Assembly (NCBI GenBank): GCA_963969365.1
Contig: OZ017751.1
Span: 2,976,001 to 3,040,000, forward strand
Direction: 5' to 3'
DNA length: 64,000 bases
From: Asterochloris sp. CNOR1
Lineage: Eukaryota; Chlorophyta; Trebouxiophyceae; Trebouxiales; Trebouxiaceae
The position numbers and the translations under genes were made by a program. The notes beneath the pieces were generated by a model. That model had not been told where the DNA came from. It searched no databases and saw only the letters and a list, made by a program, of their open reading frames with translations. Below, piece after piece: positions 1 to 64,000 of this stretch (within the stretch, counting starts at the first letter, position 1; every line of letters starts with the position of its first letter).

Positions 1-80
1 CTGCTGCTGCCCTGCCATCCATCTTTGAGAACGTTTCCTGGCAGTGTCAGTGCTCTGTGAAGTCAATGAACAGCGCCCAC

Positions 81-2948
81 CTGCTGCTGGTGCCCTGCCA
101 GCGTCATCTGCGCCATGCGCCGCGCCTGCTCGCTGGCCTCCCTCTGCTGCCGCACCTCATCACTGTTCTGCCTGATGTCCTCAATGAGGTCATCCCTGCA
201 GGGCAACATCAGAACATTTGCAGGGAAATTTAGTTGTGTTTGGTGCCTTGATTAAGGATGACCCTGCAGGGCTCAACAGGCGCAAGGTCAGAGACAACGT
301 AATCACTGCAGGTTGACAGGCATCCCACAGACTCAGGCCCAAGCAGCTGAGCGGCTTTGCTGCTGGAATGCTGCCAGACATCAAGTCTCTAGGGCCAATG
401 CTGGCCTGCACAGCTGTCCATTTAGCTTCAGATTCAGCAAAGCCCACCTCCTGCTATTTGGCATGATTGTTGGGATGACACGAGAGACACCTCAAGCACA
501 CAGCACCCACTGACCTCTGCAGCTGGTGCATGCGCACAGCAGTCACACCCCTGCAGGTCCCGCTCACCTCTGCTGCATTGCGAATGAGGCAGAGCTCCCA
601 CAGCTACTGCCCACGCCGACACAACAACTTACACCACAGAAGTGCACCTTGAGCAGTCCCATCCAACCCCAGCCCCCCTACCATCTGAGAGCCCCGCTGA
701 TGCGTTGTGCAGCACTCACACCCCTTCCTGAGGCCCCTGCCTACCTCTGCAGCTTGCGCGTGAGGCAGTAGTCCCCTGCTTGCTGCCCCAGCGCTTGGAT
801 GGCCTCCTGCAGGCTCATGTAGAAGCGCAGGCCCTCGCTGAAGTTGTCGCGCATCTCCTTAAACAGGACCACCTTGCCGCGCATGCCCCCTGCCGCCCCC
901 TGCAGGCAGCATGAGTGCTAAAAGTATGGGATGGCGTGGGCGCACAGTGTGCAGGCTGCGGCCCCACCAGCCCCTGCAGCCAGGCCTGCAGCTTTGCAAG
1001 GGCCACCTTGCCGCACATTCACTTCGCTGAGACCTGCAGGTAGCAGATGTGCATATCTGGGGATGTTTGTTGTGCAACAGCAGGCAGCTGCGCAAGGTAT
1101 GCTGGTTGTAATGCAGGGGCTCGCCGTTGAGGCCCTCCACCACTCCCAACAGGCAGCATGACAACAAGGTTTTGAATTGACACAGACAGCCCATTTTGTG
1201 CAAAGGCAGGGATGCAACTGCACAGGTTGGTGTAAGCGACAGGGGCCCGCAGCCAGCAGACGATGGGCCTGCAGGTCTACGCATGCTTTACAGGAAAATG
1301 TCATCAAGGGTTTGCAGCGTTGCGGGAGGGGGGCAGCTGCATGCCTTGGCAACATTGCAAAACAGCTGAGCTGGCTTCAGCTGCAGGGGCACACGGGTGA
1401 GAGGGCTCCCTTGCAGCAATGAACCTGGCAGGCTACGATGTGGGGCAGATCAGTACGACACCTCGTGCGGACTCCTGCTCGTGCAAGACCACCCCTGTGC
1501 TGCATCACTCCTCACAGCACGCAGAGGAAAGGGGATAAGACTGACAAAGATGACAGACCCAACACGCCCAGCGCCACTCCCTGATGCACCGCAAAAAGCA
1601 TGCAGACCAGCACAGATAGGACCATGACGGTGACGAACCTCACAGGCCTGGCGCCACTCCCTGAAGCCGAAAGCCTGCCGATAGGCCAGCGTGTTCTTAT
1701 TGATGATGTCCAGCAGCTCTGTCGACTTGGCCAGGTTGCTGTCTATCTGGGCCTGCAGGGCGCTGGCAACCCTTTTTATGATGATGTGGAAGCAACATGT
1801 GTTGTTTGTGGTCAGTTATGTGCAGATGCTCTGGCAGGTGGCTGACTATGAGTCAATGCTGCTGCATCATCAGGGCTGGCACTTGGGGAGCAGCCCATCA
1901 CAAGACGAGGTTTGATAAAAGGAAGAAGTAGCCCAACTGACTTCTTTGCTCAGCACAACATCTATGTGAGGCAGTGATATTGATTCATGCACAGCCGTCC
2001 AGCTCTCCACCCATCTGACGAATGCAAAGCTGCAATCCACCATACGATGGGCAGGCAGCCCAGCTCACCACGTAGGGCTGGTACTTGGCCAGCTCGGCAG
2101 TGAACATGGCGTCATAGTTGCCCGTGCTGGCCATCAGCTTGGGTAGGATGTTGTCCTTGTTGTGCTCCTCCTGTAGGCCGGCAGAGACAGCGCTTGGGAC
2201 CACCAGGCATGGTGGGGCAGCAGGGCCTGGATAGCAGAGGTCGCGCCACCTCAAAAAGGGTTAGTGCCAACCTGTGTGTGCAGATGACATTGTCAAGGGG
2301 GGCCAGTCATCAACGGTTACAGTGCAGCCAGTCCCCCAGGCAGCACCACTGCCACAACTTGCAAGCCGACATGGGCTTTTGGCAGCACAACCCACCTCCT
2401 GGCTTCCCACCTTGAGCAGGTGCTCCAGCCCAGCTTGCTTTGCAACAAATGTTAAAGAGCACATCTCACAAATGCAGTGCTCCAGCCAGCTCAACCCCCT
2501 GAATGGCAATGCCCTGAGGCCTAACAAACTCACACAACCCTGTGCACCACCTGTGACCTGCTGGCCCCTGGCACCAGATGACACCCTAGATGTGACCCTA
2601 GATGTTGTCACTTCCCCTCGTGCAGGACTCAAACCACACACCTTGAGAAACCCCTGCAGACTTAACACTCTCAGCATCACGGTGCAGCAAGCAACACGCA
2701 CGGCAATAAGCACCCCCTGTGTGCCCCACCTTGAGCGCCTCCTCCAGCCCAGCGCGCTCCCCTGACAGCCTGTCCAGCTGCTCCATTGCGCGGCGCAGGG
2801 TCGTCACAATCATTGCAGGCTCCTGGTCCGTTGTGGAGACCATGGGCGCCTGCAGGAGCAGGGGGCCTCAGAGGTCGCCTTAGCAGGAATGCTGTGACGA
2901 TGCATGAACTCTGGGCTGAGCTGGGGCTCACAGGGGCCGAGGTGGGGG

Positions 2949-2986
<38 letters not shown>

Positions 2987-5900
2987 CATGTGTTTAGGGC
3001 ACCTGCCAAAAGGTGGTGCTGGCTCAAAGCACCATGGGCCCATGCCCATGAAGGGTGGTCAGGGGAGGCAGAGAGGGTGCACACAGTGGTTTTGGCACAG
3101 TGCAGGAGCTCATGAGGCAGCAGCACTTGGCACCCAAGAGGCAGCCAGCAGGTGATGCCAGGGAAGGCACCTGCAGGAGCGCTGGCTGCCAGCCAGGGCG
3201 GAGGTGGGCATGCACTGGGATCTCAGGGCCGAAAAGATGGCAATTGGAGAATCTGAAATGCGCAGCAGGCTTGCTGTTGACCACCAGACAGCAGATCAGA
3301 AACGGGCAGTGTGTTCCCAGGAGCACGACAGGCACCTGCAGGCGCGGCATCTGGGAAACGGCCGTGTCAATGCTCAGCCCCGCAAACGCAGAGTTGTTCT
3401 CCTCCAATCGCTGCGCTAGGCGCGCATCGCTCTGACCAGCAGCCTCCAGATTGGCATTGTACCCTGCAGGGGGGAGGCTCTGGTTCAGTGCTGCGGTGGA
3501 AGCAGCAACCAGAAGCTGGGAACCTGCGGGGAACTCAAGTGAATAGTATAGCTCAACAAAGAGCTGCGCCTTTGAAGGGCTAACTTGCAGATAAAGCTCT
3601 GTCACAAAACACAGAAGGCTGGCTGTGCCACTTGCTGCGTCTGTTTCTTCGCGCCCTGCCCTATGCACAGACAGGCTGCCGGCACCTAAGCACCCATCTT
3701 GTGCACACAACCCCACACCTGCGATCTTTTCCCGCATGGTGGAGTTCAGCGCCTGGGAGGCCGGGCGGTTCCACTTGCTGCCGTACTGCTCCCGCAGCTG
3801 GGCATCCTCTCGCGCCTCCCCATCCAGCTGATCGGTCACCTTCTGCAGGTCCTCGGCTGCCACGCGCCGCAGGTCCTGCATGACACACATGGCCTGAGAC
3901 TCTGCAATGTATGACAGACGAGTTGGATGGTACTGTGCCTCTGCATCTAACACTAGAGGATGCCAGACTTGTGCAGCATTCTGCTCAGGGCCTGACTTGG
4001 CTGCAGAGCCTGCAGCGGTCACATGTGTTGAGGCTAGAGTTATGGCCTGAGTTGGCATAAGCTCCCTGACCCCAGATTGCTTGAAGGCTGCACTGCCAGC
4101 CTTGACTGTCATGTGCTCCTGCATTTGGCAGGCGTCGGGGCTCATGGAAGCTGATAGCATGCATGCTCACCAAGCCAACATGGCAGCTCTGTGGATAGAC
4201 TGCCTGGCCAGCAGACAGTGATGCCAGGTGAAAGGTCGCTTGCAGGTCACAGGTGTCACACACCACCTTGACATCCGGTCAGGTTGCTTGCAGGTCACCA
4301 GTCTCACAGATCATTTCTGCAGCCTTCTCCTGAAGTGTCCTGCCACAGCTTTCAGGAGCATCCTTACAACCACCACATTGCGGGGGCGATCCCTTGACAA
4401 CCCTCTGCTGCAGATGTTGATCAGCCACCTGGTGACGCAGGCGGCACTACTAGCGCGTGTTACAGCTAGCTTAGGACTGTGTGAGCACACCTTGATCTGG
4501 CCAGCCAGGTCGTGCAGGTGGCGCACACCCCCATGGTCCTCCAGCGATTCCAGCTCAGCCCTCAGAGCATCTGGCAGGGAGGACGCGCTGCCAGACTCCA
4601 GCGCCTGCAGGTCACAGCAGCCGACCTGACTACCAGCTTATGCTGAGTGCTGGACATGGCCATACTTGACCACACGTCCAGGCACAGCGCAATCTGTATG
4701 CAGGGTGTCCGCCATGCCCCTTGCCTGTAGCCTGGCCCTTGCAATGCTGATGGCACCCGGCACTTGTAAGGCAGGCAGCCAGAGTTTACAAAGTCTGCGT
4801 GGCCTCGGATGCTGCGTTCTGTGATCCTCCTCACAGTCAAATGGTGCACAGCCAAGGACGCAAGTGGAGGGCATGTGGCAGCCATTACTAATGCAGCTTG
4901 GGCTGAGCATGGCATCTGGCACAGCAAACCACACGGTAGCCTGCGAGCATTGACGGTGCTAAAGGCAGCACAGCGTACATGAAGGGCATCTGGCATGTCC
5001 CACTCCCGCAGCTTGGCCCGCGCCTCGTCGCTGGCAGCCTCCAGGCGGTCCTTCTGCTGCCGGATGATGCTGTCCACCATCTCACTGTATTTGTGCAGGC
5101 GAGCGTGACACAGCGCTCAGTTCTGCAAGGTGCTGTGCTTGTGCAGGCTACTGACGCAGCCAGCAACCTGTCAACGATAGCTGCTTTCGTGTACTAAATT
5201 AGCTCACAGCCTTGGTGTGCAGGCAGTTTGTAACACAGGCCGCTAATTCTGGACCATGTGTCTGCCCAGTCTGGGGCAGGATCTGCAATAGTCCAGCCTT
5301 GTGGTACCTAGCAACGCATGCTGTGGGCCTGTGCAATCCAGGCAAAGTGCCCTTCTCCCTGCTACAGGCAACATCACAGCAGCAGTGCTGCTCAGCATCT
5401 GGCTGGGCTGTACTCTCACAAGCACCACACACAGCAATTTCACCGGCTGAAACAGCAGCACAGGTACACCATGTCCCAGCCAACCCACCTTGAGTCAGGG
5501 ATGACCTGCTGGAACATGCCCTCAGTGGAGCCGTCCAGGTCTGTAAGCGGGAGGGACTTGACCAGGACGTAGGGCTGGATGGCTGGCAGGTCAACCACAT
5601 TGGGGATGCGCATCAGGTAGACGGTTGCATTCTCCCGCTCAGCCCTGTTCAAGTTGGAGCTGAGGGTCTGCAGCAGGGGCAGTGACACATGTCTGCAGGC
5701 AGGCAGGGCGGCAGGTGGTTCCGAGGCAGCACCTCAGTGGCAGGGCTGGCTGCTCAAATGCAGGCAAAAGTTTGCCAGCATAAGCAGTAGGGTGCTGCCA
5801 GCTCCTCAAGCAGCTAGGCAGCGACAGGTGCAGGCCGGGTCTAGTGGCTTGGCAGAGAGCAGGCAAGATCGGCATTTGCGCCACTTGTGATGTGATGCTG

Positions 5901-8853
5901 GCAGCCAGAATTGTCTGAACAGCGTGTGCAGCCCTGCGTGGCACTCCCCTGGCAGAGACGGTGATGACTGCCATAGCAGCAGGAGCCAGACGCTGCACTG
6001 GGCCTCCGATGCGATTTGTGAGCTTACTTGAGCAGTTACCCAGGGGCAGCCTGCAGCCTGCCAAACTTGCAGGCCCCATGCACAGACAAAGCAGGTAACA
6101 CATGCTGCTCAATGAAACTGCCTCCTTGCTTGAGAGTTGGCCGCACCTCCTTGGTGAAGAGCGGGCTAACCCAGGCCAGAGGGTATGCGTTGCAGCTTTG
6201 GCAGCCCAGCAATTTGCTGTCATGTTATGCTGGCAAAGGCTATGCCTAAACACAAGGTGGCTTGTTTTTCGGGTGGTGTGTGGCACTAGAGCGCACCTCC
6301 TCGGTGAAGCGCATGGACTCCTGCAGCTCGTGCCCACACATCTTGGCCTCCTTCTTCACAATCAGCAGCATCCTGTGTGCCTCCTGCAGCAGCAGACAGC
6401 CGGGTCATCACTGTCACTGAATTCTTGCCGTGACACCAGCTGTCAGCGAGACCTTGTGGCGACCAAATGCAGCTCCCACAAAGTTGCTGGCATGTGCAAG
6501 CCACATTACTGATGCTGCATCGGCAGTCAGGCCCACCTTGAGGCGTGCAATCTCTTGCCCAATCTCATCGTCCTTGTGCAGCTGGACACCCATCTGCAGC
6601 TGGCTCTCCACCTCGTACAGGGTGGCCTTGACCTGGACGTGAGCCGTCCACGACCGGTCAAAGTGCGACCGCAGGGGGTCGCAGCTCAGCAGGCGCAGCA
6701 CATCCTCGTACAGAACGGACACCTGCTTGGCCAGCCTGCAGTGCAACACGAGCACGCTGTGTCTACAGCTGCGTGGGCATGCACTTACATGACACAACGA
6801 AGAGGCCTGCCTGCTGGTGCCCTGCAAGGCGCCATCATCTCTGACAGGTGCTACATTCCTGTATCACTGGCAGGGGAACCTGCTGCTTTTGGCATGCGGT
6901 CAGTCCAGAGAAGGCGGCATCCAGCAGGGCTGCTGTGCTGCTGCCAGCACTGGCAGACACAGTTTGTGGTGGTCGCCTTCATTGGCTTCTGGTGCTGCTG
7001 TACAGAGGTGAGCCCTGCGCTGAACTGACCTGGCCAGGATGGCTGGGCTCTTCTTGTCTGTCCGCGCCTTCTCAAACACGCACTCCTGCGCCTGTGCCAG
7101 ACAGAGCTTCTCCAACATGCCTGCACAGGGTGCACAGGGAGCTGTTGGCCACCAAGGCAACATTGTGCAGTGCTGGCCGGCCACCTCCTGCAGCATCTTG
7201 TTTTGCCCAAATTCCTGCCACTATGTCTCGACCTATGTCTTGTTGCACCCAGCTAGAGCATCTGAAGGCACACTTGCCTTGCATATGCATTCAAACCTTG
7301 TGTTGTGTTGTGGCCCCTCAGATGATGATCCAAAGGGTGGAGACCGCCTCACCTGCGGCCTCAGGAGAGATGTCCACGGGTCGCGGCTGCTCCACCCTGA
7401 GGCCGGCCACGTCCCTGAGGAAGGCAAAGGCGCCTGCAGCCTCCTGCAGGCAATCGATTGTGATTGAGGACCCGAGTTTCCAACCAGGCTGATGCCCAAG
7501 GGCTATGCAGGCCGGATACAGACAGGCTAGTTTGGCCTTGCTAAGGAGCAGGCTCAACACTGGAGACAGCTACGATGACGGGCAAGACAGCATGACCCTT
7601 CTGCTGGGAGTCAAAAGCTCTGCAATGGGGAACACGAATGGTCAGGCATGCGTACACGCCCGGGTCTCATGGTATGACTCCGCAAACTCTGGCCTGCTCA
7701 CATTCGTGCAGAAGGCTGAATCCACAGGGCAGCAGCCGGTAGGATGACAGAAAATAACAGCCAGGGCTAGCTGCAGACCTGGAACTTCCTGGCAGCATCC
7801 TTCAGACCCTGGTCTGTGGACTTGTCAAAGCCCAGGCCAATCTGGGTCAGCACCGCTCCAATGTTGAACACTACCGCGGCCTTCTCAAAGTGGATGCTGA
7901 ACTGCTCTGTGCGTTTCGTGTTGCGGAAGGCATCGTACCTGAAAGGAAGCAGCTTTGTGGTCAACTGATAAGCTGCTCTTAGCAGCTTTCATCTCAAGGT
8001 GGAGTGCCTTTGCATCATGATGGACACTGTCAGTAAGGGAAGGTGAGCTGCATGCAGCCAGGTGTGCCCAGTTACCCGTGATAACCGGGCCAAGCAGCAG
8101 CACGGCCTGCTCAATAGTCACAACTGCATAGCTGCACCCAGTAAAGTCGGTAAAGCTGGCACCCAGCCTGCTCTCAGCTACGCTTGACTGAGATTGATGT
8201 GAGCTGACCATGTGAACGACAGCATGACATGCTCCCTCTCTCGGCTAATGGGGAAGCGTGTCTCCATCACAGACAGGGATCGGAAGTACCTGCAGGCAAG
8301 AGGCTAGCACTTCACCTGTGGGGTGGCAACCTGCTCAAGCAAGTGCCTGCATGCTCAAGTCAGGTTGTTCGTGTGCATGCTCAAGTCAGATGGCTTGTGT
8401 GCTCCATCAGCAGGCTTCCCTCCTGCCAAGTACCTTTGCTTTTGGCGTCAATGCTGTGCAATCCAATCTGCACCGCCTGCTGGATGCTTAGCCGGCCCAC
8501 GTTCAAGTGGCAATACAAAATCTATCCTCACTAGGCTGGTGAACCCTCAACACAGACATGCCATGTCTCGGATGGCCAGGCAATTTTGGTAGACAATGCT
8601 GCGGGTCTAATGAGGTGCTCTGCTGTCCATCTTACTTGGACATAGTATCTCGCTGCTGGGGCAGAGACCCAGTCAGGTTGATGACATCGCTCCGCAGCTG
8701 ATTGACAGAAGCCAGATCATCAGCAGCCTCCCGTGCCTGCTGCTCTGAATAAGTGATTGCTATGTACTGAGAGATGGGGGTGCGCAGGTCCACTGGATCA
8801 CTCTTCTTGCAGTGCACCGCCAGCAGCATGCTGGCTGGCCCCATGCTGTCCAA
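81..8853 (-). CDS. ALIX: ALIX/BRO1-domain protein (PDCD6IP-like), 3' end outside window
   Basis: Endosomal-sorting (ESCRT-associated) adaptor of the ALIX/Bro1 family. Exons read on the minus strand: 8636-8853, 8209-8289, 7779-7938, 7353-7443, 7030-7120, 6537-6735, 6297-6383, 5489-5667, 4979-5084, 4491-4604, 3719-3875, 3336-3463, 2730-2849, 2069-2170, 1639-1752, 745-900 and 81-195. They give about 740 codons with GT-AG junctions at nearly every join. The BRO1 domain covers roughly the first 370 residues. Its hallmarks are LLAVHCKKSDPVDLR near the start, ETRFPISRE, the spliced SFT-WYDAF, HFEKAAVVFNIGAV, AGAFAFLRD and LAQAQECVFEKA. The V-domain coiled coils follow (for example MVDSIIRQQKDRLEAA, LREGLRFY-like SEGLRFYMSLQ). 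The usual proline-rich tail would lie beyond position 1. The start at 8853 is the first Met before the BRO1 motif; 8844 is an alternative. Exon limits at 745-900 and 81-195 are the least certain. Confidence 0.9.
2400..2445 (-). repeat. Decayed copy of an ALIX exon end and donor
   Basis: On the minus strand GCTGGGCTGGAGCACCTGCTCAAG|GTGGGAAG mirrors the true end of exon 2730-2849 (GCTGGGCTGGAGGAGGCGCTCAAG|GTGGGGCA). Confidence 0.6.
2951..2985. repeat. Poly-G homopolymer (35 G)
   Basis: An uninterrupted run of 35 G on the plus strand inside an ALIX intron, preceded by a shorter G-rich stretch from 2941. The ALIX pre-mRNA would carry it as a C run. The exact length may be affected by sequencing error. 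Confidence 0.9.
6130..6170 (-). repeat. Decayed copy of an ALIX exon end and donor
   Basis: The plus-strand string CGCACCTCCTTGGTGAAGAG at about 6145 mirrors CGCACCTCCTCGGTGAAGCG at the true donor of exon 6297-6383. It is about 150 bp into the following intron. Confidence 0.6.
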
Positions 8854-9970
8854 CTATCAGGAGATCCTGAGAAACAAGGGCAAGGCTATTATTGAAGAAT
8901 ATCCAGTGAGCCACGAGCTCGAGTGCAGGCAATGTTGACTGAGGCAGATGACTAGCTTCGCTTGGGTTCTCTGCGCTTTGGAAAGAAAGCCAACATGACT
9001 AAGCCCATGAGACAGTGTTGCCACTCAGAGGAAGAGGTGGCCTGCAGTTTTAGCTGCGAACTCTTTGCCAAGGGTGCATGAGAACGGGTTTGAACAGAAA
9101 ACGAAAGCTGTGCCCTCACTGCTTGTTTTCTTTCATAACTAATTTCAGGGGCTTCAAGGCTTGCTCAAGCAAGCATCTGTACATGCAGGTCCTGATTGCC
9201 CTGGTGCTTACACCGGCTGGGTGGATGCAATGGCGCAGAGTGGCAGGTTCAGTTGCCTGCAAGTGTTCTCAATGAGCCTGGCATCATGTCAGGCTACGCA
9301 GATCCACAAGGGTGCAAGCATTGAGCAGTCCCGCAGTGCAGGCACCAAACAACAAGGCAGTGCAGGCCTTGCAGGCGGATAATGCCACAGTATCTGTGAT
9401 GGCGTCAGCCTTGCTGATCAGTTATGGTGGGTTGGCAAGTAACACAACATTGCCATACCTGAGGCCTGCTGGTATGCAGTGCAAGGTCCAGTCAGGTGGG
9501 ACTTGGCTATGCACAGGTGCCCAGCGCAGTTTAGCAGATAGCACCCCTCATCACATTGCAGTGCATGCAGTCGTGATCATGGCCGTATTTTGCATGATGC
9601 TGCTTTGCAAATAACATCGTCCTCAACATCCCAGAAAGACATCTAGAAAGTCTCTCAACGAAAGTTTCCCAACCAGCTCTGCAATGGACAGGGTGTCAGA
9701 TGATGATGCCAAGCATGCAGCCTGGCCTGTAGCACCTGCTTGTGAGGTGAACTGCAACCTCAGAGCCAGAATCCTGGGTTCGTGTTCAGTGCCTGGCTGA
9801 GGACATCCCTGCAGCTGCCAAAGAACAGTGAGTCTGTGACACTGATGCAGTAGAGAAGTGCCTGGAGCACAGTCTTCAGGTTGACGCAATGAAACACCTG
9901 GTAGCAGAGGATGAGTGTCCACAGCTGTGTCTGCAGACTTCCCCTGGATGCCACCAACCAGGTTTGCCGC
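8854..9970. other. Intergenic stretch between ALIX and the duplicated block
   Basis: No exon with a recognisable family was found. The ALIX promoter and 5' leader should lie just above 8853. A short minus-strand reading frame ending at 9623 is listed separately. Confidence 0.5.
9623..9922 (-). CDS. Possible short coding segment, unrecognised
   Basis: A minus-strand frame of 99 codons whose C-terminal third looks protein-like (TLSIAELVGKLSLRDFLDVF, amphipathic helix character) before a stop at 9623. A TTGCAG acceptor lies within it, so only the last 20 or so codons may be a real terminal exon. No family recognised and no partner exons established. Confidence 0.18.
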   Translation of the reverse strand: MDTHPLLPGVSLRQPEDCAPGTSLLHQCHRLTVLWQLQGCPQPGTEHEPRILALRLQFTSQAGATGQAACLASSSDTLSIAELVGKLSLRDFLDVFLGC

Positions 9971-9974
9971 AGGG

Positions 9975-10095
9975 CACCAGGCCTACGCCATCTAGCCTGC
10001 ATGCCACCACACAGGCCTGCCACAGACGGCACCAGGCCCACGCCATCTAGCCTGCATGCCACCACACAGGATTGCTACCGAGGGCATGGGGTCCA
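9975..10095. repeat. 55-bp tandem repeat, about two copies
   Basis: Two consecutive near-identical units of about 55 bp, each containing GCCATCTAGCCTGCATGCCA, followed by a decayed third start (CCACGCCATCCTGCG). It marks the left edge of the spacer segment that is duplicated near 16.45 kb. Confidence 0.7.
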
Positions 10096-10870
10096 CGCCA
10101 TCCTGCGTCCTGAATTCTAGGCAGCTCTATGGAGCTTGCACGGGTCTTCATAGCAGCACAGTGCAGCTGGCATGAAGCTCATTGCCATTCTCAGCACATA
10201 GGTCCTGTGGCAATTTTACAGCTGAAAAGCTGCTTGGAGGGACTGTCAAAGCAACGCTGCACTCAGGGCGTCACCCACCTGCAGGTGTAAGGAACAAGCT
10301 GCGGCTGGACACTACATTTCTGTGTGCACAAGAGGTTCTGACTATGCACTTGAACACCTAGGCTGCCACCTAGGCAAAGGGGTTTTGGACCTGCATCTCC
10401 TTGCTGCGTGAGCGACCCAGATTTCTGGCTATCCAGGGGTGCGGAGACACCTGAGCTTCAGGAAGCTGATGCAGCCCTGTGACCCTGCTCCCTGCAACTT
10501 CCTACAGGTATCACTGCATACCCGGGGTCACCCATTGGGATGGGAGAGCTTGAGCGTGGTGCCAACACAGCAACAGTGCGGCCCCTCAACTTACACTGCT
10601 TAAGACATGGCAAGCGCCATTCTGCTGCATGGCCATAAAATAATCTACAAGCCAGAGCCAGAACTCAGAAAGTCAGCATGTGCTGTGACCACACCATGAC
10701 GTGCAGGAACGAGCATGATCTCGCCTTCTCCCAAGGTACTGTTGCTGCGAAGTCTCCAGGTTGAGCAGGGCAGAGACTGGCACAAGCTGGCGGTCATCCG
10801 CCCATGTCGAAGATTGCCTTAATGCTTTAGTGGCCGGCCGCTTGCTAAAGGGGGGTGGGACCTAGGGTCA
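10060..10870. repeat. Spacer segment X, copy 1 (upstream of dynamin copy 1)
   Basis: Homologous, with many substitutions and small indels, to 16440-17790. Shared landmarks in the same order include GCCATCCTGCGT, CTGCATCTCCTTGCTGC, GAGAGCTTGA and TGCTGCATGGCCA. The leader portion before the dynamin start matches too (TGGGTGCTG, GAGCGCACCCTCC, GAGGTGCCC). It probably holds the dynamin promoter and leader. No coherent exon was identified in it. Confidence 0.65.
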
Positions 10871-11168
10871 CTTTGGCGCGTCAATGACATGTGACCTACT
10901 GCTCAGATCTCTGAGGCAAACCTTACCCAGAAGCCTGGAACCGCATGGACTGGGTCAGAAGGAGCTTCTTCTTGGGTGCTGCAAGGGACGTGGCGAGCGC
11001 ACCCTCCAACTCCCTGCCAACTGCCGAGGTGCCCCAAGCTCATTGCAAGAGATTCCTGGCAAATTTGCACTTGCCAAGTACTTTCAAGTTGGCTGGTGCT
11101 TCTCACAGCCCTGCGACCTCACATACTGCCTCTGTCTTAGATCCCGTGTCTTGCAGGTACCAAGCGCA

Positions 11169-13621
11169 ATGCAGAGGCCCACGGGAAGCACAACAGGAAG
11201 CTACAACATCCAAACAGCCCTGAAACAGGGAGCTTACAAGCGATTTTATGATGCCGTCTGGAGTGTGTTCGGCAAGTCCAGTTCTGAGACTGCTGACTTC
11301 AAGCTGCCTGAGGTAGTTGTAGTGGGGTCCGAGTCCTCAGGCAAATCAAGTCTACTGGAGAACATCACAAAATGCGAAATCTTCCCTCGGGATCGCAGCC
11401 AGTGCACCAGAGCTCCCATACACTTCAAGCTGATGCAGGTTAGATGATGTTCAATATCTGGAATACATGTCATCATCTGTGCTGTTGGCTCCTCTGTCCC
11501 ATGCTGTAAATTTGCACACAATCATGGCAGCCACTGTTCTGCAGGTGGCCTCAGAGCGAGATGCAAGCATCAACATTTCCTACAAGGGCGCAAACTACAA
11601 GCCCAAAAGCCAGCAGGAGGTGTTGGCAAAGGTCAAGCAGCTGATGGATGGCATCCCCAAAGATACCATTGATGACTCGGCTGAGATCATCATCAGCATG
11701 TCAAAGGCAAGCACAGCGCAGGACAACTTGTGGTCAAGACATTGCTAGCAATCATCTTTGCAGCTTGCATCCGACGCTCAGCACTGTGCAGGTAGAAGTC
11801 CCCACATTTGAATTTGTGGATCTGCCAGGCTTGGTGGCACACCCACCCGCTGCCAAGGAGAAGAGCGAAAGTACGTTACGACGATATTTGGACAACCCTC
11901 ACACAATGTACGCAACCCCATCAATTCACAGCTTACACTTCATCAGCCTGCATGCATTGAGGTGCGCATGATGCATGCCAGACACTGCAAAGCATGATCT
12001 TTTCGTGTGCAGGGTGCTGTGTGTGGTGCCTGCAACTTTGGATCGGCTGAACAACGACATGGCTGTAAGCATGGTGATTCGGGCAAACAGGCAGCAAGAT
12101 ACCATCCTGGTGCTGACCAAGGCAGACAAGGTGCTGGCTGGGAACGCAGCTACCTTTGAGGATGACATTGTGAAGCGGGTGTTGGGCACGGCAGGCAAGC
12201 TGATCATTCATGGCTTGCATGTTCAGATGTGAACTGCAGAGCTCACACACTGAGCTCAGCTGCCTGTGGCTACCTGCAGGGGAGCTGTCTGGTGTCAATT
12301 TCCTCAGCTGCAATGCTGTCATCAACAGGTCGACGCTGAAACCCACCATGACGGTGGCACAGGCAGCACAGTATGAGGATGTACAATTCACTGCTGCGTT
12401 GGAGAAGCTCTCTGTGGAGTACAAGGCCTCCAAGCCACTCATCCAGCAGCACCTCTCCACCCCCAGCCTGATACATTCCATGGACCACGGCTTCCAGGAC
12501 TTCATAGGCAGGAAGTGGCGTCCTACTGCCTTGGATCGCTTCAAGCCTGAGAAGCACAAGATTGCTGTGGAGCTTGCAGCTCTGGGCAAGCCAGTGGGGA
12601 ACCTGACCGTTTCAGATGTGTTACATAAGGCCAAGGTCAGCTGCTCAGCTGCTGTGTTGTGACCGGCGCTTCTCAGGCAGTGCACTTTGTTGAGCTATAG
12701 CCTGCATCCAGGCAGCAGCCGACTTGGAGAAACTGCTCTGCAGTTTGACTTGGACAAGCTCTGCCAGGCAGTTCGTGGGGTGAATGTTATGGTGAGGGTC
12801 CCTGCAAGCGGAGCCAAGGTGCAGCTGGATAACCTCGGCAGTCACGTCTCGCTGGGAGTTTGGGGCACGTCATCCTGGGCGCAGCAAAGTGCTGCATTGC
12901 GGCAAGCGTTGGCGGACGCTTTTGACCAGGCAGCAGAAGATAGCGACAGGGCCTATCTGCCAGCAATCTTGCAAGTTGTGCATGAGGCATTTCTGCCCGG
13001 CGGCAGCCCACCTGACCAGAAGCTAGAGCGCTTCCCCGGCTTGGAACAGGCCCTTGTGTCAAGAGCCATGCCAGCGCTATATGACGCTGCCGGTGATGCA
13101 ATGTTTGGCGGCACCATTTCTGTCAAAGAAGAAGTGCTTGGTGGACACAGCTACGGGACTGCGTTCTCCCATGCAAGCTTTGTCAGCATGCAGGCATGTG
13201 TTCATGGCGTAATTTTGGAACAGATGATTGGTGTCTTTGAGGTAAGTCTTGCTTGCTGTGGCAACAACTTGTTTGTTGCAACAATTTGTTTGTCGCAACA
13301 ACTTGTTTGTGCAATTGCACAGTGACCAGGCTTCCACACAGGATAGTATTCTGAACATGTGCATGGCTGCAGGCTGAGAGCCTTATAAGCAAGCTGCCTC
13401 ACAACTTTGGTCTTGTGGAGGATGAAAAGCACAGCAAGGCCCGCGAGGCACTTGCAGCTCGGGCTAAAGTTTTGGAGGAATCACAGGAAGTTATCGAGCG
13501 TCTTGCTGCGTCAGTTGCAGGTCTGTAAATGCGGTCCAATCAGCCACCAGATTTGCCTGACTGCAGCTTTGCATCAACATGTTCAGGTGTACCTGCCTGT
13601 GCAGGTGGTATTCCAAATTGA
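11169..13621 (+). CDS. Dynamin-family GTPase, copy 1 (apparently intact)
   Basis: Large membrane-remodelling GTPase of the dynamin superfamily. Exons 11169-11438, 11545-11706, 11792-11907, 12013-12194, 12280-12635, 12744-13241, 13373-13520 and 13605-13621 sum to 1749 nt, giving 582 codons plus stop with all phases closing. GTPase motifs: P-loop GSESSGKSS (about residue 55), CTRAP (switch I threonine), DLPGL (switch II) and TKAD (G4). The middle/stalk domain spans the large exons. A GED-like helix follows in the seventh exon (VEDEKHSKAREAL). There is no PH or proline-rich domain, so the layout is minimal, Mx/DRP-like. Introns 2 and 4 need GC donors (AAAG|GCAAGC and GCAG|GCAAGC). An extra 5' exon may exist, because a TTGCAG acceptor lies just before the chosen Met. 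It is the left member of three tandem paralogues and is convergent with the DUS pseudogene at 13756. Confidence 0.88.
13261..13310. repeat. 17-bp tandem repeat, three units
   Basis: Three units of GCAACAAyTTGTTTGTy lie in the sixth-to-seventh exon intron of dynamin copy 1. The paralogue introns lack this expansion. Confidence 0.7.
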
Positions 13622-13755
13622 GTTCTGACTTCCATTGAGAACCATGTCACTGCAATGATGAACTCCAGACATTGCCTCAGGTCTTAAACTTGCATTCAGC
13701 ATATGTAAAAGTCCCTATGCATAAGTGCACGAATTACATTGATCAATGTCAACAG

Positions 13756-16314
13756 TCAGACACAGAGGCGCTTTGCCGCTGGCTGCAGCTTGTCGGGTGG
13801 GTTCTGGGAGGTGCTGGGGGGCTGCAAGGCGCTGGCCTGAGCATTGCAGCCATTGGTATTGGCACTGACTGGGCTGGACTGAGCGGCTGACATTATCAGT
13901 TTGTGACATATGTGCATGCATACACAAATGCTGAGAGTCACACCCTGATCATGAGTCTGCTGCTGAGTTTGGGCACTTGTGCCCCTTTGCTGCTGCCCTT
14001 GTTGCAAGGCTGCAGCAACAGCCTGCTGGTGCTTTTTTGCCTCTGCCACTTGGCCCTGCATGTCTTGTTGCCACTCGAGTGAGTTGAGCTCATAGACCAG
14101 CATGCCGCGGCATGGGCTTAACAAAGGCAGTGCAGGCTGGCATCTGCCTCATACTGCCTTTTCATGCATGGGCGGCTATTGCAGAAAGAAAGTCACTGTT
14201 CCCTGCAGGGCATGCAGGAAAAAGCAGTATGAGGCAGATGCCAGCGCATGCATGCATGGGCTGCGTAAAGGCTGTGCAGCAGCTAGCACAGGCATTTCGC
14301 CTGCCCCAAGAACGCTTCTTACTTCTTTGCTAGCATTGGCCTACCTTCACTCGGGGTTGATGCAGCTGGCAAGGCCGCCAGACTTGAACCGTGACTGGTG
14401 CGTAAGATCTATGGAGTGCTCACTTTCATGAGTCAAGCCCTGAGGCCAGAACAGGGCAGGGTCTTCCAGGAGAGCATTTGCAGACATGACGCCTTTGCAG
14501 CCAGTGTGTTGCATGACTGCCTACGCAGGCAGTCATGTAAGTCTTGCAGCACAGAGGACATGATCGTGCCTGACTTGAGCTGATCAGGCCCATGGTTTGC
14601 TGCTGGCTTTGAGGGCTGCATCAAGTCAGCTTGGTGTGTAGGCAGCCTCCAGACTCTCAGAGACATGGTACAGCTCTTCTCCCTTGAGCAAAAAGCAGCT
14701 GCTGCAGGTCAGCAAAGCCAGCAGGACTTGACCTGGAGGTGCCTGATGTTGCCATTTGCCAGCACAGGGATGTTAAGTGGTTCCTTCACAGCCTGCACAC
14801 AGCAGAAGGGCTGCTGAGTCACAGGGCAGGCTGCGACACGAAGCTTAAGGGGTTTCTCTGCAGCAAGCAGCAGACTAATTGGAAGAGACGGTCTGCCATT
14901 GGCCCAAGCTCTCCTGTACACGTTGCTCATAGAACCAGCGCCAACCTTCCAGACAGCAGCCAGCCGTTTTGTGGCTTGAAGCGGCCTGCTGAGCATGCAG
15001 CCTCAGCAAGTCTGTGCAGAGACGCAGCATGCATGCTCTGCTGGTCGGACCCTGGCCAAAGCTAAGGCTCCACCAGTGATAGGCACATAGGCAGCATCTG
15101 ACCATTGCTTAGGCTGCAAGTGCCAACCTTGATGATCTCTCAGTCCACTCTGACAGCCTTAGCATCATTTTGCTGCCATGTGCGCCCGTGCACCGCCAGC
15201 ACAGAGCAGCCTGCCCGCTGCAGCGTCTTGGCGTAGTCCAGCGTCTTCTGGAGGTCTGTGAACACACGGACCTTGCAGGTGACAGGCACATCCAGGCCCT
15301 GCACGGCAGCCAGCGAGGATTAAAATGCAGCAGGGAGACTCAGACGGAGCAGGCAGGGGCTTCATGAGAGGCACGCCCAGGCCAACAAAGGAGGCAAGTG
15401 CAGATGTTGCAGGTCACAGGCAGATGCGTGGCCTGCACAGCAGGTAGGCCCTGATAACGTGCAGGTCGCAGTGACATGCAAACTCTGCACTGCAGGCAGG
15501 GGCTGCACCCTGCCCTGTTGAGCTGAGAGCTATGTAGCCCCATTGCAGATCAGCAGCCAGAGCCTGGTGCGCTGTGACACAACATGCCAAGACGCTGCCA
15601 GAGGCACCCCGCCATCAGGGTGCCATGTACAGCAGCCCAGACAGCATTGGCAAATGGCTGGGAGAGGATGACCACAAGAACTGCAGGATCATCCAGGCAC
15701 AGGAGCAGGCAGCATTTGTGGTTGACTGCAGCCACTGCTTGACCTGCACACCCACCTCCGCAAGGGAGGACACCAGGGCCTCCACAAGGGGCAGGTCATC
15801 CATCAGGAACGCTCCATAGGCGGCTTCCTGGCGATGCGCTGGGGACAGCCCAGGTTGATGTCCACTGCATCACATCCATCCTGCACCAGCTTGGCTGCCT
15901 CCAGCAGGCTGGCGGGGCTGTTTGCACAGAACTGCACAAACAGCGGCCTGCAGCAGACAGCTGGTGGTGAGGGGTTCAGAACAATTCAGTAGCTGCATGC
16001 TAGGCATATGCCTGCTTCTTAGCAGCCCGCATTGCAGGCATGACCTGGCAGCTGAGTCCAGCTCCAGACTTACTGTGTGTAGCAGGTCGGGCAACCTGAC
16101 CAGGACATCTGTACAACAAACGGCATACATGAAGCCTTGAGCTCTGCACCCCTGCGACTTGCATCTGCTAGCCAGCCCACCTGTCCTCCTTTCCGTTGGT
16201 GGGTTGCTCATCCCTGTGTTTGGCATTCCCCAGGAAGCGCCAGCTGTGCAGCATGGGCATGTAGGCCAAAGTGCTGCCTTCCTTGCGACACAGCATCCTG
16301 AAGGCCAGCTCGCT
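13756..16314 (-). pseudogene. DUS1-type tRNA-dihydrouridine synthase, copy 1 (broken)
   Basis: Paralogue of the complete gene at 23626-27124. The SELAFRMLCRK exon (upper edge 16314), the [14 protein letters not shown] exon and the VTCKIRVF-type exon remain recognisable. Breaks seen by comparison: (1) the first exon with APMVDQ is absent and homology stops near 16440 at segment X; (2) one nucleotide is missing just after IARK, so the frame runs into a stop; (3) about 0.7 kb is missing near 14090, equivalent to 23955-24765 of copy 2, removing the exon with EYCDLAEADRTP and most of the last exon's N-terminal half; (4) a short inverted insertion lies at 14512-14537. The C-terminal tail still ends in KLQPAAKRLCV at 13756. 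I infer a pseudogene. Confidence 0.8.
14512..14537. other. Near-perfect palindrome inserted in the DUS pseudogene
   Basis: CATGACTGCCT - ACGC - AGGCAGTCATG, 11-bp arms with a 4-nt loop. The intact DUS copy has only one arm (CAGGCAGTC near 25159), so the other arm is an inverted duplicate of neighbouring sequence. Confidence 0.75.
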
Positions 16315-16439
16315 CTGCAGAGAGCAGGCCACGGCGCCACAGGCTGAACATGTATTGCAGCTGCAGCTGCAAGCTTGCCATGCTGCCTGCCGCCCATGAA
16401 AACGTACATGAGATTGCAGAATCACACACTGGACAGAAT

Positions 16440-17790
16440 ATCTGGGCCAGAGGGCATTGCACCCGCGCCATCCTGCGTCATGAATGCCAGGCAGCTCAAA
16501 AGAAGCTTGCGCAGGTGTTCAGGACCGGGCGTGACAGTCGTTGCTATCCTTAGCAGATAGGTCCAGCGCCAGGTCTGCTGTTGGGAAGATGTCTGCAGGG
16601 ACTGGCAAAGCGGCTCTGCACTCAACACTGCACCTACCTGCAAATTCCAACAACAAGCTAGGGTTAGACATGACCTTTCTGTGCACACAAAAAGCTCTGA
16701 CATTGCACTCGCCCATTTCAGCTGCCACTTGTGCACCGGATTTCTTAGGCTGCATCTCCTTTGCTGCATGCGCAGACCAGGTCCTTGACTCCCTTAATTT
16801 CCATGGGTGCGGGGACACCCGAGTTGATGCAGCCCTCTGACACTGCTCCCTCCTTGGCATAGGCATTCACTGCATATACCAGGTCAGCTTTCAACATGAG
16901 AGAGCTTGACATGGTGCTAATAGACACAGCAGGTGACGTGGCCCCTCTCACCTCACACTGCCAAACAACTGTTCCTCCACCTGCTTGCAAGCAGCGAGCG
17001 CCACTCTGCTGCATGGCCACATTCACGACCCAGAGCGAGAAACCCAAAGCTTGGCCTACCCAAAGCTTGGCGTGCAACGTGATCGCCATGTGGACTCACC
17101 CACTGCTCAGGGCATCTCTGCATGAGCTGGTGTGACTGCAATGAATTCCATCATACGAAGACCCCAAGATGAAGAGCAACAAAGGGTATGCAGCGCCCAC
17201 CTTCCAGAGCTTGGCAGCGGGCTTTTCACTGTCCACTTTGTTTGGTGGCTTGGCTGCCTCATGCTGGTCAGCGGGCGTCTCTGAGGGATGCTCACCAGCA
17301 CACTTTGTCCAGGCCTCAAGCCGCAAAGCCTGGTTACGCGTCTGCTATGTAGTGCGCTGGGCAAAGTCTTCAAGCTGGGCACACCAAGGTTCTAGAAAGA
17401 TGAGCTGGAGATCAATTCCAGCTTCAGATGGGTATCTGCAGGCTTTCATCAACGGCTGCTTTGATTTTTAGGGGGGTGTCTGGCATGCAGCATTGCCCCA
17501 TTCCGTCCCAAGCCAGCCCCAGGCTAATGAGAGATTGATGTAGCTGCTGCCAGATGACGCCTGGCCGTGCTGCATCAAAGCTGATCAGGCACTCTGACGC
17601 GTTAGGGTGTGCTAGGGCCCAAGACCTTGCCCAAAAGCCTGAAATGCCACAGTGCAATTTATGAACTGGGTGAAGAGCCTGTCCCTGGGTGCTGGGAGAC
17701 ACGGTGCGAGCGCACCCTCCGACGTGGCGGGCGCACCCTCTGATCCCCTGCCAGCTGCTGAGGTGCCCTAAGCTTTTTGCTAGAGCCTCT
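16440..17790. repeat. Spacer segment X, copy 2 (upstream of dynamin copy 2)
   Basis: Homologous to 10060-10870 but longer. It sits directly against the truncated 5' end of the DUS pseudogene, so its left edge marks a duplication junction. Minus-strand frames here (for example one with KVMSNPSLLLEF near 16650) are not conserved in copy 1, and I do not call them as genes. Confidence 0.6.
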
Positions 17791-17903
17791 GGTTGTAGAC
17801 ATACACCCGCCAGTCATTAGTGGCCGTGTGCTGCTGCTCACAGCAGTGCAACCGCGCTTAGTGCTTGTGTCTTAGTCTTAGTGTCTTGCAGGTGCCAGTT
17901 GAG

Positions 17904-20326
17904 ATGCAGAAGCCCACGCCAGGCACTACGGGAGGCTACAGCATCCAAACAGCACTAAATCAGGGAGCTTATAGGTTGTTCCACCTTGCCGTCGGGAGAG
18001 TGTTTGGGAAGGCCAGCTCCGTACCGTACGGAGCAGGTAGTACCTGCTGAATTCAAGCTGCCTGAGGTAGTCGTGGTGGGGAGCCAGTCCTCAGGCAAAT
18101 CAAGCCTTCTGGAGAACATCACAAAGTGCGAGATCTTCCCTCGGGATCACAAACAGTGCACTAGAGCTCCCATACGCTTCAAGCTGAAGCAGGTCGGTTT
18201 ACTTCTGAGGACCGAAATCAATGGCATCAGCCTGCGTTGTTGATCCCCATGCTCTACACATTGCACACCACCATGGCAGCCACTGTATTGCAGGTGGCCT
18301 CTGAGGGGGATGCAAGCATCAACATTGCCTATAAGGGCATCGACTACAAGCCCAGAAGCCAGAAGGAGGTGTTGACACAGGTCAAGCAGCTGATGGATGG
18401 CATTCCCAAAGACACTATTGATGTTTCAGCTGAGATCATCATCAGCATGTCAAAGGCAAGCACAGCCCAGAACAACTTGTGGTCAATGAGATTGCTAGCA
18501 ATCATCTTTACAGGCTTGCTCAGCACTGTGCAGGTGGACGTCCCCACATTTGAGTTCGTGGATCTGCCAGGTTTGGTGGCATACCCACCCGCTGCAAAGG
18601 AGAAGAGCGAAAACACATTACGGCGATACTTGGAGAGCCCTAACACCATGTAAGCGACCCATCATTGCACAGGATACATTTGATGAGCCTACACGCATTG
18701 ATGTCCCCGTGATGCATGGCGGGCACTGCAAATCATGCATAAAATTGACAGGATTTTGTTGTGTGCAGGGTGCTGTGTGTGGTGCCTGCAACCTTAGATC
18801 GGCTAAACACCGACATGGCTGTAAGCATGGTGATCGTGGCAGACAGGCAGCAAGATACCATCCTGGTGCTTACCAAGGCAGACAAGGTGCTGGCTGGGGA
18901 CGCAGCCTTTGAGGACTACATTGTGAAGCGGGTCTTGGGCACGGCAGGCAAGCGGATCATTCATGGCTTGCATGTTAAGAAGCAGATTGCAAAGCTCACA
19001 GACTGAGCTCAGCTGCCTCTGACCACCTGCAGGGGAGCTGTCTGGGGTCAACTTGCTCGGCTGCAATGCTGTCATTAACAGGTCGACGCAGAAACCCAAC
19101 ATGACACTGGGAGAGGCAGCACAGTTTGAGGATGCGCAGTTTACTGCTGCATTGGAGAAGCTCCCCATGGAGTACAAGGCCTCCAAGCCACTCATCCAGC
19201 AGCACCTCTCCACCCCCAGCCTGATACTTGCCATGGACCACGGCTTCCAGGATTTTGGCAGGAAGTGGCGTCCTACTGCCCTGGATCGCTTCAAGCCTGA
19301 GAAGGAGAAGATTGCTGCAGAGCTTGCAGCTTTGGGCGAGCCAGTGGAGGACCTGGACTTGACGGGTGTATTAGATCATGTTGAGGTCAGTTATTTGACT
19401 GCTGCGTTGTGACTGTTGTTTTTCAGGCTGCACAAGTTATTGGGCATCTGCATGCATCCAGGCAGCAGCCGATCTCAGAGGAATGCTCTGCAGATTGACT
19501 TGGAGAAGTTTTGCCAGTCAATTCGTGGGGTGAAGGTTATGGTGAAGTACCCTACAAGCAGAGCCAAGGTGCAGCTTGATCAGCTCGGCAATCACATCTC
19601 GCTAGGAAACTGGGGCACGTCATCCTGGGCGCAGCGGAGTGTTGCATTGCGGCAAGCGTTAGCGGATGCTTTCGACCAGGCAGCAGAAGACAGGGACAAA
19701 GCATATCTGCCAGCCGTCTGCAAGTTTTGTGCCAAGCATTTCTGCCTTGCGGCAGCCCGCCCTATATCAAGCTAGAGCGCTTCAGCAGCCTGGAACAGGC
19801 CCTTGTGTCAACAGCTGTGCCAGCGCTGTATGATGCTGCCAGTCGTGCAGTGTATGAGGCCATCATTTCGTTCAAGAAAGAAGAGCTCGGTGGACGCAGC
19901 TATGGGACTGTCTTCTCCAATGCAGACTTTGTCAGCATGCAGACATGCATACATGGGGTCATCTTAGAGAAGATGATTGGTGTTGTTGAGGTGAGCCTTG
20001 CTTGCTTTGGCACTGTTTTTGGCACAGTGGCCACCCTCCCACACAAGCTGATTAGCTGCACATGTGGGTGGCTGCAGATGGACAACCTTTACTGCAACCT
20101 TCCTGAGAATTTTGCTCTTGCGGAGGATGAAGAGCACAGCAAGGCCCGCCAGGCACTGGCAGCTCGTGCTAAGATCTTGAAGGAGTCTGAAGCAATGATT
20201 GAGCGTCTTGCTGCATCAGTCGCAGGTTTGTTTGCGCGCTGCTATCCGCCATCAGGTTGCTCGAAGTGCTGACTTGCTTCAATGTCTTCACGTGTCCCTG
20301 CTTGTGCAGGTGGTGTTCAAAGCTGA
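17904..20326 (+). pseudogene. Dynamin-family GTPase, copy 2 (frameshifted)
   Basis: Same exon order as copy 1, including P-loop GSQSSGKSS, DLPGL, TKAD and the GED exon. Two lesions are visible by alignment with copy 1. One is an extra 19 nt in the first exon near 18020-18050 (contains GTACCGTAC), which shifts the frame before the P-loop. The other is a one-nucleotide deletion near 19715 in the stalk exon (CTGCCAGCCGTCTGCAAG against copy 1), after which the frame soon stops. The GC donors of introns 2 and 4 are kept. The second intron happens to be open in frame, so retention would not stop translation. A transcript could still be made; a full-length protein is unlikely. Confidence 0.8.
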
Positions 20327-20394
20327 TGCTGACTGCCACTGAGTAACACATCATCGTCACACTGCTGGATTCTAAATGTTGCCTTAGATCTTGA

Positions 20395-21000
20395 AGTTGG
20401 AACACACGTTTGTCAAATTGTACAACTTCCCCTGTCTTCTGAGCCGCGTCGCCTCTGCTTGTGAAGTTCTGAGAAAGTATCCCGCGTGTTCAGACCATAT
20501 CTCAGCAGATTCTGGAGTGTGACCTGATATCGTCACTCTAGAAGAAACATCCCTTCCCTCTTCGGAGGGGGGCTTCGGGCTTATGACCAACATCGTGCTT
20601 GACAATTTTGATTTCTATTCACATTATCAATACAATTGATGTTGTAGTATAGGTCTCAGCGGATTAATGGCATACTGCGATGTGGTGTGGCACACCCAGC
20701 CGCTCTGCTATTTGTTGACCAAGAACGTTGTGGTCATTGGTACATCTATGCACAGCTGACTGAAGGTGTGTCATGCAGTGAAGCTCATCCATGAATTTGG
20801 AAACCCAATCACAGCTGCTATGGTCCCACCCAGGGACAGTCATTTGGCTCCTGACCTCACCAACAAGGGTCTGGTCGAGTAGTGAGCAGATCATGCTGCT
20901 GGCCGTTGCCCGATTCCCTGCCAAGTGCTGAGCATGCGAAAGCAGAGATTGCACTGCGCAGTCAACATTCGTCAGGGGTGATGCAGTTTATTAGAGCGCT
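20395..21000. other. Unique spacer between dynamin copies 2 and 3
   Basis: This 0.6-kb stretch has no counterpart in the other units and is more AT-rich than its surroundings (for example CAATTTTGATTTCTATTCAC near 20600). A 96-codon minus-strand frame at 20664-20954 is open and varied in composition, but I recognise no family. It replaces the DUS gene and segment X expected at this place. Confidence 0.5.
20664..20954 (-). CDS. Possible small protein or gene remnant, unrecognised
   Basis: An open frame of 96 codons from a Met at 20954 (starts MQSLLSHAQHLAG, contains VSKFMDELHCM). It is not low complexity and lies only in the unique spacer between dynamin copies. It may be an exon of a displaced gene, since no upstream or downstream exons could be tied to it. 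Function unknown. Confidence 0.25.
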   Translation of the reverse strand: MQSLLSHAQHLAGNRATASSMICSLLDQTLVGEVRSQMTVPGWDHSSCDWVSKFMDELHCMTHLQSAVHRCTNDHNVLGQQIAERLGVPHHIAVCH

Positions 21001-21052
21001 CCTACCCTAGTTCTTGTGTCTAGGACCCCGTGTCTTGCAGGTACCAAGCGCG

Positions 21053-23480
21053 ATGCAGAGGCCCACGGGAAGCACAACAGGAAGCTACAACATCCAAACA
21101 GCCCTGGAACAGGGAGCTTACAAGCGATTTTATGGTGCCGTCTGGAGTGTGTTTGGCAAGTCCAGCTCCAGGAAGGCTGACTTCAAAGTGCCTGAGGTGG
21201 TTTTGGTGGGATCCATGTCCTCAGGCAAATCAAGTCTTCTGGAAAGCATCGCAAAGTGCGAGATCTTCCCTCAGGATTGCAGCCAGTGCATCAAAGTTCC
21301 CATACGCCTCAACCTGATACAGGTGAAACCATCTGTGTTTACCATAATCAGTGGCATCATCCTGGGTTCTTGATGCTTCGTCCCATGCTGTGAACACTGC
21401 CTACTATATGGTGTGCATGATGTCATGGCAGCCACTGTTTTGCAGGTGGCCTCTGAGCGGGATGCAGGGATCAACATTGCCTATAAGGGCATCAACTACA
21501 AGCCCAGAAGCCAGAAGGAGGTGTTGACAAAGGTCAAGCAGCTGATGGATGGCATTCCCAAAGGTACCTTTGATGATTCAGCTGAGATCATCATCAACAT
21601 GTCAAAGGCAAGCACAACCCAGGGCAACTTCTGCACAACCCAATTGCCAGCAACACTGATAGCAATTTGCATCAAAGCTCAGCTTTTGTGCAGGTTGATG
21701 TGCCTTCATTAGAGTTTGTGGATCTACCAGGCTTGGTGGCAACACCACCTGCTGCAAAGGAGAAGAGCATCAGTATGGTACGGCGATACTTGAGGAGGCC
21801 CAACACAATGCAAGCAACCCCACCATGCTACCGGTCGCTTTCAGTCAGCCTGCATGCATGTGGATGTCCATGGGTGAGGCAGGCACTGCAAATCATGCAG
21901 AAGTTGACACCTGTTTACTGCATGCAGGGTGCTGTGTGTGGTGCCTGCAATCGAAACACTTGCTTCAGACATGGCCTTTGGCATGGTGCTTGAAGCAGAA
22001 AGGCAGCAGGATACCATCCTGGTGCTGACCAAGGCAGACAGGGTGCTGGCTGGGGATTAGCTACCTTTGAGGATGACATTGTGAAGCGGGGGTTGGGCAA
22101 GGCAGGCAAGCTGACCATCCATGGCTTGCACTATTGAACATGATTTTTGACCGCTGCCAGACTCAGCTCAGCTGCCTGCTGTGACCATCTGCAGGGGAAC
22201 TGTCTGGTGTGAACTTTCTCAGCTGCAATGCTGTCATCAACAGGTCGACGCTGAAAGCCAAGATGACGCTGGCAGAGGCAGCACAGTTCGAGGAGGCGCA
22301 GTTCACTGCTGCAATGGAGAAGCTCCCCTTGGAGTACGAGTCCTCCAAGCCACTCATCCAGCAGCACCTCTCTACCCTCAGCCTGATACGCTCCATGCAC
22401 AAAGGCTTCATAGGCAGGACGTGGCGCCCTACTGCCTTGGATCGCTTCAAGCCTGAGAAGGAGAAGATTGCAGCAAAGCTTGCAGCTCTGGGCACGCCAG
22501 TGGACAAACTGACTGTGTCAGATGTGTTGCATGAGGCCAAGGTCAGCTGCTCAACTGCTGTGTTGTGATTAATGCCTCTCAGGCCGCAAACTTTGTTGGG
22601 CCTTGCCTGCATCCAGGCAGCAGCTGACTTGGAGACACTGCTCTGCAGTTTGACTTGGACATGCTCTGCCAGGCAGTTCGTGGGGTAATGGTTTTGGTGA
22701 GGGTGCCTGCAACTGGAGCCAAGGTGCAGCTGAGAAACCTTGGCAGTCACATCTCGCTGGGACTTTGGGGCACGCCTTCATGGGCGCAGCAGAGTGCTGC
22801 ATTGCGGCAAGCATTGGCAGACGCATTTGACCAGGCAGCAGAAGACAGCAACAGGGCCTATCTGCCAGCCATCTTGCAAGTTGTGCATGAGGCATTTCTG
22901 CCCGGTGGCAGCCCGCTTTCTCTACAGCTGGAGCGCTTTTGCAGCCTGGAAAAGGCCCTTGTGTCAACAGCTGTGCCAGCGCTGTATGATGCTGCCAGAG
23001 ACGCAGTATTTGACGCCATTATTTCTGTCAAAGGAGAAGAGCTTGGCGGACGCAGCTATGGGACTGTCTTCTCCGATGCAGACTTTGCCAGCATGCAGAC
23101 ATCCATTCATGGGGTCATCTTGGAGAAGATGATTGGTGTCGTCTTGGTGAGCCATGCTTGCTGTGGCAGTTTTGTTGCACAGTGGCCAAGCCTTCATACA
23201 GGCTGATGACCTGCACATGCGAATGGCTGCAGGCTGAGAGCCTCATAAGCAAGCTGCCTGAGAACTTTGTTCTTGTGGAGGATGAAGTGCAAGCGAGGCC
23301 CGCCGGGCACTGGGAGTTCGTGCTAGGCTTTTGGAGGAATCAGAGACAGTTGTCAAGCATCTTGCTGCATCAGACACAGGTTTGTATTCTTGCTGCAACC
23401 AGCTAGCAGGTTTGCCTAACTGCTGCTTTGCATCAGAACATTCATGTGTCCCTGCCTGTGCAGGCGGGTTTCACAGTTGA
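21053..23480 (+). pseudogene. Dynamin-family GTPase, copy 3 (frameshifted)
   Basis: Closest to copy 1 over the first exon (same TTGCAG acceptor, MQRPTGSTTGSYNIQTAL start, P-loop GSMSSGKSS). The DLPGL and TKAD exons are present. Lesions against copy 1: one nucleotide missing just after TKADRVLAG near 22060, giving an in-frame TAG, and one nucleotide missing in the GED exon near 23290 (GAAGTGCAAGCGAGG), which destroys the GED helix. The donor of the third intron has changed from GT to GC (AAT|GCAAGC near 21811). Convergent with the intact DUS gene, whose stop lies 146 bp downstream. Likely a young pseudogene. Confidence 0.8.
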
Positions 23481-23625
23481 GTCATGACTTCCAAAGAGAA
23501 CCATGTTGTTGCGCTGCTTGGACTCCAGACATCGCCTCAGGTCTTAATCTTGCATTGAACAATTGTAAAAGACCCCATATATACATATGCATAAGTGCAT
23601 TACTTACATTGATCAATGTCAACAG

Positions 23626-26600
23626 TCACACACAGAGGCGCTTTGCCGCTGGCTGCAGCTTGTCAGGCGGGTTGTGGGTGGTGCTGGGGGGCTGCGAGGC
23701 ACTGTCTTGAGCATTGCAGCCATTGACATATGCAATGACTGGCTGGCCTGAGCGGCCGATGTCATCAGTCTGTGATTTGCACGAATGCTGAGTCTGAATA
23801 ATTGCATCCTCATCATGAGTGTGCTGCTGAGTCTGGGCACTTGTGTTCCTGTGCTGCTGCCCATGGTGCAAGTCTGCAGCAGCGGCCTGCTGGTGCTCTT
23901 GCGCCTCCGCCACTCGGCCTTGCATGTCTTGTTGCCACTCAACAAAGCCTTTGGAGTCCAGCTTTTGGAGCTCTGCCTCCTGGGCGTGTTGCTCCTGCTT
24001 GGCTCTCGACAAGGCTTCCTCCCGTGCCATCCTTGCTAGCGCCCTTTCTGACAGCTTTGGCACAGGGTGGTCCCTGCCCGTGGCAGGTATCCTTTGCTGC
24101 AGCTCAGTGCAGACCTCCCTGACAAGATCGAAGGTCAGGCGCTCCTTGTTAAGCCTGTCCCTGAGATCTGTGAACTCTGACAGCCAGTCTCCTGCAGAGG
24201 TACAGGTGGTGGCTTATCAGACCACAGGAGCGCTCTGACGCTGCTGGAGGAGTCATGTGGTCAGCTTGTTTGGCTGCCTCTGAATTCAGAGGCTGCTGGC
24301 AAGCAGCAAGCTACTTTGTGGAGTTGTGAGACTGGCTGGACTCATTGCTTTGAGCAGCTGAGCTGAGCCATCTGCCTAGCAGACCGTGAAACGAACTGCC
24401 AGCAGGGGTGGTTTAGGCACAGGCAAGATCGCCTACTCGGGTGTGGAAGGTGGTGCGCCACCAACATGTGCCAAATGACTGGCGTCAGGCTCACGCCACC
24501 TGTCAAGCACCGGCTGCGCAGGTTAAACCTGCAAGGTGCACCATGCCGGGCGCACCTATCAGGCTGAACGAGTGGCCGCGGACCATGCGGATGGGGGTTC
24601 TGTCTGCTTCTGCTAAGTCACAGTACTCCAGCAGTAGCCTCGCCCCCTCCAGCGGGCCCAGCCTGCCTGCACAGACATGCAGAGTACTTGGTAGTCGTGA
24701 CAGCCTGCCTGCATACAAGAAGGTGCTCGTGGAAGACTGAGCAGTGACAGCAGGGAACGATGGTCTTCATGGACCAGCGTGCCACGGCATAGGCTTGACA
24801 GAGGCAGGGCAGGCAGGGCAGCAAACAGTGACTTTCCCTCTGCAATATCCGCCCATGCAGGAAAAGGGCAGTGTGAGGCAGACGCCAGCGCATGCATGGC
24901 CCGCGTAAAGGCTGTGCAGCAGCTAGCACAGCCGAAATGCCAGTTACACTTGGAAGCGCTCGGCAATCCTTGCTAGGGATAGCCTACATACACTTGCGGG
25001 ATCGATGCAGTTGGCACGGCCACCTGACCTAGACCCTCATAAATGCATGTTATATGCAGACGGCTCACCTTCATCAGTCAGGCGCTGGGGCCAGAACAGG
25101 GCAGGGTCCTCCAGAAGAGCTTCTGCAGACATGACGCCTTCACAGCCGGTGTGCTCCAGGCAGTCAAATACATCCTGCAGCACAGGTGGTATGTGCGTGC
25201 CTGGCTGAAGCACATCTGGCCCATGGCCTGCTGCACCAAGTCACCTTGGTGTGCAGGCAGCCCCCAGAGTCTCAACAGCATGGACTGGTAATTTTCCCTT
25301 TTGATCAAAATTCAGCTGCTGCAGGTCAACTGAGGCGGGCAGCAACTGACCTGGAGGTGCCTGATGTTGCCATTTGCCAGCACAGGGATGTCCAGTGCTT
25401 CCTTCACAGCCTGCATACAGCAGAAGGGCTGCTGAGTCACCGGACAGGCTTGCTGCTCATAGCTCAAGCTCAGATATTCCAGACAGCAGACAGCCGTTTT
25501 CAGGCCTGGAGCGGCTCTGCTGAGCATGCAGCCTCATCAAGTTTGTCCAGAAAAAGCAGAGACGTAGCATAAATGCTCTGGTGGCATGTCCATGGCCAAA
25601 ACTCAGGTTCCACCTGCGCTAGGCACATGTGCATCATGACAGCTCTGCTGGCCAGACCATGATAGGTAGTTAGGCTGCAAGTGCTGACCTTGATGATCTC
25701 CCAGTCTGCTCGAACAGACTTGGCATCCTTTTGCTCCCGTGTGCGCCCGTGCACTGCCAGCACGGAGCAGCCTGCCCGCTGCAGCATCTTGGCATAGTCC
25801 AGCGTCTTCTGGAGGTCTGTGAACACACGGATCTTGCAGGTGACAGGCACATCAAGGCCCTGCACGGCAGCCAGCGAGAATCGGGAACGCAGTTGAGACA
25901 CTCAGAAAAGCAGGCAGGGGCTTAATGAGAGGCATGCACGGACCGACAAAGAGGTAAGCGCAGATGTTCAGGTCAGAGGTAGGTGCATGGCCTGCACAGC
26001 AGGTATCGCGACATGTTGCAGGTCACAGCGCTGTGCAAACCCTGCACTGCAGGCAGGAGCACCCTGTCCTAGTGAGCTCAGAGCTATGACCTCCATTGCA
26101 GATCAGCAGCCAGAGCCTGGTGCGCTGTGACACAATATGCTAGAGGCACCCCGTCCACCAGGGCGCCATGCACAGCACCCCAGACAGCATTGGCAAATGG
26201 CTGGGGAAGAATGACCAGAAGACTGCAGGAGAATCCAGGCACAGGAGCAGGCAGCATCTGTGATGCAGTCATTGACTGCAGCCACTGCTTGACCTGCACA
26301 CCCACCTCCGCAAGGGAGGACACCAGGGCCTCCACAAGGGGCAGGTCGTCCATCAGGAACGCTCCATAGCGCCCCTTCCTGGCGATGCGCTGGGGACAGC
26401 CCAGGTTGATGTCCACTGCATCACATCTATCCTGCACCAGCTTGGCTGCCTCCAGCAGGGTGGCGGGGCTGTTGGCACAGAACTGCACAAACAGCGGCCT
26501 GCAGCAGACAGCTGGTGGTGAGGGGTTCAGACCATTCCAGTAGCTGCACGCTGGGAATCTGCCTGCTGGTGAGCAGCCTGCAATGCAGGCACTACCTGGC

Positions 26601-27124
26601 AGCAAAATCCAGCTTCCAGACTTGCTGTGTGTAGCAGGTCGGGCAGCCTGACCAGGACATGTGTAGGACAGATGGCTCATATGAAGCCTTGGGCTCTGCA
26701 TCCCCACGCCTTGCCTCTGCTAGCCAGCTCACCTGTCCTCCTTGCAGGTGGTGAAATGCTCATCCCTGTATTTGGCATTCTCCAGGAAGAGCCTGCTGTG
26801 CAGCATGGGCGTATAGGCTGCAGTGCTGCCGTACTTGCGGCACAGCATCCTGAAGGCCAGCTCGCTCTGCAGAAAGCAGGCTACAGCGTCCCAGTCTCAA
26901 TATGCATTGCGGCTGCAGCTACAAGCCTGCCATGCTGCCGGCAGCCCATTGAAATTTGCTTGACATTGCAGACTCAGACACTAGACAGAGGTGGCACTTG
27001 GAGCAGCCAACTGTCTCACCTGGTCCACCATGGGTGCTACGTGAAATTTTGGGCTCCCAATGCTGCGCCAGAACTGCCAGGCTGCTGCTGCGTGGCTTCT
27101 GGCTGCATCCTGAGGGACAACCAT
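23626..27124 (-). CDS. DUS1L: tRNA-dihydrouridine(16/17) synthase, DUS1/DUS1L type (intact copy)
   Basis: FMN-dependent enzyme that reduces uridine to dihydrouridine in the tRNA D-loop. Exons 27020-27124, 26733-26866, 26306-26498, 25689-25859, 25351-25410, 25069-25174, 24556-24666 and 23626-24191 sum to 1446 nt, giving 481 codons plus stop; the human homologue is 473. Motifs in order: HVAPMVDQ (FMN-binding start of the barrel), [22 protein letters not shown] (catalytic cysteine), [34 protein letters not shown] and GVMSAEALLEDPALF. The tail is DUS1L-like (EFTDLRDRLNKERLTFDL), then Gln/His-rich. The start MVVPQDAA is the first Met upstream of the barrel in frame. Divergent from the small gene at 27383, 258 bp away. 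Confidence 0.92.
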
Positions 27125-27382
27125 TGTGCCAGAGGGCCTCTTGCCTGTCAGATGGCTGCGCTGGGAGGATGCAGCCTTGATGAGAGCAGCAGACTGTCTC
27201 CTGGCAGGACCTCTTAGCGAATGAGAGCAGGTCCTGCACAGCATGCGGCGCAAGCTCTGCCAGGCGAGCACACAAGAAGGAGAAGATGCAGGGCCGATAT
27301 AAGAGGAGTAGCAGCAACAAAACTTGTTATAATTCAGGCCAACTAACGGCCAACCGCTTACTGCCAAACTTGCGAAGTCGCG

Positions 27383-27796
27383 ATGGGTTCTACGATGATT
27401 GTCATGCAAGGGCTGTGGGGCGCACATCTTCAGAGAGCAGCAGAGCTCGGCGTGCCACCGCACACCTATCACGCAGCCAACGTCTTTACCCTAACACCGG
27501 CCGCGAAAAAATCCGTGCGAGACGCCGGGGGGAACCAGAAGGGCAAGGCGCTCAACAATCTCGTTCACCAGAGCCGCTACGTCGCATACGTGAATCCAGG
27601 CACCGGACACTACCGGCTGACCCAGGCTGGCATTGACTGGTGCCTGACAAACATCGCCGGCCATCCGGCACCAGCCCCTCCGGCACCAGCCCCTCAAAGC
27701 TCACTGCGATTGTTCACTACCGTTTGTGACGTGTCTGCGGTGGTTGCTGTCGCCGTCCTCATCTTTCTCGCAACGTCGGCTCAGCTTTCAGACTAG
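27383..27796 (+). CDS. Small single-exon protein with C-terminal membrane anchor, unrecognised
   Basis: An uninterrupted frame of 137 codons, unusual here because neighbours are split by introns. The N-terminal 90 residues are basic and globular-looking (TLTPAAKKSVRDAGG, GTGHYRLTQAGIDW), reminiscent of a winged-helix fold, but I cannot name a family. A Pro/Ala linker (PAPAPPAPAP, about residues 95-105) precedes one hydrophobic segment at about residues 112-131 (DVSAVVAVAVLIFLA) and a five-residue tail. That layout suggests a tail-anchored membrane protein. Codon use in the middle is richer in CG dinucleotides than its neighbours. Start chosen as the first Met of the frame; MIVMQG four codons later is an alternative. 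Confidence 0.6.
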   Translation: MGSTMIVMQGLWGAHLQRAAELGVPPHTYHAANVFTLTPAAKKSVRDAGGNQKGKALNNLVHQSRYVAYVNPGTGHYRLTQAGIDWCLTNIAGHPAPAPPAPAPQSSLRLFTTVCDVSAVVAVAVLIFLATSAQLSD

Positions 27797-28187
27797 GAGG
27801 ACTTGACGTTTTTGTGTCAAAGCACTTGCCATTCAATGCATCAAGATTGATTTACATGATGCCGCAGTCGCCAATACAGCACATTGTACATCGATGAGAT
27901 ATCTTCTTCTCTGCAATGCAATATCTCGTGCAGATGCTGTATGTCTCGATGAACTGCTGTGTCTGTTCAATAGACACATTGGAATGAACAACTGCATGGT
28001 TTGCAAACCTTGTCGCTGTGCAACTTGCATACTCTACTTCGGAGATATGAATTCATATCACAGTGATTGTAAGATGAGGTGTTATGCAAGAGCAGAAAAG
28101 GACGGAAGCTTTGCCAAGCAGGGCCCTGAATGAAGACGTCCAGCTTGGACCTACATGGTGCAACATATGCATGCAGCCAACAAGATC
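27797..28187. other. Intergenic, no gene seen
   Basis: A relatively AT-rich stretch between the small membrane gene and the UPF0415 stop. It should hold the 3' ends of both convergent transcripts. No repeat or RNA gene recognised. Confidence 0.5.
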
Positions 28188-30069
28188 TTATTTGCCAGTT
28201 AACCAGACAGCATGGTGGACGAAAGCTTCCAGGTGCACACCCTGTCTGAGACACGACTCCAATGCACGCGCATTGGCCGTCAACGTCAGGGCGTGTCTGC
28301 CATCGCCCAGGCCAAACATGTCTTTTTGGGCGGGTGTGAGGCCTTGCAGATCGTTGACTCTGCTTTTGATGCTGGCAGGATCCACCACCTCCAGCTGCTG
28401 TCGCAGGTGCTGCCAACGTTGTTTTTCTGCAGGCCCACCGCACTGCTTCAGAAGCTTCTCAAGCTGCCTGGCTGTGCTGGCAGCTGCAATGCATGGTCGG
28501 CCAGCAATCTGGGCTTGCAGCACTGGCATCAGTGGCTCCTTCAGCTCAGCCTCCACGCAAGCCTGCAGCATGAAGGGCCTCAGGCATTCTCCTTGATGGC
28601 GTCTTGCTTGTGTATAGCCATGCGTGAAACATGGCCTGCAGCTTGCAGCCATCCTTGGCAGCGCCGAACGGCCAGGGTTGACTGCTAAACACATGTGACA
28701 ACTCCTTTGACCCAGGAGCAGCGCACCTGCCAGTGCGATACTCTTACCGCCCACTGTTGGATGTCTGGGTGCGTGACATCTGAGTTGCAGACCTCAGAGA
28801 CCATCGCACACAGGGTGGTGACATCCAGGTTGACAGCCACCGGCTCTGGTGGTGGGGCTGGCAGCATGCTCGCTGCAGGCACAAGTGTCAAGATTGACAG
28901 GATTGAGGATGGACTCATACCTGCCTGCTGCAGGTGCTCAGACTGCACCTGCATTTTGCACTACCTGAGCGTCTGGCTGCTGCCTGAGGCAGGCAACCTT
29001 GCGGCTGCTGCAGCACATCCAGCCTCACCATGCAGCGCGCCAGGTCCTGTCACATGGACACCAATGCCTGACAGCTCGTGGCAGACACTTTCAGCCACGC
29101 CGGAGGGGAAGTGGAACACAACGGCAGGTGCGCGCCATCGCCTGTGATTGCATGGTGCTGCCGCAACCTTCAGCCGCTGAAGAGCCTGCTGCTGGACCCC
29201 TACAGCCAAAGGTTGCATTTTGTCAGATTGAATCACACGAGAGTGGAGGGTGTCAGCTGCACCTGGGAGTGATGTGCTTACAAAAGAGGCATAGCAGAAG
29301 ACATGTGCGAAGGCCCGCTTAGGAGGAGCAGCCAGTCCCCACCCTTGACGTGGCCAAAGCTGCCCAGCCACTGCGAGCTGCCCAGGTCAAATGGCTCAAG
29401 GCACTTCACCTCGATCCAGCAGCAGCCCTGCACATCAAGCAGCTGCAGCTAAGAGCGCGTGGGAGCAAGCGGTGGGCACATCAGCGTGAGGCAACGCAGG
29501 AGCGGTTGACCACGGATCTGCGTATGATACTGCTTGAGGGTTGCATGACAGCTGCAGCATTCCTACTGCAAGCTGCCAAGCGCATGCTGCACACCTGCTG
29601 TGCTACAATGTCAACTTCTGCTTCCTCTCCGGTGTTCACAAAGTGATTGAGGTGCTGCTGGGCTCCCCGGACATCTGAACTGCTGCAGCCTATCCTGCAG
29701 GCCAGGCATGGCTTTGCATGCATGGCAGGAGGACTGGCATTTAGTACTCCTGGAAGTCAAGCAGTGCTGCCTCACACCTGGTGCTATCCGGTCTGTGAAA
29801 CGTCTGCCCAGTGCAATGACACCCGGCACCTGCTGGGCAGTCGCCAGCTCCCCCTGCAGGCCCCTCACGTTGTTGACTGCTCCACTGATGCGCACAATGC
29901 TGGCTGCTTCCCCTTGCTGAGCAAGCTGGTCTACAATCTCTGCTTCCTTTTGCATCCTCCTGAGCAGCCTCTTGGTCCCTGAGACATTGAGGGACTCTTC
30001 ATCATACTGGGTCATCTTGATGATCAGAGCTTCAAGTGTTTGCTTCAGTGCTTGCACATCTGGCAGCAT
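28188..30069 (-). CDS. UPF0415 / C7orf25 homologue (DUF1308 protein)
   Basis: Conserved eukaryotic protein of uncertain biochemical role. Exons read with closing phases: 28188-28562, 28748-28845 and 29029-29141. Further exons: about 29300-29433, 29595-29690 and 29778-30069 (start). N-terminal region: TLEALIIKMTQYDE, EAEIVDQLA, VRISGAVNNVRGLQGEL. Middle: GEEAEVDIVAQQ and WIEVKCLEPFDLGSSQWLG. DUF1308 part: VVFHFPSGVAESV, AVNLDVTTLCAMVSEV and the C-terminal TLTANARALESCLRQGV, which matches the family's end signature. The joins between the first three exons and into 29029-29141 do not close in phase as I drew them, so a small exon or shifted boundary is missing from this model. Head-to-head with the exonuclease V gene, 241 bp apart. 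Confidence 0.85.
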
Positions 30070-30310
30070 TTCGGGCCTTGAGCTTTGCAGCCTTGTTGGC
30101 AGGCAGAGTCTAGAATGCTGCAGTGGCCTGGAAGCCAGTCTGCCACGCATCACACTGCACTCGCATGAAAATCCAAGAAGGAAACCTTGCTGAAAGACAA
30201 AGACTGGGCTCCAGCCCTTTCTCTGGAAGGCCTGCATACAAAAGGACAACGTTGTCACTGCAGCTGTTCTCAGCTCCACTGGACGCTCTAACAGAGCTGT
30301 ATGGCTTTCG
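30070..30310. promoter_or_regulatory. Short divergent (bidirectional) promoter region
   Basis: Only 241 bp separate the inferred start codons of the UPF0415 gene (minus) and the exonuclease V gene (plus), so both 5' leaders and core promoters must share it. No TATA-like motif at a convincing position was seen. Confidence 0.5.
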
Positions 30311-33300
30311 ATGGATTTTGAAGTATGGGATGAAGGAGAGCTAGACTTCTGGGTCCAGGCAGAGAGTCAGGGCACGAGAGTACGTTGTGGCAGACTAGGG
30401 GAGTCTGCTGGGGCACAGCACAGCGCGCCATCGGGCCACCCTGCTGTGCCTGCTGGAGCAGTCCAGGGCACACCATCGTCACAGCACAGCACGCAGCCAC
30501 ATGCCACTCCACTGGGGAGCCCTGCACAGGCTGCCAAGGCGAGGCATGCGGAGCATCGCATGGGGCAGGTCCCCAGAACGCCCCGCAGCCACAAGCGCAC
30601 AGCCAGGGAGGCAGGGCTCAGACCCAGCCCCAACGCTGCTGCTTCATGTGAGCTGCATTCAGTCAATTTCAGACAACCAGCCCAGCAGGCAGCGCGCTCT
30701 GCCGCTGCCCAGGGCCCTGCCAGAGCCCTGACCCACCTGCCATGGTTGACTGGAGACCATCTTACGGCCGCCAATGCCACTGCTGCGTCACCACCCCCGC
30801 AGGCAACTTCCGAGTTGATCATGGAGCTCAGGCTGCCAGCCCAGGCACGCAGCTCACCCAAGCCTGCACAGCAGCCGCCCCAGCAGGCGGCAGACACACA
30901 GACTGCAACACAGGCCTGCACAGTCTCCAGGACGAGCCAGGCCAGGCCTGAGTCGCCACGACCAGCACCTGTGGCAACGCAGTCTGTTTCCCCAGCCTGG
31001 GCGGGCACTGAGCATGGATCCCTTCTGGGTCACAACAAAGCTGAGCCAACTTTTGCACTGCCTGTGGCAGATCAGCCTGCTGGAGCAGCAGGCCAGACTG
31101 CTGAGCTGGGTCCACATGTGCTCTCCGCATCACAGTCTGTCACCCCAGCATGCCCAGCTGAACCACCCCGCAAGTCGGACGAGGCCAGGGCCGAGCGGCG
31201 CAGGCAGCGCCAGGCGCTGCTGGAAGCAGCTCTGGAGGACATTGAGGACTTCGGTCTCAAGGCTGACCGCCTGCGGCGTCACCGCCCGCGTGGGCTGCGT
31301 GTGACTGACCTGGTGGCGGCAGTGTGGTGCCAGCAGCAGCTGGCCTACACACTCAGCCTCACAGTGCACCAGGTGGATGCATCAAATTGACACAACCTCT
31401 GCAGCTGCTGCACTGCTGTGTGTGGGGCCCCTGCCTCATTGTCAATGAGGTGGGGCCTGAGTGTGTTATCTGGATGCTTGAGCAGGTCGCCTGGCAGTGA
31501 TTCAGGGGTCAATTCAATGGCTGTCCTGCTTCTGTCAATTGTGGGAAATGCAGGGCTGCTAGAGTGGCGCATGGGCCTGAGGCAGGCAGGACGGCACTTG
31601 AAGCTGCCTGATAACTTTCTCAAGCAATGGTGATGCTCAGTGCGGCATTTAGGTCGGCCTGCATGCCTGGACACTGAAGTGGCAGTACCGCACTCAAACC
31701 ACCTCCAGCTGTGTGGCACTCATGTGCGGCACCTGCCTCTTCCCAAGTCACATTCCATCCCATGTATGGATGGCACTGTGTCACTATGACCTGCTCGATC
31801 CATTTGGGTAGGAGGACACCGCCACAGCCATACATCTGTCTCAGCATTACCTTCTGGTGCTGCCGCAGGAGCTGCTGGAGACCGCGGCCATGGCAGCTGG
31901 GACTGCAGTACACCAGGCGCTGGAGGCTGAAGTGTCTGAGGCAAGAACTGGGCCAGGGCAGTGGCTTGATTCAATTAGTTGTCACCTGTACAAGGCTTCT
32001 TTTCAGGGCTATTGCTGCCAGCACCGGCCGGGCTGATGTGTTGCCAGCGCATCTGTTGCGGGTTGGCCCTTCTAGCATCACTCAGGCGCTGGACTTCATG
32101 GCACAGCGCGGTCATGTCAGAGACGCCTGAAACCTCGCCATCTGTGATCTGGAATGTAGGTTCAGGACCTGCTGCCCTGCACACACACACACACACACAC
32201 AAATTCTGCCCCTTGAAGGCATAGGGGTTGCTTCCCGACCACTGTTAGCGCGCAAAGCACGGTCTGCAAGACATGTTCACTATTCATGACCTTTTATGAG
32301 CAGACTGTAACCCCTGCTGCAGGCTGTTGAGCTGGAGACTCAGACTCGCGAGGATGCCTGGGGCCTGCGCTTTCTCAACGTGTTGAACTGCTTCAGGCAG
32401 CTGACTCAGCAGGGCCTCACACGTGAAATATTTCTATGGGGTCTCATTGAGGTGAGTTGGTGGACCTGGCCTACTGTGGCTTCCACTGTGTTGCCAGCCA
32501 CCTTGATGGCACTTAAAGGTGCATGGCATATCTGCATTGGCAGTGGGCAGCGAGAGGGAAACCGGTTGTATCATGCAAGCTGTACTGAGCTGTGAGATGC
32601 ACCCCATCCCTAGCCGTGATATGCGACGGGGGCCACCCACTCTTGCCCGTTGCCAGCCAAGCAACTGCATGGCTGTGAGTGTGACAGCTGAAGTGCCATG
32701 ACAATTGAGTTGTAGAGGAGGGCAGCTCACTTCAAGGTCATGAACCCTGTGGCTGATAATTGGGCGCAACCTGCAACGGAGGCAAATTTACATCATCTTT
32801 GACCAAGCAAGTCTTGTGACCTGCTGTATCTGAAAGGCAGCCTCCACTAGTTTGAAGGCACATGTGCTCCCCCATGCCTGCACAGGAGGCAGGTGCGCAA
32901 TATCTGCCACAGCTACAGTCTCTGAGATGCAGGACACAGATGTTTGGCAAACGCAAGGCTGACACACGGCGCTGGCCAATGCTGCAGGGCAGATGGGTGC
33001 ACAGCATCTGCCATCAGCTGCAGATCACTTGCAATGGCAAAAGTTGGGGTATGCAGGACCCACATGCTCATGCCATGCAGTGAATGAGACATGGCGCTGG
33101 GCAGTTGCTGCAGGGGAGTTTCCCTGGGTGCATGAAACTTGGACTCAGCTGCAGCTCACACCCATTCTCATGATGCAGACTGTGAGCTGCAGGCCACACA
33201 AGCTTTGGCAGCACAGTGGCTGAACATGGCGGCACTTGCCATCAGCTGCTGCTCACAACCACGGGGTGATGCAACCATGACATGCAGGCCACACCAGCTT

Positions 33301-35248
33301 TGGCAGCACATGGTGCTGCCCAAGGCCTTCAGGGGAGGTGGGTGTGCCACGCTTGCGGCCAGTGGGATGCAGGGATGCACAAGCTCTGGCAACACAGTGG
33401 CTGACACACGGCCCTGGCCAATGTCTGCAGGGCAGGTGGGTGCGCGGCATCTGTGACCAGCTGCAGATCACCGACGGCGGCGAAGTGTTGGTTGTGGAGC
33501 ACAAGACACGTCAACGCCCCTCCTTGCCCCGAGAGGAGCAGCAGGCCACTGCCAAGCTGCAGGTGGCTCCACAACTGCGTCATGCACATCCAGCCGCAGG
33601 GGGGTGCATTTGTGGCACTGCCTGCACGCCTATCTGCCTGCATCCCTCCCTGCCCCAACAGGAGCCGCAGGCCTCTGCTGAGGTGCAGGTGCCTGTGCAT
33701 CTGCCCTGAGGCTGCTGGCGGTCCAGCGCTGCATCCAGGGCCAGAACTATCTAAAGCAGAACAGCACACCGCGGAGCTGCAGCTGCATGCGTGTCTGCCT
33801 TCTGCTGCAACTTGCTGCACTGCCAAGCCATGCATGCCTTGGTGTTGAGGACCTTGCTGTGGTTGCACCAGATGCAAGGCGCGTGCACATCCAAGTGGCT
33901 GTGCAGCATGGCTGTGCAAGGCTGCTGTGCTGGCCCTGCGCCCCACATGGCCAGCAGGTGTACCTGCTGTGCCTGTGAGCCCCTGACCTACCAAGCGCTG
34001 CTGTCCCAAGCTGTTGTCCCACCTGCACAAGCTCAGGGGCAGGCACTGAGTGTCTGCTCCTTTGCTGCTTGTAAGCAGTCCCAGCTGGCCGCCACCTACA
34101 GCCCACAGACCATGCCACTGACCCCCCTGCAGGAAGCCTGTGCAGCTCTGCCAAGTTGACAGCGATGCTTGCAGGCTCCAAGGCCTGCAGTGTATGCTCA
34201 GATTTGTTTTTGAAAGGGAATCATTTGGGGGGACACAGAATGAATGATTGTCAGTCCAGGTTCAAAATCAACAAACCAGTGCTGACTGCTGAGAGAACAG
34301 CTGATAGTCTGCTGGGTTAGATAGATACTGCTCCTCTCCTGGCCACCACCTGCAAGCCTCAGATTTTGCAGCATGCTTCAGCGGCAGAGCTGAGTGTGCT
34401 CGCTGTGCCTGCAGGCCATGATCTACCAGATGCTGCTCACCCAGCTGGCCACCACCTGCAGCCCCCAGGGCCTCCACGCGCTGTGCCGCTTCCTGCACCT
34501 GAAGCGCACCCGCAAGCTGTCACCGCTGCTGGTGGATGCGCTGAACGACATGGGGCTGCAAGCTCCCCCCTCAGGGCTCAGCCTGTTGACCCTTGGGCGC
34601 TTTGTGAGGGAGGCTGCTGCAGGTGAGATGTCAGTGCTCAGTGGCAATCCAAGGGGTTGCAGGCTGTCCCTTGGGGTGTAGTAGCCTTCCATGGTCCTGT
34701 CTTGTGAGAAAGGCAGCTGCCAATGAGCGAGTTCTCAGAGCTCCCAGTCCCTGCACCTGGTGAGGTTGCAGAACTGCAAGGAGAGGGTCGTCTGCTGTCT
34801 TTGCAGCATTTGTGAGGAAGTGCTGGGCTAGTGGGCCTGATCGTCGTGCTCGCCTGCTCCTGTTCCGCTGTGCTTGTCAGCAACAGTATTTCCAGTGAGC
34901 CTTGTGCCCTGCTGGTCATCCGTGAGTTGCCCACAAGGACTACGAGTACTACGAACATGAACCCCTCTCATGCGCTTACTTGAGTTGGGCCTGCCTGCAG
35001 GCCTGCCAACGTGCAGCAGCAGCCCTGAGGTGCGCTACGTCTGGGCAGCTGAGAAAGCTGAGGATAGGTGGCCGCTTGGCGCACCAGTTGCAGCTCACTA
35101 TGATGTTGATTTTGTAAGAGCTCAGTGTCGAGGGGCCATGGCCTTCCTGGCCGGTCATTTCTCTCCTGTCACCACAACGCATGCCTGGAAGTGTGGTTAC
35201 TGCATTTTCAGAGGCAAGTGCCCTGCAGCAGCTCCTGTTGAGGCTTAA
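30311..35248 (+). CDS. EXO5: Exonuclease V (EXO5/DEM1), Fe-S cluster single-strand DNA exonuclease
   Basis: PD-(D/E)XK exonuclease with an iron-sulfur cluster, acting in mitochondrial or nuclear DNA maintenance depending on species. Exons 30311-31372, 31869-31940, 32323-32451, 33431-33562, 34415-34622 and 35001-35248 sum to 1851 nt, giving 616 codons with all phases closing. Motifs: VTDLVAAVWCQQQLAY (first cluster Cys), AAGTAVHQALEAEV, EDAWGLRFLNVL, GICDQLQI and VVEHKTRQRP (catalytic D, E-x-K). The terminal WKCGYCIFRGKC supplies the remaining three cluster Cys. The N-terminal ~300 residues are Ala/Pro/Gln-rich and absent from the 373-residue human enzyme. Exon 2 ends at a GC donor (GAG|GCAAGA). 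A protein-like segment at 31552-31629 (LLEWRMGLRQAG) does not fit the phase and is left out. Residues 33-300 could include a targeting signal; not resolved. Confidence 0.9.
32180..32201. repeat. (CA)11 microsatellite
   Basis: Pure CA dinucleotide run in an exonuclease V intron. Confidence 0.95.
32880..33430 (+). repeat. Degenerate tandem copies of an exonuclease V exon junction
   Basis: The intron before exon 33431-33562 holds about four decayed units of 110-120 bp resembling the acceptor plus exon start. The best copy, at 32961-33050, shares GACACACGGC, GGCCAATG, CTGCAGGGCAG and CAGCTGCAGATCAC with the true junction at 33406-33476. Others begin near 32880, 33100 and 33190. The copies lack the catalytic EHKTR part. 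Confidence 0.7.
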
Positions 35249-35866
35249 GACTTGAAACCCTTTTGAACCCCTCCCCGCATGCTGCAGCCAGTCCAGCGTT
35301 GTCCCCTTCTCAGTTGAAGCAGCTCACATTGCCTTGCAACTGGGGCATCTGTATTATGTATACCTGTAGAGGTGGATGCCTCACGAACTTGGGAGACTAT
35401 TGCCTGCACATGAGCTGCACAAGCCTCTGAAGTGAAGCTATAAGCACTTGTTCTCCCCTCAGTTTGGTCTGTGCTGTGACATTTGCATGTGATCTTTAGC
35501 CCTGTTTCATGTGAACACAGACTTTATTCACATGAGACTATACAACCAGCAGTGTATGCAACTAGCTTGCACCACAGGCTAGTTGCACACTGCTGGCTAT
35601 TGATGTAGACTGCTCCTGTCTGTTTGGGGCTGAGGCCCTGTTGCAAGCATGTCATGCAGCCAACTAATGGACAATGGAAACTGGCTTTAGTGAATATGCT
35701 GTCCAAATTTCAGGTGCCACACCCGCTGACCAACTTGGTGCATTATTCTGGCATGTCGTCACAAGCTTGTATGTGTGACCAGGGCTGCAGTGACACAGTG
35801 TCTGCACCAGAGCTGATGGAGTGCCATTATGGGTTGGCAGCCTTTATCATGTCAATTGGTCAAGCC
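35249..35866. other. Intergenic region after exonuclease V
   Basis: No exon recognised. It contains the hairpin at 35546-35596 and AT-richer stretches. Confidence 0.5.
35546..35596. other. Strong hairpin (inverted repeat), 19-bp arms
   Basis: Left arm 35546-35566 and right arm 35578-35596 pair over 19 bp (CCAGCAGTGT and GCAACTAGC with their complements) with one 2-nt bulge and an 11-nt loop. It lies about 300 bp after the exonuclease V stop. Confidence 0.75.
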
Positions 35867-37170
35867 TGTCTGGTACATGCCCTGCCTCCTTGCCAACGCC
35901 GGTCAGGCACAGGGTAGCTGCACCGGCCAGTGCACCAGCAGATGCCTGCCTTCTGCCTCTGAGCCTGCTGGTGTGCGCAGCAGCAGGAGAAGCTATGTCT
36001 GTCAGCTTGCGCTGCTGGTCCTAGGGTCAGCTGGCCCTGTGGGCTGGCTTGCTGGTGGCAACTTTGCAGGGCTTGACCAGCATTTGCACTGCTGCTGGCA
36101 CTGAGGCCAAGGCTGGGATGCGGGCTGGTCAGTGCCAGCCTCACAGTGGCAGGGCATCGGCCTGCTGACATCGCTGACCCTCTGGCGGTGGAGCCACGCT
36201 GCTTGCCGCCACCCTGAGCCCGGCGACCTGCAGGGTTGCCTGGCGGCAGGGCCTGCCAGTCTGGGCTGTGGCAGCAGACAGGTCACGTCCGGCACTGTCT
36301 GCTGGTGCTGCAGGGGCGAAGTGCCGGCAGCAGGGCAAAGGACCCTGGTGTTGCCTGCTGCTGAGGGACGCCTGTGCTTGCAGCAGGGCACTTACCTGCA
36401 GGGGACACAGCATGCTCAATAACAAAGCCGACTGCGATGCAAACCAGTCCAGGTGCACCCAGAGTTGGGGCCCTGTTACACTCAAAATGAACCCTGGGCT
36501 TGCCATGCTCCTCTTGCCGGTCTGGTACATGCCCTGCCTCCTTGCCAACGCCGGTCAGGCACAGGGTAGCTGCACCGGCCAGTGCACCAGCAGATGCCTG
36601 CCTTCTGCCTCTGAGCCTGCTGGTGTGCGCAGCAGCAGGAGAAGCTATGTCTGTCAGCTTGCGCTGCTGGTCCTAGGGTCAGCTGGCCCTGTGGGCTGGC
36701 TTGCTGGTGGCAACTTTGCAGGGCTTGACCAGCATTTGCACTGCTGCTGGCACTGAGGCCAAGGCTGGGATGCGGGCTGGTCAGTGCCAGCCTCACAGTG
36801 GCAGGGCATCGGCCTGCTGACATCGCTGACCCTCTGGCGGTGGAGCCACGCTGCTTGCCGCCACCCTGAGCCCGGCGACCTGCAGGGTTGCCTGGCGGCA
36901 GGGCCTGCCAGTCTGGGCTGTGGCAGCAGACAGGTCACGTCCGGCACTGTCTGCTGGTGCTGCAGGGGCGAAGTGCCGGCAGCAGGGCAAAGGACCCTGG
37001 TGTTGCCTGCTGCTGAGGGACGCCTGTGCTTGCAGCAGGGCACTTACCTGCAGGGGACACAGCATGCTCAATAACAAAGCCGACTGCGATGCAAACCAGT
37101 CCAGGTGCACCCAGAGTTGGGGCCCTGTTACACTCAAAATGAACCCTGGGCTTGCCATGCTCCTCTTGCA
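35867..37170. repeat. 652-bp tandem duplication, two units with no difference seen
   Basis: Unit 1 is about 35867-36518 and unit 2 about 36519-37170. Frames within them repeat at an offset of exactly 652 nt with identical translations. The second unit runs into AGAACTCAGG where the first runs into CGGTCTGG. The sequence is a diverged relative of the minus-strand Pro/Ala-rich exon at about 38031-38667 (shared GGCAACACCA, CTCAGGGTGGC and TGGCTC blocks in order). Confidence 0.9.
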
Positions 37171-37336
37171 GAACTCAGGGCTCAGGTGGTGGGGGTTACA
37201 ACCACCCGACTCTGGCTTTGAGCAATCATCATTCAAATTCACCCTGGAACAAAGTCCTGTGCAGCTGCAGAGGGCAATGCAGACCTGCCCCCAGGTTCTA
37301 GCAGGTGTTGGAACTCAGTCACTCACCAGGCACTGC

Positions 37337-37520
37337 CCTTCTGGACGCCCTTGAGCTCCTCCAGGCTCAGCAGGCCCAGGCGCCGCCAGAGATGCTGACC
37401 AGCTGACATCTGAGTGAAGCGCTGCACAGTGAGCAGACCCCTGGTCTCCTCCTTGGGCAGCTGTTCCAAGGAGCCCAGTCCAGCCTGGTCGCCTGCAGCA
37501 GCGCTGTTCCCTACCAAACT
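37337..37520 (-). CDS. Possible exon, unassigned
   Basis: Minus-strand segment with GLLTVQRFTQMSAGQHLW and GLLSLEELKGVQKGS, protein-like in composition. It lies downstream of the Pro/Ala-rich exon on the same strand. Splice partners not established. Confidence 0.3.
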
Positions 37521-38030
37521 GCGCAGGTCAGGTCCCCAGTGCCTGCTTGTTGGCCTCTGGGACTGGCGGGAACTGGACGTTTGTAGTGTGCCAGGTGTGG
37601 TGGGTGACCACCCTGGCAGCCTCCAGGGGCAGGGCAGCAGCAGGTGTCAGCGACTGTTGGGCTGTGACGGATAGGAAGGAGGTGCACGGCTGAAGGGGTG
37701 CACGGCTGGTGATCGTGGGTTTGGGCCTTCTGCAGGTGCAGGGCAGTACAGATGTCAGCCGAGTTGACGCTTTTGAGCTGAAGGTTCTTGAGCCTGCCTG
37801 TGAGGCAGGACAGACAGAGGCCTGGACACACAAGCGGTAGTAGGCAAGCCAGCTTGCCCTCCTTGCAGTTGAAGGGAAGCAGAAGAGCAACACTACAAGA
37901 GGGATGAGCGGCATTGTGAGGGCATGGGCGTGCTGGGCATGCCCTCTGTTCGTTCAAGCTGAGGCCTGGTTGAATCAGGCAGCCCTGCAAGGCAGCTCAC
38001 CTCATCGGTGGGCTTTCGGGGTGAGAGCAG

Positions 38031-38667
38031 CTACCGGCGCCTCTGGCAGCTGCGGCAGCATCTGCTGGCTGCACTAGCTGCAGCTGACCTGGTCCAATGG
38101 CGGGCGCTGAGCACGCCGTGACCCTCTGCAGCAGCAAACTTCTCTGCATCTGTCAGCCTGCACTGCTGACCCTGTGTGGGAGCATGTGCCGCTGGTTGGC
38201 TGTCGCCAGCCTTGCGGGAGCGGGTGGTAATGGGCTGCGGCGGGCCTTGGGGTCGGGGGTCAGCTGCAGGCCTGCTGGCGCCTATTTTGTGTGAGTCCAC
38301 TCTGGTCCGCTTGCGCTGCTCCTGGCCATGAGGGCAAGCGCAGGGCTGAGCGGCAGGCTTGCTAGTGCCAGCCTTGCGGGGGCCATGCGTGGGCTTGCTG
38401 ACACCGCTTCCCGTGGTGCGCAGCCTGGTGGCGGGTGAGCCATGCTTCTTGGTGCCACCCTGACCCTTGGCAGGCTGCAACGCAGGCTTGACTGTGTGGC
38501 AGCCGGGCCTGCATGCCTGGGCTGGGGCAGAAGACGGGCCAATCACACCTGCAGCCTGGGTGGGGACGGCTTGCTGCTGCTGCAGGGGCTGGGGCGCTGG
38601 TGGCGGAGCAACACACCCCGGCATGGCCTGCTGCAAAGGGACAGCTGTGCTGGCCGCAGTGGTGTTG
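38031..38667 (-). CDS. Pro/Ala/Gln-rich exon of an unassigned gene
   Basis: Minus-strand open stretch after a TACAG acceptor at 38667. It encodes a basic, low-complexity region with loosely repeated KAGxSxPAA units (RKAGTSKPAAQP, KIGASRPAADP, RKAGDSQPAAHA) and a basic stretch (EQRKRTRVD). It ends with TDAEKFAAAEGHGVLSARHW. It may belong to the same transcript as the exons at 39.8-44.3 kb, to which it has the same strand. Low complexity makes the frame assignment tentative. Confidence 0.4.
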
Positions 38668-39832
38668 CCTGTAGGGCACACAGTGCACTTGTTCAGAGAA
38701 TTCAAGCTCAGGTTTAAATGTCAGGCAGAGTGTGCTGGCTTGAGTAGGCATGAGAATGCCTGCGGCTGAATGAGAGCAAAATGGGTGCCCTGCACAGATC
38801 GGAAGCAGGTCAAAGCCCTACAGGATCTGTGTCAAAGCTGACAAGAGCACCCTGCACAAGTCAGCAACCATAAGTAGTCACAGCCCCCTGACCCCCAGCA
38901 GTGTGTGGGGCTGCAGCATTAGGCAGAGCAGACCGCATCGTGCAATGCCCGCATAGCAGGGTGCCACTGGCACTCTCAAGCACACCTGTCTGGCCCCTCC
39001 AGGTGGAGCCTGCTGCTCGTGGCCCCCTGCTGGCAGCACCTTGTTGGGAAGCCGCTGCAGCCCCCCGCCTCTGGCGCCAGCTGTTGGCACTTGCCTTCTG
39101 AGCCGGCGGGGCCTCAACAGATGCGCCACGCCCTGCCGCCTGCGGTGCTGCTGTGCCCGCACCAGCTTGCTGCACGCAGGGTTTATGTCCACATCAGGGG
39201 ACTGGGAGAACAGGCTTAGTGTTTGTTTGACTTGATGGACTCTTTGCTGCCGGCATGACTGTGCCTGCTGGTGTGCTGAAAGCAGTGGCCAAAAGTGCCT
39301 GTCAAGTAGGCTGCCTCTGGATCCAGGTGCAGACAGGCAGTTAACAGCAGCATGTAGACCTCAGCACAACACCTTGCCACACACAAAGCCACTGCAACCC
39401 CATGTCTGGTGGCGGTGAGCAGCCTGGGCAGGCTGCCAAATCTACGACACGGACCGAACCACTGAAGCACACACCTGCTGCAGGGTGGCCACCTGCTGCA
39501 GGCCGGCTGCATGCTGTTGAGGCAGCGGGGCCTGAGCGTCCTGGACAACCGGCATGTGGTGGGCAGCTGCAGCCTGGTGTGGGATGGGGCCGGCCTGGGG
39601 GGCCAGCACCTGAGGTGCAGCCATGGGCGGCGCATTGCACCAGCCACCCTTTGGCCTGCAGCAGGCAACCAGCCACCGTAACATCCAGGATACATGCAAT
39701 AGCCCAACAAAGCTAGCTTGAGCCCTGAGCTCATCAAGAGGGAGCTCAGCGCTCCCGGGTTTAGCCCAAGGTGGATCACGCCCCTAATCTGGATGTAACC
39801 AGGCCCAATTTCAGGCAACTGACCTCAACAGG

Positions 39833-42800
39833 AGCATTTGCACCAATCTCTGATGCAGGTCTAAATGCCTTGTGGTGCAGCCTGACTATGGTGGCCATGC
39901 TAGCTTGAGGCGTGACTGCTTGACACATTGGCAGAAAGGGAGTGCAGTCACTTGCAGGCACAAAGTACAGTGGAGCAACTTGTGGCAGCTTGTGCAGCAG
40001 GCACATGGCAGGCTCACTCCAGCAAATTGAAGTGGCCTGCTCCAACATGGGACAGCCATATGTCCCTCGTGCCCTCGCCATTCTGGGGGGTGACCCTGCA
40101 GTGGTCAGGGGCTCTACTTTGGGCTATCAAATGCACAGTGCTGTTGCGTGCCTCGCTGCGCCCGGACTTGGAGAGCATGGCTGCTGCATGCTCAGCTGAG
40201 AGCACATGATAAGCTTGGGAGGCTGAGGCTTACGCAATCAGTGGGAGCTTATCAGGACATAAGCAGCTGCAGGAGACTCAGCTTCAGTGCCAGATGGACA
40301 AAAGTTTCAGGCCAAGGCGCTAGGCACTCACTTGAAACACATGCCCCAGCCGACGGCGTCCGTCACAAGGTAGAAATTGATCTTGAGGGCGTCTGCCAGT
40401 GCCACCTGCAAAGAGATGCAGCTACATTAGGTCAGGGGTGCAAGGAGTGAGTACCTCATACGCTCAGTGCAGTGTGAGGACAGGGCACAGGCCTGCTTGA
40501 GAAACCAAGTGCACTCAAGTAAGCTTGCCGTGCAGTGAATTGGAAGTGCATTGCAATGTGAGACAAAGCATAGGCCTGATGACAAAGCCGCAGCCTCTTT
40601 GCAGGTCAGTGCAGGACACGGCGTCAAAGGCTGCACAGGGCAGATGCCTGCTTCAGAACCACAAGCTTGACAGGTGCAGAAGGCAGGCCAGTGCTGCGCA
40701 GCACAGAATGAGTGCGTGAGCGTTGGGGCGCAGTGCAGGCCATGATACTGGATGTAAAGCCACCTCCATCACACAGTGCAGTGGAGGACTGAACAGTATG
40801 TGCAGGGCTGTACACAAAGAAGTCAACCCCACAAGCGTCACAGGCAGACTTTGCTTGAGTGTAAGCATCCTAGCCCCATACTTAAGTGCAGGTCACAAGA
40901 AGGAACTCACCAGTACGAGGTGCTCAGCCCACTGGTGTCGTGTCTGCTTGCAAAGGTCCCCAAGGTAGTTGAGCAGGCCAGAGTTGCCCTCCTGACCGCA
41001 GCAGGGGTAGAGGTCCATGTCGAGCCCGAGCTTTCCCGCTGCCACATACTCCAGCTCCCTGCAGGTGGCAGGCATGTTGCATGTCAAGTATCTGTTGCAG
41101 GGGGATAGGAACTGTGAAGGCAGCGCTTTTGACCTTCACATAGACTCGCATTCTACAGACAGCCCTCGTCTTCACTGTTTCAAGAGGCACCCATGCCGAT
41201 CTCAGCAAAAAAGCTGTGGAAAAGAAAGCAGTTCTGCCCTGTCGTACAAGCTGTCCCTTCCTGCAGGCAGGCAGGCACGGTTGCATCAGTGCACATGATG
41301 ATACGCAGCCATCATCAGAACAGGTCAGCTAACAAGAGGCTCTTCAGGCTCCCTGTGATCAGCTGTGTGGCGACTCCCCAGCTCAAGAGCCAACCCCAGG
41401 TTGCCTGGTTCCAGCGTGACCCAGGCAACACACTGCAGGCCACCAGGCCTCAATGCTATAAAGCCTTTGTTGGCACAGATGCAGTTGTGGAGGTCAACTT
41501 GAGGTGCAATCTCCTGCTGCAAGGGGGCGGTCTGCTTGAAGCAGGAGGCCGGCATCTCCTGCAGCAGATGCAGTTCTGCCAGTTGATCAACACAGCTTGG
41601 ACGCACTGCAGCAGGCACTGCAAGCAATGTTGACACAAGCCTGACCATGGCCCTGCATCTCTCAGTTCCCCCTTTACCTTCTCTGAGCACATTGTCCAGG
41701 CCGCCTGCTCAGTACAGCATGCATGGCTTGCTGCAGGCGCTGCAACAAAGCATTGTACTGTGCCTGCGCTGGCTGTTGCGCAGCTGGCAAACAGAATCTG
41801 ACGAGCTGCCCGGCATGGCTTGTGTGTGAGGCACTGCAGGCACAGCTGATGAGTTGCCCAGCAAGACACGTCTGTCTCACTGCAGGTATACCAGATCTCA
41901 ACATCTGTGTGCTAAGCTCAGCTCTCATCTTAGTACTCACCCACCCCCCATGCTGCTGTGGTCATAAGCCCTATTTGCTGCAGCCAGGCGCAGATTGGCT
42001 TCCAGGTGTGTTGTGCCTGTCAGCTCCATGGACGCAGAGGTGAACTGCAGGCATAGAATGGTTACATAGACACCAGGGGAAAGGTGAGCAAGACTTCACC
42101 TGTATTTTGAGGTCAACATCAGGTTCAAGTGGGCACATGTGGGATGACAGAGCACTACTGAAGGCGCCAGGGTCACCAATGCCAGTTGCAGGCACACTCT
42201 TGTAACTGCGCAAATGTGAAAAAGACAGGCAATGCTCTGCTTGCACTCCACGACCTTGCACACAATGCCAGGAATGCCCAGGTGTCTTACCCTGGACAGG
42301 GTATGTATGAGAGCACCCTTAGGGCCATGTAGGTGACCAGCAGGCAGACTGAGCAGCCCTGGGCAGGTGAGAATGCTGCTGATAGCTCTAAGGCCATAGG
42401 AGTGAAGTGCACATGCAATGAGCTTGACTGAGTAGAATAGAGTGCTGGCCTGCAGCAAAGCGGGGCCTGGACCTAAGGAGCAGCCAGGCCAAGGCCTGAA
42501 GGGCTGCAGAGCTCCCACTGCACAGCTCTCTGTTTGCATGAGGCACCTACAGGACTGCACTGGCTTGCAAACCCTGCTGTGATTACAGATTGGTGTCACA
42601 CAGACCAATGCCTGTAGAGCACCTGACATGTGGTGCAGTGGCATCTGTTGCAAGTGGCAAGGTTAGCTGGGGCAGGGCAGCATGGCGCAACAGACACAGT
42701 AACCACTGTAGGTGACTCACAAGGCATTTGCCATCACTCGGCCACCTGCCTTTCCTGCAGGCCTATCTGGTTGAGCCGCCAGCTGAGGCGACTTTTGGCA

Positions 42801-44319
42801 CTGGAAGTGGCCACAGCCTGCGGGCTGCTTGACTCCTGGGCAATGGCCTGCTCAGCAATGGGGAGGCGGCTCGCCCAGTAGGCTGCACGGGCTCTGCCGG
42901 CAGCAGTGCTGGCCATGCTGGCTACCCTGTTGCGGAGGCGGGCATACAGTGTCTTCTTCTCTGCTTCCGGCAGGGGTTGGAAGGAGGCAGAGGACCGCAA
43001 GGAAGCGCAGCGCACTGTTCGTGCCCTTTTGAAGTCCTGCAGAGGCAGGATAGCAGCAGACATCAGCTGAGCTCAAACTGCCGCCTGCCAGCACAGCACA
43101 TGGATGGTGTTCAGGTGGGGCAGGCCGCGACTGGTGGGGCTGACAAGCCTCTTGGCGGCCTAAGGCGGGAGGACAGCAATTGCGTGTCACTGAAGTCAAG
43201 GCGCTCCGTGATGAAAGGTTTTCCCGCAGGCGGAGCATGATGGCTCCGGACTATGGCAGGCAGGCCTTCTCCTGCTGCAGGTTCAGAGCAGCAGCAGGTG
43301 TCAGCTGGGGATGAGTAGCTTGTAAGAGCATGCTGCCGCTGGCAGGTATCTCGGCCATCTGGAGATGCAGGGCAGCACTGGACGTCAGCTGGGAATGAGA
43401 TTGTGCATGCAGCCGATGAGCGGTGGGCTTGGCCTTCTGCAGATGCAGAACAGCAGCAGGTATCAATCGAGACTGATCAGCTTCCTGTTCAAGTGCTGCT
43501 GATGACCAGCAGCCTGGTTGTGGGCCAAGGGAGATAGAGCTTGGGCTGTGTGGCACCTTGGCATGGCACTGTACAGGCTTGCCACTGTGGAATGCATGGC
43601 TCTGTGGCCTTCAGGTGCAACACTTGCTGCCTTGGCCCCCATTTGTATCTCCTGCAGGCAGAATGACAATGGGCCTGTCTCAGGGCATGACAGCCTCTCA
43701 TGCAGGTCTTGTGCTTGACCAGCAGGCCAGCTGCAGTAGGCAGCCAGTGAAAGCATGCATGGCACAGTTTTTGCGTATGCGCTCAGCTGTCATGAGGCCC
43801 ACAGAATTTAGGGCTTTCCTGCTTCTGCACAGAATGCTTTGCTTGCTGTGCTGAGTTCGAAAGGTGGCAAAGGGCAGCTCAAGCCATCAGAAGTCCAATC
43901 TGTCCCTCAGCAGTGGTGCCACTGCTGCATGGCATGCATGAGTAAGGGTGAGAAGCCAAAGCACACAAGCATCTCTGGCCATGTCAGCAATGAACACTCA
44001 CCTGTTAACAGTGCCAGCTGCTGCAGCTGAGTACTAATGCAATGTTGTCCACAGCACATCTGTACAGATGAATCTAGGATGCATGTCAGCTTCCACATGA
44101 CTGACCACTAGCTAGCATTGATGCAATATGGTCACCTCCTCTGCCATGTTGCTTGCACACACATTGACGCTATGGACTGACCTCATCCGATCAGGTGCAC
44201 GTGCTCACCTTCGCCCCTGCACCAGCGTCTCCTAAAGTACTGGTGGTTGCGTTGTCAGCAGAGCTATCGTCCCGCTGCCGCTTGTGAGCACCTCTGGTAC
44301 CAGACCTGATGGATGGCAT
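39833..44319 (-). CDS. Unassigned multi-exon gene (weakly OTU-like middle)
   Basis: Exons with clean splice sites on the minus strand: 44209-44319 (starts MPSIRSGTRGAHKRQRDD, a basic nuclear-signal-like patch), 42746-43036 (97 codons, arginine-rich, LPEAEKKTLYARLRNRVASM), 42100-42157 (SALSSHMCPLEPDVDLKIQ), 41941-42044 (SMELTGTTHLEANLRLAA), about 41410-41570, 40911-41058 (GLDMDLYPCCGQEGNSGLL), 40332-40405 (ALADALKINFYLVTDAV) and about 39835-39870 (KPASEIGANAPVE). The order HQWAEHLVL, ALADALKINFYLVTD resembles the second half of OTU cysteine proteases (W-x-D ... A-x-x-L-x-V-x-I), but I see no DGNC motif. The transcript may run on to 37.3 kb through Gln-rich exons at about 39480-39650 and 38900-39170. 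Function unknown. Confidence 0.4.
43040..43480. repeat. Repeated intron-end-like cassettes
   Basis: Four related stretches near 43040, 43275, 43365 and 43440, with others near 37625 and 37730. On the minus strand each reads as CTGAC or a variant, a CTGCTG-rich pyrimidine tract, then CTGCAG or a variant. This is the layout of a branch point plus 3' splice site. Confidence 0.45.
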
Positions 44320-44796
44320 GGCGCGCTTCAGTCCTGCAGAGAGCAGCCAACCTTACAAGTGCAGTGCTCAAACTGTACATGTATGTGCTGTTGTGCTAGC
44401 ATGTCATGCGTCAGCACTTTTGCGACCCATGCAAACCACCAGACATGCTCAGGAGTCCCCCAAACCTGCTGAAGCTCAGTGCTAGTCCCAGCCTCCACAG
44501 TGCTACAGGTGTCGAAGCATCTGTCGCATTGCGGCCGCGACAGGCCTTTGCACTCCTGCGGTACCGGTTGCGTGATGCCAAGAAAACTCAAGAGGTCTGA
44601 ACGCCATGCCACATGCCTGTCGGGCTGGATTGTGATGATCACCTGCAGCTGGGCCACAAGACTGCCTGCAAGGTGCTGACGGGCTTCTGCAGGCTGGCTA
44701 GGGGGCCTTGGAGGCTCTAACCCACGAGGACTTCGGCAAGTCACACCGTGTGTAGCTGGCGGCAGCGAGGCTGATGATTGCTATAGCAGGCCTGCG

Positions 44797-45090
44797 ATGG
44801 TCTCAAGGGGGCAGGCAGGGCGGCTGGGCACGGCAGAGCGAGCTTGCAGACAAAGGGAAATGTTGAAATTTGTCAAAGTCGCGAACAAGCCTGCTTGCAA
44901 TAACATCGGACCCGTGCTGAGCCTTGGAATACCCCTGATTAGCCCCAGCCAAGGAGAGATCTTCCTCAAGACACCATCATGGGTGCAAAGCCAGGGCACC
45001 ATGCCACTCGACGGCCCCTCCCTGAGCACAGAGCGCCATCAGGTGGGCTCCCTGCCGGATACAGGAAGGTCACAAGGCAGTGTGCTGTGA
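44797..45090 (+). CDS. Possible short coding segment, unrecognised
   Basis: A 97-codon plus-strand frame (MVSRGQAGRLGTAERACRQR, GEIFLKTPSWVQSQG) of varied composition. No splice partners or family recognised; it may be chance. Confidence 0.15.
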   Translation: MVSRGQAGRLGTAERACRQREMLKFVKVANKPACNNIGPVLSLGIPLISPSQGEIFLKTPSWVQSQGTMPLDGPSLSTERHQVGSLPDTGRSQGSVL

Positions 45091-45540
45091 GCTGATGGCA
45101 CTGCTGACAACAAGGCTGATGTACCGCCTGGTCAAGATTGCCAACTAGTTGCTCTATGTCCTACAATTTGGTTGGACTGCCCTTGTAGTTCACCAAACAC
45201 AGTCGCCAGTACAGTGCAGTTGGCTTGAGCATGCTTGCAAGATGCTTACAATCTTGTGGGACACTGCTGGCAACCCCTGGGGGATGTACCACCACATGTC
45301 CACGTCGATTGACTTGCAAGGGTATCTTGCATTGATGTTGCATTTTCTAAAGTTTGAAGCATATTTGCGTCGGCTGACATGCTCAACACCTGCACGTGCA
45401 CAGCTGTGCATGGTTCACAGCTGCTGAGCTGTGCACGCCATCATTTCCAGATCAAGCTTGTGGTCTGATATAAACCTTGCATTCTAAAGTGACCATGTTT
45501 TCACCGTTGAAAGTGCTAAGCAACTTGTGATAGGGATGCA

Positions 45541-48500
45541 GGTGTGCTGAGGAAGCCTTCCCGCAAGCGCAATGTCGGCATGACCACAGCTGGCGGACCC
45601 AGCGCCCCAGCCCAGACAGCTGCACCAGCTGCAGCCAAAGGTGTCACCACGCCAGCAAAAGCCCCAGCAGGTCGCACCCACTGCCAGGGAGCAGAGGCAT
45701 GCTGAGCGCAATGCTGTGAGGGAGCAGATGGCCTCTCAGGGAGGTTTTAGGATGGAGAGCGTCTGCAAATGTGCTCAACCTTGTGACAGCAGCATTGCAC
45801 AACACAGCCCTGACTGGCACAATGAGAGCCTCTCTATTTGCCAGACCAGCCCGCAGCACCTTGCTGGCATACACACATTGGGCACCAAAAACTGGGAAAC
45901 ATATGCGTGGCGGAGCTCCTTGTTGGGGCCAGCAATATTGCCAGCATCAATGGCCAGCATTAATGGCTTGTCTGCCTACCACCACATGACATAAGCAGCC
46001 AAGAAGATAAACATGCACAGCCCTGACAACTCTTTGATCTGATCTACATGCCAGGAGTGAGATGCTGACTGTTCCTTGGTGCTCCTTGCAGGAGGATCCC
46101 AAAAAGAAGGTACCAGTGCGTGGGCCCCCAAGCAACCCTCCAAGGCCTGAGCATGGAGCAGGTGCTCATCCTGGCTCAGCTGAGCTGGCTGCCAGCATTG
46201 GAGCAGCCCTGGAGCCGCGCAGCAGTGTGAGTTCAGTTGGCTCCAGTAGCTCCGCAGCAGGTACAACCATTTTGCTGCATTGTGCAAAGCAAGTCGCGTA
46301 ACCACGAGGAGTCATGCTTTTTATTGGTCTTTTGCAACCTTCCTGTGGGCTGGAGTCAGACACAACATTGCTGTGCATAGACAAAAATTCTGCCGCTGCC
46401 ACCATCAAAGGCGTGCTGCTTGCAGGCAACATCGATGCTAATATCAGGCCCCGCTGTTGCCACAGGCTGTGCTCAATGCTTGCTCACCTCCTGTAGGCCA
46501 CTTCCAGATGAAGCATTGCTCTGCAGGGGCACAAGGAAACTCTCATCCTGCGTAGTCATTTTGCCATTGTCCTGCAGGCCAGTGCCAGGCAGGACGTTCC
46601 TTGCCAAGGGTACAGGTACACCTGCTTGCTGCCACAGGCTGTGCCCACGTGTTCCTCTTTTCCTGCAGGCCCATCCCAGGCTAGCGCCGTGTCAGTGGGC
46701 CGCAGTGGCAAGCAGGCGGCAGTGGGGCACTTGTGCACCCGCATGGGCCAGCAGCAGCCTGCTGGCAAGATCCAGGGGGCTGCCCGACCTGCCGCAGAGA
46801 AGGTGCTTGAGGCTACTGGAAGCCGCGGCAGCCCAGCTGTGCTCCTCACCTCAGCTGGCGGCAGGCAGCGTATGGACACAGGTGAGCAGCAGCTGCAGTC
46901 CAGCTTCACAGCCCTGAAGTGCACTGGGTCTGGGCCGGGCATGGGACCTTGGCAATAGCAGCTGCTGGGTGACAGGCCCTTCACACAATACATGGCAGCC
47001 TGCTTGCAATGCTGGAGGCGCTATCTGGTCAGTTGCTGCCATTATAACAAGATGGCACCTCTGACCGCTGGCTTGTTTAGCCGTATGCGCAACATGTTTT
47101 GATCTCTTGGCAGGCATGTATGCACTCATGGGCTGCTGGCTCCTTGCTGCAGGTGCACAGGTTGGGACCCATGCTGAAGGTGGGGAGTCATCGGCGGGCC
47201 CTGCGCACCTCCTCGAGACCTGCCATGGCGCGGCACAGAAGACAGCTCGCCCCAGAACAGCGGCTGTGTCAGCTTCAGCCCTAGTGCCTGCCGGCCCTGC
47301 CCCTGCTAAAGCGCAGCCCACCATAGGTGGGCCTGCAATAGCAATCTGCATTGGTGAGGCAATATGGGCAGGCAAGCATGCATGCTGATGGGGGTGAGGT
47401 GAGTCTGCTTGGCAACCTCTCAGAACCATTGTCAGCTCTGGCAGGTATCTCACTGGTGCCTGGCGCTCTTACATGAACTCGTCTTTGTGGGCTGGGGCCT
47501 GTGTAGAGGCTTGGCAGAGCATCCAGCAGCAGACCAGGCTCTGGCATGGGAAGCTAATTTGTGTGAATGCATGTGCTGCATTCAACACTTCACCCAGTGC
47601 AGGCTCCTGTGCGGCGCCTTGCTGGCAGGCATCCACAAAACTGTACTCAGCGCTCAGCATGGTGCATTAGCATGACCAGGAAGCATGTTAGGCAGCACTT
47701 ACAGTGCTCAAGATGCTGTGTGTACCATGCCAGGCCGACCTGCTGTGCTTGATCCAGGAGGTGCTCAGGTTGCCGATACCCAGTGGGCCTGTGATCCTGC
47801 AGGGTAGGCATGTGGTGTCAGATGGCAGTTCACAGTTATGGCTTGCATGCTGGTATGCTCTGCTGCCCAGGCTCTGTTTGTGCTCATGTGCGCCAGGCCT
47901 GCACAGCTGTGCACTAAGCCCGACTGATTGCCACCACTGTGCTGCAGAGGAGAGCCTGATCATGCAACTCCTGAGCTGACTGTAGACTTGACAAGCTTGC
48001 TTGACGATGTGCACAGCCGCTGCGCTGCCTGCAAATGGCAGAGGCTGTCGGCCCCCATGCTGGCTCTGGATCCTGCTGCTGCAGGCATCCAGCCTGTGTT
48101 GTATGAGGGGGTGCAATGTCTTGCAAGTTTCTGGCTTTTGCTTTGCCTGGCAGTCATCATGCCTGTTGCCAGCTGAAGCTGTAATTTCCCCCAGCCAGGT
48201 CTTGCACCAACTCTCTCTCCATCTGGTGCAGGCCTGCATGACCTGCAGCCCCAGCAGCCTGCGCCAAGCCATGTATTGTGATACATCCACCAGATCTTGA
48301 CTACTCTCTCCCTCTGTTGCAGGCCTGGCCGGCAACAATGCCCCTGCAGCGAGCTGGTCTTTTGCCTGTCCAAGTCGGACAACCCAAGGTGGTGCTGAGC
48401 AGCAGCAGCAGCAGCGCCACATTGCTGCTGCTGCTCAGCATGCCGCCAGGCGTGCTAAAGCGCCTGCGGCCCGCGCCCATCCACGTGCCCTCAAGTCCCA

Positions 48501-49345
48501 CGCCAAGCCGCCAACTGCCGATGCGCCCTCAGGCGCCCAGGCCGCTGCCAAGCAGCAGCAGCAGCCCCAGACTGCTGCTGGGGCTGCTGCTGCTGAGGCT
48601 GCCGCAAGCTAGGCTGCCGGCCCCGCCTGCATGATGACTCGCAGGGCAAAAGCCGCGCTGGTTGCTGGTGCCTCAGGCTCAGCGGCCCCTACCAAGAAGC
48701 CTGCCCACTCAGGTGAGTGCCAGCTTTACACTTTGAGGCATTGGGCTGCATGTCTGCACTGATTGCGTGCTCCTGCAGGGCGTACCTACAGGAGTACCTG
48801 TCAGAGTCTCATGCTGGCCTGCATATGGCCACCAGTCCTGTGTATCTCAGGCATCTGCGCAGACCCATCCCCTGAATGTCCTTGCAAACTGCCAGGAGCT
48901 GCGTGCCAGCAATCTCAGCCCTTCCATTGCGCTTGGTCAGCCTAGCCGACTACTGCTCAGCCTGCTTAAGGCCTGGGGATGACTACTTTTGCAAATTTTG
49001 AGCTGACAAGCTGCACCAGAAATGCTGTATAACACACTGCTGGTTTCAGCCTTCCTGTGACAACAGCACCTGGGGCAGGCCTGGAAGGTGTTGACAAGGC
49101 TGCACCAGCTGGCGCTTCAGCCTCCGCCGGTGCAGGACAATGGAGGTGCGTCGTGGCACAGACACTTGATGCAGGCATTGCCCATGGCGCTCCAGCCCCT
49201 GCGGAGCAGCAGCAGCAGCCTGCTGCCAGCAAAGCCGCCGGCGCCAGCGCCAGCGCCAAGGTCCGAGCTGCCAAGAGCAAAGCTCCAGCTGGCGCAGACC
49301 TGGCTGGCCCCTGTACCGAGAAGCTCCTTTCTGCACCAGGTGGGT
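45541..49345 (+). CDS. Putative Ala/Gln/Pro-rich nuclear protein, exon structure unresolved
   Basis: A series of plus-strand segments bounded by CAG acceptors and GT donors, all rich in Ala, Gln and Lys. They are about 45543-45650 (VLRKPSRKRNVGMTTAGG), 46091-46260 (DPKKKVPVRG, resembling a classical nuclear signal), 46669-46881, about 47150-47352, 48323-48612 (poly-Q and poly-A, HAARRAKAPAARAHP), 48631-48711 (MMTRRAKAALVAGASG) and about 49050-49340 (KVRAAKSKAPAGADL). The 48323-48612 frame runs into a stop, so it either ends there or is spliced earlier. No domain recognised. The content could be a disordered chromatin-associated protein or two genes; composition bias makes chance frames likely too. 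Confidence 0.35.
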
Positions 49346-50144
49346 GGTGGAGTGAGCGGTTGTTCTGCCCTCACTTAGGGGTGTGCAGTTCTAGGTCTTG
49401 AGTGAGAGCAGCACACAGCGAGTGCTACCGTGTCAATGAAAGTGTTGACTGCAGGCTTGAAATTTGAGCAGCAGGACTGTGCATGTCAGCTCTGCCTTGC
49501 CTTTCCTGCCTTGCCTTGCTGTAACCCCCGGGAACAAGGTAGAGAGCTGTGCATGCCTGACAGCAGACATCTCAGCCCGTGTAGGTGCCCCTGCACATCC
49601 AGAAAATCTTCTGCCTCATCTAGTTGGCAATGCAGCACTCTGCATGCTCGGACCTGTCATGGGCGCCTCAGACACACTGCTGATCTGTGTCTATCTTTGG
49701 CATTACGAGGTGGGCGCAGGCAGTGTACAGGCCTCATGCAGGAATCGTGCCGAGAACTCACCCATCCGGGCAGATCCTGAGCAAAGCTGCCTGCTTCTGC
49801 CAAGATCTGGTCATATCAACCCTCGCCTCTTCTGCAGTTGAGCCGAGGAATGAGGAGCCTGCCTCTTAAGAGTCCACAATGGCGTTATCAACTTATAGCC
49901 CATCTGATATCAATGCTGATGGTTGACTGAGGTGCCGCATGATCCATAATTTGAATCCTAACTCAGTTTGCAAAAAGATGTTACAGATTGAGCCAGCAGT
50001 GGGGAGCTTGATTGCAGTAGGGGAGGTCAAGGGTTTCAAGGTGATGTAGGGCTGTGAGTCTTTGCTGGATGGGTGGAGCACTCTATTAGACATACAAAAG
50101 ACAGTGCTCAATCTAGCACAAGTGCCCATACAGGCACAGAGCAT
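49346..50144. other. Intergenic, no gene seen
   Basis: Lies between the Ala-rich plus-strand gene and the FMO stop. It should contain both convergent 3' ends. Frames here are short and low in quality. Confidence 0.45.
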
Positions 50145-53100
50145 TCAGCCAAGACCTTGCAGCTTCGGCTTGAGCATGGCCAGGCAGGCCTGGTCTGCTG
50201 CTGCATACAGCGGAAGGTCGCTGTCAGGCCACACGTCTCGGAAGGTGTCTGGCCGGCTCAGGATGCCCAGGCACGCAGACCCCAGCAGCTCGGTCCTCCA
50301 CGTCTCTGGAGGCGCCACATCAGGGCCGCACGCCTTAGCCAGCCATGCATTGTACGTCCACTGGTCCCACGGTTGCCCAGGTGCTGCCTGCACGAGAATA
50401 AGCTGCAAGGGTGGCAGCGGCAGTAGCACAGCATGTGCCTAGCCCACAAGACCTCTTTATGATGCAGGTACATGCATGTACAAGAAGCTGGTGGTCTGGA
50501 CCTAGCGCTTACAGGCACACCTTGACCAGCCCCAACAATTCTGTGCAGGCGACAGGCAGCCGGGTCCATTCAAGCAGCGCTGCCATGTCGCCTTGTTGTG
50601 CAGCCACTGCAAAATGACCTCGAACCCCTGTTGGAGCCTGGGCTTTTGGCCAGACATGCTGCACAGCCCTGCAGAAAAGGAGGCCAACCTGGTTGTGGGT
50701 GTCCAGCACCCGCACTCCGGCCTGCTGCAGCTCCTTGTAGAAGGCCTGGGTGTCTGCAAGCATTTCTGTCCTGCTTGGCAGGGAGGCTCTGCCAGACAAC
50801 AGGCGCGCCACCCACTTGGCCTGCGGCGACAAACACACAGCATTACTCAGTCCCTGCGTCATCTCTGCCAGGCCTGCAAGAGAGCTGCAAGGGCTGTCGC
50901 AGAACTCACTGCGTGTTTGGCAAAGCCTGTGATCACATGCGGACAAGGGAGCACATTACGTCTGGACACTTGCTAACATGACACGCACCTGTGCTGCGCA
51001 CAACAGGACTCTGGCATGGCTTGCACATAAAGCACCTTCCCTCTGGAGCTCTGAGCAAATTGGATGATGTTCTTTGGAGTGCTGCTTTGGCCAGACACAG
51101 CCAACAACAGCACAGTGCACAGACGGAGGTCAGGGTGCGCACCTGCATCTCCATCTGAGGGTAGGGCACATTCTTCCAGAGCAAGCCCACAAAGGCCAGA
51201 GTGGGGGCCAGCACTGGATGCAGCACGTGCTTGTACAAAGGGTCGACGCGCATACCCTCTGTCCTCAGCAGATCAGGCGGTGCCAGCCAAGGGTAGGCAT
51301 ACTGGTAGCCTGTGCAGTACAAAACGCTGTCCACGCCCTGCACGGTTGTCCCATCCTGCAGGCAGGCAGCACGAGCGTGTTTAGACAGCCAGCACGCTAG
51401 TACCATCGTGCAGGCAGGCAGCAAGAGCCCATAAGACAGCCAGCACGGTTGTGCCATCCTGCAGGCAGAGAGCAAGAGCCTGTAAGGCCGCCAGCAGGGT
51501 CAAGGCAGCATTGCCGGCCAGTTTTTGCTGCTTGCAATCAGATCTGCAAGATTTACGCAGGCGCCTTCGGCTGCAGCATGCTCCTTCAGTGCAGGGCTGT
51601 TTTTTTGGGGGGCCACCCCTCTTTGTCAGGGTCAACAGAAGGAGATTGGGTGGGCGGCGGGTATGGATGAGTGGCCAGCCAGGCCCACAGCTCACCGCAA
51701 AGACTGCTGTCCTTCCCTCATTGCGCAGCTCTGTCAGCATGGCCACAGTCTGCAGGTTGGGGGGTTTCCTGTCCTGAACCTCCCACTGCCAGGCCCTGCA
51801 GTGCAACATGCTTTTAGCATCGTGTCAGGATGTGCACACATGTTTGATGTGTCCACACAACAGTTGATGAAGGTCGAATACTGCTCTGTCAAGCAGCAAA
51901 GGAGCGTTCTGAAGATACATAGGACTGGTGGCGTGGAGGAGCTGAGGATTGCAGAGAGCAGCTGAGACAAGGGAGCCCCACCTGGCACTGTGGTACACTT
52001 GCTTGGCTGAGCCCGCCACCTCACGAGCCAGCTCTGTACCTGCAAAGACAAGGCCAGCATGGGGCTCTGCAGACACCCTGAGCACCTGCTCTTGCCCATG
52101 TCACAACAAGCCCATGACAACCCAAACCACACCTCAGTCTTTGCGCTATCCAGCAGAGGTAGTGGTTGCCAAAGCAGGGGCTCCAGCTGTCGCATTTCTG
52201 GCTCACAGGCGAAGCATGATGAAGCTGCCACAGCCACGACAACTGCAGCCACCGATGAGGCTCAATAGGACGCACCATGCATGCTAAGACTTCACCTCAC
52301 CTGAGAACATGTTGCCCACAACCACCACTACCTGGTCGGCAAAGCAGCTGCTGTTGCGGTAGTTATGGCTGTGCATCTGGTGACCCCGCCAAGCTTGCAT
52401 TCCAGTCACCTGCAGAGGATGCGGCAACAATCACAACAAGTGGCTTTGATCACAACAGGCTCTCGTTCCCCCATTACTGATACTGCACATCATTGCCGCT
52501 GGCCGCGTGGGCTACGTCTAAGGACTTGCGCAGTGTGGTCCACCCCACACACCATTGCGCAGGCAAGTCAGTCAATGCACTCTCAGGACACAGGCTGTTG
52601 CTCTACAACGACCCTTCAGCCCAGTAGCACTGTTGGCAGCCCACCTCTGGCAGGTTGGGCTCGGTGTAGTTGCCCACGCAGCTGATGACTGCATCAAACA
52701 CAGTCGTCTGCCTCCCCTGCTGCGAGTCTGCAAGTGGAGCCTTGCTGCCCAGGCCGTATTGCTGGTGGCCATGCCCAGGGGCTGGGCTGGCTTGGGGCCG
52801 GTCCTGCAGGGAGCTGGTGTCTGTCGGGTCAGCCGGCAGCTTTGTGGTGCCATTCAGAGGTGGCTCGGCCACGCTGTCCGTTGCAGGCCCAGTTCTTTGC
52901 TTGTTGCTTGGCGGCTGAGCCATGCTGGCTGGTGCATGCCCCTTGCTTGTGTCATTCTGGGATGGATGTCTCCCATCGTCGCTCACTGGCTCAGTGGTCA
53001 CCCTCCACCTGGGCGCTGTGCTGAGAGAGGCAACGTCGGAGGACTTGTTCCTGCCTGCAGGGCACATATGGCAGTCTGGGGCAGGCTGAGATTTAGAACC

Positions 53101-53958
53101 TTAGTTCGTGGACTAATTGAACAAGATTTGCTCACCATCAGAATTTCAATCCATCAGTAATCCTTTGTGAACAAACTATAGTCAGACGCAGGCCTCCTCT
53201 TACACGCTGATTCCCTCTCTACAAGCATCCTGCTGGACCTCCCTTCACAAGATTGCACTTCAAAGCAGCCCCATGAAGCTCATGCCTCACCTACCCAGGC
53301 AGGCTCTGCCCACACCACTCTACGCCTGAACTGTATGACGTCCAGGAGGCCAAAGGTCTCTGCAAACCTCTCCAACCAGGCCTGCACCTCTGTGTGGTGG
53401 GGGTACCACCGTGCATCATTGGAGCGACCGGGAATGGCCTCCGGGATGAAGGGGAAGTCGCTGAAGGACATGACCTGGCGGGGCAGGTTGACCCTCAGGC
53501 TCTCATATCTGCAGGGGTCATGCTGCTCTGCCTGACGGTGAGTATCATGCAGTGACCACAGCAGGGGGCATGAGGCCCACAGTCTTGTTGACCCCATCTG
53601 CTGGAGGGTTACTTCAAGACGCCGTTTCTGCAGCGCATGACACCTGCTGTGAGGCCCTCCCCTGTCCCAGATGCCTGGACTTGCACATGCCCCTGCCTGC
53701 TCACAAACAGCCCACTCACATGCTGCTGTGCACTCGTGGGCGCTGGGGTTCCCACCCCAACAGGTCCCACTCCTCGCAGGCAGGGCTGTAGTTCCACAGG
53801 CCGCCAACACAGTTTGACTGCTCAAAGACGGTCACAGTGTGCCCCTCGCGCAGCAGCTCCCGCGCCGTGGCCAGGCCGGCTGCGCCAGCTCCAATGACTG
53901 CCTGCATGTCAGGGGCGCGTTGCTGTCGGGCACGAGGAGCTGCCTCTTTGGCACGCAC
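50145..53958 (-). CDS. Flavin-containing monooxygenase (FMO), FAD/NADPH
   Basis: Soft-nucleophile (N/S) oxygenase of the FMO family. Exons 53720-53958, 53291-53508, 52645-53054, 52301-52409, 51982-52039, 51696-51795, 51143-51355, 50689-50820 and 50145-50387 sum to 1722 nt, giving 573 codons plus stop with all phases closing. Motifs: FAD site [16 protein letters not shown] with the acidic end [44 protein letters not shown]; an FMO signature variant [11 protein letters not shown] (F to W); NADPH site [24 protein letters not shown]; and DQWTYNAWL near the end. The NADPH loop has Met where the second glycine of GxGxxG is usual. Exon 3 carries about 115 extra Ser/Pro/Gln-rich residues ahead of the CVGNYTEP segment. 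The start is the first Met of the frame; a second Met 17 codons in, directly before the FAD motif, is also possible. Confidence 0.92.
51325..51480 (-). repeat. Three tandem copies (51-52 bp) of an FMO splice acceptor and exon start
   Basis: On the minus strand the sequence CTGCCTGCAGGATGGGACAA that opens exon 51143-51355 recurs in the intron with junctions at about 51407 and 51458 (GCACGATGGTACTAG, GCAGGATGGCACAAC). Each copy encodes DGTxV in the same phase. Only the copy at 51355 continues into the conserved [10 protein letters not shown]. Confidence 0.8.
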
Positions 53959-55409
53959 TCAGACGCTGGACCTCCACAGCACCACCTCAGTGACGCAACC
54001 AGCTGTCAGGGCTCCCTGCAGGTCAGTAGACTGCCCTCCATCACGCAGAGCAGGATGCGCAGGCTCTGAAGGTGGCCAGTCTGCCACAGGCCGGACACTG
54101 CTGGCAGGCATGATGAGCATTACTGTAGGTATCTTGAAGCAGCCAGATGGGGGTTACAACGCATGGTCTGGACTGGACTTGGCAGCAGATCCCTGCACAT
54201 CAGCACGCTGTGGGAGCCTGATGAGAGGCTCTCCGCCAAGGAGCTGTGCAGCAAGATCAGTGCACCATAACTTGGCTGCCACAGGCTGCCTGCAGGAGGT
54301 GTTTTTGCATGTCCCTTCACAGGGGCATGCTGCAGCTCACATCAGCAAGAGCCTGATGAGGCGGCACCTGGAGTTGGGATGGAAGCTAAGCCTGTCTACA
54401 GGCCATCAGGTGACAGCGGCCAGCTTCCAAGCCCCAGAAGGTAGAGGTGACGCTTTACATGGCAGCAGCCTCCCTGGCAGAGCCCATGACCTGGCCACAC
54501 CCTTTGAGGAGCAACTGTCAAAGGTGACGAGTAGTGGCTCACCACATGCGAAGACATCCGTGGCTGTGGCAGATCCATCCTTGCTGCTGCTGGGGTGCGC
54601 ACTTGCAACTTGAGAGAATGCTGACTGAGCTGATGCTTGCTCTGAAAAAGCAGCTGACAGAGAAGCTGCTACCAATGCCTGCACAGCTGTGGCATGTGTG
54701 GACAGGACTGCTTCTCATCAACAACAGCACATAGAGACAGCAAGGTGAGGGAATCAGCATACCCAGAAAGAAGCAGCAGCTAACTAGAAAGCAAGTGGGT
54801 GTAAAGCACCTTGCATGAACTCTGGGCTACTCCCTCTGGCAGCAGTGAGCAAGACGAAGTTCCCGTGATTGTTCTCAGTCTTCACTTGCATCTGAGTTCT
54901 TTCACATCAACTTGCCTTCTTGGCAGATCAGCTTTGCCCTAAAGCTGTGATAGATCTGAGGCAGCTGAGAGACTCCGGAAGCACTCCCTACAACCACATC
55001 AACAGGTGAGGCCACACGGTGCCTGGAGCACAAATCGCGGTCCAGACCAACCATAGGGACGAGTGCAGCACGCCTGTGCGACCTGCTTCTGTCCAGATTG
55101 CAGCAGGACACATGTACCTGCATGATAGTGGCTGAAGGAGCTGCATGGGGCCGAGGTCCTCGAAGAGGCACAAATGACAGGCACTTGCATGTCTCCCCTG
55201 GGCGGCCCCCGGCTGGCATGTGGATGACTGGTGCATACCCACACAATGTGCATATCGATGATGCATGAACGAACTCTTCTGGGGGTGCCTGGCACACTGT
55301 GGGATCCACGTATACCAGGCCCAGCTTTTTCCACTGCGATGCCACTCCATGCAGCATGCAGGCTCATGTTTAGTGCTAACAGATTTCCATATGTTGCTCT
55401 GCAGCCAGC
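53959..55409. other. Divergent intergenic region between FMO and glutamine synthetase
   Basis: A 1.45-kb stretch that should contain the promoters and leaders of both genes. Several open frames exist (for example near 54410-54680 minus and 54900-55360 minus), but none shows family motifs or a consistent exon set. An untranslated first exon of glutamine synthetase may end near 55404, where a CTGCAG acceptor precedes the start codon. Confidence 0.5.
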
Positions 55410-58400
55410 ATGGTGCTCTCAGTGCCAGAGATCTTTGGAACAACAGAGCGGGTCGAGGTGAGTCCATCTGTCAGTCTGCATGCTGTGCTGCCCTCTGCAT
55501 CATGCCAGCGCCGCAGGGGCACCCCATGTCCCCTGGCTTGTTTGTGGGGCATGACTAAGACAATGCCCGCTGTGCGGACGCTGAAGTGGTGTCCCTGCTG
55601 CGCTGCAGAGCCTGCTAGACCAGCGCGTTGGGGACAGGTTCCAGCAGTTGCCCCAAGGCGGTGAGTTTGCTGCAATCAGCTTTCTTTATCTGGTCGTGTA
55701 ACCCTTCGCTGCAGCCCACCGAGCAGGCTGCGTGGCAGTCTGGTTATGCTAGGCTAGCCTTGTGTTGATTGGGCGCATCTCCCTGCCCGTGGTCATCAGC
55801 ACTCCTTTAACTGTGTCATACCTGACCTTGATGTAGAACCCTTGGCGAGGCCCCATTGAACAACCTGCTGTGCGTATGTTTATCAAGGCCTGGGCAGCAA
55901 TGTTACTGAGCAGGGAGGTAAGTGCCGTGCTGCTGGCATGCAGGCAAGGTTGCGGCAGAGTATGTGTGGATTGGCGGCTCTGGGCAGGATCTCAGGTCTA
56001 AGACCAAGACCCTAAGCAAGGTGAGGGCCCAGCCCAACCCCAGCCCAACCCCAGCTGCCTTTGAAGGGTGCTGCAGGGAGAGTCCCAGCAGGTCGCATGT
56101 GTGGCAAGGCAATCTTGACAGGGTTATATTCCATGCAACAGAGGCAGAGAATTTGGTCCTGGGGGCAGTCATGTGTATGGCTCCGCCCACACCACATGGC
56201 AGGGCGGGTCAAAATGTCTGTCCACAGAAGAGGGGCAGGTTTGGCTCGGGCGCTCCTGCCGGAGCCAAGCTAGTTGTTCCAGCCGACATGGAGGCAGCAC
56301 AGCAAGATCCACAGCACGTGAGTGCACTGCCTCGCGGGCAGCACCCTCACCACCTGCGTGCTCCCTCAATCATGCCTGCTGCGTCAGGGGACGCCCCACA
56401 TGCAGCTCTGCATGGACATGCAGCCTCTCCTGGCTGCAGCTGCCCAAGAGCCCCGAGGACCTGCCTGTCTGGAACTACGACGGCTCCTCCACCGGCCAGG
56501 CCCCCGGCGATGACTCTGAGGTGTACCTGGTCCCCAGGTGAGGGCTGGTCTGCCATCTGATGACTCGTCCTGCACTCTGTTGGCTGGGAATGCGGCAGCC
56601 TGCAGAAATATCGCATGGCTGCATGAGCACAGAATGCCCGTCAGAAGCACTGTGGAAGGCAAGGCAGGAGGCCTTCTGCTCAACATTTCGCTGCACACCT
56701 CTGTGAAGTCATGCCTTTCATCCGGCTCAGTGTCCAAGACAGGTACCCTTGCTTGCTGCCCCAGGCAACTGCACTTGCCCTGACCACGGATTACAGGTTT
56801 CATCTGCCCAACATAGCACCCCTGCCTGGTGTCCACCTGTGCTGGGCTGTGTAGCACTGTGCTGCATGTTGGGTCCTCTGCCTTCTTCCCCCTGCCACTC
56901 TTCAAGCAAGTTTCCTTGGTGGACCATTTGCCCAAAATGTCACTGCTAATCAAGAACCTATAACCCTGTAGGGCCATCTACAAGGACCCCTTCCGCCCCC
57001 ACAGCGAGAACATCCTGGTGATGTGTGACGCTTACGAGCCCCCCAGGGTGGGCGAGGATGGCAAGGATGATGTCCAACTCAAGGCCATCCCCACCAACAG
57101 CCGCGCCGGCTGCGCTGAGGTGAGCACCTGCATCATGCTGCGGCTCGCAGGCAGTGCTGCTTGTGCAGGAAACAGGGTTCAGGGTGCCAACATATGCAAG
57201 GACTTGGAAGCACAGCCAATACCCTCATGGACGCATGGTAGCAGACCCTTTGGTGTGCTGTGACGCCCTCAGGCTGCTGCATAGCAAGAGAGCGTGATCA
57301 CGCGTCAGCCTCACGCGTCAGCCTAGCAAGGACACTGGCGATGGAACATCTTTGCTCCTTACCTCTGCTGTCAGTAGCAGCAGTCCTCAAGCCCATCATG
57401 GCGTAAAGCATGCTGCTCAAGTAACCCTTCAGCAGGGAAACCAGTGTCTACTCCCCCCACAACCCAAGGCAGCCGTTGCCTGCCACCTCTGGGGCAACCC
57501 GCTCTGCCTCCTGCGTGTTATCGGTCCCATCCCGGCAGAGGCTTCCCTTAAAGAGAGCCTCTGGAACATGCCTCCAGGCATGCTGGTACGCCTTCCCCTG
57601 TGCGCTGGCACCTCAATCTGCCAGGCACACCAAGGTCAGCACTGTGAGGTCTGCCCCTGAGTGGCCTTCCCCAATGCTGTCCCTTGCTCCCATCTACAGG
57701 CCATGGAGAAGGTGCTGAAGTCACAGGAGCCCTGGTTTGGCATTGAGCAGGAGTACACCCTGCTCAACGCTGGGACCCACTGGCCCCTGGGGTGGCCCAA
57801 GTGCGGGTACCCCGCGCCCCAGGGCCCCTACTACTGCGCAGCTGGCGCCGGTGAGCTTGTCTGTTTACACTGGCCACAGACATACGACACGAACAAGTCC
57901 GCCGGTGTACATGTCTGCCGTGTGTCACCTGATTGGTTGCCAGTGCGACACCTGTACGGTGTTGTGCTGCTGTGAGGGGCTCTTCCACTGAGCAGCCAGA
58001 CGTGGGGAGAAGTGCGGTATGCGGGTCAGGACCTTGTGCAATGTTGAAGTCTTTGTGGTGCTGCAGAGCAGGTTCGATTGTGCGGGGGTGCTGGGTGTTG
58101 TTTTGGGGTTTTAAGGCGGCCGAGGCTCACCACAAGGGCCGCTGTGGTCTCTGCCTCTGCCTCTGCCGGGCTCTGACGGTCCACTCTGCAGCTGTCTGTG
58201 CCTGTTCTGCTCCTCACGCCCCAGAGGCTGCGACAGCTGAAGGAATTCAATAACCTGCCTGCAGGTGCCTCTGTGGGGCGCGAGGTGGCTGAGGCCCACT
58301 ACATGGCCTGCCTGTTCGCTGGCATCAAGATCTCCGGCATCAACGCCGAGGTGATGCCCGCCCAGTGGGAGTTCCAGGTCGGCCCCGCCATTGGCATGGA

Positions 58401-59495
58401 GGGCGGCGACATGATGTGGATGGCGCGCTACATCCTGCTGCGCATTGGGGAGCAGTTCAACGTGACTGTGACCTTTGACCCCAAGCCTGTGCCAGGTGAG
58501 GACTTGACGTGATTCCTGTATCTGCTGGGGGGGCTGACCTTGCTGGAGAACCCCAAGTCTGTACATCACCCTTCTGGCTGGCCAGTGTGCAGGCCAAGTA
58601 GACTCACCGCTGGGGGAGGTGGTGGCTCCACAGTGGTCTTGGCAGCTTCTTTGACCACATTCAGGCGTCTTACATCGTGCACAGTGTGACGCTGCTGCTG
58701 CCGCCTGTAGCTCCTCTGGATGGGCAGTCACGTCAGCCATGGCTGCCCCACCCACCCAGTCCAGCATCAGCCAGCCTCCGGCCGCAGGCCTCACTGGCAT
58801 AGCGCCTTGCGGCCAACCTCTGCAGAGGACTGCAGTGTTATGCTGACCTCGACGAATGATTGCTGAATGTTGACTCCACTGCCTGCCTGCTTGGTGCAGG
58901 TGACTGGAACGGTGCTGGCGGCCACGTGAACTTCAGCAACAACGACACTCGCAAGGAGGGCACTGGGTGGGATGCCATCAAGAAGCAGATTGCCAAGCTG
59001 GAGAAAAGGCATGCCGTGCACATTGCTGCATATGGAGAGGGCAACGAGAGGCGGTTGACAGGTGAGGACGCTAAGAATACAGGCTGCCATAGGCTGCCAG
59101 GGCACCACCTGTGGGGCCTAGGGTTCAGGGTCTGGGGTTCAGGGCATTGATGCGACTGCAGCCCTTCAATGAGGAGGGAGGCAGTGCACGTTGCTGCCCA
59201 TATTGAGAGCCGGCAGCGCGTCATGTCCTCTGCAGCGGGGAATCTTTGTACAACTCAGCTGGCTTTGGCACCAGCAGGCTCTCGTGTTGCAACCTCTGCA
59301 CCCCTTGCAGGCAAGCACGAGACCTCCAGCATGCACGACTTCAGCTGGGGCGTGGCCAACCGTGGCGCCTCCATCCGCGTCGGGCGGTCGGTGCCCGTGG
59401 ACAAGTGCGGGTACTATGAGGACAGGCGCCCCGCCTCCAACCTCGACCCCTACACAGTCTGCAAGCTGCTGGTCGAGACCACCCTTCTGTCTTAG
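55410..59495 (+). CDS. Glutamine synthetase, eukaryotic type II (GSII)
   Basis: ATP-dependent ligation of ammonia to glutamate, the entry point of nitrogen assimilation. Exons 55410-55457, 55609-55660, 55944-56020, 56440-56537, 56972-57119, 57700-57850, 58265-58495, 58900-59061 and 59311-59495 sum to exactly 1152 nt, giving 383 codons plus stop. Motifs: [37 protein letters not shown] (beta-grasp), [30 protein letters not shown] (metal-binding glutamates), [59 protein letters not shown] and [10 protein letters not shown]. All catalytic blocks are present. No obvious transit peptide precedes the core, so it is cytosolic-like unless an upstream coding exon exists. Introns are GT-AG. Confidence 0.95.
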
Positions 59496-60082
59496 AGCTG
59501 ATGGCGCACAGCTAGGGGCGCACAGCCAGGGGATAGCGTCTTGACCATTCTGCTGAAGTCCGCCTCCCACCCACAGCCTCTATCAGGAGCCCTCCACTCA
59601 AAGCAGCCCCTTCAAAATCTGTTTATTCAATGCAATTATGTTGTCTGTGCCCACCTGTACAGCCTATCATCTGCAGCACTCCCCGTGGCCATGCACTGAA
59701 TAGTTCCTGCTGCCGATCGCTGCTGGATGATGAATACTGTGTACGATGCTGACCACCCGCACAGCTGTCATACAAAATGGAACATTGTGTGCCTTGCCAT
59801 TGCAGAATGCAATGGCTCGCTGTAACGCTGCAGCTGCGCAGTCTACCTTTAGAGTTCCTCACACTGGGACTGATGACACTGAACATAGCATGAGGGGGTT
59901 GTGGTCAACACAAGAGAATGCAGGGCACGCAGCAGGGGTAACAAAAACAAGCAGTAGCAAGCGGATCGACTAGCTGCTGCAGGCCAGCAGGTCTGCTGAC
60001 ACTTGTGATAGAGTGTTTTGCTTATGGTCTTTTTATCATGGACACACAAATGAGGGGGCCCCTCTTTCTTTGGGGCAAGGAG
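59496..60082. other. Convergent 3' region of glutamine synthetase and malic enzyme
   Basis: No gene seen. A TGTAA element at 59822, the polyadenylation signal usual in chlorophytes, lies about 325 nt after the glutamine synthetase stop and is a possible 3' end signal. Confidence 0.35.
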
Positions 60083-63000
60083 CTACCTATACTGGCGATA
60101 GTGAGGGGTGTACATTGCATCTTGGACAGCCTGCATGACGTCAGGCGGTTTGGGCTGCTCTGTAGCCACGCCTATGTCCCAGGCTCGCTGGGCCACTGCC
60201 TTAGCCACAGAAGCTGAGATCTCCCTGCAAACAGGCAAGCACATTCCTCAGCTTCTGGGGCCAACACGAATGCATCTGATTGCGTCTGAATGCAACTGCT
60301 CACCAGAGCCACAATAGTCTTACCTTCATGGAAGAACATGCATTGTGATGCAGCTGCTTTCAAAGCAACACCTTGAGTCCCCTGCCAAGACCATGCCTGA
60401 TCTCCCTCACGGGCAGTCAGCCATCCCCTCAACATACAAGCAACACAGCGCATGGTGGCTTGGCTCTGATCAAAACAGCACAGGCCACTCCCAGTGTCTG
60501 CAAAATCCCCCAGGCACCCAGGGGAATGCTGACTGGCCATGCCCAGATACAGGCACAGGAACAGGCCTTTGCATGATTCAAATATTTCAGAGCAAACCTG
60601 ATGGGCCCTATGGGAGGGTAGATGCTGCCTGCTGCCCTGTCATCATCAGTCACCATCTTTGCCAGGGCCTCTGCAGCTGCAATAAACAGCTCATCGCGCA
60701 GCTTGGTGCTGCGGGAGACCAGGCAGCCCAGGCCAATGCCTGCAGAAATGTGCAGGGCAGGACTCAGTGCCAGGGCTTGGCAGGGCGATGTGGCAGTTCC
60801 ATGCCGCAGGCATACAGGCAGCCCAGGCCATGGCAGCTGCTGCTGCTGCTTGCAATGCAATTCAGGCAGCCCATCTGACACCTGCAGGGTGAGGCAGGCA
60901 GTCTGCTTGCAGGAAACCCTCCCCTGCAACAGCAAGGGTTGCAGCCTGTGACTCGAGCCCACCTGGGAAGATTTTGATGTGAGTCTTACAGGAGGCAGAG
61001 CTGGCTGCTACCACAAAGCTTTTCAGTGGCGCTATCAGTGGTGGGCTGTTGGTGGCCGCCATTACCCTCAGGCATTCCTTAAATGCCACAACTGGAGCCC
61101 CAGAGCAAAGTCGGCTCCACTGCCTGAACCAACCTGGGAAGATGTGCACAGTCTCGCACGAGTTCCAGCACACGTCATCGTGCTTCGCCGGGGGACCATG
61201 GGTTGTGGGCCGTTGAATGCCACCATGGCACCTAGGCAATCCTTGCGTGCCACGTATACTGGAGCCCCAGAGCAAAGGGCAGACCTCTGCCAGGACTCAA
61301 AACCCACCTGGGAAGATGTAGGCAGTCTCGCAGGAGCGCGGCCGGAACTGGCGCCCGTCTGGCAGCTCCACTGGGGCACTGTCGGTGCGGGTGTCCTTGT
61401 CCGCAAAGATGCAGCGCCCATCGGTCCATTGGTAGGCGTTCTGGGGGGTCACCTCTGCGCCGGGCTGGGACAGCGGCATGATGACAGGGCGCTCGTTGTG
61501 TTTGGCCATCTCTGCGCACACCTGTGCGTCGCAGAGTGATCAAGCTTTTCTCTTTGAACCCGGCTCGATGGGACGTGAGCTGGCATGCATGCCGAAGACA
61601 CTGCAGCTTTTCAAGCCCTAAGACAGGTACACATCACCATGTGCTGAGCCCGTTGTGCAGAGGCGTCACAGACTTTCCTTTGAGATGTAGAGTCGCACCA
61701 GCCAGCCTTGCTGATTAAGACTGCTGCAGTCAACTTCAACACCCTCACAACAGATTCAATATCAGCTTCAGAGGCTGCACCCTTGCACCATAGAAACTGC
61801 GCGCAGTGCTCCAGGCAGCTAAGCAGGTGCAGCCAGCGGCTGTTGTAAGGTGGCAGCGGGATACAGAGCTCATCCTGCAGCTGGTTTGTGAACCCTGGCA
61901 TGCAAGCAAGACCACTTGTGTTACGACAGGCACCCAGCAGGAGGACCATAGTCTGCAGCCCTGCATCTGAGCGCCTGACAGGGAGGACGCCAGCCCGCCT
62001 CCCGCGCCTTCTGCCTCTGGCTGTGTGTCGGCACCTGCCTGAGCTACTGCGGCCTGTCTGTGTTCGTATCATGCAAGCGTGCCATACTTGAGGCTCCTGC
62101 AGCCTGCTCCTCACCTCCTGTGTGAATGTCACTGTGGGTGGCATGGAGGCCATGCCGATCAGTACAGAGGGCTTGATGGTTTTGACAGCGGACAGCAGAT
62201 CAGGGCACGTAGGCTCGCTGTGGCAGTAGGCCAGCTTATGGTCTGCCAGCGTGTCACTGTCCCCACGGCTGCGCACCACCAGACCCTGCAGGGTCAAGAC
62301 AGAAGGTGATGCACATGGTCTCTCAAGTGGGAAGCTGTCAGACCCAGGCAGGTTGCTGTCCCCACAACTGCGCACCAAAAGGCTCAACAGGCAGATGTAG
62401 ACCAGGCAAACAGCCAAATCATGCCACAACTCAGCAGCCACCACAGCTCAGGCCCGCCCTGGAGTCCACCAGCCACCACAGCTCAGGCCCACCTCAGTAT
62501 ATACCCGCTGCCACAGATCAGGCCCCTCTCGGAAGTCACCAGCTGGTCCAAGTCAAAAAATACCTCAGAGAAACCCTCAGCTAAGACTATTGGCAGCCTA
62601 CCTCAGAGTCTACCAGCCACATCCTCTTCCGGGCCTGCACGATGGTCTCGAGGGCATGCCTGCTCTCCCGGGTGATGGCAGCCTGCAGCAAAATAGAGCG
62701 TCTGCCTTAGAGGGTGTAATGCTGCCCATCAGGGGATTGGGCAACACACTGCAATACAGCTAGCATTGAGGAGGCCCAGGCAGCACCAGGACATGCTATG
62801 ATCGCTGGCCATTGCCTGGGCCAGCACTCCTGCCCAGACAATGTTAGGACATGCCCCTGGCCACCTCAATCCTACACCCAACGCCTGGTGCAAGAGCCAG
62901 CACACTTGCACAGTTTTTCCCACCCCTTGGCATCAAGATGCTGCCAAGTGCAGGGTGCCAGCATTGTGTGACTCAGAGGCGCAGAACAGAGCAGCAGCGC

Positions 63001-63979
63001 AGCTGTGCACACACGCTGCACGCCACTGTCCTTAAGAACTCATTTGTGCCAAGCTTGAAAGGCAGCCTGGCACCTGTAACCATGACCGGCAAGCACAAAA
63101 CCGGCAAGCACAAACAAGAGAACACTGCAGGAATACTGCAGCTGATGCTGCAGATTACCTTCCTTGACTACACCAGATGGGACACCTTAACTACTGCAAA
63201 CAATTTGTGTTTTCACTTGGGTCGTCCTGTGGCCCACTGTGATCATTTGAGAATGTGGGCCCGGAATGCAGTGTGCACATGCTGCATTAAGATTCACATG
63301 GCACGCTGATCGTGGTCAGCTTGTGACGCCCACCGTGATCATCTCAGCAATATGGGTGGCTGCGCGGCCCTCGCCCACGATCATGTAGGTGTGGTCGGAG
63401 AGCTTCTTTTGGGTCAGTGGCGCAGCTGCCATGATGCCTTCACGCAGCCCAGAGCAAGGTCGCATGCAGCAACAGGCAGTCAGGGGCACTGCACAAACTT
63501 GTCTCAGTCCCACAGGGAAAGCATTGCATGGGGAACCAGAGCTGTGTGGAGCGTGATGCCTGTGCAGGAGCCGTGTCGCAACCCTGCCAGTTTGTTTTGC
63601 ACATATGAGGGTCAGCAAGACTACCAAGGCTGAATCCAGCAGCAGTGGGCCCACAATGCAGAGGTGCAAGCTGACATGCACACAGCAACATCTGCACGGG
63701 TACCAGCAGGGTGCCCTTTGACATGCAAACAACTGCAAAACATGCTCAAGCTGCTCAGATCAGAGCCAGTCTAGTCTGAGGCATACTGCTGTGCTCTGCA
63801 GGCCCTGCTACAGGGGCCATGAGTTGCAGAAAAGTGGCCCCATCTCCTGTGCAGCTTCAGCGACAGGGCTCACCAGCAATCACCACTGCTGCAATGCCCT
63901 GAATGTCATCTGCAAAGACAGGGAGCTGCCCCCGGTACTGGGCCATCACGCGAGACATGTTTTCATAGAGCATGTCCTC
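60083..63979 (-). CDS. Malic enzyme, C-terminal part (gene continues past the window end)
   Basis: Oxidative decarboxylation of malate to pyruvate with NAD(P) reduction. Exons seen: 63874-63979, 63334-63425, 62602-62682, 62115-62285, 61308-61521, 60598-60739 and 60083-60224 (stop). All phases close over 948 nt (315 codons plus stop). Matches in order: VFADDIQGIAAVV (metal-binding aspartates), MIVGEGRAATHIAEMI (Rossmann loop), KRMWLVDSEGLVV, TIKPSVLIGMASM, NERPVIMPLSQP, YQWTDGRCIF, CETAYIFPG then GIGLGCLVS across an intron, GSIYPPIGPIR, and the terminal MYTPHYRQYR, close to the family end. Several usually invariant positions are altered: GxGxxG reads GEGRAA, and the NPT of LSNPT reads QPG. The N-terminal half, including the catalytic Tyr/Lys region, lies above 64000. 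Confidence 0.9.
60961..61305 (-). repeat. Two extra tandem copies of a malic enzyme exon end and donor
   Basis: Units of 171-174 bp at 60961-61131 and 61132-61305 repeat the exon end and donor of exon 61308-61521 plus the intron start. Minus-strand remnants read CETVHIFPG and IKIFPGG against the true CETAYIFPG. The intron parts share CTTTGCTCTGGGGCTCCAGT. The copies lack the conserved TDGRCIF part. Confidence 0.8.
62422..62540. repeat. About 40-bp tandem repeat, roughly three units
   Basis: Units begin CAGCCACCACAGCTCAGGCC and end in TCCACCAG or similar; the third is more diverged (CTGCCACAGATCAGGCC). The repeat lies in a malic enzyme intron. Confidence 0.7.
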
Positions 63980-64000
63980 CTGCAATGCGACAGGGGAGCT

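Follow-up and report, generated by a model that had tools for sequence, protein, structure and literature searches.

Tandem duplication around an AGGT motif is a described route to intron gain, of which the accessible text of PMC4974935 gives ATP2A1 and potato RdRp as cases. On a broader scale, widespread internal gene duplication was reported by Gao and Lynch (2009), a study that we know as it is cited in the accessible parts of PMC3443670 and PMC4974935. Here we describe exon ends that recur inside their own adjoining introns in a 64,000-nt stretch of Asterochloris sp. CNOR1 DNA (OZ017751.1; hereafter the window) and in 23 further 10-kb stretches of the same genome, a sample of about 0.5% of that genome, and we read these copies as probable relics of small tandem duplications.

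Materials and methods

Gene models were self-built and self-trained, without cDNA. Predicted exons that scored 3 or less or were shorter than 30 bp were removed and the gap across each was counted as one intron, which gave 376 introns (489 before). Prior to this filtering, the gene finder had called two relics (2396-2422 and 60963-61004 of the window) small exons. Genes were compared with known proteins, and the alignment across the junction was gapless or near-gapless for malic enzyme, FMO and coatomer beta.

For the sites named at the outset, 40 + 40 bp around the true junction were compared with the rest of the intron and with 500 dinucleotide shuffles of that intron. The junction test used 719 of 752 junctions with a reach of 600 bp into the intron, the other 33 being too near an end or having too short a target. 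In the exon-end test, the last 50 bp at an exon end, free of intron letters, were aligned to the exon's own adjoining intron with a reach of 300 bp; 669 of the 752 ends were taken (introns <160 bp or exons <60 bp were excluded) and the scores were read at thresholds of 28 (strict), 24 and 20 (loosest). The frame and codon-position analysis excluded a duplication at 35.8-37.2 kb and pairs that are exonic on both sides.

Results

The first-pass annotation had pointed to copies of splice junctions inside introns of ALIX (two sites), exonuclease V (Exo5), FMO and malic enzyme (Table 1), and this claim was borne out, as all five sites scored above 500 of 500 shuffles. The best copy of the Exo5 acceptor (33430/33431), at 32957-33027, scored 100 versus 31 for the best shuffle; that of the FMO acceptor (51355), at 51440-51496, scored 62 versus 30, and the junction part of the relic of the malic enzyme donor (61307/61308), at 61127-61162, scored 47 versus 25. 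Self-BLAST of the window at E ≤ 1e-3 also contained Exo5 (9.9e-20), malic enzyme (1.1e-12) and FMO (2.5e-8); both ALIX sites, which are weak, were missing from it. ALIX was identified by Pfam (BRO1, 1.7e-98; ALIX V domain, 5.5e-59), as was Exo5 (2.5e-35), and FMO and malic enzyme were identified against solved structures. The proposed unit sizes of about 50-175 bp do not suit every site: the distance between source and copy is about 320 bp for the first ALIX copy and 443 bp for the best copy of Exo5. That the true copy alone continues into coding sequence also held: the malic enzyme exons joined at 61308 and 60739 give AYIFPG-IGLG, which aligns without a gap to the structures, and 17 of the 20 predicted ALIX exons make a single open frame of 720 residues that omits three small predicted exons, the 2396-2422 relic among them. 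When exon letters alone were used, just malic enzyme among the five sites reached 28 (score 32), with 24 for ALIX 2729 and less than 24 for the other three, because the copies there hold little exon or sit more than 300 bp away. Further exon ends of the window that reached 28 are 899, 1638, 15298, 33562, 34414, 59061, 60739 and 62285.

Table 1. True exons and intronic copies of their ends in the window
Feature	Position	Strand	Basis
ALIX exon, true donor 2729/2730 at the low end	2730..2849	-	own gene model; ALIX by Pfam
Relic of the ALIX 2729/2730 donor, GT kept	2406..2434	-	score 38 vs best shuffle 29 (500 shuffles)
ALIX exon, true donor 6296/6297	6297..6383	-	own gene model; Pfam
Relic of the ALIX 6296/6297 donor, 21 bp, weak	6142..6162	-	score 32 vs best shuffle 27 (500 shuffles)
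Exon with two relics upstream of its acceptor	15140..15298	-	match in the junction test; second relic by eye in alignment
Paralogous exon, same two relics	25689..25859	-	score 27; alignment by eye
Exo5 acceptor region, decaying copies in the upstream intron	32831..33412	+	self-BLAST E 9.9e-20 to 5e-4
Exonuclease V exon, true acceptor 33430/33431	33431..33562	+	Exo5 by Pfam
Relic of the Exo5 donor end (33562)	33644-33694	+	repeat pairs; exon-end score 45
FMO exon, true acceptor 51355/51356	51143..51355	-	FMO by alignment to 6wpu
51-bp copies of acceptor and exon start inside the FMO intron	51356..51500	-	TRF array
Intronic relic of the malic enzyme donor region	61038..61162	-	self-BLAST E 1.1e-12
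Malic enzyme exon, true donor 61307/61308	61308..61509	-	aligns without gaps over the join with malic enzyme structures

Such copies are local, direct and recurrent across the sampled genome. At score 28, 50 of 669 exon ends in the window and the 23 stretches (7.5%, about 1 in 13) matched their own adjoining intron, 41 of 524 outside the window, and relics were present in 18 of the 24 sequences and in 46 of 345 introns tested. All 669 ends considered, the copies lay in direct orientation and matched the near exon end only, at offsets from the source of 58-296 bp with the 300-bp reach and 63-443 bp with the 600-bp reach. Controls were at or near zero: the same exon's other end gave 0/510 and the reverse complement of the same intron 1/669 at score 28, a further exon-end control about 5/3238, and junction queries against other introns 4/7190 at score 24. 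Introns of other loci gave about 4/3345 at a score of at least 28 (about 0.1%), which in this exon end-to-intron comparison is also the figure for an introner-type spread of exon ends to other loci. Composition rich in CTGCAG was ruled out as the cause by the reverse-complement and other-intron controls. Comparing introns with their flanking exon ends, as the first-pass annotation had proposed, thus gave a signal above background in the sampled genome that is not limited to the window, and its suggestion that the genome does so frequently stands as a count, one taken in a single eukaryote genome. At the loosest setting, matches to the own intron rose to about 22% of exon ends, versus about 7% in controls, which suggests that some 15% of exon ends carry a relic. 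Among CDS ends beside UTRs, both small samples, 0/25 stop ends and 1/21 start ends had a match.

Besides direct orientation and the closeness of source and copy, multi-copy arrays and a chimeric unit are as expected of local tandem duplications. Arrays were seen at FMO (51 bp x 3.1, 51340-51500, by TRF) and in the Exo5 series (self-BLAST pairs including 32831-33028, 33137-33215, 33234-33310 and 33378-33412), and many other sites are single-copy. In the NAD kinase gene of stretch L005, where the exon concerned is 8841-9197, the donor end is present three times, from 9010, 9106 and 9226. Judged by eye, the middle one is chimeric, its left part resembling copy three and its right part copy one, as expected from unequal exchange. 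The solved NAD kinase 9cr4_A has the segment once, and both query copies align around residues 126-153. The middle copy is a possible exception to the loss of frame among copies. The two paralogous exons of Table 1 have both relics in common and in the same places, drifted by eye like the surrounding intron. Repeats wholly within introns are spaced similarly, again by eye, to those that span junctions.

We put the probability at roughly three in four that the copies are relics of small tandem duplications that happened to straddle splice junctions. Units mostly of 60-200 bp would have straddled the junction and left two copies of the exon end and intron start, or of the intron end and exon start. 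The outer copy, presumably the spliced one, would still join the coding sequence and be kept because it encodes protein; the inner copy would be plain intron and drift, and introns would collect decaying exon-end pieces and look-alike splice sites. Arrays may then expand and shuffle via slippage or unequal exchange between copies, and the same two processes are candidates for the duplication itself.

Alternatively, the copies could be artefactual, a product of faulty gene prediction or of the richness in CTGCAG, as might be feared from self-trained models without cDNA that took some relics for small exons, but the reverse-complement, other-intron and other-exon-end controls and the known-protein checks render this scarcely credible. 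The exon parts, moreover, equal other exon ends in coding character (0.086 log-odds per base at 33 junctions versus 0.088 at 729 others, with -0.097 on the intron side under the same coding model, which was trained on the same genes, the pooled figure taking in the 35.8-37.2 kb duplication). Nor do the copies bear the mark of a model established elsewhere (accessible parts of PMC3443670 and PMC4974935), in which an exon segment containing AGGT is duplicated in tandem to yield a new intron and the upstream exon end would resemble the 3' end of the intron or the downstream exon start its 5' end. At score 20 such far-end matches showed a slight excess (12/476 versus 35/2198 in the null) on which we do not rely, but there was 1/476 versus 7/2198 at score 24 and 0/476 at score 28 (introns of at least 300 bp), and the copies sit inside existing introns beside their own junction, drifting like other intron sequence. 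Intron birth is therefore extremely unlikely as their origin, and the idea of the first-pass annotation that they are a route to new introns was not upheld, the far-end mark being at background. The same annotation's expectation that decoy-like splice sites arise fared better: as judged from their letters, the copies leave look-alike splice sites in introns, with GT or AG retained in 31 of 43 and a site score at least equal to that of the true site in 16 of those 31. Selection might be thought to keep these inner copies as alternative or regulatory splice sites, the more so as second codon positions carry the fewest mismatches (112/608, 80/603 and 136/606 for the three positions; p 0.0002). 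However, other dinucleotides are retained equally well (1236/1797, 69%), 12 of 17 gaps in the exon parts break the frame and the copies of the paralogue pair drift like the flanking intron (by eye), and we regard such selection as very unlikely. We attribute the codon-position difference to silent substitutions in the true exon, although weak constraint on the copies could also give it. Frame gaps, splice dinucleotides and paralogue-pair drift were all checked for constraint on the copies and none was found, nor was an open coding frame under constraint, the codon-position signal being weak; the copies decay without visible constraint, most of them too far for breakpoint placement.

Several observations count against neutral tandem duplication. 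Exon ends were duplicated more often than intron interiors (both taken from introns of at least 300 bp only) by a ratio of 3.26 at score 28 (bootstrap 95% 2.08-5.34) and 2.35 at score 24 (1.65-3.33), whereas uniform neutral duplication predicts 0.83-1.72. Similarly, junction-spanning and intron-only pairs stood at 32:18 (47:18 with exon-only matches) versus about 11:28 expected from random placement, and simulations expect a pair ratio of 0.56-0.78 (0.57-0.98 with exon-only matches). The gap between mismatch in exon parts (18.1%) and intron parts (20.4%) of pairs is small, where a conserved exon should widen it, and the codon-position difference given above also counts on this side. A property of the boundary, such as the GC step, the CTGCAG palindrome at acceptors or transcription-linked breaks, might make it a duplication hotspot from which introns grow mainly at their edges, engulfing exon ends. 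The 3.3-fold excess speaks for this, as do the 1.9-fold duplication of intron bases 10-60 from the junction relative to interiors and a match rate that climbs with GC (0/62 exon ends below 54% GC, 25/203 above 66%). Interior repeats, however, also climb with GC, CTGCAG in the query lifts exon-end and interior rates alike (about 1.7-fold), repeat coverage (pairs 20-800 bp apart, at least 25 bp long, E ≤ 1e-3) has no sharp peak at junctions, and the persistence of exon copies accounts for part of the excess; a hotspot is on these grounds distinctly unlikely. Matching for GC cuts the exon-end ratio to about 2.4 by simple arithmetic, and GC content together with slower exon decay accounts for most of the 3.3-fold excess, up to about two-fold being unexplained.

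Discussion

The probable relics of junction-straddling duplications, present in 46 of the 345 introns, quantify one way in which introns become longer and acquire look-alike splice sites while the protein is spared. Because 16 of the 31 sites score at least as high as the true one, ordinary cDNA could reveal directly the spliceosome's choice between two almost identical sites. The relics also call for caution in gene finding, having here been taken for small exons. It is a minor possibility that in this lineage tandem duplication favours exon-intron junctions and introns grow from their edges by repeated capture of exon ends; were this true, the genome would hold thousands of decoy splice sites of equal strength, as extrapolated from 0.5% of it, and would lend itself to natural tests of how the right copy is chosen by the spliceosome.

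Our literature searches for previous accounts of intronic junction relics gave papers on intron gain and unrelated papers, which, given thin coverage of subscription journals, is weak evidence of absence. As far as the accessible text of PMC4974935 goes, the ATP2A1 and potato RdRp cases are alike in that splice signals within a gene are involved in a small tandem duplication, and the potato RdRp case itself duplicates intron-exon structure, but a new intron arose there, whereas here existing introns gain decaying copies (0/476 for the far-end mark). With the duplications of Gao and Lynch (2009), compared through the accessible parts of the citing papers, the Asterochloris relics share frequent small intragenic events, those counted here being noncoding, intronic and beside the source junction. 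Introner elements, as described in the accessible part of PMC9860276, likewise present repeated intron sequence that bears splice signals; introners, however, are copies inserted in many genes, whereas the copies described here match their own intron.

Exon-end copies recur across the sampled genome

Copies of exon ends inside adjoining introns are real and recur across the sampled genome. All five sites named in the first-pass annotation (two ALIX donors, the exonuclease V [Exo5] and FMO acceptors and the malic enzyme donor) beat all 500 shuffles; the Exo5, malic enzyme and FMO copies are strong, while the two ALIX copies are weak, yet still above 500/500 shuffles. When exon letters only were compared, malic enzyme alone among the five reached an alignment score of 28.

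Our sample comprised the window and 23 fetched 10-kb stretches (294 kb in total, ~0.5% of the genome; GC 57.9% over the first 244 kb). The assembly holds 56,383,464 bases in 21 contigs, 18 of them chromosome-sized, with TTTAGGG telomere repeats; for Asterochloris glomerata, the portions of the genome report used here give 56 Mb, a GC of 56-62% across 98% of the genome, ~9 introns per gene, a chloroplast of 217,546 bases and a mitochondrion printed as '11,0932', taken as 110,932 (PMC6652019). The small contigs C19, C20 and C21 measure 43,319, 110,056 and 215,390 bases (C21 by subtraction), and C20 and C21 are near Asterochloris organelle genome sizes. A self-trained gene finder yielded 58 genes with 489 introns, and removal of weak exons left 376 introns (median 394 bp) flanked by exons called with confidence. 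Matches to known proteins back the coatomer beta, eIF3a, NAD kinase, FMO, malic enzyme, ALIX, Exo5, RCC1-like and CBF/Mak21 models. In malic enzyme, FMO and the coatomer donor, good alignment to the known protein runs across the junction; of the three matching eIF3a junctions, one is covered by an aligned stretch, a second falls between two such stretches and the third is outside the query. Repeat-involved exon letters match other exon ends in coding character under a coding model trained on the same genes.

When 40 + 40 bp spanning the junction served as the query and ≥10 bases had to align on each side, 43 of 719 junctions matched their own intron at score ≥24 (35 of 563 outside the window), versus 4/7190 for the same queries against other introns; pseudo-junctions placed within introns matched in 30/2076 cases. 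We then aligned the terminal 50 bp of each exon, minus three junction bases, to its own intron over a span of up to 300 bp. Of 669 exon ends, 50 matched at score ≥28 (donors 25/335, acceptors 25/334), spread over 18 of 24 sequences (window included) and 46 of 345 introns. The pattern suggested earlier extends beyond the window, where 41 of 524 exon ends matched. Controls over the whole sample were at or near zero: 0/510 for the other end of the exon, 1/669 for the own intron reversed and, as counts from printed fractions, ~4/3345 for other-locus and ~5/3238 for other same-stretch introns. At score ≥20, matches rose to 22.0% versus 6.6-7.8% in controls, and because own-intron scores below 26 are still shifted upward (p ~1e-6 or less), older relics probably exist as well.

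Nature and decay of the copies

Source and copy run in the same direction and are 58-296 bp apart when the search extends 300 bp into the intron, and up to 443 bp apart when it is widened to 600 bp; some sites carry arrays (51 bp x 3.1 in FMO, a series in Exo5). As judged from the alignments, the copies do not look maintained, because 12 of 17 gaps in their exon parts break the frame and splice dinucleotides are retained like other positions (31/43 versus 1236/1797 elsewhere in the same alignments). Mismatches by codon position are not flat (112/608, 80/603 and 136/606; p 0.0002), a pattern expected from silent substitutions in the true exon; weak constraint on some copies could also give it.

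The window contains its own paralogue test, since introns of its gene-family copies align with one another along their length. Both members of a gene pair (exons at 15298 and 25859) carry the same two acceptor relics (partly by eye), which places these relic duplications before the gene duplication, with drift thereafter. The 654-bp tandem duplication listed below is either very recent or an assembly effect.

One NAD kinase exon, in the fetched stretch L005, has both ends affected by copies. Its donor side bears three; by eye, the middle one follows copy three in its left part and copy one in its right part, a chimera of the kind that unequal exchange or slippage leaves. The second donor, if used, would create a 32-residue repeat in the protein core, and because the frame is open this exon is a prime candidate for alternative splicing.

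Features in the window and in L005
Feature	Position	Strand	Remark
G run in ALIX intron	window 2951-2985		35 G
Local gene family array	window 10987-30015
Gene family, three related copies	window ~10987-14076, 17721-20399, 21008-23940	+	78-80% identical, self-comparison
Gene family, second pair	window 14924-16437, 25454-26989		83% identical
Inverted repeats	window 14136-14245, 24818-24889		within and between flanks of two gene-family copies
Tandem duplication, 654 bp	window 35864-37169		99.85% identical
Related, much older copy of it	window 38311-38683		65%
NAD kinase region with copies	L005 8500-9320
NAD kinase exon	L005 8841-9311		acceptor and donor ends both duplicated

Is the junction special?

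Exon ends and interior tiles, both from introns of at least 300 bp and bootstrapped by intron, matched at 41/491 versus 207/8070, a ratio of 3.26 (bootstrap 95% 2.08-5.34), or 2.35 (1.65-3.33) at score 24; intron bases 10-60 from the junction gave 25/508, a ratio of 1.92 to the interior. Among 80 repeat pairs, 32 span the junction and 18 are intron-only, where random placement predicts ~11 and ~28; such pair-level contrasts overstate certainty because pairs and tiles of one intron are correlated.

Two ordinary effects, slower exon change and GC richness, push the exon-end excess upward. Simulated uniform duplication with exons fully fixed gave exon-end/interior ratios of 0.83-1.72, and pair simulations gave junction-to-intron ratios of 0.56-0.78; the real asymmetry of decay is probably smaller than simulated, because paralogues are 86-90% identical in exons versus 76-85% in introns. 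Repeats are commoner in GC-rich DNA, GC being 61.6% at exon ends versus 56.5%, and weighting the interior rate by exon-end GC gives ~3.1% versus 7.5% at exon ends (ratio 2.4). The remaining excess is at most about two-fold, and we claim no junction-specific process. The copies are mostly ordinary in cause and provide a useful measured example, although a modest part of the exon-end excess is unexplained.

Splice choice and intron birth

Each copy most likely began as a tandem duplication of 60-200 bp across the junction, after which the outer copy would stay joined to coding sequence and the inner one would end in the intron, a change the cell would tolerate if the outer site is used. A factor other than splice consensus must decide which site is used, because, among the 31 copies with GT or AG intact, 16 have an inner site whose score equals or exceeds that of the true site.

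An intron derived from duplication of an exon segment is expected to have a far end resembling the exon end. In introns of at least 300 bp this resemblance was at background (0/476 at score ≥28; 1/476 versus 7/2198 in the null at score 24; 12/476 versus 35/2198 at score 20), which speaks against intron birth by this route there; the first-pass proposal that such duplications lead to new introns is not supported.

Among the listings of the open-licence literature searched, none was a survey of such relics in introns already present. Tandem duplication as a source of introns has been proposed and has experimental support (PMC3443670, PMC4974935).
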